Shown here piece by piece: positions 1-35,414 of a stretch of DNA of 35,414 nt. The translations under genes were made by a program, and so were the position numbers. The first letter of the stretch is position 1, and each line of letters begins with the position of its first letter. Source of the stretch: a virus. A model generated the notes under the pieces. It did no database searches. It was given only the letters and a program-made list of their open reading frames with translations, and was not told where the DNA came from. The DNA is taken from positions 5,995-41,408 of the IMG/VR virus record IMGVR_UViG_3300003813_000015, one strand, 5' to 3'.

Positions 1-291
1 ACGGCATCGGTCGTTGTGACTGGGCACACCGAAGGCAAGCGTTCGGTTGGAATGGGTGTCTACGATCCAGCAGACGGAAGCCCCATACTCACACCGATAG
101 GTAACGTCACCATCGGAGGTACGATTCCGATACCGTCCATCGGATCGGTGATCGAGGTTCAGTATCTCTATGCTTACGAAGGCGGCTCGTTGTTCCAGCC
201 CGTGTACCTGGGCGAGCGTGATGACATCGCCCGAACGGACTGCACAATCGACCAGCTCAAGTACAAGGCCGAGCCGGCGTTAACAGAGTAA
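1..291 (+). CDS. ATP-dependent DNA ligase, C-terminal fragment (5' truncated by window)
   Basis: The frame is open from base 1, so the gene begins before the window; 96 residues are visible. They look like the C-terminal OB-fold of an ATP-dependent DNA ligase: VVVTGHTEGKRSVGMGVYD, then PIGNVTI, then GSVIEVQYLYAY and QPVYLGERDDI. In this family the OB domain closes over the nicked DNA and helps adenylate transfer. The catalytic lysine motif would be upstream and is not visible. A phage ligase would seal nicks during replication and suits the head of an early + strand gene group. A GTG at 16 is internal and not the true start. The assignment rests on recognising the pattern, not on a search. 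Confidence 0.68.
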   Translation, partial: TASVVVTGHTEGKRSVGMGVYDPADGSPILTPIGNVTIGGTIPIPSIGSVIEVQYLYAYEGGSLFQPVYLGERDDIARTDCTIDQLKYKAEPALTE

Positions 292-446
292 ACCCGACAC
301 CAGCGGGTAGTAGTAGGTAGAAAGATTGAACGCGAAACATCCTAGGGGTGTCTTAACCGCCCAACCCTAGGGTGTCTGTATGGCTGACCACCATGCACTG
401 ATGAGCACTAGGTCAAACAGAAACACAGAAGCATAAGGAGTTAAAC
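292..446 (+). promoter_or_regulatory. Intergenic leader of the 125-residue gene, with possible promoter and repeats
   Basis: This 155-base gap holds a small hairpin (ACCCG/CGGGT, 292-308), a TTGAAC at 326-331, and TCTTAACCGCCCAACC at 351-366. The last resembles the TAATAACC promoter family found elsewhere, but the 19-base spacer is long and the -10 is poor. CCTAGGGGTGTCT at 341-353 recurs nearly exactly at 366-377. One copy of a 22-base repeat lies at 395-416. An ordinary Shine-Dalgarno AAGGAG at 435-440 sits six bases before the ATG at 447. A similar TTGAAC followed by GTGTCTTAA occurs near 4762-4787. The promoter call is weak. Confidence 0.35.
395..416 (+). repeat. 22-base direct repeat, copy 1
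   Basis: The stretch contains CACTGATGAGCA and TAGGTCAA. It matches 868-889 at 21 of 22 positions, differing only at base 14 (C here, G there). Both copies lie in leaders of early genes, about 30 and 55 bases before the start codons. Confidence 0.8.
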
Positions 447-824
447 ATGAGCACAGCAGTCAAACGTAAGTACGCATGGATCAAGCAGTACCAGTCCGAG
501 GATGGGCATTCGTTCTGGAAAGACGACATCACGGGAATGATTGCGATCAAAGATCGATCCGGCCCGACTCCCGATACTACGGACGATGGCGTCCTGTGGC
601 TGGAAAACAACGACTGGGTAATGGATGGAAAGTACATTCAGATCCCGGTTCGTACAGACGACTGGAAGGTAAGCTACTGCTTTCAAACATATGAAAGCGG
701 TATCAAGTGCGCCATCGAATTGGGGTATCCGATCAGGGTTGAACGAGGGGAAGCCGAACGGCTCCCGCTATCGATTGCCTCATTGCTCGTGAGCAAGGCC
801 AAGGCGACGACCTTCAAGTTCTAA
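447..824 (+). CDS. Hypothetical protein, 125 residues
   Basis: I do not recognise this protein. It is a mixed alpha/beta, Trp- and Tyr-rich small protein (WIKQYQSEDGHSFWKDD, VLWLENNDWVMDGKYIQIPV) with no membrane segment, signal peptide or known catalytic motif. The start is well supported by AAGGAG six bases upstream, one of the few clear Shine-Dalgarno sites on the + strand half. It lies between the ligase and the AAA+ ATPase in the same direction. It may act with either, but that is only position. It is followed by three hairpins in the next leader. Confidence 0.85.
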   Translation: MSTAVKRKYAWIKQYQSEDGHSFWKDDITGMIAIKDRSGPTPDTTDDGVLWLENNDWVMDGKYIQIPVRTDDWKVSYCFQTYESGIKCAIELGYPIRVERGEAERLPLSIASLLVSKAKATTFKF

Positions 825-830
825 AGCGAA

Positions 831-870
831 ACCGCCGAGTGGCGGTCTGCCAGCAACGACCGAGCTGGCA
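831..870 (+). other. Two adjacent hairpins downstream of the 125-residue gene
   Basis: ACCGCC (831-836) pairs with GGCGGT (841-846) over a four-base loop. TGCCAGC (848-854) pairs with GCTGGCA (864-870) over a nine-base loop. Neither is followed by a T-run, so they are not classical intrinsic terminators. They could protect the 3' end of the upstream message or structure the leader of the ATPase gene. Confidence 0.6.
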
Positions 871-889
871 CTGATGAGCAGTAGGTCAA
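868..889 (+). repeat. 22-base direct repeat, copy 2
   Basis: Second copy of the element at 395-416, with one mismatch. It starts inside the last three bases of the second hairpin and lies between that hairpin and the 10-base-pair hairpin that precedes the ATPase gene. Confidence 0.8.
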
Positions 890-895
890 CCACCC

Positions 896-928
896 GAATC
901 CTGTACACAACAATCTCGTACAGGATTC
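896..928 (+). promoter_or_regulatory. Leader hairpin of the AAA+ ATPase gene
   Basis: GAATCCTGTA (896-905) pairs perfectly with TACAGGATTC (919-928) over a 13-base loop. The 3' part, AATCTCGTACAGGATTC (912-928), is identical to 2486-2502 in the hairpin before the VWA gene. After the hairpin comes a purely A/C leader of 16 bases with no Shine-Dalgarno sequence, then ATG. A shared structured element before both genes of a partner pair suggests common post-transcriptional control. Confidence 0.7.
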
Positions 929-944
929 ACAACACCAACACAAC

Positions 945-2450
945 ATGAGCAAGCACACCACCCTGACAGCAGAGCAGATCGACAGCCTCAACTACAAGGA
1001 GGCCATCAAGGAAGCTCGTCGCCTAGGTGCCACCGGCATCTGGGTTGCGACCGCAAAGACCGACACGTTCCGTCGGTTCATCAAGGGCGAGATCACGGCG
1101 TCACAGGCGCAGGAGATCACCCTAGGAACCTCCGGCACTCCTGCCAGCACACCGCCTCCAAGCGAGGCTATGGAGGAGGCCATCAACCGCATCGTCGAGG
1201 ATCAGACCGCTGACATCCGCAAGGACGTTGGCGAGGCCAAGGCGTTCATCGAGGCACAGGGCGAGAAGCTCTCCGAGGTGCAGGAGAAGTTCGACGAGAT
1301 CGAGGCCAAGATCGCATCCAGCGTTTCCAGCGGAGGCGTTGCTTCCAGCGTCACCGACCCCGACATCGTTCGCAAGGCGGAGCTTGATGACTTCAAGACC
1401 GAGATGGCTGACAAGATCTGTGCTGGCATGGACGCATTGCAGACCGTCACCGACGAGAAGCTCGACAAGCTGACCAAGGACATCACCGATGCCCTTGCCT
1501 CCGGCGGTGCTTCGGCGGCACGCAAGATCAGTGCGATCATCGCCCCCACCCCGACCAGCACGACAACGTGTCAGGTCGCCCATGCCCTAGAGCGTTACGC
1601 CTCTCCGGCTCGTGCGATCAAGCCGTTGCTCATCAAGGGTGAGCCCGGTGCAGGCAAGACGTACCAGGCTCGTAACCACGGCTCGATGTTCGACCACTAC
1701 ATCGAGGTCGGCATCCACAACTCGACCGAGGCGACCGACCTCCTAGGGTATCAGACTCCGACCGTACCTTGGGTCGATGGCCCGATGTCCGAGGCGTGGC
1801 GTAAGGCCGCTCTAGGACAGACCGTCCTGTTCGTGGCCGACGAGATCCTCCGCGCTAGGTCTTCGGTTCAGTCCTTGTTCCTCACTCCGTTCCAGCCGAC
1901 CAACATCGGCGGCGTGGAGTATTACAAGCTCCGTACCGGACGCTTCATCGAGGATCCAGTCACCAAGGTTCATGTCAGCGAGGAGTTGCTTGCTCCGGTT
2001 GCCAACCTTGCGATCGTCGCAACCACCAACGTCGGTAGCCAGTACGACATCGACGAGGGCGATCCCGCCACCAAGCGTCGCTTCGTTCACATCCATGTCA
2101 GGGTTGACGAGGCCAAGGTTCGTGCCGTGGTCGGAGGCTACACCTCTGCCCTAGGTTACAAGTCCTCCTTGCTCGACTCGCTGGTCGAGTTCTGGAAGCA
2201 CGCCAAGGTTCTTGCCGCCGATGGCTTCCTCGGATCGGTTCCCAACATCAGCACGTTCTGCGAGGCGTTGCAGTTCTCCGACCCTGCCAAGGGTGAGGCT
2301 GGCGTTGCTACCGAGCTGTATCGTCTGGGCGTCAACCTCTGGGTGAGCAACACCATCGAGGGCGAGCCTGAGCCTGAGCAGGTCAAGAAGGTCAACGAGG
2401 CGTTCGTCAAGATCTTCGGCAAGTACGGCTTCACTGTTCCAACGCTGTAA
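945..2450 (+). CDS. CobS/MoxR-like AAA+ ATPase
   Basis: The 501-residue protein has a helical, probably coiled-coil N-terminal part (about residues 65-190, EKLSEVQEKFDEIEAKIA) and a C-terminal AAA+ domain. Walker A is GEPGAGKT (232-239), Walker B VLFVADEI (294-301), sensor 1 ATTN (359-362), and KRRF (377-380) follows as a likely arginine-finger region. The layout resembles CobS and MoxR ATPases, which work with VWA-domain partners to remodel target complexes using ATP. A VWA protein follows directly, supporting a functional pair. The leader is C/A-rich with a hairpin and lacks a Shine-Dalgarno sequence. CobS proteins proper serve cobaltochelatase; no CobN-like subunit is in view, so I do not infer cobalamin synthesis. 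Confidence 0.88.
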   Translation: MSKHTTLTAEQIDSLNYKEAIKEARRLGATGIWVATAKTDTFRRFIKGEITASQAQEITLGTSGTPASTPPPSEAMEEAINRIVEDQTADIRKDVGEAKAFIEAQGEKLSEVQEKFDEIEAKIASSVSSGGVASSVTDPDIVRKAELDDFKTEMADKICAGMDALQTVTDEKLDKLTKDITDALASGGASAARKISAIIAPTPTSTTTCQVAHALERYASPARAIKPLLIKGEPGAGKTYQARNHGSMFDHYIEVGIHNSTEATDLLGYQTPTVPWVDGPMSEAWRKAALGQTVLFVADEILRARSSVQSLFLTPFQPTNIGGVEYYKLRTGRFIEDPVTKVHVSEELLAPVANLAIVATTNVGSQYDIDEGDPATKRRFVHIHVRVDEAKVRAVVGGYTSALGYKSSLLDSLVEFWKHAKVLAADGFLGSVPNISTFCEALQFSDPAKGEAGVATELYRLGVNLWVSNTIEGEPEPEQVKKVNEAFVKIFGKYGFTVPTL

Positions 2451-2460
2451 TAACCACGCA
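2448..2460 (+). promoter_or_regulatory. TAATAACC-type -10 element at the ATPase stop codon
   Basis: TAATAA (2448-2453) overlaps the TAA stop of the ATPase gene and is followed by CCACGCA, so the seventh base is A as in the family. No TTG hexamer is found 16-18 bases upstream. It may be a weak promoter for the VWA gene, or simply tandem stop codons. Confidence 0.35.
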
Positions 2461-2477
2461 CCAACAAACACAACCTA

Positions 2478-2509
2478 GGGCGGAGAATCTCGTACAGGAT
2501 TCTCCGCCC
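2478..2509 (+). promoter_or_regulatory. Leader hairpin of the VWA gene
   Basis: GGGCGGAGAATC (2478-2489) pairs perfectly over 12 bases with GATTCTCCGCCC (2498-2509) around the loop TCGTACAG. It contains the 17-mer AATCTCGTACAGGATTC found before the ATPase gene. A 17-base A/C-only leader (2510-2526) then leads to ATG with no Shine-Dalgarno sequence. There is no T-run, so termination is not the obvious role. Confidence 0.8.
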
Positions 2510-2526
2510 ACAACCAACAACACACC

Positions 2527-4203
2527 ATGAGCAAAATCGTAGCAACCCCACACATCCGTAAGGAAGTGCTAGACCACCACGTTGACTTCCGCACCCGCGG
2601 AGTGCTCGACGAGAAGTACGACCTAGACTGGCTCAAGGGTCTCAAGTCCGACCCTTGCAAGACAGGCTACTGGAAGTACGACCCGACCACGGATCGTCAC
2701 ACCATCCGCATCTCACCTCTCGCATACAACGAGTTGTCAACCGACAAGACCAAACGCATCCAAGTGCCCCAGTTGTTCCGCCATGTCTATGAGCATGAAG
2801 CGGCTCACAGCAAGTTCACTACCAAAGATCTCAAGGGTCTTTCCGACAAGCTGTCTGCCGAGAAGATCCCTTGGCGTTTGCAGAACCTCTTCGAGGACTG
2901 CCGCATCGAACGCCGATGGTTCTTTGGGTATCGCCGTGGCGTTGCCGGAGCCGGCAAGTGGAAGTGGCTCTACTGGGATAAGCGTCCAGAGTCCAAGGAC
3001 GTAGACAAGATCTCGGCACAGCATCTCCTCTACCGCATCAAGTGCGAGTCGCTCCTAGGGCGTCCTAGCCGTGACTTCAGCATCCTGATGAGCCCCCTGC
3101 CTTTCTACCGCAAGGTCTGGGCGTACTATTGCAGGATCGTCAGGGCTCGTACCACCGAGGAGCTTATCCCGATCCTTAAAGATTGGCTCAGGGAATTCCC
3201 CCACTCCGGCGATGACACCATCGAGAGCGAAGGCGGTCTCGGCACAGGTGACCTTGCAGGTGCTCTCAAGGAAGGAACTGGCAAAGCTCCCAGCGATGTC
3301 AAGGCCAAGGATCCCAAGGGCGAGGGTGCTTCCCCCGACGGCAAGGGTGACGGCGACTCGTCTTCACCTGGAGGTGCAGGCGAGGAAGCTGGCAAGGCTA
3401 TCGACGGCACCACCGATGGTTACGGAAGCGAGTGCAACTCTGATCCGTTCAGCGGTGAGACGCCCCCCAAGGATCCCGAAGAGCTGAAGGAGTTCAAGCT
3501 GTCCCATCGGCTTGCCGGTATGCTCGACACCGCATTCCGTGTGAGGGGTGACGGCAAGGAGATCACCAGTAGCCCCAGCAAGCGTCTCAACGTGCGTGGC
3601 ATCCTGCGTGGTGACTTCCTGCATCCGTACATCGGCAAGCCCCAGAGCGAGCGTGGCAAGCCCCATGTCTCGTTGCTTGTAGATTGCTCCGGCTCGATGG
3701 CACATGAGGCGTATGTGGATCGTGAACGCAAAATCGACATCCGTTGCGACGGGGCTGGCCGTGTGCTTCTGCGAGCCTTGAACCTACTCGCCAAGCGTGG
3801 CCGTATCACCGGAGTTGCCTATGCAACTGCACTGGGCGGTGTGCGTGAGCGTGTGGTGCTTCCGATCAAAGATCCTAGGATCTTCCAGAAGTTCCATGCG
3901 TGGAGCGACAGCGAGGGTATCGCAAATGCCCTAGAGCAAAAACCCTCCAAGAGGAGTGCCTTCAACGAGATCGTAAGCAAGAGCAAGATCTGCCTTGTCT
4001 ACACCGATGGTTGCATCACCGACGAGCCGTTGGATCGCAAGCCGTTGCGTGCTCGTGGCCTGTACACCGTAGGTATCTGCTGTTCCCACAACGAGACAAC
4101 CAGAGAGCTAAAGTGTCACTTCGATGCGGCTATCTGGCGTGAGTCCCTGTGGGGCATGGCAGATGCCCTAGTTCGCCAGCTCAAGTCGATGCCGGCTCGG
4201 TAA
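2527..4203 (+). CDS. CobT-like VWA-domain protein with HEXXH motif
   Basis: The 558-residue protein has two parts joined by a Gly/Ser/Lys/Asp-rich linker (about 225-325). The N-terminal part carries HEAAH (90-94) and NLFEDCRIERR (120-130), the pattern of a zincin-like metallopeptidase domain often attached to VWA proteins, where the Glu of the second motif may be the third metal ligand. The C-terminal part is a VWA domain with the MIDAS motif DCSGSM (386-391) and YTDG (492-495). VWA partners of CobS/MoxR ATPases bind metal and substrate and couple ATP use to remodelling. The gene follows its presumed ATPase 76 bases downstream with a matching leader element. Whether the HEAAH site cleaves anything is unknown. 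Confidence 0.85.
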   Translation: MSKIVATPHIRKEVLDHHVDFRTRGVLDEKYDLDWLKGLKSDPCKTGYWKYDPTTDRHTIRISPLAYNELSTDKTKRIQVPQLFRHVYEHEAAHSKFTTKDLKGLSDKLSAEKIPWRLQNLFEDCRIERRWFFGYRRGVAGAGKWKWLYWDKRPESKDVDKISAQHLLYRIKCESLLGRPSRDFSILMSPLPFYRKVWAYYCRIVRARTTEELIPILKDWLREFPHSGDDTIESEGGLGTGDLAGALKEGTGKAPSDVKAKDPKGEGASPDGKGDGDSSSPGGAGEEAGKAIDGTTDGYGSECNSDPFSGETPPKDPEELKEFKLSHRLAGMLDTAFRVRGDGKEITSSPSKRLNVRGILRGDFLHPYIGKPQSERGKPHVSLLVDCSGSMAHEAYVDRERKIDIRCDGAGRVLLRALNLLAKRGRITGVAYATALGGVRERVVLPIKDPRIFQKFHAWSDSEGIANALEQKPSKRSAFNEIVSKSKICLVYTDGCITDEPLDRKPLRARGLYTVGICCSHNETTRELKCHFDAAIWRESLWGMADALVRQLKSMPAR

Positions 4204-4212
4204 ACAATCACA

Positions 4213-4236
4213 GCCCTAGAGTTCGATCCCTAGGGC
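4213..4236 (+). promoter_or_regulatory. Leader hairpin of the secreted repeat protein gene
   Basis: GCCCTAG (4213-4219) pairs with CTAGGGC (4230-4236) over ten bases. The two arms are halves of the iterated CCCTAGGG palindrome. A 27-base A/C-only leader follows to the ATG at 4264, as in the two preceding genes. Confidence 0.55.
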
Positions 4237-4263
4237 ACAACCCAAACAACAACACAACACACC

Positions 4264-4554
4264 ATGAAAACATTACACCTGATCATAGCGTCAGTAATCA
4301 TTCGCCTGCTCTCGGCATTCGCCCAGGAATACGGAGCCCCTAGGATCGTCGCACCTGACGGAACCTACCTAGGAAACCTCAGTGCTAACCCCTACGACCC
4401 GAACAGCACGGCCAACCCATACGGCCAGTATGGAAGTCCGTACAGCCCGACCAGCATCAACAATCCCTATGGTCAGTATGGAAGTCCGTACAGCCCCGAT
4501 AGCGTGAACAACCCCTTCATCACAACCCCACCACCAACCCCACCAATCCAATAA
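4264..4554 (+). CDS. Small secreted NPYG/SPYSPDS-repeat protein
   Basis: The 96-residue protein starts with a signal peptide (MKTLHLIIASVIIRLLSAFA, likely cut before QEYG). After PRIVAPDGTYLGNLS come NPYDPNSTA (42-50) and two tandem 16-residue repeats, NPYGQYGSPYSPTSIN (51-66) and NPYGQYGSPYSPDSVN (67-82), then a Pro-rich tail. Similar small exported proteins with SPYSPDS-type repeats are encoded in bacterial chromosomes, to my knowledge without an established function. In a phage this is probably an acquired host gene acting in the periplasm or envelope. The DNA repeats have a 48-base period, with 23 identical bases at 4426-4448 and 4474-4496. No Shine-Dalgarno sequence is present. Confidence 0.85.
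   Translation: MKTLHLIIASVIIRLLSAFAQEYGAPRIVAPDGTYLGNLSANPYDPNSTANPYGQYGSPYSPTSINNPYGQYGSPYSPDSVNNPFITTPPPTPPIQ
4426..4496 (+). repeat. 48-base tandem coding repeat
   Basis: Twenty-three bases starting CAGTATGGAAGTCC are identical at 4426-4448 and 4474-4496, offset by 48 bases, which is the 16-residue protein repeat. Flanking codons have diverged at third positions, so the duplication is not brand new. Confidence 0.85.
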
Positions 4555-4557
4555 CCT

Positions 4558-4752
4558 ATGGCACAACTACGTTCGGTCTTTACCTTTGTCTCCGGCCTTC
4601 TGTTCGGAGCGTGCATCGTGATCCTTGGCACAACTCCCAAGCACAACGATGAGTCGATACCCTCCCCCAATAGGATGAACTACCTGCTCAAAGGCTTGAA
4701 GATTCCTAAAAAGTATAATGACGGGAAAGATGATGACCTCATGGTTATCTAA
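4558..4752 (+). CDS. Small single-pass membrane protein, 64 residues
   Basis: I do not recognise it. One hydrophobic segment (about residues 8-25, FTFVSGLLFGACIVILGT) is followed by a polar, charged tail ending in KKYNDGKDDDLMVI, so it is probably anchored with the tail on one side of the inner membrane. The start lies three bases after the previous stop (TAACCTATG), giving translational coupling or use of the AACCTATG start context seen at 22994 and 28245. Neighbouring an exported protein, it may have an envelope role, but this is guesswork. Confidence 0.75.
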   Translation: MAQLRSVFTFVSGLLFGACIVILGTTPKHNDESIPSPNRMNYLLKGLKIPKKYNDGKDDDLMVI

Positions 4753-4767
4753 AAAAAGATTGAACAA

Positions 4768-4780
4768 TAATAACCGCATA
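4768..4780 (+). promoter_or_regulatory. TAATAACC-type promoter candidate upstream of the 68-residue gene
   Basis: TAATAA (4768-4773) is followed by CCGCATA, matching the family through the A at position seven. There is no TTG hexamer at 16-18 bases; a TTGAAC at 4760-4765 is too close. A leader of about 98 bases with a strong hairpin would follow. Confidence 0.45.
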
Positions 4781-4816
4781 GTGTCTTAATACACCTGACG
4801 GTGAAAGGTGGAAACT

Positions 4817-4852
4817 CAGGGAGTCGGCTCTGCTCATGGAGCCGGCTCTCTG
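4817..4852 (+). promoter_or_regulatory. 14-base-pair leader hairpin
   Basis: Bases 4817-4830 (CAGGGAGTCGGCTC) pair with 4839-4852 (GAGCCGGCTCTCTG) over an eight-base loop. In + strand RNA both apparent mismatches become G-U wobbles, so the stem is continuous; the other strand would have A-C mismatches. This argues for selection at the RNA level of the + strand. A/C-rich leader follows to the ATG at 4878. Confidence 0.7.
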
Positions 4853-4877
4853 AACCACTAACCATAAACAATGAGCC

Positions 4878-5084
4878 ATGATCCTTGACGCACTCTTCAG
4901 ACCACCAGCAGACCGAGCATTACAGCTAGACAAATTCGCCTTTGAGGATCTCCGGTTCTCGATGGAGCAAGCCATCAAATCTGGCAAGGATGACTTTGTC
5001 TGGAAGTACGAGGGCGAGAATTTTTATTTCGACACATCCAGCGCACAGGAGCTGTTCAATAAAGTTGATTCGCTAAACAGGTAA
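4878..5084 (+). CDS. Hypothetical protein, 68 residues
   Basis: I do not recognise it. It is a small soluble, acidic, probably mostly helical protein (LQLDKFAFEDLRFSMEQAIKSGKDDFVWKYEGENFYFDTSSAQELFNKVDSLNR). The ATG at 4871 opens only a five-codon frame, so 4878 is the supported start. It has no Shine-Dalgarno sequence and follows a strong leader hairpin. Its stop codon overlaps a TAATAACC element. Confidence 0.7.
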   Translation: MILDALFRPPADRALQLDKFAFEDLRFSMEQAIKSGKDDFVWKYEGENFYFDTSSAQELFNKVDSLNR

Positions 5085-5094
5085 TAACCCCACA
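5082..5094 (+). promoter_or_regulatory. TAATAACC-type promoter candidate before the structured leader
   Basis: TAATAA (5082-5087) overlaps the stop of the 68-residue gene and is followed by CCCCACAACC, with A at position seven and a second AACC as in the other family members. No good -35 is seen at 16-18 bases. Confidence 0.45.
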
Positions 5095-5240
5095 ACCTTT
5101 TGTACAATCGGGTAAGTCGTCCAGAGCCCTGACCGACCGCATTTTTTTTTCCGACGGAGATGCGGAGTCTCATTCGGGAGGTAAGCCGTAGCCTCCGGTC
5201 AATCGACGAAACGGCATCCACTTTCAAACACCACCACACC
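5095..5240 (+). promoter_or_regulatory. Structured leader with T9 tract
   Basis: This 146-base leader holds several pairings: CCGCAT (5137-5142) with ATGCGG (5160-5165), GACCG (5131-5135) with CGGTC (5196-5200), and GGAGG (5177-5181) with CCTCC (5192-5196). The last two share base 5196 and so compete at one position. A run of nine T (5142-5150) follows a weak GTCG/CGAC stem (5116-5136). It could be an attenuator or a structured regulator; I do not recognise a known riboswitch. It ends in an A/C-rich stretch before ATG 5241. Confidence 0.4.
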
Positions 5241-5429
5241 ATGACATCACCTACACCTGACACCGAAACCCAGCTACGCCGTAGCACTAGGCCATCGCTC
5301 CACCATCCGATGCGTAAGCCCTGCCTCCCTGAGTACGCCTATATCTATCTCCTAGGGAAGCTCTGCACCGGATCCCCTAGGATCCACAAGACGGTTTACC
5401 CCAAAAGAACGTCCTATCATGGAAGGTAA
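5241..5429 (+). CDS. Hypothetical protein, 62 residues
   Basis: I do not recognise it. The reading frame is open further upstream (ATG 5160), but ATG 5241 is preferred because it follows CACCACCACACC, the A/C-only leader used by the ATPase, VWA and repeat-protein genes, while 5160 lies inside a predicted stem. The product is basic with Pro, His and Tyr (RRSTRPSLHHPMRKP, EYAYIYLLGKLC). It overlaps the next gene by 11 bases. Coding status is plausible but not certain. Confidence 0.5.
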   Translation: MTSPTPDTETQLRRSTRPSLHHPMRKPCLPEYAYIYLLGKLCTGSPRIHKTVYPKRTSYHGR

Positions 5430-5652
5430 ATATCGCCGCGGAGACTACTCCCCTTGCGGAACGCTACGCTTCTGGAACTACCAGAAATATGTATCCAAAA
5501 AGACGGGCAAACGAACCGAGCGATGGATACCAGCACACCGATACGAGGCACATAAACGCCACGTTAACCAGCAATGGGTGCAGAACGATGCCCTTCGGGA
5601 CTGGCTTAAATCACGAGTTAACAGAGTAAAACAGACTGCCTGTGCCTCCTAA
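5419..5652 (+). CDS. Hypothetical basic protein, 77 residues
   Basis: I do not recognise it. It is strongly basic and aromatic (MEGKYRRGDYSPCGTLRFW, then YQKYVSKKTGKRTERWIPAHRYEAHKRHVNQQW), suggesting nucleic-acid binding. It overlaps the previous gene by 11 bases and the next small zinc-knuckle gene by 11, the tight packing of a phage small-gene cluster. There is no membrane segment. Confidence 0.7.
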   Translation: MEGKYRRGDYSPCGTLRFWNYQKYVSKKTGKRTERWIPAHRYEAHKRHVNQQWVQNDALRDWLKSRVNRVKQTACAS

Positions 5653-5785
5653 AATCCATAAATGCCCTAGGTGTCAGACACCCTGCAAACCCCACGCCTG
5701 CCCTAGTTGCTCTAGGGAGTTTGAGGCCATTGCCAGGAGGATGAACTCGAAGTTAAAAAAGCCCATTGACAAAGCACAGCCCTAG
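5642..5785 (+). CDS. 47-residue zinc-knuckle protein
   Basis: A GTG start at 5642 overlaps the end of the previous gene and opens 47 codons to TAG at 5783-5785. The product has two CXXC pairs, CPRC (8-11) and CPSC (20-23), with CKPHA between them, followed by a helical basic tail EFEAIARRMNSKLKKP. This is the pattern of a small zinc ribbon or knuckle and may bind DNA, RNA or protein. The conserved Cys spacing and tight packing argue that it is real. The stop codon lies in a CCCTAGGG palindrome inside the next promoter's spacer. Confidence 0.62.
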   Translation: MPPKIHKCPRCQTPCKPHACPSCSREFEAIARRMNSKLKKPIDKAQP

Positions 5786-5800
5786 GGTAATAACCGCGTA
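5766..5800 (+). promoter_or_regulatory. Sigma70-like promoter, TAATAACC family (best example)
   Basis: TTGACA (5766-5771), a 16-base spacer and TAATAA (5788-5793) followed by CCGCGTA. The expected start is A5800 or A5801, leaving only about nine or ten leader bases (ACCTTTGTT) before ATG 5810. The spacer contains CCCTAGGG. Confidence 0.7.
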
Positions 5801-5809
5801 ACCTTTGTT

Positions 5810-6088
5810 ATGCCCCGACGCTTCCCAAACGACATCTGGCTGAAAGCCTCTGACGAGGCGTTCGACTCTGTCCCCCAAACTTGTCCGGCGATACAGGAGG
5901 AATTTGCAAAAACCATACGAGCCATCAACGAACGATGTGACCTTGACCCTAGGCAGGAGCGTATCGTGCGTGGCCTCCTAGGGCGTCTTAGGTACGTCGT
6001 CCGCACTAGGGCAACCGAGCCACTGCGTACAGGGATGACCTACGCCATCGCTCAACGGATGGATCCAGAATACGAGGGCGAAGAATAA
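5810..6088 (+). CDS. Hypothetical protein, 92 residues
   Basis: I do not recognise it. It is a soluble, helical protein (MPRRFPNDIWLKASDEAF, then ERCDLDPRQERIVRGLLGRLRYVVRTRATEPLRTG). It is the first gene after the best promoter in the window and has almost no leader. The next gene starts three bases after its stop, so the two are probably translated from one message. Confidence 0.75.
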   Translation: MPRRFPNDIWLKASDEAFDSVPQTCPAIQEEFAKTIRAINERCDLDPRQERIVRGLLGRLRYVVRTRATEPLRTGMTYAIAQRMDPEYEGEE

Positions 6089-6091
6089 TTT

Positions 6092-6613
6092 ATGTCAGAC
6101 ACAACAACACCAGAGACCCCTGCGGTCGAACCCACTCCGGCAACGGAGACATCAACAACTGCACCTGCTTCCCCCTCGCCGGAGAACGTGGTGCTTTTTC
6201 CTCAAGCCTCGGAGACGAGTCATACAGCCAACGCCCCCGAGGCATCTTTAGCTACAGAGCCCAACCCACAGGCTGTTTCTACGGGTGCATCAGCAACCCC
6301 TGCTGTCGAACAGGGCGAAGAGCCCCGACCTCTCCTAGTGAGCCGACTGATTCATGTGATCGGTCAGTTCCTTTCGGAGTACGTCGACAAGCCAGCACAC
6401 GAAATGAGCGAGGAGATGAAGCACTTGTTTGCTCTGTTCTCCCAGCATCTGATGCTTGTTAATTCGATCAATGCCGACGAGGCACTTGCTCAAAAGGTTA
6501 TCGAAGCTGTCGATAAAGAGATTGCAAAGGTGACCGAAGAGTTTGGAGGCGAGCGTAAGGCCGACCCAGTAGCTTCCGACCCTAGCAACATCGTCGTTCC
6601 CAACATCCACTAG
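6092..6613 (+). CDS. Hypothetical protein with Pro/Thr/Ala-rich N-terminus, 173 residues
   Basis: I do not recognise it. Residues 1-75 are low-complexity Thr/Pro/Ala/Glu and probably disordered. Residues about 80-160 are predicted helical (LVSRLIHVIGQFLSEYVDKPAHEMSEEMKHLFALFSQHLM, then DEALAQKVIEAVDKEIAKV). There is no signal peptide or full membrane helix. It sits between the 92-residue gene and a two-helix membrane protein, with spacings of three and two bases, so the three form one translation unit. A lysis or membrane-associated role is possible but not shown. Confidence 0.78.
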   Translation: MSDTTTPETPAVEPTPATETSTTAPASPSPENVVLFPQASETSHTANAPEASLATEPNPQAVSTGASATPAVEQGEEPRPLLVSRLIHVIGQFLSEYVDKPAHEMSEEMKHLFALFSQHLMLVNSINADEALAQKVIEAVDKEIAKVTEEFGGERKADPVASDPSNIVVPNIH

Positions 6614-6615
6614 GG

Positions 6616-6837
6616 ATGGACTTCACCCTCTCAGTCTTTGGCATCTTGCTTCTCAATGCGTTGTACCTCCTAGAACGGGCACTAGGGTACGCCGAGGAGA
6701 TCCATAATGAGCGAAGACTGGGAGGCGGAGTCGATCAGGAGCTTTGGTTTTCCCTCTTGGTCAGGCTGTTCTTTCTTTGCCTGAACCTCGCCGGTCTTTG
6801 GCTTTGCCTCTTTCGTTTTCTCTCTAGGGCGTCCTAG
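6616..6837 (+). CDS. Small two-helix membrane protein, holin-like in size
   Basis: The 73-residue protein has two hydrophobic segments (about 4-22, TLSVFGILLLNALYLLERA, and about 44-66, WFSLLVRLFFLCLNLAGLWL) joined by a charged loop with KR/EE residues. Size and topology fit a class II holin, which makes pores for lysis, but other small membrane proteins look the same and no endolysin is adjacent. Its start is two bases after the previous stop. The stop TAG is tail-to-tail with the opposite gene: CTAG at 6834-6837 ends both. Confidence 0.65.
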   Translation: MDFTLSVFGILLLNALYLLERALGYAEEIHNERRLGGGVDQELWFSLLVRLFFLCLNLAGLWLCLFRFLSRAS

Positions 6838-7049
6838 AGCACTTCTTCACCACCCAGGCGGGAACGCGTCCACGCCAGGATATCCTCCCTAGGGTGCCCT
6901 AGGGTGATGTTATTTCCCCGCCGGTGGGCCGAAACCTTATCCTCCAGTTGCCCTAGGGTATTAGCCTCGAACCTGAACCGGGTTCCCGGTTGAATGTAGT
7001 ACCACCCTCCGGGAGGAGTGATGGAACTATCCTCGCCCCAGAGACTCAT
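6834..7049 (-). CDS. Small conserved-looking phage protein, 71 residues
   Basis: It starts three bases after the stop of the giant virion gene and is the last gene of the - strand structural unit. The product, with GGWYYIQPGTRFRF, FEANTLGQLEDKVSAHRRGNN and a hydrophilic tail, resembles short phage proteins of the form P.T...F.A.TL..L...V..HR that I have seen near virion genes, but I cannot name a function. It has no membrane segment. Three CCCTAGGG palindromes lie in it within 72 bases (6887-6958). Its TAG stop shares CTAG with the convergent + strand gene. Confidence 0.65.
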   Translation of the reverse strand: MSLWGEDSSITPPGGWYYIQPGTRFRFEANTLGQLEDKVSAHRRGNNITLGHPREDILAWTRSRLGGEEVL

Positions 7050-7052
7050 GCC

Positions 7053-10000
7053 CTAGTGCCCTAGGTTGAGGTTTACTGTTTCCGGCGTGGCGTTGATTGC
7101 GTTCTGCAACCACTGCACTCGGTCGTCTTGACCCCTGCTCTGGAGTAGCTTGATCGATGCCGCACTAGGTTGGAATCTCTTGTAAGTCGCACTGGTAACT
7201 TGGTCGATGACATCCTGAGATACTCTAGCTCCCTTGAGGGCGGTCTGTATCTGCTCTGGGCTCATGCCGAGCTGGATTGCCGCCTCGTACTTTGTGCGTA
7301 GATCCTGCACTAGGGCTTGGTGAGCCTCATTCGCTTGCTTGTACCCTTGGGTAACCTGCGGTTCCGTCCTAGAGCCGATGCTTGTTGCGGCGTGCGACAA
7401 TAGCTGTGAAGCGTTTGCACTCTGTTGCATGAACTGGGATCCCGTGAAATGCAACGAGTTTGCAAGGTTCATGTCAGCCGCACGCCATCCAACCATGTTG
7501 GCAATTTCCTGACCGGCATCGTAGGAGCGTCCGCTGTCTGAAACATAGCCAGTAGCACCCTTGTAAATACGATTTATGCTGTCGATAGCACCTGGGCTTA
7601 GGGCAGTCCACAAGCGGTTGGTGACTGCAAGACCGATGTTTGCCGCCGAGTCCTGCGGGTTGTAAAGCGGTGCTCCATTGGCTGAGTTTTTGTTACGAGC
7701 AATGTCCATGATCGCACTGGTCGTAAGCTGTTCCTTATCGAAGGGCTGAAAGAGTTCTCCCATTCCGTCGATCATTGCGTCGTGGAGTCCTTTTCCAAAG
7801 TCGCCCTCATCGTTGGAGAACGCACGGATCACCGCCTTGATCGGGGTGCGAAGAATCTTATAGTGATCCCACCATGAGAGATCGAAGTACCCGACCTTTC
7901 CATCGGCCTTCTGGAAAGGAATGATCTGAGCATTCTTCTGCCATTCAGGTAGGAATTTACGGAGAGCCTCCTGATCCTCGTCGGTCATGCCACTTGCGGC
8001 CTGAGTCATGGCAATCAGGGCGGACGGCCCTAGGGCGACCGTTGCGATACCACGCATACGATCCCAGCCCATCTTGGTAAGCTCCGCGTTTCCGGTGGCA
8101 TTGCCTTCCTTGATCTCGTCATGTGCCAACTTCAGCAGGTTGTAGCTGGTACGATAAACCTCGGAGCTGAAACGAACGAACGGGGCAACGATAGGAACCT
8201 TGGAGAGTTCCTTTACGATCGCCGGCGATCGGTCATAGCTCCAGTGACAATCTAGGGCGATCTGAGCCGCCTTCTGATCTACCTGCTCCGGCGTCCATTC
8301 TGGGTGGGCGTTTGCGTATTTCTGACGCTCGCCGTAGAAGATGGCAACCTTGTAAGCCGCATCCGAAACTCCGTACAGGGTTTCAGGGAGATGCTTTAGC
8401 TTCACGCCACGGATATCGGTATCCCCGATCTTGTTCAGCGGGGAGGCAATCTTGCGTAGGAAGTCCCCTAGGGGAGTCTGTTTTCCGTTCTCATTACCAT
8501 CGATGAGTTCATGTAGCAGGCGGTTTGCCTCTGACTGGTGGAGCAGACCTAGCTCGGTTAGCCTTTGGATCTCTGGAAGATTGTTGCGTGCGTCCTCTAG
8601 GGAGCTGAACGGATTGATCTTACCATACGCTTCCTTCAGGTTTTTTGGAACTAGGCCACCATGCCAGTTGGCGGTGGTCACCAACCCTAGGAGGTTGGAT
8701 ACATTGTGACGAACCTGCGCCGCCGGCGAGAACTGGGTCTTTGCGCCCATCGAGTAACCCGTGACTTTCTTGAAGAGATCGAGCAACCAAGGCGTGTCGC
8801 TTGCGCCCATCCTAGGGAGCATCCGAAGCAGTCCATCACCGATTTCTTTTTGGATAAAGAGGCCGTTGAGCGGAGCCAATGATTCGTTATTGATCGAAGC
8901 GATAGGAACGTACTTGTGAGGGATTGACCTACCTTTGTTCTTTGGATCTGCCGGATCATATAGCGAACCATCCTTGAGGCCGGACTCCCGAAGGTCTGAA
9001 AGGAACTTATGATTTGCCAGAACTGCGGCCTGCCTGCCCATTGTGTCTGCGGCGATAGTTGCAGGATCCTTTCGCTCCCCTAGGTACTGCTTGAGGTCAT
9101 CCTCTAGGTTTCCGCGTTTCAGGAAAGTGCTCAGGTCTTTTTGACCAGGGAACTGTCCAATCGTGAACCGGCGATCCAAAGAATTCTCCCTAGGGTTTAG
9201 AAGCCTGTTCAACGAATCGTGAACCTCTTCCTCTGTAACCTGATCCTTGGCAACTTGAAGTGCCTCCTCTTTTGTCATTGTTCCGCCGGCCTTGCGGTTC
9301 TCGTTAAGAATCTCCGGCGCCCTTTCCTTTGCCAAAAAGTTACGGGTGCTGGTCTCCATACGGCGTGCCAGCTCTGGGTTCTTCTTGACCATGTCGTCAT
9401 GGGTCAAACCGGCATCCAGATGGTCGTAGGATCGGGTAATATAGATTCCATGATTCTCCTCTAGGGTAGCCTTGAGATCACCACTGACCACGCCCTGCCG
9501 GATTAACTCCTGTTGCAACGAGTCAATGCCATCACGGAAAGAAACGATAGCCGCCCGTGCCCTAGGGGGTAGCGAATCCAGAGCTTTTTGTTGTTCGTCC
9601 CGGTAAGTTTCACGATTCTTTTGCGTAAGTTCCCTGGCGAGTTTGATTGCCGCCTCGCTCCCGTTCTTTGCCTGCTCCTCGTTGACACGTTTTACGTCAA
9701 GGTCGGTCAGGGGATTCCCGTAGTTTCCTAGGGCGGTTCGTGCTTCAAGCAACTGCGCTTCGGATATCTTATTGCCGTAATCGTTCTTCAGGGCTTCAGA
9801 CCACAACCTATTTGCGTACTTGATGTGGTTCTCGGCCTTCAGCTTGATGCCCTGAGCCACTTGGTGACTGAACGATACGTTTTTGTTTACGCCCTTGTCT
9901 GGGCCGGTAAAGAGTCCGGCCAACCTAGTTTTCACTCCGTTGTAGGAGGAGATGTCTTTACCAAATAGCGTTTCCTTTGCCCCCTCTGGGATGATCGAAC

Positions 10001-13000
10001 CGACCTTCCTTAATGTGTCCCTGACGACACTAGGGCGTTCCTCCGAATAAAGGGCTTTGTCTAGATGTCCGCTATTATCTGCGCTGTAAGCTGTGAGTCC
10101 GTCAGCGTTTTCAAGCGCGGGTCTCGTCGCACCCAGATATCTCCTAAGACTTGCCTCTCCGACTCGGAAAGGGTCAGGAGTCCCGTCATTTTTCGTCTCT
10201 GCAAGTCCCTCAGTAATTCTGCTTCGGATGTCGTGAATGGATACTGATGCTCCGTTCTCGTCGGTAAAGTTTCCTGTGGCTGGGTCATAGCTATGTGAGA
10301 CAAGTTCGGGTGCGGCTTGTTCAATATAACTCTTCTCGGCACGCATTAAAGCGGAGACTTTTCCTGCGGTATCTAGGCTCTCCCATTTACGCAGGGATCC
10401 ATCCTTGTCGAGGTTTGGGAACATCCGGCTACGCTGATCGATGGTAGGCCGGAAATGCTCTGCATCTTGGTTTCGTATTGCAGATGAGATCTGTTGTGCG
10501 TTCCTACGGAAATGACCCGCCCATGAGGTCGTCGTGTCAGGAACTACCTTCTGTCCGGTGTTGTGAGCCCATTGGTAGATCGCTTGATAAATGCTGGAAG
10601 CCTTACGGATTGTTCCGTTGGCTCCGTCGGAAGAATCGATTGTCAGGCTATCTTTTTCGCTGTGAGGTACTGAATCATCGTACAGACGAACTGATCCCTT
10701 TGCGGCAACCGCCTGTGTTTCTGGCAGTTGAAAGTCTGGGCTTTTGTCTGTTGGGCGAATCGTAAGGACGCCGTTCTCGGCTTTGATTACTTTTCCGTCA
10801 GAGTATCCATCGTTTCTCTTTCCGTCGGTAGCAGGGAAAAGAACCATATCTCCTTTGATCGGGGTTTCAGAAATCAGCTTCATGCCATAGGCATCGAATG
10901 AAGAGAATTTGCTACCCGTGGAATTCAGAACCTCCGTCAGGTCATCACTCTTTGAGAGTTCTTGGGGGAGACGGAACATGTCCTGACCCTTCTCGCGCCC
11001 TAGGCGCAACATCGATTCCCCTAGGGACTCGCGAGCTGGTGACTCCAAAGGAGTTTCCTTGCCGGCAAGCATACGAGCCCCCACCTTTTTCATTGCACTG
11101 TACGCTTCTTTTGTAGGAGCCCCACCCCACTCCGAAGCGTCCGATTGAGCGGCTTTCTTCCACTCCTCATAAGATGCAGTAGCGGCAAGTCGTTGGAGAT
11201 CTGCTTGCGAGTAAGTTTCTCCAGGCTCCTCCTCATTCTTTGCCTGGACAGCCGGCTTTTCGGTTTTCTGCTCCACCCTAGGGGGTTCAGGTGCCGGTGC
11301 TATTTCAGCCACCTGCTTACGCTCTACCGGAGTGCTTTCTTTCTTTGGCCTTCCTCGTTTTGGCTTCGGGGGTTCAGGAGTAGGAGGCTCTGGTTCAGGC
11401 CCCTTATCTGATCCGGCTGGTGGCGCAGGCGGCTCCTCCTCATCCGGCTTCTTTGTGTCCGTCGGAGTTGGTGTTTCCTTGGGAGATGTTTCTCCACTTG
11501 AATTCTCCTTGGCCGGCTCTACGTCTTTAATTCCTTCCTTGGAGTTCCACTCCTTGATCAGAGCCGTCCTATCATTGGTCGTTCCGCGTAGGTTGCGTTG
11601 TTCGATCTGATCCCTGATCCATGATTCACGACGCTCGTAGCCCTTCATCTCTGCGTGCAACGGAGATGCTTTGTTCTCCCTAGGATTGCTATGCGTCAGG
11701 TCAAATGCAGAACTGAAAGCACGAACCAGAGGGGAGTTTTGATCTGCTTTGCGCCCAGAGACCAGCTCTGTAAGTGCTCCGTAAACCTTGCGTGCGGTAC
11801 CTTTCAGAGGGCCTTTGCCGTCTCCGTAATCCAATCCCAGGGACTGCCCTAGGGCATGGAGATCCGGGCTCTCCTGGATTCCCCGGACAAATTCTTCCGG
11901 GCTACGCAGGAAAGTATATCCGTAATCGTTCTCGCCTTTGCCCTGAGACATTTCACGGGCTTTGGCTTCGATCTCGGCGGGAGTTCCGGCAATCCCCGCA
12001 CGATCCAAAAAAGCTTTGTAGGCTGACTTGATTTCATCAAGTGCCTTGGATTCGGTTGGGTTTAGCTTTGTTTTACCCGTGATCTTGTCTCGCTCTACCG
12101 TATGGAGGAGTTCGTGGATATACGTTCCGATGATTCCCCTATCGGCTTGGGCGTTCAGGTTAAGGGCTACGTTGTGTCCTTTGCCCTGCTTTGTCGCCAG
12201 TCCGCTCCAAGGAGCTTCTCCTGTGGGGCTGGTCTTGTCGGTGAAGCGACCGATCTGCGTGGCAACTTTGTTCCAGTCAACCTTGGTTCCCGACAACATG
12301 GTTCGAGCTACAAGGGCGAGATCGCTAGGAACTCCTTCTAGTTTACCGGAAGCCACCCTAGTGAGGAATTCGGCAGGGGAACGGAAAGCACCAGAGCGAA
12401 TCAGGTCTGCGTAGTTTTTACGGATGATCTGTGCCCTTTCGGCAGGCGTTCTCCTGATACTTTCCTCCCTGGCACCGGCTACAAGTTCTCCTAGGGTTTT
12501 GTTGACCACATCCTCCACCCTAGGAGCGGCACTTTCAATGCGCTCATTAGCATGGGCCGAGCTTGAGTCGGCCTGCGTGGTTAGCGCGGTATGCGCTTTG
12601 TCGATCTCTTCAGGCGACATCTTTGCGATCTCCGCATCGGAGAGTCGCCCTGCCGACTGAACGAGTCGGCTCTTTACTGCGGCTGAGAGGGCTCTGGATT
12701 GCTCAGGAGATGCTCCCAAGCTGAATCCTCGTGGTGCTGTAGCATCGGATGCTGAAACGCTTCCGGCTGTGTCTTCAGTAGATCCGCCAGACCCGACTGA
12801 TCCCCCTGCTGTAGCTTCATTTTCACTTGATCTGGCAGGGCTTTCCAATCCGTCGGATGTGCTTTCGCCATCGCCAGAGACAGGAGTTGAACCCTCGCCG
12901 ACTTGGACATCGGAACCTCTGGCTCCTCCGTTTCTTCTGTTGGTTTCGTTATCATAAATTTCTTTCTTAATTTTGTTCCAAGTGTTGCGTTGAGCCTTGG

Positions 13001-16000
13001 TGAGATTTGACTTTTTGTTCGACGCAATCAAGGCTTCGTGAAGCTCTAGTGCATCCATTCCGACTTTATCGATAAAGTCACTACTTGCTTTTGGTAGACC
13101 TTGGAATGCTGGATGAGTGTCGCTACCCACACCATCTGGAAGATCAGAAAGACTTTTTAGAACTGTGTCTCCCTGATTTGCGTCGCTTACAGGCTTAGGC
13201 TGTGTGTCGGTAGTTTGCTCTGAAAAATTATCGCCTTCGATGCGGGTATCCCCTTCATCGTGAAGGTCTGACAACCCTGTGTTTGGGTCGTCAATGGATA
13301 AGAACGTCCGTGATCGTGCGCCGGCAGTTTTAGTTTTCTCATTAGCCTTGAGAAGTGCCTGTTTTGATGCGGCGTAAACATTGTTTTCCGACAACCTAGG
13401 AGCCGCCACCTTGTGATATTCCATCACCGAAGTGAGATGAGTCTTGTCGGCCTTGGTCAGTTTCATTTGACGCTGTTTGGCCTGTTCTAGGGTAGACTGA
13501 ACTGCCTGCGAGTATTCCTTATCGGTCAACTTACGGCCTGCATTATTACGGATACGTTCTTCTATTTTTGAAGCGTCGCTACCGGAAAGTGTTCCACCGC
13601 CAGGTGTTCCAGATGATCCTGGTATTGTTTTCCCTGCGATTGAAGATTCTACATCTCCTCTGGCTACAGTATATGACTTTGGTGCGTCTATCAGCTTTTG
13701 CTCTACGGCAGATCTAAAGTCATCCCTGTTGAAAGTTCTGTTTTTTATTTTCTCTAGGAGGGCTTCCATGCCCATCAACTGCTTGGTGGTATAGTCTGTT
13801 TCTTCGGCACCCTTGTTTAGCGTATCCTTAAAGTGCTGTTCAATTTTCCTTAGACCTTCGCTTGTGTAGTCTGAGTCTTGTACCTTGATCCCTTTTTCTA
13901 GAAGACCTGAAGAAAGGTTCTTTGCGGTTGCGAGATCGTCTTCTTGCACGGATCCATTGACCTTCCGCATAAGCGGAACTCCCTTTTCGCCTTTTTCGCT
14001 TTTACCTGCACGACCTACACCTCGTTGTTCGGCACGGACAACCGCCTCATCAGCCTTGTCGGATGCACCTTCAATCTTGGCTCGTGCGATCCTCGCTATG
14101 TTTGAGAACAGCATTGAAGTCAAAGACTTCTGGGTATCGTTTTTAGGTTCAGGTGCTTTTCTTCCGCTCTTGCGGATATCACGAGCAAGGCGTGGCACGA
14201 CCCCAGACTTGGCTTCTTCCTTAACTGAATCTCGGAAAGTGCTGTTATCGATATGCTCTAGGGCACGACCCGCCACCGTGTTTAACAGTTGCGACTCGGT
14301 ATGGTTCAGAGGGTTCTTTTGGATCTCCGAGTTTTCAGAATTTTCCTGATTCTCCCTGCGGGTAATGTGACCTTCACGGGCAATATCAGACCGCTCTGCA
14401 CGAAGACCTGGCGTATTGAACCTAGTTGTAAGTATGTCCGGCCCTCGCTTCTGGCTGTATTTGCCTTTGATCCCAACTGGAACGTCCACGCTGAACGTGT
14501 CTGGCTTTCCTGGAAAGTAGGTAGGATGACCATTAGCTTTGGTCATTACCGGATCCAAAGCTCCTCGCATTCTCCATGATGTTCCAAGGTAATCGTGAAC
14601 AGCGGTAACTTGCATCAAGCCATTTGGTAGCTTGGTAAATTCAAATCCAGGAGGCGCAATCGATCCTTTCGGAGCAAGAACCCGTAGACCTTGGTTCATC
14701 TGCCGAACCGTGGTTTCTTTTACTTTTTCTAATCTGTTCTTTATTTCTTGCGCCTTTGAAGCTGATCTTCCTCCGTCTGTAACGCCATCTTCCGCGTTAA
14801 GTAGGGCAATCCGATCTGCAGAAGAAAGCTCACCGCCCGTCCAAATTCCGTGGGTTTTTTTTGATTTTGATTCGTAACGAGCAGGCAGGGCTCCGGTTGC
14901 GACCACCTTGGAGTAATCTCCCGTCTTTCCGGCTTCATCAAGCAGTGCATGGATCGGGTCATTCTCTCGATTCTTGTTCTCATTGAACGGAAGCAATCCA
15001 TCTTTAAGAACAATATCTCCCGATACTGCCGTTGGGCTTTGCTGATCGCCCTCAACACGGATGTTGGACATCCCTGACTGCTGGAGTTTCTGAGGTGTTG
15101 GATTATCCCCTAGGGCGGTATTTACGATTTCATCCGTTGTCGGAACCTCTGGCTTTGGTGCCTCTATGCGACTCCAGCTTGAGCGAGGAATAACCTGTGT
15201 TTTTTTACGTCCGGTTACAGGGTTATTATATTGAACTTTTATTGAATCTGCTTCGGGCAGTCCGTGCTCGCTTGGGGTTTCGGCCTGTGTGACCACTGCA
15301 TCGACTTTACCTAGCTCTGGGTGATCGAAGGATACGGGATCACCCACCTGAAGGTTTTGGGTGAAGTTTTCTGGTGTTTTAGAAGCGGCAACAGCCGCAT
15401 CGGCTTGTGCTTTTTTCTCCGATACCTGTGACCCTAGGTCGATTCCTGTTACTTTTTGAAGTGCTGAAGATAGTAGGTTTGGATCCCTGGTTGACTCAGT
15501 GATTGTTCCTACAGGAAATTCCGTCCTGGTATCTTGTTTGTTAGCCGCAAGTTGTCCTAGGACTTGGCCTGCTTCTGCAAACTTCTGCTTTTCAGTTGGG
15601 GTTTCCGTAGAGGATACCGGCTCCGCGGTTGATTCTTCCGCTGGCTGACCGGCAAATGCCTGACCCGATGCGGTTGGGAAGGAAGCAGGGTAGAACTCGG
15701 ATGTGTCCGCCGGCAGTTCAGAGGTAGTCGCAACTGGAAGCTTTTCAGATTCAGAACTCTCGTTGTTATCTTCTTCTGATTTGTTGTTGAGCTTGTCCAA
15801 CTCCTCCTGTGCCAGCAACTCTAGGGTAGCCGCATGGGTGTTATTGGGGTCTTCGGTATTCAGAATGGTCATCGATCCATCTGGATGATTGATCGTCCAT
15901 TTTCCGACCGTGTTGTTTTTCTGAGCCTTGATGCTTTCGCCGGTACGAGGATCCGTGATGGTAACTTCCGGCGATACCGTGTGAGGAGTTGCGTTGTCCG

Positions 16001-17207
16001 GTAGTTTTTCTGGCGTCAGTGCAGGTTGTTCACCCTTTGATGTGAAAGTTATCTTCTGAAGGGCGTCTGCGGTAAGGGGGGCAGTATTATGCAGGAACTC
16101 TAGGGAACCTAGTCCACCAAAAGCGGCACCTTGAAGAGCCCCGCCTGCTACTGATTCCATGCGCTGTTTCTGGGCTTCAGGGCTATTGATATCGAAACTT
16201 GGATCTACCGATGCCTGTGCCTCCTGATTCAGGTAGGTGCTAGGGTAGGCAAGACCTACCATGAGAGCGGTATCAGTACCGATGCGGGTTGCGGCACTCT
16301 TCAGGAACGATGACTTTGCGGCGGCTTCCGTTCCGATTCCGAGCATGGATCGGAAAGCAGGAGCGGCAACAATACCCATAGCGACAGCATTCAATGCTCC
16401 GCTTGCCGTGCCATATCCTAGGGCAGTCTCGGCGTCTTTGGTCTGCCCATACTCATCACCAACGGACTGAGGAATAATCGTGGCGGCATTTCCGGCCTGT
16501 GCCCCTAGAAAAGATGCCGTGTTCTTGGCGGATTGTGCCTTAAACGCTTCTTCACCGAACTTAGAGGCGGCGTCTTCACCCATCGTCGGGGCTAAGGCTT
16601 CGCTGAAACTCTGAGCGGCTTTTTCTGCTCCGCCTTGACGAACAGAAGCGGCTACTGCGGCCTCGGCGGCCTCTTGCGAAAGCCCCTTTTCAACTCCGTA
16701 TTGGACAGCCTTCTGTACGGCTCCTTCGGCTAGGCTACCTGCGATTTCTCCACCGACTCCACCGGCGGCAAGCATGGGAACCATCTCCGTGAGTCCCTTT
16801 GAAAGATTGTAGGCGGCGTAGTCAGCGAAGTTTCCAAAGCTCTTTGTTGCCTCTCCGATACTCGATACCGCCGGCGCATTGTTCTGCTGATTGGCCTCCT
16901 GCTGATCTTGGTAAATGCCCAATCCAAAATTTTTAACGTCCTGATTCCCTAGGGCATCTCCAGCCAGTCCAACCAAACCTCCTGCTGTTCCGTAAAGATC
17001 ACGGGCTCCTGCGGCAATACCTTTTCCGATCTCACCGACCAACGAAGTTGGTTTAGGGGGGAGCATACCTCCTGATGTCCTTGCCAACCTCTCCTCTAGA
17101 GATAATTGAGCGGTATCCTCTGGCGCATCGGAAGTACCAGGTATTTCCTGACCGATACTCTGCAACCAATTAGGATCCTGTAGTAAAGAATTTGTATCGT
17201 CTGACAT
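7053..17207 (-). CDS. Giant polyvalent virion protein, 3384 residues (presumed ejection protein)
   Basis: One open frame fills over 10 kb. The N-terminus has glycine-rich helical segments typical of large injected phage proteins (GEIGKGIAAGARDLYGTAGG; AAYNLSKGLTEMVPMLAAGG). HELLH at 1698-1702, followed by a SPEEFVRG segment, is a zincin-like peptidase pattern. A Pro/Glu linker holds an AT-hook-like KRGRPKK at 1950-1956. The last 600 residues (SPAAQVRHNVSNLLG, VPIVAPFVRFSSEVYRTSYN) look like the C-terminal domain of large polyvalent phage proteins (LPD38-like). Position after capsid, tail and smaller internal proteins fits T7 gp16-type ejection. Ser/Gly-rich linkers (about 1400-1500) separate domains. 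No clear transglycosylase motif was found. Start: ATG six bases from the previous stop. Confidence 0.85.
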   Translation of the reverse strand: MSDDTNSLLQDPNWLQSIGQEIPGTSDAPEDTAQLSLEERLARTSGGMLPPKPTSLVGEIGKGIAAGARDLYGTAGGLVGLAGDALGNQDVKNFGLGIYQDQQEANQQNNAPAVSSIGEATKSFGNFADYAAYNLSKGLTEMVPMLAAGGVGGEIAGSLAEGAVQKAVQYGVEKGLSQEAAEAAVAASVRQGGAEKAAQSFSEALAPTMGEDAASKFGEEAFKAQSAKNTASFLGAQAGNAATIIPQSVGDEYGQTKDAETALGYGTASGALNAVAMGIVAAPAFRSMLGIGTEAAAKSSFLKSAATRIGTDTALMVGLAYPSTYLNQEAQASVDPSFDINSPEAQKQRMESVAGGALQGAAFGGLGSLEFLHNTAPLTADALQKITFTSKGEQPALTPEKLPDNATPHTVSPEVTITDPRTGESIKAQKNNTVGKWTINHPDGSMTILNTEDPNNTHAATLELLAQEELDKLNNKSEEDNNESSESEKLPVATTSELPADTSEFYPASFPTASGQAFAGQPAEESTAEPVSSTETPTEKQKFAEAGQVLGQLAANKQDTRTEFPVGTITESTRDPNLLSSALQKVTGIDLGSQVSEKKAQADAAVAASKTPENFTQNLQVGDPVSFDHPELGKVDAVVTQAETPSEHGLPEADSIKVQYNNPVTGRKKTQVIPRSSWSRIEAPKPEVPTTDEIVNTALGDNPTPQKLQQSGMSNIRVEGDQQSPTAVSGDIVLKDGLLPFNENKNRENDPIHALLDEAGKTGDYSKVVATGALPARYESKSKKTHGIWTGGELSSADRIALLNAEDGVTDGGRSASKAQEIKNRLEKVKETTVRQMNQGLRVLAPKGSIAPPGFEFTKLPNGLMQVTAVHDYLGTSWRMRGALDPVMTKANGHPTYFPGKPDTFSVDVPVGIKGKYSQKRGPDILTTRFNTPGLRAERSDIAREGHITRRENQENSENSEIQKNPLNHTESQLLNTVAGRALEHIDNSTFRDSVKEEAKSGVVPRLARDIRKSGRKAPEPKNDTQKSLTSMLFSNIARIARAKIEGASDKADEAVVRAEQRGVGRAGKSEKGEKGVPLMRKVNGSVQEDDLATAKNLSSGLLEKGIKVQDSDYTSEGLRKIEQHFKDTLNKGAEETDYTTKQLMGMEALLEKIKNRTFNRDDFRSAVEQKLIDAPKSYTVARGDVESSIAGKTIPGSSGTPGGGTLSGSDASKIEERIRNNAGRKLTDKEYSQAVQSTLEQAKQRQMKLTKADKTHLTSVMEYHKVAAPRLSENNVYAASKQALLKANEKTKTAGARSRTFLSIDDPNTGLSDLHDEGDTRIEGDNFSEQTTDTQPKPVSDANQGDTVLKSLSDLPDGVGSDTHPAFQGLPKASSDFIDKVGMDALELHEALIASNKKSNLTKAQRNTWNKIKKEIYDNETNRRNGGARGSDVQVGEGSTPVSGDGESTSDGLESPARSSENEATAGGSVGSGGSTEDTAGSVSASDATAPRGFSLGASPEQSRALSAAVKSRLVQSAGRLSDAEIAKMSPEEIDKAHTALTTQADSSSAHANERIESAAPRVEDVVNKTLGELVAGAREESIRRTPAERAQIIRKNYADLIRSGAFRSPAEFLTRVASGKLEGVPSDLALVARTMLSGTKVDWNKVATQIGRFTDKTSPTGEAPWSGLATKQGKGHNVALNLNAQADRGIIGTYIHELLHTVERDKITGKTKLNPTESKALDEIKSAYKAFLDRAGIAGTPAEIEAKAREMSQGKGENDYGYTFLRSPEEFVRGIQESPDLHALGQSLGLDYGDGKGPLKGTARKVYGALTELVSGRKADQNSPLVRAFSSAFDLTHSNPRENKASPLHAEMKGYERRESWIRDQIEQRNLRGTTNDRTALIKEWNSKEGIKDVEPAKENSSGETSPKETPTPTDTKKPDEEEPPAPPAGSDKGPEPEPPTPEPPKPKRGRPKKESTPVERKQVAEIAPAPEPPRVEQKTEKPAVQAKNEEEPGETYSQADLQRLAATASYEEWKKAAQSDASEWGGAPTKEAYSAMKKVGARMLAGKETPLESPARESLGESMLRLGREKGQDMFRLPQELSKSDDLTEVLNSTGSKFSSFDAYGMKLISETPIKGDMVLFPATDGKRNDGYSDGKVIKAENGVLTIRPTDKSPDFQLPETQAVAAKGSVRLYDDSVPHSEKDSLTIDSSDGANGTIRKASSIYQAIYQWAHNTGQKVVPDTTTSWAGHFRRNAQQISSAIRNQDAEHFRPTIDQRSRMFPNLDKDGSLRKWESLDTAGKVSALMRAEKSYIEQAAPELVSHSYDPATGNFTDENGASVSIHDIRSRITEGLAETKNDGTPDPFRVGEASLRRYLGATRPALENADGLTAYSADNSGHLDKALYSEERPSVVRDTLRKVGSIIPEGAKETLFGKDISSYNGVKTRLAGLFTGPDKGVNKNVSFSHQVAQGIKLKAENHIKYANRLWSEALKNDYGNKISEAQLLEARTALGNYGNPLTDLDVKRVNEEQAKNGSEAAIKLARELTQKNRETYRDEQQKALDSLPPRARAAIVSFRDGIDSLQQELIRQGVVSGDLKATLEENHGIYITRSYDHLDAGLTHDDMVKKNPELARRMETSTRNFLAKERAPEILNENRKAGGTMTKEEALQVAKDQVTEEEVHDSLNRLLNPRENSLDRRFTIGQFPGQKDLSTFLKRGNLEDDLKQYLGERKDPATIAADTMGRQAAVLANHKFLSDLRESGLKDGSLYDPADPKNKGRSIPHKYVPIASINNESLAPLNGLFIQKEIGDGLLRMLPRMGASDTPWLLDLFKKVTGYSMGAKTQFSPAAQVRHNVSNLLGLVTTANWHGGLVPKNLKEAYGKINPFSSLEDARNNLPEIQRLTELGLLHQSEANRLLHELIDGNENGKQTPLGDFLRKIASPLNKIGDTDIRGVKLKHLPETLYGVSDAAYKVAIFYGERQKYANAHPEWTPEQVDQKAAQIALDCHWSYDRSPAIVKELSKVPIVAPFVRFSSEVYRTSYNLLKLAHDEIKEGNATGNAELTKMGWDRMRGIATVALGPSALIAMTQAASGMTDEDQEALRKFLPEWQKNAQIIPFQKADGKVGYFDLSWWDHYKILRTPIKAVIRAFSNDEGDFGKGLHDAMIDGMGELFQPFDKEQLTTSAIMDIARNKNSANGAPLYNPQDSAANIGLAVTNRLWTALSPGAIDSINRIYKGATGYVSDSGRSYDAGQEIANMVGWRAADMNLANSLHFTGSQFMQQSANASQLLSHAATSIGSRTEPQVTQGYKQANEAHQALVQDLRTKYEAAIQLGMSPEQIQTALKGARVSQDVIDQVTSATYKRFQPSAASIKLLQSRGQDDRVQWLQNAINATPETVNLNLGH

Positions 17208-17212
17208 AACTA

Positions 17213-19450
17213 TTATTTATTGGAAGCTAGGTAATCGGAGAGCTGTTTTTCCTGTGCTTTCAACGCTTCATAGTTATGAGCAAATGTATTTGAGAATATG
17301 CCAAAACCCGCGTCGCTACTCTTTGAGTAGTTTTGAATCTCTGCTAGTTTTTGCTGGGTTTGTGCTAGTTGAGCTTTAGCGTTTGATATCGCCATTTGTT
17401 TGGCCTGCGATGTCTTAAAATCCATCTGTGCTTTTTGAGCACTAGCTTCTTGTTTTGCCGCCTCTACGTTTGCGTTTTGAGTAGGTTGCTTCAGAGGATT
17501 ATCGGGGGATAGGTCTTTGGTGTAATCCACCAAGAGTGGGTTTGCAGAATTCGCTGTTGTCGAAGAACTAGATTTTTCGGATTCTTTTTTAGCTGGGGTT
17601 GAAGACACACCAAAATGGTCAGCCAATACCTGCTGGGCTGTGATTGAAGGATCTTTCCTAATCATTCCAGGTAGCCCTGTAATGACGTAGTTCTTACCTG
17701 CCGGAGCTTGATTGTAATCCTGAATAAACCTCTGAACCTCTGGCGTATTCGTATCGAGCTTGAAGTGAGGAATATCGTAAAGGGCGTTATTGTTCGCCGC
17801 CGCCTTCATAATTTCAGGCCGTATAATCGCTGACGCCTTGTTTGGGTCAGTAGCAATTCCTGTCAGCTTAGTCCCTCCTCCTAAATCAAGATCCGTGGTT
17901 TTGACGCCTGAAGCGTTCAGCGCGGAGAGTTTTGTATTGATTCCGTTGAACTTGTCTAGCGGATCAACATACTGCGAAGACTGCGCTGGCTGAACTCCAG
18001 TCAATTTGTTGATTTGGTCGGTCAACGCATTTTCTTGCGCCTGAAGTTTGACATAGTTGTCTCCGGTGACGTTACCTGAGTTTTTTACATCGGTGACGTT
18101 TTTAAGGTCTCCGAGCATTTTTGTAAGAAGAGCCTGCTGTGCCGCTGGGTCTACCTGTTTACTTGCGGCATTTCTTTCGGCGGTAAATAGCTGTGCGGCT
18201 GATGCGTAGTCAGGAGCTTTTCCGTTCTGAACATACGAGTGAATCGCATTGATCTTGTTGGGATCTTTTAACGTGCGAAGATATTCGATGTTTTGGGGGG
18301 CAAGTCCGGTTTCCTGCGTCATGTGCAATGCTAGGATTTGACCCGTATTTGCATACTTATCGGATTCCGCAGAGGCATTGAATGCCTTTTGAAGTAGTGG
18401 TATGCGATTAGGATCCTTGGAGCTGGTAGCTCTGGCGAGTGCTCCGTACCTCAAACTATCCTGCTTTGCCATCGTGGCTCTTAGAGCCAGTTGATTCATA
18501 GCGGTGTCATACGCAGAAATCTTGTTGCCAATCGAACCATCGTTTTTTGGAGTAGTGCTTGCGTCGCTCTTCAATGCGTCAGCGATGTTTAGAACCCCTT
18601 TGCTTCCTGATAGAATTTGTTCGCCTCCAAGTCCTAGGGTTTTTGGAGTTTGATCAGTTCCGTGAGCAAAATCTGCCAAAGGGTTATTGGCCTGAAGCCT
18701 ATCGGGTACTGCATTTGCGGCGGCAAGCTGTGCAGATTGAACAGGTGAAATCCCTACATCAGATGCGGCAGTAGGCATATCCCCCGAAGAACTCGTGGTC
18801 TGATCTGCTAGTCTAGCCGGAGAATTTGCGCCTAGGTTCTCAGGAGTGATTGGAAGTCCTTGCGCGATAGTGGCAAGCGCATCTCCTGTAGAAGGTGCAC
18901 CTGGAGCGGTTATGATTGCTCCTAGGGGAGTATTAGGGTCGATACCAAGATGGATCAAATCATCTGTAGTTAGAGATCCGTAGCCTGATCCACTCGGAGG
19001 GGCTGGATTTTTGCTTTTATCCGCCGCTGAATCCATTTCTGAATCAGTTGGAGTTGTGCCGGGTGTTTTTGAATCATTTGACGCAGTAGTTCCTGTGTCT
19101 CCGGCTCCCATATCATCAGCCGATTTGAAGTTCATTTGCTTCAAAAGATCAGGGGATATTTCGTCTATAGCATTGGACGAACCTGCGGCTCCTTTTAGAT
19201 CCAAGATTGGAGACTCGGTATTTATATCCTTCTCGTACTTATCTGCCCTCGCATCGTAATACTTTGCTCTGGCTTGCTCGTAGGCTAACTGGATCGGAAG
19301 AAGCTGGTACTGACGGGCGGCGGTTGCAGTTTTAGCCGCTTCGTCTTCTCCCTGCTGAATCGCATTCAGATACGCAGTGGACGGGTTCCAGTTCCAACCT
19401 GGAGTCTGAATGTCATTCGGTACTATTGGTGCAATATATCCTTCAGCCAT
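17213..19450 (-). CDS. Presumed internal virion protein, 745 residues
   Basis: The start is supported by GGAGG just before it (GGAGGATAATATG). The product has an N-terminal helical stretch (YEQARAKYYDARADKYEKD, about 54-74), a long Ser/Thr/Asp/Gly-rich low-complexity middle, and a C-terminal coiled coil (about 655-745, AKAQLAQTQQKLAEIQ; YEALKAQEKQLSDYLAS). There is no membrane helix. It lies between the Gln/Asn-rich protein and the giant protein, separated from each by one to five bases. This order matches podovirus ejection proteins (for example T7 gp14-gp15-gp16). No sequence motif proves it. Confidence 0.75.
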   Translation of the reverse strand: MAEGYIAPIVPNDIQTPGWNWNPSTAYLNAIQQGEDEAAKTATAARQYQLLPIQLAYEQARAKYYDARADKYEKDINTESPILDLKGAAGSSNAIDEISPDLLKQMNFKSADDMGAGDTGTTASNDSKTPGTTPTDSEMDSAADKSKNPAPPSGSGYGSLTTDDLIHLGIDPNTPLGAIITAPGAPSTGDALATIAQGLPITPENLGANSPARLADQTTSSSGDMPTAASDVGISPVQSAQLAAANAVPDRLQANNPLADFAHGTDQTPKTLGLGGEQILSGSKGVLNIADALKSDASTTPKNDGSIGNKISAYDTAMNQLALRATMAKQDSLRYGALARATSSKDPNRIPLLQKAFNASAESDKYANTGQILALHMTQETGLAPQNIEYLRTLKDPNKINAIHSYVQNGKAPDYASAAQLFTAERNAASKQVDPAAQQALLTKMLGDLKNVTDVKNSGNVTGDNYVKLQAQENALTDQINKLTGVQPAQSSQYVDPLDKFNGINTKLSALNASGVKTTDLDLGGGTKLTGIATDPNKASAIIRPEIMKAAANNNALYDIPHFKLDTNTPEVQRFIQDYNQAPAGKNYVITGLPGMIRKDPSITAQQVLADHFGVSSTPAKKESEKSSSSTTANSANPLLVDYTKDLSPDNPLKQPTQNANVEAAKQEASAQKAQMDFKTSQAKQMAISNAKAQLAQTQQKLAEIQNYSKSSDAGFGIFSNTFAHNYEALKAQEKQLSDYLASNK

Positions 19451-19451
19451 A

Positions 19452-20777
19452 TTATCCTCCGATATACCACTGCCCTGTGCCGTATTGGCTTACGTTTCCT
19501 ACTAGCCCATTGTCTCCTGTAGCCGCAGTTAGCGCGGCCTGTTGAGTGGGGTAGAATCCGCTGGACATAGGTTGTGGCCCTCCGTTGAAAGTGTTGGCGT
19601 ATGGATTTCCTCCTCCTAGGTTGGAAAGGGCGTTGTTGAAGTTGTACGCCCCGATCCCGCTTCCTAGTGCCGAGGTCAAGCCGTTGACAAGCCCCTGTTG
19701 CATCTGCGTGTTATACGCAGAAAGTGCGTTGTTGGACTGGTACTGCATCAGGTTGCCGTTCATCTGGGTTCCGTAGTTTCCAGTGATTCCTTGAGCCTGT
19801 AGTGCCGCCGCCTGTGCCGCCGCCGCCGCTTCTGCGTTCATCACGCTTTGGTTTGCACCGACTCCGGTGTTGAAGACGTTCCCATAGAGGTTCATCAAAC
19901 CTCCGAAGTTTGTTCCTTGAGTAGAGAGACCTCCTTGAAGTCCGGTCTGTAGCCCAGTAGCGGCGATATTCGTCCCTAGGGCACCTGCGTTCATGGCCTG
20001 ACCAGAATTTACGCCAGAGTTGTTGTAGATGGCATTTGGGTTGGTAAGCAGTCCCGCCACCTCCATTCCATACTGTTGCTGTCCTAGGGACTGGGCTTGC
20101 GCCGTTCCCTGCTGTTGCAGTTGCATCGAGGTCAGCCCCAGATCACGAGCGGTAAGGTTGCGACCCAATCCGCTCCCCCCACCTACACCTGACTGAAGAG
20201 CGTTGAATCCGGCGGTGCGACCCACGTTGCCCTGAACATCTGAGGCAATGAGACCCTGTTGCATCTGGCCTGCATTCTCCATTCCTTGTGAATACTGCTG
20301 TTGCCACGAGGGTAACGCATTATTTACCAGGCCAATCTGAGAGTTCTGGGCTTGGTTAGAGAGGTTATTGGCAATGCCCCCGTAGAGCCCTAGGTTGTTT
20401 ACGTTAAAGCCCAACCCTGATTGCGCGGCGTTTAGCTCATTCTGTGGAGCCCCCATCGCAAGGTTCGAGATGTCGTTGCCGTAGTTGCTAAGGTAATTGC
20501 CTGTGTTGGTCAGGTAGTTCGTAGAAGCTCCTGCACCTTGAGTTCCGTATGTGTTAGCCAGTCCCTGTTCTGCGGTGAGGAAGTTCTGACCATACCCGGC
20601 AACCTGACCTTGATACTTAGCCGCAAGATCGGATAGTGCCTGTTGTTGTTGCTGTGCTAGGAAATTGTTTGCTCCTGGGTTGTATGCACTAGGTTTATTT
20701 GACTGTCCGATCAAATAGTTAGCCCCAGCCCCTAGGGCACCGACGGCAACCGAAGCTCCAATAGCGGCCATTGTCAT
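19452..20777 (-). CDS. Gln/Asn/Gly-rich internal virion protein, 441 residues
   Basis: It starts with a hydrophobic helix (MAAIGASVAVGALGAGANYLIG) and continues with a Gln-, Asn-, Gly- and Tyr-rich sequence (FLAQQQQQALSDLAAKYQGQ; MNAEAAAAAQAAALQAQG). A short hydrophobic start followed by low-complexity helices fits the smallest ejection protein of podoviruses (T7 gp14 role), which inserts in the host outer membrane. AAAGGAG lies upstream inside the end of the previous gene. A second ATG two codons in is an alternative start. It overlaps the cupin-like gene by four bases. Confidence 0.75.
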   Translation of the reverse strand: MTMAAIGASVAVGALGAGANYLIGQSNKPSAYNPGANNFLAQQQQQALSDLAAKYQGQVAGYGQNFLTAEQGLANTYGTQGAGASTNYLTNTGNYLSNYGNDISNLAMGAPQNELNAAQSGLGFNVNNLGLYGGIANNLSNQAQNSQIGLVNNALPSWQQQYSQGMENAGQMQQGLIASDVQGNVGRTAGFNALQSGVGGGSGLGRNLTARDLGLTSMQLQQQGTAQAQSLGQQQYGMEVAGLLTNPNAIYNNSGVNSGQAMNAGALGTNIAATGLQTGLQGGLSTQGTNFGGLMNLYGNVFNTGVGANQSVMNAEAAAAAQAAALQAQGITGNYGTQMNGNLMQYQSNNALSAYNTQMQQGLVNGLTSALGSGIGAYNFNNALSNLGGGNPYANTFNGGPQPMSSGFYPTQQAALTAATGDNGLVGNVSQYGTGQWYIGG

Positions 20778-21244
20778 AGCGGCAACTCCTTTGTGTTCTC
20801 GAAAGCCTGATCCACGAACCCTTCAGGCATGAGCTTGTTGTTGTGCTCCGTAATGGTCGCAACGATCTCATTAGGATCCGTGAGGTCTGTAACGTGAGCC
20901 GTGAGCCATACAGAGTCCTTGATGATGTTGAGAACCCTGCGGGTACCTGGCTTTGTAACTCCGACAAAAGGAGCTTCTAGGGTCTGGATAAACTCACCTT
21001 TTTCGTCAAAGACTTCCGCTACCCCTTCTAAGACAATGAAGGGATGTTCGGTAAGGTGGCGTCGTGAAACCACAACGGAACCGGCTGGCATGAAGATTTG
21101 ACGCAGGTAAAGCCCCGGCGTAAAGAGATGCTTCAGAGGAAGATCGACAAGATTTTCCTGATTAGAAGCCAAGCCTGCCTCCAACTGGTCAATCAGGTAC
21201 TCTGACTCTAGGGCGGGTTCTGGTGTAGGTACAGGGGCTTCCAT
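20774..21244 (-). CDS. Cupin/cyclic-nucleotide-binding-fold-like phage protein, 156 residues
   Basis: The core (about residues 38-115: YLRQIFMPAGSVVVSRRHLTEH, FIVLEGVAEVFDEKGEF, VGVTKPGTRRVLNIIKD) has the strand-turn pattern of a small beta-barrel of the cupin or CAP-sensor type. Single-domain proteins like this occur among phage virion genes, with unknown roles. The frame is open to a TTG at 21289, but I choose ATG 21244: the extra codons cover a full TAATAACC promoter, whose -35 hexamer falls exactly on that TTG, and ATG 21244 is ten bases from the predicted transcript start. Confidence 0.72.
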   Translation of the reverse strand: MEAPVPTPEPALESEYLIDQLEAGLASNQENLVDLPLKHLFTPGLYLRQIFMPAGSVVVSRRHLTEHPFIVLEGVAEVFDEKGEFIQTLEAPFVGVTKPGTRRVLNIIKDSVWLTAHVTDLTDPNEIVATITEHNNKLMPEGFVDQAFENTKELPL

Positions 21245-21253
21245 GAAAAAGGT

Positions 21254-21289
21254 TGCAAGGTTATTACACCAGTTATCGGAAACTGACAA
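21254..21289 (-). promoter_or_regulatory. Sigma70-like promoter, TAATAACC family
   Basis: Read on the - strand: TTGTCA (21289-21284), 17 bases, TAATAA (21266-21261), then CCTTGCA. The predicted start is A21254, ten bases from ATG 21244. It would drive the cupin-like gene and the ejection-protein genes. Confidence 0.68.
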
Positions 21290-21743
21290 CTCGTTTGTTA
21301 TGAGGTGAGTTCATGTTCTGCTTAAAGTAGTTTTGGCTAACTTGAGCCGCCAAAAGTTGCTTAGGACTGTCGAGCGTTCCGGCTTTTCCATCAGAGAGAA
21401 TATACTGAACTGTCTCAAGGATCGCCCGATAGTGTCTAAGAATCATGGTTTCCGAATCAGCTACATGGGCTATGGGTCGCTTTTTAGCTAAAATGGTAAC
21501 AATGCTAATTGTCATTATAGCGGTTGCGGCAGATCCCGTGTACCCAGATTGAGTCGGAGTAACCGTAACAGTGTAGTTACCTATGGCAGAAGGAGCTGAT
21601 GTCGTTACGTTCCCTAGGGCATCAGTGTAGGTTACCGAGCAAGTTACATTTGCCGGTGTTGTAGAGTAGACAGCGGAAAATGCCGTGTTTGGCATATACG
21701 CATATACTTGATTAGAGATGTTAACAGTTACAGGAGTGCTCAT
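21273..21743 (-). CDS. Ig-like domain protein, 156 residues
   Basis: The N-terminal half (about residues 5-83) is a beta-rich Ig-like module (FSAVYSTTPANVTCSVTYTDALGN, then IGNYTVTVTPTQSGYTG), of the bacterial/phage surface type that often decorates virions. The C-terminal half is helical and basic (SETMILRHYRAILETVQYILSDGK; SPKQLLAAQVSQNYF). It lies between the connector candidate and the cupin-like gene; the gap to the upstream gene is three bases. It may be a decoration or tail-associated protein. Confidence 0.7.
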   Translation of the reverse strand: MSTPVTVNISNQVYAYMPNTAFSAVYSTTPANVTCSVTYTDALGNVTTSAPSAIGNYTVTVTPTQSGYTGSAATAIMTISIVTILAKKRPIAHVADSETMILRHYRAILETVQYILSDGKAGTLDSPKQLLAAQVSQNYFKQNMNSPHNKRVVSFR

Positions 21744-21746
21744 GGT

Positions 21747-22994
21747 TTAATAAGGTGCAAAGGCTTCTCCCCCGTATCGGTCAGCCATGCTGGCTCCGGC
21801 ATCGTCTGGATAACTCACAAAGTATTTTCGCTTCAAATGCCCATCTATAGGATCGATACCCTCGCCGCGATCGATAAACGAATACCGCCAAGGTTGGTCG
21901 TCGGTTCTCAATCCGCTTCCTTCCATCATCCATTCGTTGAATCGATCGTAGACAGGTTGGGGATTGCTTCCAAATTGTGCGAACAAAACAGTCTCAACCT
22001 CCCTAGGGAGGAAAACCTCACCGCTCGTAACAACCGGAAGAACGTATGTATCAATGGTGCCAACCCACTTGCCGGCGTTCATCAGAAGTTCTTCGGCGGT
22101 ATTTACAGCACGTTTTATTTGATCATCGGAGTATTGGAGCCCGTTCGCTAGATCCAATCCGATGCGACCCCAGTGATATCCGAAGGTAGATGGATCCAAG
22201 GTCTCAAAGTTGTTCTTACGATTTTCATACCTTTGGCGTTGGATTGCGGCTTGTACGTTACGCTCGATGAGCTGTTGTGCCTCCGCCTTGAAGTTTTGAA
22301 GTTCTTTTCCACTGGTGTATTGGACTTCGCTGTCAGCATTCTGCGACAGCATGGAAAGTACAAACCCACGAATAACCTCCGCCGGAAGAATCTGGGGAAA
22401 TGCGTCGGTATCGTTAACCAGTGGGCTGTAGCTCATTACAGCAAGCTCTGCCTGCTCGTTACGAACGATGAAATTGTAGTGGTCGATAGCCTGCTGGTAT
22501 CCCTGATTAACAAAACTCTGAAGACGGGCTTTAGGTGCTTTGTAACTTTCAAAGGTTTCCAATCCGATACGCCCCACCAAACCACCGAAAGTGTTTTGAT
22601 CAGACAAAGCCAAAGAAGAAAAAAGGGCGTATCTAGCCCTACTTACGTTATCAACAATGTCACGCTCGACGTAACCAAAAGCTTTTTTCTCAAGCCCTTC
22701 AGCCATATCGATCTGGTTGTTTTCTTCTCGAAAAGCACAAAGAACCATCAACTTTGTTGAATCGATGTCATCAAGAATCAACGTGGAGTCCGCAAATCCT
22801 GGGTTAGTTCCACCGGCTTGCCACACTAGGGCGGTTTCTAGTGATTCTTCCCTGGCAGAAACAAAGTTATACTGATTGATCAGCCTCCGCTGGGCTTCAT
22901 CCAGGCGAGCGGCCACCCTAGGGTCACCTGGCAACACGCCGTTGTCCACGACGGGTGCAAGAATCTGAAGAGCAGTTGTGTACAGGGTTGCCAT
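21747..22994 (-). CDS. Head-tail connector / tail tubular protein candidate, 415 residues
   Basis: The protein contains a repeated unit: GRIGLE (141-146) with LPAEV (203-207), and GRIGLD (276-281) with LPREV (329-333). Each unit holds a helical stretch (RLQSFVNQGYQQAID; IKRAVNTAEELLMN). The N-terminal QYNFV (41-45) parallels HYNFI (172-176). Such repeats and the ending PVYDRFNEWM suit an adaptor or gatekeeper ring protein like T7 gp11, which joins portal to nozzle. The start follows a promoter with only about five leader bases. I am fairly sure it is a virion protein, less sure of the exact role. Confidence 0.62.
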   Translation of the reverse strand: MATLYTTALQILAPVVDNGVLPGDPRVAARLDEAQRRLINQYNFVSAREESLETALVWQAGGTNPGFADSTLILDDIDSTKLMVLCAFREENNQIDMAEGLEKKAFGYVERDIVDNVSRARYALFSSLALSDQNTFGGLVGRIGLETFESYKAPKARLQSFVNQGYQQAIDHYNFIVRNEQAELAVMSYSPLVNDTDAFPQILPAEVIRGFVLSMLSQNADSEVQYTSGKELQNFKAEAQQLIERNVQAAIQRQRYENRKNNFETLDPSTFGYHWGRIGLDLANGLQYSDDQIKRAVNTAEELLMNAGKWVGTIDTYVLPVVTSGEVFLPREVETVLFAQFGSNPQPVYDRFNEWMMEGSGLRTDDQPWRYSFIDRGEGIDPIDGHLKRKYFVSYPDDAGASMADRYGGEAFAPY

Positions 22995-23034
22995 AGGTTA
23001 TGCGGATATTACTCTGGTATCATTTATCATACAA
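22995..23034 (-). promoter_or_regulatory. Sigma70-like promoter, near-leaderless
   Basis: Read on the - strand: TTGTAT (23034-23029), 17 bases, TAATAT (23011-23006), then CCGCATA. The predicted start A22999 leaves only AACCT before ATG 22994. The same AACCTATG context is found at 28245. Confidence 0.65.
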
Positions 23035-23962
23035 GAGCGGTTAGAAGAGTCTTTACGCAGGTATCGATGATCGGGATAGATGCGGAAGCCCCCAAGGAAT
23101 AAAAAGCAATCCTTGCATCACTCGCACCTGCCGTATTTCCGCAGAAAACTCCATAGTTTGCGGTGGTTTGGGTGGGAGCAGTTCCGGTGATTGTGGTGAG
23201 GTTACCGTTAATGTACGGAATCGTCGTAGTAGAACTGTTGTGGTTCATTCCAAAACCATTGGTAGCCGAGAGGGTATTTGTATAGTTCGTAGTGGTACAG
23301 CTAAGACCCATTGAGATTCCGCTACCCACGCCAGTCGGCATCTCTATCCTACCGTCTCCCGAAGTGTTTCCAGACCCCATAAAGAACATGGCCGTTGTTT
23401 TTGTGGGCATGGACGTAGCACAGACGTACATATGCTTGCTTGCGTTTGAGTTGTTAGCGTATCCGGTAATCAAATACTTGTTTCCTGCATTGCCCATAAG
23501 CCCCGTCAGGTAATTGTAGTCTGCCGCAACAAAGTTATTGTTGGTTACAGTACCCGCCAATGGAACTAGCGCACCCGCAATAGACGTTGGCCCGACAAGC
23601 AGGTTTGCCTGTTGGATTGAACTCCATACTCCTGCGTTATTCAGCGATACCAAGAACGTGTTAATCGATATCTGGTTTTGGGCAGAAATAGAAGATCCTG
23701 CGGCGGAAACTGCGTTAAACCAAGTAGTCGAGATAGAATCAAAGATTACTGAACCGCTACCAATGATCAGCCAGTTTGAAGGGTTGGTAGGAACAACCGA
23801 AGAAGTTGCCAAAGAACATTGGTAGATGTTGCCGGAATACCAAACATACTGCCCTGCGGTATAACTCCCGTAAGGTGTCCAAGTGGGGGCTGATGTGACT
23901 GGCGAAGTGTAAATCCCGCCAATCGATGCCCCTAGGGCTAGTTTAAGGCTTAGGGAGGGCAT
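23027..23962 (-). CDS. Tail-associated lectin-like protein, 311 residues
   Basis: Residues about 27-66 (APTWTPYGSYTAGQYVWYSG, then CSLATSSVVPTNPSNWLIIG) resemble the small aromatic carbohydrate-binding module found in chitinases and phage tails. The rest is Ser/Thr/Asn/Gly-rich beta structure ending in ARIAFYSLGASASIPIIDTCVKTLLTAL, as in concanavalin-like tail proteins. It probably contributes to receptor or polysaccharide binding. It overlaps the upstream 715-residue gene by one base and closes the tail-fibre block. Confidence 0.68.
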   Translation of the reverse strand: MPSLSLKLALGASIGGIYTSPVTSAPTWTPYGSYTAGQYVWYSGNIYQCSLATSSVVPTNPSNWLIIGSGSVIFDSISTTWFNAVSAAGSSISAQNQISINTFLVSLNNAGVWSSIQQANLLVGPTSIAGALVPLAGTVTNNNFVAADYNYLTGLMGNAGNKYLITGYANNSNASKHMYVCATSMPTKTTAMFFMGSGNTSGDGRIEMPTGVGSGISMGLSCTTTNYTNTLSATNGFGMNHNSSTTTIPYINGNLTTITGTAPTQTTANYGVFCGNTAGASDARIAFYSLGASASIPIIDTCVKTLLTALV

Positions 23963-26109
23963 TAAGCGTTGTACGCAATAATCGTTCCGCTGGTAAGAGC
24001 AATAGAGGTAATGTTACCGAAGAAAGTAGTTCCAGCCGGTATCGTTACACCCGTCATAGTTGAACCAGTACGAGTTGAATCCGTTAGAGTTGCAAATATG
24101 GTGTTGGTAAGCACTTGGACTGCATAGAAGTTGCCCGTAGCAGATCCAGTTCCTGTGAGAAATGCACTACCGGAGGCGGCGGCGTTATGGTCTTTTACGA
24201 GTAACCTTCCGGCAGAGTCTCCCTGTAATGGTACCGCTTGACCACTTGTGGCAGTTGGAGCAGTGCTATTATACACTGACATAGTAATCTCGTTTTGTAG
24301 TCCTGTCGCGGCAATGGGTGCCGTTTGCCCCGAACGAGCCCTGTCGTATGTTGTTCCATTAAACAGCATCGGAACTTCAGCAGGAAGACCTGTCGCAGAT
24401 TGTGCATCTCCAATGACTTCACGAGCACGATCCATTGAAGACCCGTTCCACAGCCCAGGTGACTCTAGGACGATATTCTGAGAAGAAACTCCATCTTGAG
24501 TTGCGGAACGCTCGATGTAGTAAAGGTTTGTAACCGGATCAAAAATTGCCTCTTCCTCAATTCCGATTCCGTGCGGCAAAAAGCCTGAAATTCCGGGGCC
24601 ATTTGCACTATAGATGTCCCAAGAAGCGGTGGTCTGACCTGCATTTACTACCGCAGACTGCAACGGAACCGTGGCACTTGACCCTGGAACCCATGTGCTA
24701 GAAGAAAACACAGTCTCAGCGGTTGCGCCGCCGGTAAGCCTAATAGCATGACCCGCAGGAATTGTCTGAGCGGCAGATGCCGAAGAGAAAACAAGACTGG
24801 TATTTCCAGCTACACTAGCGGTTATTGGTGCACTTGCGTATCCTTTACCGACCATAGATTGACCTTGGAAAAGTCGTTTTCCAGAAGGTATTCCTGTTGC
24901 TAGTACAGGGCCACCACTGGCATCCTCGTAAACAACGGCACAGGCGGCACCTTGACCCGTGGCTCCAGTAAGCTCGCCGGAGAAAGAACGCTCCATCTCC
25001 AGACCGCCAACTCCGTTATTCAACGATGCGTTCCAGAAAAACATTACTCCAGCCGGAACCCCAGCAGTTGTAGACCCATCAGTTAGGGTAGCATCTTTGG
25101 CTTGATTGTAGGAGTAAGTCGATACGGTGACATTAGCGGCATGGTTATTGTAGAAAATACCGTTAACTGAATTAGTTACGGTATTTACTGAGTTAACATA
25201 AACATACTCTTGGTTTGTGTTTCCGCCATCGACCAAAAGGATAGACCCAGGTTGAATAGTTCCGGTTGCTCCTCGGAAGGTAAAAGACAAAGCCGCCAAA
25301 GTCACGTTCTGTGGGAGATTGTTTCCATTGATTGCTCCGCTGGTGACTGTCGTAGACATTAAGGCGGAGGCAAGCTGTTGAGACCCAGTAGCCACGCCTC
25401 TAGAAGGGATATTATCAAATCCGGTACTCCGCTGACGATCGATTGTGCCAGCAGGGTTAAGAACTTGAGCAACTCCCCCCGTCAAGATACCATAACCCGT
25501 CCCAGTAGTGGTGTTATCTTGGTTATGAAAAGCAGAAACGGTTACCTTATTGGAGGTGTTGACTCCATCTGATATCTGACTGACAAGAGTGCTTGTCAGT
25601 TGTTTGTAAATTGAAGATAGCCACCCTAGTACACCCGACCCTGACCCTAGGTTTTGCCCTGTGATTGCAGATCCAGAGTTTGTATTTCCCGCAATCGTAT
25701 TGAGATAGTTGATTTCAGTAGCCTGATTTGTTGCGGTAGCGGCACCTGTAGGGAGAGGCAAACTACTTGCGGTTACCGGAATAGCAGTAGCATCGCTGGA
25801 ACTAACCAAAGAAACATTCTGGGTTGCAGGAAAAGTTACATTGGCGGTTACCGTTGTCGGGGCATTCGTGGTCTTTACTCCATCATCATAAGCGATATAA
25901 AGTCCGTCATTCGATCCCGGAGCAGTAGCCAACGTGATTACCGAATTTGTTCCTTGGACGTAACTTGTGGCGGCGGGGCCGGCCACTGAATAAAGCACTG
26001 TTCCGGTACTTACATCCGATATCAAAGTAACCTGAGACAAAGGTACATTAACACCTGTAAGAGTTACTTGGTTTCCAGATACGGAATATGAGGTTGCGAT
26101 TTGTTTCAT
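23962..26109 (-). CDS. Phage tail protein, 715 residues
   Basis: This is a beta-rich, Ser/Thr/Gly/Asn-rich protein with no Cys clusters or enzyme motif. The segments MLFNGTTYDRARS and SPGLWNGSSMDRARE repeat the WNGTxYDR pattern common in phage tail proteins. The C-terminus (about 645-715, FYAVQVLTNTIFATLTD; IPAGTTFFGNITSIALTSG; IIAYNA) is a phage structural ending I have seen on other tail proteins. It overlaps the upstream gene by four bases (ATGA) and the downstream by one, so it is translationally coupled. Its exact place in the tail is unknown. Confidence 0.72.
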   Translation of the reverse strand: MKQIATSYSVSGNQVTLTGVNVPLSQVTLISDVSTGTVLYSVAGPAATSYVQGTNSVITLATAPGSNDGLYIAYDDGVKTTNAPTTVTANVTFPATQNVSLVSSSDATAIPVTASSLPLPTGAATATNQATEINYLNTIAGNTNSGSAITGQNLGSGSGVLGWLSSIYKQLTSTLVSQISDGVNTSNKVTVSAFHNQDNTTTGTGYGILTGGVAQVLNPAGTIDRQRSTGFDNIPSRGVATGSQQLASALMSTTVTSGAINGNNLPQNVTLAALSFTFRGATGTIQPGSILLVDGGNTNQEYVYVNSVNTVTNSVNGIFYNNHAANVTVSTYSYNQAKDATLTDGSTTAGVPAGVMFFWNASLNNGVGGLEMERSFSGELTGATGQGAACAVVYEDASGGPVLATGIPSGKRLFQGQSMVGKGYASAPITASVAGNTSLVFSSASAAQTIPAGHAIRLTGGATAETVFSSSTWVPGSSATVPLQSAVVNAGQTTASWDIYSANGPGISGFLPHGIGIEEEAIFDPVTNLYYIERSATQDGVSSQNIVLESPGLWNGSSMDRAREVIGDAQSATGLPAEVPMLFNGTTYDRARSGQTAPIAATGLQNEITMSVYNSTAPTATSGQAVPLQGDSAGRLLVKDHNAAASGSAFLTGTGSATGNFYAVQVLTNTIFATLTDSTRTGSTMTGVTIPAGTTFFGNITSIALTSGTIIAYNA

Positions 26110-26336
26110 AGAGCTACAGAAAAAGCGATGGCTTGTGATTGGGTAATACCTGCGGGTATGCCAAAGTTAATTGACTGATTAGGGGCATTTCCAGTTATGG
26201 AAACCGTAGGATTAGAACTAAGTGGCAATAGAGTTATCGAGGCGTTTTGCAAATTGTTAACAAAAACACCTGAGTCAACCACAATCGTCTCAGTGCTTAC
26301 TAGATCTTGAAATGTGACGTTTACGGCTCCGCTCAT
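26106..26336 (-). CDS. Small tail protein with NAPNQ-type module, 76 residues
   Basis: The product is short and hydrophobic with VSITGNAPNQSINFGIPAG (about 46-64). This module closely parallels LTGTAPNQVLNLGVPQN in the 207-residue protein two genes upstream. It resembles short tail or collagen-like attachment segments in phage fibres. It lies between the 109- and 715-residue genes with a one-base gap and a four-base overlap. It may be a piece of a formerly larger fibre gene. Confidence 0.65.
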   Translation of the reverse strand: MSGAVNVTFQDLVSTETIVVDSGVFVNNLQNASITLLPLSSNPTVSITGNAPNQSINFGIPAGITQSQAIAFSVAL

Positions 26337-26337
26337 A

Positions 26338-26667
26338 CTATTTATCTAAGTTGACTATGCCTCTAAGGTAGCGGCTATGTGCTCCGTTGTAGGGATACTG
26401 AAGCCAGACTTCAAAGTAAGGCTTGCTGTAAATAATAGAAGAGCTTGCGGTGGCAGAAAGGGTGAAGATAGCTCGTCCTACGGTTGAGGAATCCAAAGTA
26501 ACTGCAAAAGAAGAAATAGGATTCGCATCCCCTTCTTTTGCATAAATAGGCGCAGTAATCGTTATTCCGGTAAGATTAAGCGGATTTCCGTTCTGATCCG
26601 AGAATACAAGGCCGAAGTTGTAGTCAGCACCCTTGTCAAAGATAAGATTGTAGATGGCGGATGGCAT
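26338..26667 (-). CDS. Baseplate/tail-fibre-like protein, 109 residues
   Basis: The product (MPSAIYNLIFDKGADYNFGL; NPLNLTGITITAPIYAKEGD; YFEVWLQYPYNGAHSRYLRGIVNLDK) has the beta-sandwich pattern of small phage proteins resembling the N-terminal domain of baseplate upper proteins, which dock fibres. The frame is open to 26697, but ATG 26667 is preferred: it lies just after the previous gene's stop, and the shorter start gives the family-like N-terminus. Confidence 0.65.
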   Translation of the reverse strand: MPSAIYNLIFDKGADYNFGLVFSDQNGNPLNLTGITITAPIYAKEGDANPISSFAVTLDSSTVGRAIFTLSATASSSIIYSKPYFEVWLQYPYNGAHSRYLRGIVNLDK

Positions 26668-26668
26668 A

Positions 26669-27292
26669 CTAATTAGAATAAACCACAAAGTTCCCAAAAA
26701 GAGGCTTGCTGATTAACAGCGCTCCGGTGGATGAAGCGGTATAAAAAGATACAACAAATCCGGTAGTGCTTACGCTCTGTATGTTTGCCCACCCTTGACC
26801 CGTAACTAAAACCGCATAATTTGTATTATTTAGAGGAGTTGTGAATGTTATGCTGTAGGCTTGATATGTAGGATATGGAAGCGAGGAGATAGGTACTGTG
26901 CTAATTGATCCAAAGTTATATCCACCTCCTTTAGTTAATGCGCCTCCCCCAAGAGGATTAGTAAAAGAACCCCACGAAGCGGGTATTAAAGAAGCCAAAG
27001 TAGAACCAGCTTGAGGCGCAGAGGCGGTAGCGGCATTACCCGTTGTGCTGTTTGAAAGAACAATGGAAGAATTATCCACAATCTGCCCTAGGGCATTAGC
27101 ACCTAGGATGTTCACGCTGATCGGAACAGATGCTCCGTTAATCTGAGTTGGGCCTACAGGAACAGAGGCGGCAGAGCTTACGTTCTGGGGAACCCCAAGA
27201 TTCAAAACCTGATTAGGTGCTGTTCCTGTAAGGCTTGCAGTTGCCTTAGAGCCAGGAGCTAAAGGTGTGATTGTTCCTATGGAAATGCTCAT
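26669..27292 (-). CDS. Tail fibre-like protein, 207 residues
   Basis: It begins with a short module (LAPGSKATASLTGTAPNQVLNLGVPQN), shared with the 76-residue protein, and continues with Ser/Ala/Gly-rich sequence. A C-terminal beta domain (about 140-207: YQAYSITFTTPLNNTNYAVLVTG, WANIQSVSTTGFVVSF) resembles the tip domain of many phage fibres (the "NxxYAV..." type). Its ATG overlaps the upstream stop by one base. It probably forms part of the host-recognition apparatus. Confidence 0.7.
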   Translation of the reverse strand: MSISIGTITPLAPGSKATASLTGTAPNQVLNLGVPQNVSSAASVPVGPTQINGASVPISVNILGANALGQIVDNSSIVLSNSTTGNAATASAPQAGSTLASLIPASWGSFTNPLGGGALTKGGGYNFGSISTVPISSLPYPTYQAYSITFTTPLNNTNYAVLVTGQGWANIQSVSTTGFVVSFYTASSTGALLISKPLFGNFVVYSN

Positions 27293-28245
27293 TATGCTTT
27301 GATGCAGTAGAGCATCGCAATGTTGGAGGGGCGTGTTTCCGCGGCAGTCCTAGGAGTGCCATTGGTTCCGTCAGTCGTGGGACTTGTAACCGTTACGGTA
27401 CCCGCTCCATTATACGTTACATTAACGCCGTTAATTCCGTATTGACTGTTATTGATTCCGTAATTGTTAAAAGAGGTTACTCCTATTCCAGGCGCAGGAT
27501 TCGCGTTTGTTGTGGCGGAATGGTAGTGACCTTGCAGAGCATCTGTTTGCTTAGTTCCAAAAGCGGCAGAATTCCCTCCATAACCCCTGATGAATTGCCC
27601 TTGGAGATCCGGCACGTTGAATGTGGTCGATCCGTCGCCTTGCCCATAAGGGCTTGCAGTAGTTCCTAGCGCAGTCCAGAGAGCCGAATAGGTGCTCCTA
27701 GAATAGGCGGTTCCATCGCAGATCAACCAACCAGAAGGTGTAGTATTGAAAGCAAACGGAAGTATTGCTCCGCTAGGTATGGCTTGAGCCGCCGTCGGTA
27801 GCGTCAAGGACGTACCATCACCGTAGAACTTGGTAGCGGTAACGGCACCAGGGACAGTTAAAGCTCCCTGCGTAGTCCAGCTAGGTGCTCCAGCCGATAA
27901 AAGACCAGGAGTAACTGCTCCTAGGGCAATCGTAGATGTGGTGACTGCGCCGGTAGCAATCGCATTGGTATTTACCGCACCAGTAGCAATAGCACTAGCA
28001 GAGATAGCACCGTTGGCAACCGTCGGAGTATTCCAGCTCCCGTTAGAGTATACGTTAAGGGTATTGGCTCCGGTGTTGTACCAAAGAGCCGTTCCATCAG
28101 TAGGGACACCAACGGAAGTAGGCTGAACAAACAACTGCCTAGATGATGGAGGAGCGGATAAGTATGAGGAAAGAAGATTAAGGAGAGCCTGTGGAGTACC
28201 AGGAAAATTCGTTCCAGTAGGTAAGGTTCCGGGGATTAAGGCCAT
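27292..28245 (-). CDS. Tail collar-domain fibre protein, 317 residues
   Basis: Residues about 157-230 carry the phage tail collar signature: PSGAILPFAFNTTPSGW, LICDGTAYSRSTYSALW, SPYGQGDGSTTFNVPDLQG, QFIRGYGG. The end (TRPSNIAMLYCIKA) is also typical. Upstream are short imperfect repeats of the form NTNAIATGAVTTSTIALGAV (about 92-113). Such proteins form short tail fibres that contact the host surface. It starts after a clear TAATAACC promoter with a leader of about five bases. Confidence 0.88.
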   Translation of the reverse strand: MALIPGTLPTGTNFPGTPQALLNLLSSYLSAPPSSRQLFVQPTSVGVPTDGTALWYNTGANTLNVYSNGSWNTPTVANGAISASAIATGAVNTNAIATGAVTTSTIALGAVTPGLLSAGAPSWTTQGALTVPGAVTATKFYGDGTSLTLPTAAQAIPSGAILPFAFNTTPSGWLICDGTAYSRSTYSALWTALGTTASPYGQGDGSTTFNVPDLQGQFIRGYGGNSAAFGTKQTDALQGHYHSATTNANPAPGIGVTSFNNYGINNSQYGINGVNVTYNGAGTVTVTSPTTDGTNGTPRTAAETRPSNIAMLYCIKA

Positions 28246-28285
28246 AGGTTATGAGGTTATTACACTAGGGTAGAGTTACAAGCAA
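28246..28285 (-). promoter_or_regulatory. Sigma70-like promoter, near-leaderless
   Basis: Read on the - strand: TTGCTT (28285-28280), 17 bases, TAATAA (28262-28257), then CCTCATA. The predicted start is A28250, leaving AACCT before ATG 28245. It would serve the tail-fibre block. Confidence 0.68.
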
Positions 28286-28287
28286 GA

Positions 28288-30924
28288 TCATATCGATCCT
28301 CCTCCGACTGGCTCTACGATCTCTAGAGCATGGAGCATTAAACGACCCAGACGGGCATGGCCTGTCCAAGAAAGTTGAAAATTAAAATCATACCCTAGGG
28401 CAGAAGGTTTTGAGCTATAAGTATTGGCTGTAGCGTCTGCTGAAGATGTTGGGTAGGAAGGAGCTGGTAGCCTTAGTTGCGGTGCATATCCGTCAGAAAG
28501 TGTGGGATAGAGTGCGTAATTGCCAGGTACCGTCTCAGAATTTGAAGTCTTAGTAATCGTTGCCCAAGGAATCCAACTAGGCCAATCGTCAGGTCTATAC
28601 GACACGCTTCCGATTACCGATCTGTTTGGGCCTCCTTCTATGGAGTCAAACCAGAGATCAAGCCGGATCAGCTTTTTCAAAGCCATATTTTCGTTAAAAT
28701 TGTATGCTCTGGTTATCAGGGTACTTGTAATTGGAATTGGCCCTTGAGTACCTAAGTCGCACTCACCAGTTTCAACGATCTCCCAGAGTCCTACTCCAGG
28801 TGTGCCTACTGACGTTGTATTGTAGGAAAGGAAAAATGCTCTCTTAACACCAGCATCATTACCTCCAAAGATCCTAAGAATGTTCTGCCCTGTCCAAACG
28901 CCATCGAACGCCGGTTTCGCAGTTCCGCTTAGATGCCCGTTTGCAACCGCCCTAAAATCCAAAGCGACAATTCCTCGATAGTAAATAGGAAGCGTGCTGA
29001 TGGACGACGGGTCTCCGGCTTGGGGAGGAAATTGTTCAGGCAGGCAAGTCATCAACAGCCTGTCGTTGTGGTAAAGGAAAGAAACGTTTCCCAGCAACCA
29101 GGTAGTATCTTGTTTTAGAATGGGATCAATTTCTGCTGATATAGGTACCTGACCATACCCCGTAAACTCGGCTCGTGCGCTTCGATATGACCGTATACCA
29201 TTTCCATCCAAAGACCGGAAAAATAAGTCCCCGTTTACAATAGCCGTGCTATCGGAAACAGCTCCAATGTCTCGATAGAGAACTCGTTGAAATCCAGGTG
29301 TTTGACTCCAAAGAGATCGTTCTACAGCTACCGCAATGGAAGCCGCGCCTCGATTGCAAAGAACGACCAAGTCACCCTGACCCGTCGAAGTATCCTGCAA
29401 GGGGACAAAGTTCATAGTGACAATGGTTCCTAGATCAGCAGGGATGGATAGGTTTCCCCCTTCGGCTAGGAACGTAGTCTCTGTAAAATTCAAAAGATCA
29501 GTATCTTGACCGGAGTTTGTCAGAGTTACAGTTCCTCCGGTACCAAACCCGTAAGCATAGCCATCTACCGCAATCGTAAATGCCGTAGAATTTAAGATCT
29601 GCTGAACCACAAAAGTTCCGTTCAAAGCGGCTGTTGTAGTAGTTCCCTGAATCGTTACGACGCTATCCACAGAAAACCCATGAGGTGTTGCAGTTGACAC
29701 CGTGACATAGCCAGGGAACCCATAGTTCACCATAAGATTACCAACAGGTAATGTCGTGCCTGCCGGCACTTGATACGTTATGGTAGTAGGAGTTGTGGGG
29801 GTTCCTGCAACAAATGTCCCTAGGGCACCATTTGAAACATCCAAGGTATTATCGCTAGAAACTAAAAAACTAGCTCCAGGAACTACAGGCATCTGAACTC
29901 CAGAAAGTGTGCACGTTGCAATCGGTTGGCTTATCGAAAGTTTTCCTACCGGAGCATTTGTTCCATTAGGTACAGGATAGGTAATTGTCGTGGCGTTTGC
30001 AGTTGATGCCACAATAAAATTGGCTTCTAAAACTGCATTCGTAGAGTCGTTTGAATTGTTACTGGTGATGTAAAATACGCTACCGGCGGTGAACGGGAGC
30101 CCTGTACCTGTCAATGTGCAGGTTGTTCCAGTTACCGAAGCAGTTACAGGGTAGCTTGTAGGTTGTACTATGGAGGCAGTTACCTTGAAAGAAGGTGGAG
30201 TAATTGAGGAAATGTTTACCGAAGCAGAACTTCCGCTGTAGATAAGATCCCCTGCGGTAATCTGTGTACCATCAGAGTTTGCAACAAAAAGACGACCTTG
30301 ACCAAAGGCCATCTGCTTTCCTACTGGTACTACATTAACTCCATTCCCAAATGCAGTTGAGGGTCTTAACTGATACCCATCGTAGATTTGAGGAGTATCA
30401 TATCCATTCTGTATAATCAAAAATCTACCTGCCTGACACATATAGACAGGCAAAGAAGGATTGAGGAACTTGATAGCCCCGGTCGAATCTAAATTGAGAA
30501 CAAAACAACTTCTAGCGGCAAAGTTAAGAGCCACAATAACGCCGCTACTGACAACAATTACTTGGGCAGGATTTCCAAAACGAGGATCGTTGTAAAAATA
30601 TACTCCTTGAAAATTAAGTGCTTGTTGGACGAACAGGTTGTATCTGCTCGATGATGTGGTGACTCCGTATCCGGCAATCGTTATTTGATCTCCAAGTACC
30701 GTAGATTCTAGCTGTCCGTTGTCTCCACGAACAGATGGCCTCCAAAAAGAAGGAGGGATCTCGTTGAAAATCGGACGGGTCTTTGCACCAAGTCCGTCTC
30801 GGAAAGAGACGTTCTCAGCATACCAAACGGAAGTAGGAGGCACCAGAGGCGGAAGGCGACTGCCATCCATACCATCTGGTAACCCCCTGAATCCGTCGGT
30901 AAGACGCTTCGGATCGGTGATCAT
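28288..30924 (-). CDS. Large tail protein, nozzle candidate, 878 residues
   Basis: The N-terminus (LTDGFRGLPDGMDGSRLPPL; WYAENVSFRDGLGAKTRP) and central VVLCNRGAASIAVAVERSLW / VSFLYHNDRLLMTC segments suggest a beta-propeller-like podovirus tail nozzle or stabilisation protein, the role of T7 gp12. Residues about 255-405 are two tandem beta modules (TCTLTGTGLPFTAG...TITYPVPNGTNAPVGKL and TCTLSGVQMPVVPG...TITYQVPAGTTLPVGNL), and about 408-465 a third (TATPHGFSVDSVVTIQG). It lies next to capsid genes. No enzyme motif is seen. The leader contains a 14-base perfect palindrome. The nozzle call is inference. Confidence 0.65.
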   Translation of the reverse strand: MITDPKRLTDGFRGLPDGMDGSRLPPLVPPTSVWYAENVSFRDGLGAKTRPIFNEIPPSFWRPSVRGDNGQLESTVLGDQITIAGYGVTTSSSRYNLFVQQALNFQGVYFYNDPRFGNPAQVIVVSSGVIVALNFAARSCFVLNLDSTGAIKFLNPSLPVYMCQAGRFLIIQNGYDTPQIYDGYQLRPSTAFGNGVNVVPVGKQMAFGQGRLFVANSDGTQITAGDLIYSGSSASVNISSITPPSFKVTASIVQPTSYPVTASVTGTTCTLTGTGLPFTAGSVFYITSNNSNDSTNAVLEANFIVASTANATTITYPVPNGTNAPVGKLSISQPIATCTLSGVQMPVVPGASFLVSSDNTLDVSNGALGTFVAGTPTTPTTITYQVPAGTTLPVGNLMVNYGFPGYVTVSTATPHGFSVDSVVTIQGTTTTAALNGTFVVQQILNSTAFTIAVDGYAYGFGTGGTVTLTNSGQDTDLLNFTETTFLAEGGNLSIPADLGTIVTMNFVPLQDTSTGQGDLVVLCNRGAASIAVAVERSLWSQTPGFQRVLYRDIGAVSDSTAIVNGDLFFRSLDGNGIRSYRSARAEFTGYGQVPISAEIDPILKQDTTWLLGNVSFLYHNDRLLMTCLPEQFPPQAGDPSSISTLPIYYRGIVALDFRAVANGHLSGTAKPAFDGVWTGQNILRIFGGNDAGVKRAFFLSYNTTSVGTPGVGLWEIVETGECDLGTQGPIPITSTLITRAYNFNENMALKKLIRLDLWFDSIEGGPNRSVIGSVSYRPDDWPSWIPWATITKTSNSETVPGNYALYPTLSDGYAPQLRLPAPSYPTSSADATANTYSSKPSALGYDFNFQLSWTGHARLGRLMLHALEIVEPVGGGSI

Positions 30925-30927
30925 TGA

Positions 30928-30941
30928 GATCCCCTAGGGGA
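30928..30941. repeat. 14-base perfect palindrome ATCCCCTAGGGGAT
   Basis: An extended member of the CCCTAGGG family, lying between the stop of the acidic protein gene and the ATG of the 878-residue gene, four to seventeen bases before the start codon. It could bind a dimeric regulator or simply be one more iteration of the palindrome. Confidence 0.7.
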
Positions 30942-31295
30942 TTATTTATTCATCCCTTTCTTTTTCAGACCGCCCATGACGGCTTTCAAGAAATCGCCAT
31001 CCTCACCCTGATCAGCTTCGTCTTCACTAGGCTGGGTGCTTGTTGCGCTTTCCTGATCCTCGTTCATTTCAGCTTCATGCTGATCTTCTTCAGGGGACTG
31101 GTCTTGATCTTCCATCATCTCCTGTTTTGCGTCGTGCATCACAGGCATACCATCGATGGCATCAAGCTGAAGAACCCCGTCAGCCTGCATACGCAGAGTG
31201 GCGAGAGCCTCGAAGGTATCACCCTCTTTGGCGTTATCGGGAGGGGTGAAGCCTTTTGGGGCTGGGAATTCAATGACCTTATTGTCGTCTTCCAT
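30942..31295 (-). CDS. Acidic hypothetical protein, 117 residues
   Basis: The product starts MEDDNKVIEFPAPKGFTPPD, has a helical segment (DTFEALATLRMQADGVLQL), an Asp/Glu/Gln-rich acidic region (about 55-100), and a basic end FLKAVMGGLKKKGMNK. It resembles small phage virion-region proteins; I cannot name it. The frame is open to ATG 31346, which would add MKPHKSLLIIGIAAKKP; I prefer 31295 because of its AACCTATG context, as at 22994 and 28245, and because the extra hydrophobic residues do not suit this acidic protein. It follows the capsid gene after a strong hairpin. Confidence 0.65.
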   Translation of the reverse strand: MEDDNKVIEFPAPKGFTPPDNAKEGDTFEALATLRMQADGVLQLDAIDGMPVMHDAKQEMMEDQDQSPEEDQHEAEMNEDQESATSTQPSEDEADQGEDGDFLKAVMGGLKKKGMNK

Positions 31296-31355
31296 AGGTT
31301 TTTTTGCGGCGATGCCGATGATCAAAAGTGATTTGTGAGGTTTCATAAGTAGAAG

Positions 31356-31415
31356 GCCCCTCCACCTGGCTACCCTAGGGCTTTGTAGGCTCTAGGGCAG
31401 TTGAGGTAGAGGGGC
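31356..31415 (-). terminator. Hairpin after the major capsid gene (terminator or attenuator)
   Basis: In - strand RNA, GCCCCTCTACCT (31415-31404) pairs with AGGTGGAGGGGC (31367-31356): 12 pairs with a single U-G wobble. On the other strand the same position would be an A-C mismatch, so the structure is tuned for the - strand message. The 36-base loop holds CCCTAGGG and CCCTAGAG, which could pair further. No U-run follows, so it may reduce rather than stop transcription into tail genes, keeping capsid protein in excess. Confidence 0.6.
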
Positions 31416-31423
31416 TGTTCTAA

Positions 31424-32758
31424 TTAGTAGCTGGCGTCAGGAGTGCCGACGGGAACCAGATCAGAGATTCCGCGAGGGGCACGCTGGTGGCGCACCACGA
31501 AACCGAGATCAGGACGCTCAACTTTAGGGCCATAACCATATAAAGCCCTAAAGAAACCGATGCTTCCATCGATGTTAGATGTCCTGTCAGGTATGTTACG
31601 CCATACAAATTCACCAGTCCATGAATACTGGGGATTGTAGGTCATTCCGCCACCCGAAACCTTTGGCTTCGGAATGAGGATCTTGAGAACATCCTGATGG
31701 TACACAGCCGTGTCCGTGTAAGCGGCGGCTTTGTAAGCCTGCTGGACTTCCCAAGCATCACCACGAGTGGTGGCAAGGGGGCTGTATGGGAAACGACGCA
31801 CCCAAGCTCCGGCAACGAGGTCATACCGTGGGGGTAGCTCGATGTTGAAGAACTTGAATCCACGATAGACACCGTTCAGGCCGGGAGCGGCAAGGAGAGG
31901 ATTGCTCTTCTCGTTGCTGTCGCCCTGGTAGGCAAAACGGAAGTCCTGACGGACGTTGTTGTCATCCATGAGGAGATCACGGAACGTCCAACGCTCGCCG
32001 ACAACTGCATAGATGGGGGTCGTCTCATCAACACGCATGAACGGATTGATGGAACCACCATTGTAGCCGAGACGCTCGTAGATGTACTCCAGAATACCCC
32101 AGGTGAGGCGGCTGGTAGGAGCCGTGAGCGGGAAGCTAGTCGTGCCCTCTGGAAGACCAGCGGCGGCGATAATCTTAGCACCCGTAGCGGCGATGTACTC
32201 GTCCTGATAGGCGTTTGTCCAGACGTACTTGGTGTTCTCAGAGAGGACACGAATGACGTTTTTGACCTGATCTTCAACCTGCCATGCGAACTGAAGGTCA
32301 TTCAGATCGATGTTGGGTGAGTTCAGAGCGGCCTTCTTGAGCGAAGCAGTGCGGAGGGTAACACCGAAAGAATCGATGTTGCTACCTGCGCTATAGGATC
32401 CGCCACCAACGATTCCGGCAACACCACCGGATACTGAGGTATCGCCCTGGTTATTGATGGAAGTAGTACCGTCAGCGTTCTGCTGGGTGGAAGCAAACGG
32501 AGATCCGTCGGCATTCTGACCAGGATTCATAACGCCATCGCCACCGGACGACTGCCAAGCGGAGAAGGTAACAGGGTTGGTAGGAAGAGTACGCTCGTAC
32601 ACCGGATAGGTGATTGCGGTACCCTGACCATCGACCCAAGGCTCCTTGGGAAGATATTTAAGATAGAAGTCGCTGGTGACAATGTTCTTAGCCACGTTGT
32701 TGCGGATAAGACCAGACCACTCAACGAACAACTGCTCGATATTTGTTTGAGCTGCCAT
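31424..32758 (-). CDS. Major capsid protein, 444 residues
   Basis: Position directly after the scaffold gene and the size fit a podovirus major capsid protein. The sequence has an N-terminal helix (IEQLFVEWSGLIRNNVAKN), long mixed alpha/beta body, and helical segments (FAWQVEDQVKNVIRVLSENT; ILEYIYERLG) consistent with the HK97 fold. A Gly/Ser/Asn-rich loop (about 70-130) may form the E-loop or an insertion. The gene has its own 228-base leader with promoter motifs and a hairpin, and a hairpin after the stop. It contains no CCTAGG, unlike most genes here, as expected if that codon context is avoided at high expression. Confidence 0.8.
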   Translation of the reverse strand: MAAQTNIEQLFVEWSGLIRNNVAKNIVTSDFYLKYLPKEPWVDGQGTAITYPVYERTLPTNPVTFSAWQSSGGDGVMNPGQNADGSPFASTQQNADGTTSINNQGDTSVSGGVAGIVGGGSYSAGSNIDSFGVTLRTASLKKAALNSPNIDLNDLQFAWQVEDQVKNVIRVLSENTKYVWTNAYQDEYIAATGAKIIAAAGLPEGTTSFPLTAPTSRLTWGILEYIYERLGYNGGSINPFMRVDETTPIYAVVGERWTFRDLLMDDNNVRQDFRFAYQGDSNEKSNPLLAAPGLNGVYRGFKFFNIELPPRYDLVAGAWVRRFPYSPLATTRGDAWEVQQAYKAAAYTDTAVYHQDVLKILIPKPKVSGGGMTYNPQYSWTGEFVWRNIPDRTSNIDGSIGFFRALYGYGPKVERPDLGFVVRHQRAPRGISDLVPVGTPDASY

Positions 32759-32771
32759 GATTTTTGAAAAG

Positions 32772-32784
32772 TATGGGGTTATTA
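32772..32784 (-). promoter_or_regulatory. TAATAACC-type proximal promoter candidate of the capsid gene
   Basis: TAATAA (32784-32779), CCCCATA, then CTTTTCAAAAATC to the ATG. The -10 and A at position seven match the family, but no TTG hexamer lies 16-18 bases upstream. Confidence 0.45.
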
Positions 32785-32907
32785 CACTTTGTTGTCCCTT
32801 TCCTCATTTGAGGTGGGCAAAGAGTAGTAGTTCTTGTTCCCTCGTGCGGTCGAGAGTGGTTACACGCAGTTTTTGTTGCCACAGATTTACTGCCCTGTAA
32901 CCGGCAT

Positions 32908-32943
32908 GGTCAGGTTATTACACCAAAACACCCTAGGGTGCAA
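32908..32943 (-). promoter_or_regulatory. Sigma70-like promoter far upstream of the capsid gene
   Basis: Read on the - strand: TTGCAC (32943-32938), 17 bases, TAATAA (32920-32915), CC. The leader to ATG 32758 would be about 150 bases. The spacer contains part of the 12-base palindrome CACCCTAGGGTG. The base at position seven differs from the other sites, but A lies at position five. Confidence 0.55.
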
Positions 32944-32986
32944 CAATAAAGTCACAACCCTAGGGCGTTATTTTAGATCTTAAAAA

Positions 32987-34300
32987 CTAAAACCTGAGTT
33001 CTCCTTTTAGGGCATCGAGGAAGTCGTCGTACTGAGGCTTACCGCCACCGGCTACGTCAGCAGGTGATGCCCCTCCCCCAGCCTTCGGTTTCGCACTGGT
33101 GTACTTGGCGAGCTGTGACTGGGCTTCCTTTAGTTCGCTGTAGAGCTTGGTTACTTGGTTAAAGAGCATCGGCGAAAGAGCCGCTCTCCAAGCAATACCT
33201 GCCCTAATAGCGGGATCAGGGCTTTGAAGCTGTGCATTCCTAGCGAATGCTTCAGCCTCGTCGAGCTGTTTGTTCCACTCATCATTTCCTTCGACCCGCT
33301 TAAAGATAGGGCTGGCTTCGGTGATTGTTTTGCCAATGGTTTCGATAGCTTGAGAGTAAGCTTTACTACCCTCTTCCATCTGAACCTTAGCCTGCTCCTC
33401 ACGGTGGGCGTTAATCTTCTCTAGGGCGAGTTTGGCATTATTGACAACTCGGTCACGGATAGTGCGAACTTTCGAGAATTGATCCGCCATCTCGTACAGA
33501 CGGAAACGATCACGATCGTTCATTCCAGCCGCTAGGTCGGTGATTTTATCGCCTTCTGGATCCGCAAGTGATTCAAAGAGATCCTTGGGGCTGATATCGT
33601 ACTTTGTGGCAAGGCCAGTGACTGACTCTTGAACCTTAGAAAGAGGAACCAAGACGGCTTCTTTATACTCCTGAGTAGCTTCGACTCGAACTACCTGAAG
33701 CTCGCGTTCGTACTCTTCGTTAACTTTGCGAATACGCTCAAGTTCCGTGGGGTCGATCTTCTGTTTCTCAAGCTCGGCTACCCTAGCGGCAAGCTCATCA
33801 GCTCGTTTTTTCTCGGCTTTGATGGCCTCACGCTGTTCCTTCCAAGCCTCTTGGGCTTTCTTGGTAGCACCCTTCAAGTTCTCTGGAATCTCATCGCTTT
33901 CGGCAGTCGTAGCCTCATCTTTCTTGGGGGAAATGATGCTTGCGAGATCCTCTGCGCTAGGGAAAACAGAATCCGCGGGGGATTTAGTCTCTTCCTTTAC
34001 AGGTTCTTTTACTTTTGATTTGGCGGGAGCTTTCTCCTCTTTGACAATCTCGGAGGGTTTGAAACCTGGATCATCGTCCACCCTAGGGGCTTTGGCTTCC
34101 GATGCCGGAGTTGATGGAGCGGGTTCGTCAAAAGTCAGCTTACCCTCGTCTTTTAGTTTATCGAAGGCGGCACCAAATGCGGTGGCGGCCTCGAACGATT
34201 GTGTTCCTCCGGTATCTCCTTTGCTGGAGAACTCTGCCAAATCAGGCGGAGGAGGAATCATGGTGCTAGTTTCGGGGTTTGCGTCAGTTTGCGGGTTCAT
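32987..34300 (-). CDS. Scaffolding protein, 437 residues
   Basis: The product is highly charged and Pro/Ala/Lys/Glu-rich, with a disordered N-terminus (about 1-130), a long coiled coil (about 150-240, KKAQEAWKEQREAIKAEKK; RVAELEKQKIDPTELERIRK) and a further helical region. The C-terminus is Gly-rich then YDDFLDALKGELRF. Position before the capsid gene and composition fit a scaffold, which directs procapsid assembly and is then removed or cleaved. It overlaps the upstream gene by 17 bases. No protease motif was seen. Confidence 0.8.
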   Translation of the reverse strand: MNPQTDANPETSTMIPPPPDLAEFSSKGDTGGTQSFEAATAFGAAFDKLKDEGKLTFDEPAPSTPASEAKAPRVDDDPGFKPSEIVKEEKAPAKSKVKEPVKEETKSPADSVFPSAEDLASIISPKKDEATTAESDEIPENLKGATKKAQEAWKEQREAIKAEKKRADELAARVAELEKQKIDPTELERIRKVNEEYERELQVVRVEATQEYKEAVLVPLSKVQESVTGLATKYDISPKDLFESLADPEGDKITDLAAGMNDRDRFRLYEMADQFSKVRTIRDRVVNNAKLALEKINAHREEQAKVQMEEGSKAYSQAIETIGKTITEASPIFKRVEGNDEWNKQLDEAEAFARNAQLQSPDPAIRAGIAWRAALSPMLFNQVTKLYSELKEAQSQLAKYTSAKPKAGGGASPADVAGGGKPQYDDFLDALKGELRF

Positions 34301-34592
34301 AAGTATCTTCGTTTACGAGCGATGGCATAAGGCCACGGGTTGAAATTTCTTTTTGTTTTGAGACTGGCTTTGCCATGAGTTCGATAAGACGAATGGCCTC
34401 ATAAAACCCCTCACGGCGGGTATTCTGATGACTATTCCATGTCTCAAAAGAAACCCCTTTAGGAGGCTCCGAAGAGATGGGCAGGTAGGCGTCTTTGATT
34501 GTGTTAATCGCCAACTCGAATTCGGGAGCTTTGATAAGCTGTGAAAACACAGTCACCAAAGCCTCGTTCGATCTAAAATCGAGGATCGTCAT
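34284..34592 (-). CDS. Hypothetical phage protein, 102 residues
   Basis: I do not recognise it firmly. It is a soluble helical protein (NEALVTVFSQLIKAPEFELAIN; TRREGFYEAIRLIELMAKPV). Small helical proteins between portal and scaffold are common in podoviruses and sometimes have head roles. Its ATG overlaps the stop of the HNH-like gene, and its end overlaps the scaffold start by 17 bases, so it is translationally coupled on both sides. Confidence 0.72.
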   Translation of the reverse strand: MTILDFRSNEALVTVFSQLIKAPEFELAINTIKDAYLPISSEPPKGVSFETWNSHQNTRREGFYEAIRLIELMAKPVSKQKEISTRGLMPSLVNEDTYEPAN

Positions 34593-34819
34593 TATTGGCG
34601 AGACCTATTTTTAGATGCCGACATAACCCGAAGGTTGGAACGGCGGTTATTGCTGGTTCGGTGATCTTTATGATCAACATCCTTTCCGTCGCCCTTTCGG
34701 ACTCGGCCTGCTTTTTCCATCTTTGCACGAGCAGCATTGCGCTCGGCTCGACGTTTGATTTGTTCGGGCTTACCGTGGTAATCCCTATACTCCTTGGCGT
34801 AGTCTCTGACTCTTGGCAT
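34592..34819 (-). CDS. Small HNH-like protein, 75 residues
   Basis: The product is very basic, with MPRVRDYAKEYRDYHGKPEQ, a helical KRRAERNAARAKMEK, and a C-terminal DVDHKDHRTSNNRRSNLRVM (48-66). DH (49-50), N57/58 and N62 match the second half of an HNH nuclease fold (the DHxxxxxxxNxxxNL pattern). Small proteins of this type are common near the portal and packaging genes of phages and may assist terminase or nick DNA. It starts three bases after the preceding stop. Because the N-terminal half lacks Cys ligands, activity is uncertain. Confidence 0.75.
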   Translation of the reverse strand: MPRVRDYAKEYRDYHGKPEQIKRRAERNAARAKMEKAGRVRKGDGKDVDHKDHRTSNNRRSNLRVMSASKNRSRQ

Positions 34820-34822
34820 AAA

Positions 34823-35074
34823 TTATCGCATGGACTTGTTTCCGTGGCATTTCCACTTCTTGCGAGAAAGGCTGTTGGGGGAGTTGGGGTCTTTTCTCCA
34901 ATCTCCTTTGATCTTGTTGGATCGAGCGCAATAGGCATCGCCCTTTTTAGTTCCTGGGCGAATGCGATCACCGCCATCTTTAGCTTTTCCAGCCTGTCCG
35001 TAGTGAACGGTTCTAGTACGTCCTGTTGTGGCGTTCTTTATGACTTTAGTGAATCGCTTTTTAATGGTGGTCAT
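34823..35074 (-). CDS. Small conserved phage protein (possible DUF6321 family), 83 residues
   Basis: The product is basic and conserved-looking: RTRTVHYGQAGKAKDGGDRI, RPGTKKGDAYCARSNKIKGD, and NSPNSLSRKKWKCHG. The GDxYCARS and LSRKKWKC segments are hallmarks of a small phage family that I believe is DUF6321; its function is unknown. It lies between the portal and HNH-like genes. Its start follows a TAATAACC element with only six bases between. Two Cys residues might bind metal. Confidence 0.72.
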   Translation of the reverse strand: MTTIKKRFTKVIKNATTGRTRTVHYGQAGKAKDGGDRIRPGTKKGDAYCARSNKIKGDWRKDPNSPNSLSRKKWKCHGNKSMR

Positions 35075-35075
35075 A

Positions 35076-35088
35076 TATGTGGTTATTA
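35076..35088 (-). promoter_or_regulatory. TAATAACC-type promoter candidate at the portal stop
   Basis: TAATAA (35088-35083) follows the TAG stop of the portal gene and is followed by CCACATA, then ATATG. The hexamer TGGCTC 17 bases upstream is a poor -35. If active, the transcript would start about two bases from ATG 35074. Confidence 0.4.
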
Positions 35089-35414
35089 CTATTCCTGATC
35101 GGGTTGAGCCATCGGGACGGTCGTAGGTACTGCCGGCATACCGGCGGCTTTAACTTTAGCGGCGGTTTCAGCATCTCGCAGAGCGAGCTTCTGAGAAACT
35201 TCGGCTTGCTTCAAAGCCATCTCCTGCTGATGACGTTGTGCTTCCATCTGCATCTTGGCTTGGCTTTCCAAAATCTGCTGTTTCAGTTTTGGCGACATCG
35301 CATCGGCTTCCGCGGCCTTCTGCTGAAGCATCTTTATCTGAGCCTGTTGTTGCTCTGCATTACGTTGAGCCTGTGCCTGCTGGGCTTTCTGAGCGTTGAT
35401 CTGCTGGGCTTGTA
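35089..35414 (-). CDS. Portal protein, C-terminal end (5' truncated by window)
   Basis: The frame is open to the window edge and 107 residues are visible. They form a Gln/Ala-rich coiled coil (QAQQINAQKAQQAQAQRNAEQQ, in two parts, then KLKQQILESQAKMQMEAQRH) and a Pro-rich tail ending MAQPDQE. Long Gln/Ala-rich C-terminal helices like this end many podovirus portal proteins, and the position before small genes, scaffold and capsid fits. The core of the portal is outside the window, so the call rests on context and composition. Confidence 0.65.
   Translation of the reverse strand, partial: QAQQINAQKAQQAQAQRNAEQQQAQIKMLQQKAAEADAMSPKLKQQILESQAKMQMEAQRHQQEMALKQAEVSQKLALRDAETAAKVKAAGMPAVPTTVPMAQPDQE

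Follow-up and report, generated by a model that had tools for sequence, protein, structure and literature searches.

In the phage from which we analysed a window of 35,414 bases (the whole stretch of DNA under study), the octamer CCCTAGGG is truly a highly iterated palindrome that behaves like HIP1 and has the core CCTAGG/CTAG. CTAG is a tetranucleotide that most bacteria avoid, and the very-short-patch (VSP) repair process linked to its rarity depletes it. Exact counting gives 67 copies of CCTAGG in the window, 29 of them within CCCTAGGG, and 174 copies of CTAG, which matches the ~67 and ~29 counted by eye in an earlier note on this DNA. Markov models of orders 1, 2 and 3 predict 0.55, 0.42 and 1.68 copies of CCCTAGGG and 8.1, 10.3 and 25.1 copies of CCTAGG, and orders 1 and 2 both predict 119 copies of CTAG. 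The excess extends beyond the window to the whole record of this phage (G000, 41,883 bases, an incomplete fragment of a larger genome), which holds 34 copies of CCCTAGGG versus 0.5 expected and 81 copies of CCTAGG versus 11.6 expected (Markov order 2), and CTAG is not depleted there (197 versus 135 expected). The runner-up palindromic octamer of the record has 3 copies, leaving CCCTAGGG as the lone GC-rich palindromic octamer vastly in excess, and its density of 0.81/kb in this fragment falls within the HIP range of ~0.5-2.5/kb across a genome. Records L021-L023, which come from the same phage, show the same excess, and HIP1 proper (GCGATCGC) has 0 copies in the window.

The excess also persists when the encoded proteins and the per-gene codon usage are kept. 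In 300 synonymous-codon shuffles of the usable genes of at least 150 aa (31,647 bases), CCCTAGGG occurs 0.56 times on average and at most 4 times, compared to 19 real coding copies, and the corresponding values are 7.0 versus 49 for CCTAGG and 91 versus 143 for CTAG. The suggestion of the earlier note that the motif drives the use of CTA and AGG codons holds for a part of them, with 37 of 155 CTA and 13 of 84 AGG codons lying inside CCTAGG and the rest of both outside it. Copies were also said to lie in both genes and gaps, and 10 of the 29 window copies do touch DNA outside the gene list, non-coding DNA being 10.3% of the window. The copies are located at positions 365-372, 4228-4235, 5780-5787, 6887-6894, 6897-6904, 6951-6958, 8028-8035, 8466-8473, 9188-9195, 9560-9567, 11019-11026, 11276-11283, 11847-11854, 15108-15115, 16947-16954, 19974-19981, 20730-20737, 21612-21619, 22001-22008, 22916-22923, 23930-23937, 27086-27093, 28393-28400, 29818-29825, 30932-30939, 31373-31380, 32931-32938, 32958-32965 and 34081-34088. 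The spacing of CCCTAGGG fits random scatter (gap CV 0.78; random 5-95% range, 0.75-1.24), and the gap test shows no regular spacing beyond chance. No consensus is seen in the flanks of the G000 copies, indicating that CCCTAGGG does not belong to some longer repeat dispersed over the record.

The one-off variants in excess in G000 sit at positions 1-2, counted on both strands (TCCTAGGG, 25; CTCTAGGG, 13; ACCTAGGG, 10; CACTAGGG, 9), while changes within CTAG show no excess (CCTTAGGG, 0; CCATAGGG, 1; CCGTAGGG, 1; CCCCAGGG, 0; CCCGAGGG, 0; CCCAAGGG, 3). The same pattern, with the outer positions varied and the core fixed, is described for the one-off variants of HIP1 in the available text of Elhai 2015 (PMC4390886). 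Together with the predominance of one octamer, the HIP-like density and the presence in coding and non-coding DNA, the outer-position variants of this record bear out the comparison with HIP1 that the earlier note had drawn.

The earlier note had proposed to look for the same excess in bacterial genomes, and it is present in one small group of them. Hymenobacter polaris carries 3302 copies of CCCTAGGG in 5.6 Mb (0.59/kb) and 0 copies of the control word, its congeners carry 916, 902 and 177 copies, and the other 57 of 61 Hymenobacter genomes carry 1-55. Hymenobacter belongs to the Bacteroidota, not the cyanobacteria. Four genome draws, whose phyla we presume from their seed genomes (292 cyanobacteria, 395 Bacteroidota, 194 Verrucomicrobiota and 299 Pseudomonadota), show at most 0.14/kb with the exception of H. 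polaris, which had seeded one of the draws, and the cyanobacteria reach at most 446 copies per genome. H. polaris aside, no genome in these draws has CCCTAGGG at a phage-like density, and the search of these phyla for a host of the phage found none. A triple-pattern scan of genomes, by estimate insensitive to densities below ~0.3/kb, yielded 116 stretches, all of which were counted, and only the H. polaris stretch contains more than two separate clusters. When 34 of the genomes behind these stretches were counted whole, the highest after H. polaris had 328 octamers versus 41 copies of the control. H. polaris and its congener G103 have the core CCTAGG in common and differ in the favoured outer bases, and the octamer-rich Hymenobacter G091 has 9 octamers versus 1.5 expected in the 102 kb covered. 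No link of the phage under study to Hymenobacter was found.

Another phage, L364, has 47 copies of CCCTAGGG in 23,081 bases (2.0/kb). Its likeness to the phage under study is limited to a distant terminase similarity, and six records that are 33-35% identical to one L364 protein have 0 or 1 copies each. A pattern search of viral_contigs found 40 loci, which were counted for separate CCCTAGGG clusters, giving 17 in L281, 11 in L280 (the phage under study) and no more than 6 in the others. Outside this record, the pattern matches in genomes and phages mostly come from repeats in tandem or in clusters. That the word mirrors the host genome, as the earlier note proposed, is plausible from the densities in H. 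polaris and L364, but the host itself was not found. Searched against 50,697 phage records, the capsid, portal and VWA-like proteins match none, while the terminase has 2 weak matches and the polymerase 126 weak partial ones, so the host cannot be inferred from isolated phages. The peptide patterns of the VWA-like protein retrieved no relatives from viral_contigs. The use of Shine-Dalgarno sequences in these phages exceeds background by no more than a modest margin and gave no decision on the host.

Relatives of the phage were collected with its probable major capsid protein (444 aa; 31424-32758, minus strand), assigned from size and place and having no Pfam match. CCCTAGGG is present in 16 of 48 capsid-relative loci, with at least 2 copies each, and has 0 copies in the covered stretch of the other 32, a distribution that splits by clade. 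The iterated words differ between the lineages. The relative G004 (72.9 kb) iterates CCCTAGGG together with CCCCAGGG (36 copies) and CCACAGGG (20 copies), G015 iterates CCTAGG with an outer C or T, and G023, G024 and G027 iterate TCCCAGA with 51-52 copies each. The leader motif GTTATTA aside, no comparable word excess is seen among the nine top 7-mers of G009, G011, G013, G016, G019, G020 and G026; CCGGA-type words reach z values of 9-10 in G011 and G020. The favoured one-off variant of the G004 group lies at the central base, unlike the variants at positions 1-2 of G000 and position 1 of H. polaris.

The location of the words within the genomes also differs. The giant gene for a polyvalent protein (3384 aa with an LPD37 domain; 7053-17207, minus strand, in our window) and the early genes mark the half in which relatives such as G015 and G023 concentrate their words. 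All 35 of the 35 CCTAGG copies of G015 lie within the 46% of the record that holds these genes, and TCCCAGA falls in this half in 40 of 51 copies in G023, 42 of 52 in G024 and 41 of 51 in G027, the half having been picked in all four after seeing the data. The word boundaries of G015 lie at about 33 and 66 kb. The restriction in G015 tells against a host-wide process, unless G015 is a recent hybrid. CCTAGG in G000 leans to the same side, with 56 of 81 copies in the 55% of the record that contains the giant gene, and CCCTAGGG is scattered throughout G000 (19 of 34 copies in that 55%).

Retention of CCCTAGGG sites between relatives is mixed. Sites are kept above background in L061/L056 (4 of 5 versus 0.11) and L061/L068 (3 of 3 versus 0.10) but not in L027/L058 (2 of 6 versus 0.52), and subgroups usually have one site in common. 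The four comparisons with G000 offer one octamer each, kept in none, a number at which retention is hardly testable. Compared with random 7-mers, TCCCAGA is clearly better kept in a single pair of the three (33 of 37 versus 0.57), the other two showing weak or no extra retention (37 of 47 versus 0.64; 31 of 39 versus 0.72). Comparison of seven related G004-group loci shows CCCCAGGG or CCCTGGGG as an alternative state at 7 of 9 variable octamer sites, and the states of other relatives suggest that CCCTAGGG was gained from CCCCAGGG/CCCTGGGG at two sites, the remaining ones being ambiguous. CCCCAGGG is itself enriched in the G004 group (47 versus 6.4 expected in 10 loci, some closely related), and its counts are 0 versus 1.0 expected in G000 and 4 versus 4.8 in 14 octamer-less relatives.

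The earlier note had named a methylase target as one explanation, and the scans lend it no support. No methyltransferase is among the listed matches of 56 of the 82 ORFs of G004 or of 45 proteins from G000, G021 and G002, a result that speaks against an enzyme encoded by the phage. PF01555 occurs in 14 of 45 records searched and in 0 of 25 phage records, and is absent from octamer-rich G091 and from G120. PF00145 occurs in 11 of 47 records searched, being absent from the Hymenobacter genomes G037, G091, G103 and G120 and present, among phages, in 1 of 15 octamer-bearing records (G008), 6 of 10 octamer-poor relatives and 0 of 2 other phages. PF07669 is found in 19 of 20 Hymenobacter, where the G103 and G120 proteins are 50% identical and G037 has no close copy among the best matches compared, and PF02086 is found in 1 of 20. 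None of the four families separates octamer-rich from octamer-poor Hymenobacter in the 20 of 61 genomes. A Type II restriction-modification site would be avoided by a genome that has to survive the enzyme, and CCCTAGGG is in excess.

Because the excess recurs in the phage, some relatives, L364 and one Hymenobacter chromosome, an agent probably makes or keeps this word on the usually rare CTAG. We regard a host-linked HIP-type element with a CCTAGG core as the best reading of CCCTAGGG, although our confidence in it stays slightly on the doubtful side of even. The host in which the phage multiplies would have a chromosome with abundant CCCTAGGG and a CCTAGG-recognising activity, be it a modification enzyme, a mismatch-repair or other DNA-binding protein, or both. 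New sites would arise by point mutation from near-matches and then be favoured, through biased repair or through selection for those recognised by the host as self, and could so accumulate to at most roughly one per kb. In the main rival reading, the phage would encode, and possibly co-inject, a DNA-binding protein that binds the words and changes its specificity gradually from one phage lineage to the next, the sites being similar to mycobacteriophage stoperators but short, palindromic and mostly intragenic. The similar but different words of the relatives, their concentration in the giant-gene and early half (chosen post hoc), the lean of CCTAGG in G000 and the clear over-retention of TCCCAGA in one of the three pairs argue for such a protein and keep alive the protein-binding site of the earlier note; the same octamer is dense in L364 and in the H. 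polaris chromosome, however, seven family members have no comparable excess, CCCTAGGG extends over the whole G000 record, and no candidate binding protein was identified, so that we consider this unlikely, if a serious prospect. A broader version, which we judge distinctly improbable, is a phage family with a word-based self-marking or DNA-organising system, in which lineages iterate their own 6-8 base words (CCCTAGGG, CCTAGG, CCCCAGGG, TCCCAGA), in some lineages exclusively or chiefly within the genome half that carries the giant polyvalent protein and the early genes, read by a phage-borne and perhaps co-injected protein, the octamer of Hymenobacter and of the other phage being convergent or shared through the host.

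Mutation and repair could also produce the word with no function, if C-to-T change at CCAGG in CCCCAGGG, by Dcm-like deamination or by absent or reversed VSP repair, yields CCCTAGGG. The alternating sites of the G004 group fit this scheme, and VSP repair is discussed as a possible cause of CTAG rarity in the available part of PMC4687349; but CCCCAGGG is enriched in the G004 group, absent from G000 and not enriched in the octamer-less relatives, the scheme cannot produce the excesses of TCCTAGGG and CTCTAGGG, and C5 methyltransferases (PF00145) are lacking in the four Hymenobacter genomes and 14 of 15 octamer-bearing phage records, which makes it highly unlikely. A phage-encoded methyltransferase, or counter-restriction, driving the word has an even smaller probability in our estimate: cyanobacterial HIPs accompany cognate methyltransferases in the text available (PMC4390886) and the octamer-bearing G008 has a PF00145 protein, but PF01555 is absent from the 25 phage records and PF00145 from the other 14 octamer-bearing ones, and the 56 G004 proteins have no such match listed. 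These results cover the available part of the incomplete G000, and an enzyme that is small or novel may have escaped the scans. Tandem or clustered repeats explain most pattern matches elsewhere, but nothing in G000 supports an origin of CCCTAGGG in plain base composition, in codon use or in a dispersed repeat, and these were ruled out by the Markov, synonymous-shuffle and flank controls, with the same excess in L021-L023, leaving them a negligible probability.

The host-linked HIP-type reading agrees with the behaviour of CCCTAGGG, which, rare in bacteria and dense in H. polaris and some phages, resembles cyanobacterial HIP1 with another sequence. To our knowledge, the purpose of HIP1 and the origin of such words have been open since the 1990s. 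In the accessible text of Elhai 2015, alternate HIPs also occur in cyanobacteria, and the likeness lies in one GC-rich palindromic word far above others at ~1 copy/kb in coding and non-coding DNA, a fixed core with variable outer positions (as in G000), and a sporadic presence between relatives, as in Hymenobacter (PMC4390886). Unlike HIP1, CCCTAGGG has a CTAG core and occurs in phages with no assigned host and in Hymenobacter, no cognate methyltransferase was found, and sub-lineages use other words, one of them confining its word to half the genome. CTAG is absent from the main text of Elhai 2015 (PMC4390886), and none of the literature matches listed describes an iterated palindrome of the sequence CCCTAGGG. 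As excerpted in PMC6550527, the stoperators of cluster A mycobacteriophages are likewise many copies of a short word across a phage genome, with a consensus differing between related phages, but each is an asymmetric site of 13 bp, in most cases aligned with the direction of transcription, to which the phage repressor binds, whereas CCCTAGGG is an 8-bp palindrome, mostly intragenic, with no repressor identified. DNA uptake sequences are also short iterated words driven to excess, but in the part of PMC1939737 available they are not palindromes, and no competence setting is known for this phage. VSP repair, discussed in PMC4687349 as a possible cause of CTAG rarity, involves the same C/T exchange between CCAGG and CTAGG, but it depletes CTAG, whereas here one CTAG context is enriched.

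Given its avoidance by most bacteria, CTAG is the last core to be expected for an iterated word. CCCTAGGG would be a HIP1-type element with another sequence outside the cyanobacteria, in Hymenobacter, and also in two phages with no more than a distant relationship. It may help to point to the hosts of uncultivated phages, and the sister species and sister phages that do without it provide a natural experiment for finding the recognising protein.

The 41,883-base IMG/VR virus record, of which the window is bases 5995-41408, contains 81 copies of CCTAGG versus 11.6 expected and 34 copies of the palindromic octamer CCCTAGGG versus 0.5 expected at Markov order 2. At order 3 the expectation for the octamer is 2.1, although this model already includes part of the octamer signal, and the palindromic octamer ranking next has 3 copies. 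Within the window the exact counts are 67 and 29, the numbers that the earlier note had estimated by eye, so the excess it described extends to the whole record. The excess also survives the control preserving codon use that had been proposed, with 19 coding octamers versus 0.56 after within-gene synonymous codon shuffling. Outside CCTAGG, CTAG occurs 116 times, about equal to the 135 expected for all CTAG, indicating that its excess is confined to one context. The octamer lies in both genes and gaps, as claimed: 10 of the 29 window copies reach outside the gene list, into sequence that makes up 10.3% of the window. By simple ORF calls, none of 27 copies in the record stands in the TAG-stop frame, and 17 and 10 stand in the remaining two. 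These two results indicate that coding constraint restricts octamer placement. The spacing is consistent with random scatter, and the flanks examined in the record show no consensus.

The record is a piece of a tailed-phage genome, and its longest relatives are 70-74 kb. The window encodes a probable capsid gene (31424-32758, minus strand), a 3384-aa polyvalent protein (7053-17207, minus strand) with LPD37 as its sole domain above the cut-off, an AAA_5 ATPase (945-2450) and, adjoining it, a putative VWA protein read from the sequence and without a Pfam match, and also structural genes. The capsid protein is identical in three further records, and those loci match the record at 99.9-100% identity over 14,463 aligned bases. 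The left flank (L005) carries a tRNA-Cys (gca) at 108-181, the sole tRNA gene in this flank and the window and a possible host clue; it also has a few undetermined bases at about 2,500-2,700 and 5,800-6,000, seen as X residues in translations.

The same excess was sought in bacteria with a triple-copy octamer pattern across 84,980 species (one genome each). Among the 116 stretches found, all of them counted, only that of Hymenobacter polaris has copies in more than two separate clusters. Its whole genome holds 3302 octamers versus 0 of the reversed control word, and the 61 Hymenobacter genomes (including the seed) comprise three at about 900 or more, one at 177 and 57 at 1-55. Thus the proposed bacterial excess exists in H. 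polaris, but draws by phylum otherwise stay low: at most 446 (0.14/kb) in 292 cyanobacteria, 69 for the genome ranking second to H. polaris in 395 Bacteroidota, at most 48 in 194 genomes from the phylum to which a Puniceicoccaceae genome belongs, and at most 146 (the seed itself; next 60) in 299 of the phylum of Rugamonas. The control word GGGATCCC occurs 4096 times in the 3.0 Mb of the cyanobacterium G307, an unplanned positive control; a passage of Elhai (PMC4390886) gives this word as the alternate HIP of two thermophilic Synechococcus. Janibacter hoylei was rejected as a dispersed-octamer genome: its 156 copies form short clusters in many contigs (L080, L082, L094, L101 and other loci), about 30 bases apart at the places listed, and represent a repeat family.

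In the phage record, near-matches changed at outer positions 1-2 are in excess, and those disrupting CTAG are not. In H. polaris CCTAGG is invariant, a second form, GCCTAGGG, occurs 199 times on both strands versus 30, and T rarely precedes the octamer (18 of 480 flanking bases); in its congener G103, CCTAGG is flanked by A, C or G at the outer position. The shared part is therefore CCTAGG with a preferred outer C, and the remaining outer bases are not the same in phage and bacteria.

A related capsid protein occurs at 48 viral loci. Within the stretch examined, 16 of them hold 2-15 octamers and 32 hold none; every one of the 16, and none of the 32, has a capsid identity of 64-65% or 100%. Counts over entire records, made for 29 of these loci, give the same picture (28 octamers in the 72,870-base G004, 0 in the 74,043-base G011) except for G015, which has none in its capsid stretch and 6 elsewhere. 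Another phage, L364, holds 47 octamers within 23,081 bases. It has a P22/SU10-like portal and only distant terminase similarity (about 22% identity) to the window's phage family, and in six records that share 33-35% identity with a protein of L364 the octamer count is 0 or 1. L364 also encodes a lysin (19734-20903) with NAGPA, Amidase_3 and SPOR domains, a set that is a possible host clue.

Site retention among relatives is mixed. Comparison of the capsid-relative locus L061 with L056 (72% identity), L068 and L034 shows 4/5, 3/3 and 2/4 octamers kept in place, versus 0.11, 0.10 and 0.10 for random 8-mers. Close pairs give no clear support for retention (L024/L028, 4/4 versus 0.41; L024/L027, 5/7 and L027/L058, 2/6, each versus 0.52), and comparisons between subgroups show one common octamer site as a rule. 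Alignments of the phage record with other capsid relatives span no more than 0.7-1.7 kb; four of them contain a single octamer each, kept in none, and the rest contain no octamer. At 7 of 9 variable sites in the G004 group, CCCTAGGG alternates with CCCCAGGG/CCCTGGGG. These words are enriched in that group (47 versus 6.4 expected), absent from the phage record, and at expectation in 14 octamer-less relatives (4 versus 4.8).

Relatives also iterate other words, which counts against a simple host reading. Besides the octamer, G004 iterates CCCCAGGG (36 copies) and CCACAGGG (20 copies), and the non-palindromic TCCCAGA occurs 51-52 times in each of G023, G024 and G027 versus 7-8 expected. In G015 (71.5 kb), all 35 CCTAGG lie between 33.3 and 65.6 kb (33,260-65,645) and none in the part with the polymerase, terminase, portal and capsid genes; in G023, G024 and G027, 78-81% of TCCCAGA lies in the corresponding half. 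This half (0-33 kb in G023) carries the giant polyvalent gene and early genes. The halves were picked after the data were seen, and a simple correction leaves a chance of about 5e-11 for G015. The two ways to read this are that G015 arose by recent hybridisation and TCCCAGA is a different matter, or that the phages themselves determine the words. In the phage record itself, CCTAGG density is 2.4 per kb in the half with the giant polyvalent gene versus 1.3 elsewhere. Seven other family records have no comparably enriched word among their nine top 7-mers, GTTATTA excepted, although in two of these records CCGGA-type words have z values of 9-10.

Our tentative preference is to read CCCTAGGG as a HIP-type element linked to the host, since L364 and the H. 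polaris chromosome carry this octamer at the same order of density. The site-making step would be biased repair, selection, or both. The mixed retention and the leaning of CCTAGG to one half in the phage record slightly weaken the host-linked reading and slightly strengthen its main competitor, a binding site of a putative phage-encoded protein. This rather unlikely explanation also fits the relatives whose words are confined to (G015) or concentrated in (G023, G024, G027) one half, but not the similar octamer density in another phage and a chromosome. Judged by the HIP description (Elhai 2015, PMC4390886), the octamer, as a HIP-type element, shows the abundance, density and distribution; its core is conserved in the phage record, although not every relative shares this, and no matching methyltransferase appeared in the material examined. 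The HIP1-like label of the earlier note holds to that extent, and CCCTAGGG, which is not HIP1, is a further sequence variant of the HIP kind. No earlier report of it as a HIP was found in the open-licence papers searched.

Methyltransferases were examined first because a passage of Elhai (PMC4390886) links all cyanobacterial genomes having highly over-represented words with a candidate enzyme; the same source describes some HIP1-rich genomes without a CGATCG enzyme. None was found among the Pfam, PHROG and PADLOC matches listed for 56 of 82 G004 ORFs (PHROG: 25 of 97 families) or, by Pfam, among 45 proteins of the phage record (G000), G021 and G002. PF01555 occurs in 0 of 25 phage records. PF00145 is present in 1 of the 15 records with the octamer, in 6 of the 10 relatives poor in it and in neither of two other phages. 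No family among PF01555, PF00145, PF07669 and PF02086 is both common to the octamer-rich and absent from the octamer-poor genomes of the 20 Hymenobacter examined. The suggested enzyme did not emerge among the phage proteins scanned, and the model in which a methyltransferase recognises the word is therefore unproven. The PF00145 genes are C5 DNA methyltransferases in G008, G011, G013, G020, G023, G024 and G027, six of the seven in relatives without CCCTAGGG. G103 (L315) and G120 (L314), both Hymenobacter with raised CCCTAGGG, each encode an Eco57I-family protein of about 1000 aa; the two are 50% identical to each other, and the best match in H. polaris is not close.

A second iterated word of the phage record, GGTTATTA/TAATAACC, has 16 copies, 12 of them outside ORFs of at least 80 aa (window 2448, 4768, 5082, 5788, 15221, 21259, 28255, 32777, 32913 and 35081; six more in the left flank). 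In 12 of 15 family records the leader motif GTTATTA ranks within the nine top 7-mers, with 13-33 copies per record, and this type of word is probably a signal associated with starts or promoters throughout the family. The 10-mer AATCCTGTAC (8 copies versus 0.1 expected in window and both flanks) and GTACAGGA (15 versus 1.6 in the same record) represent a third iterated word.
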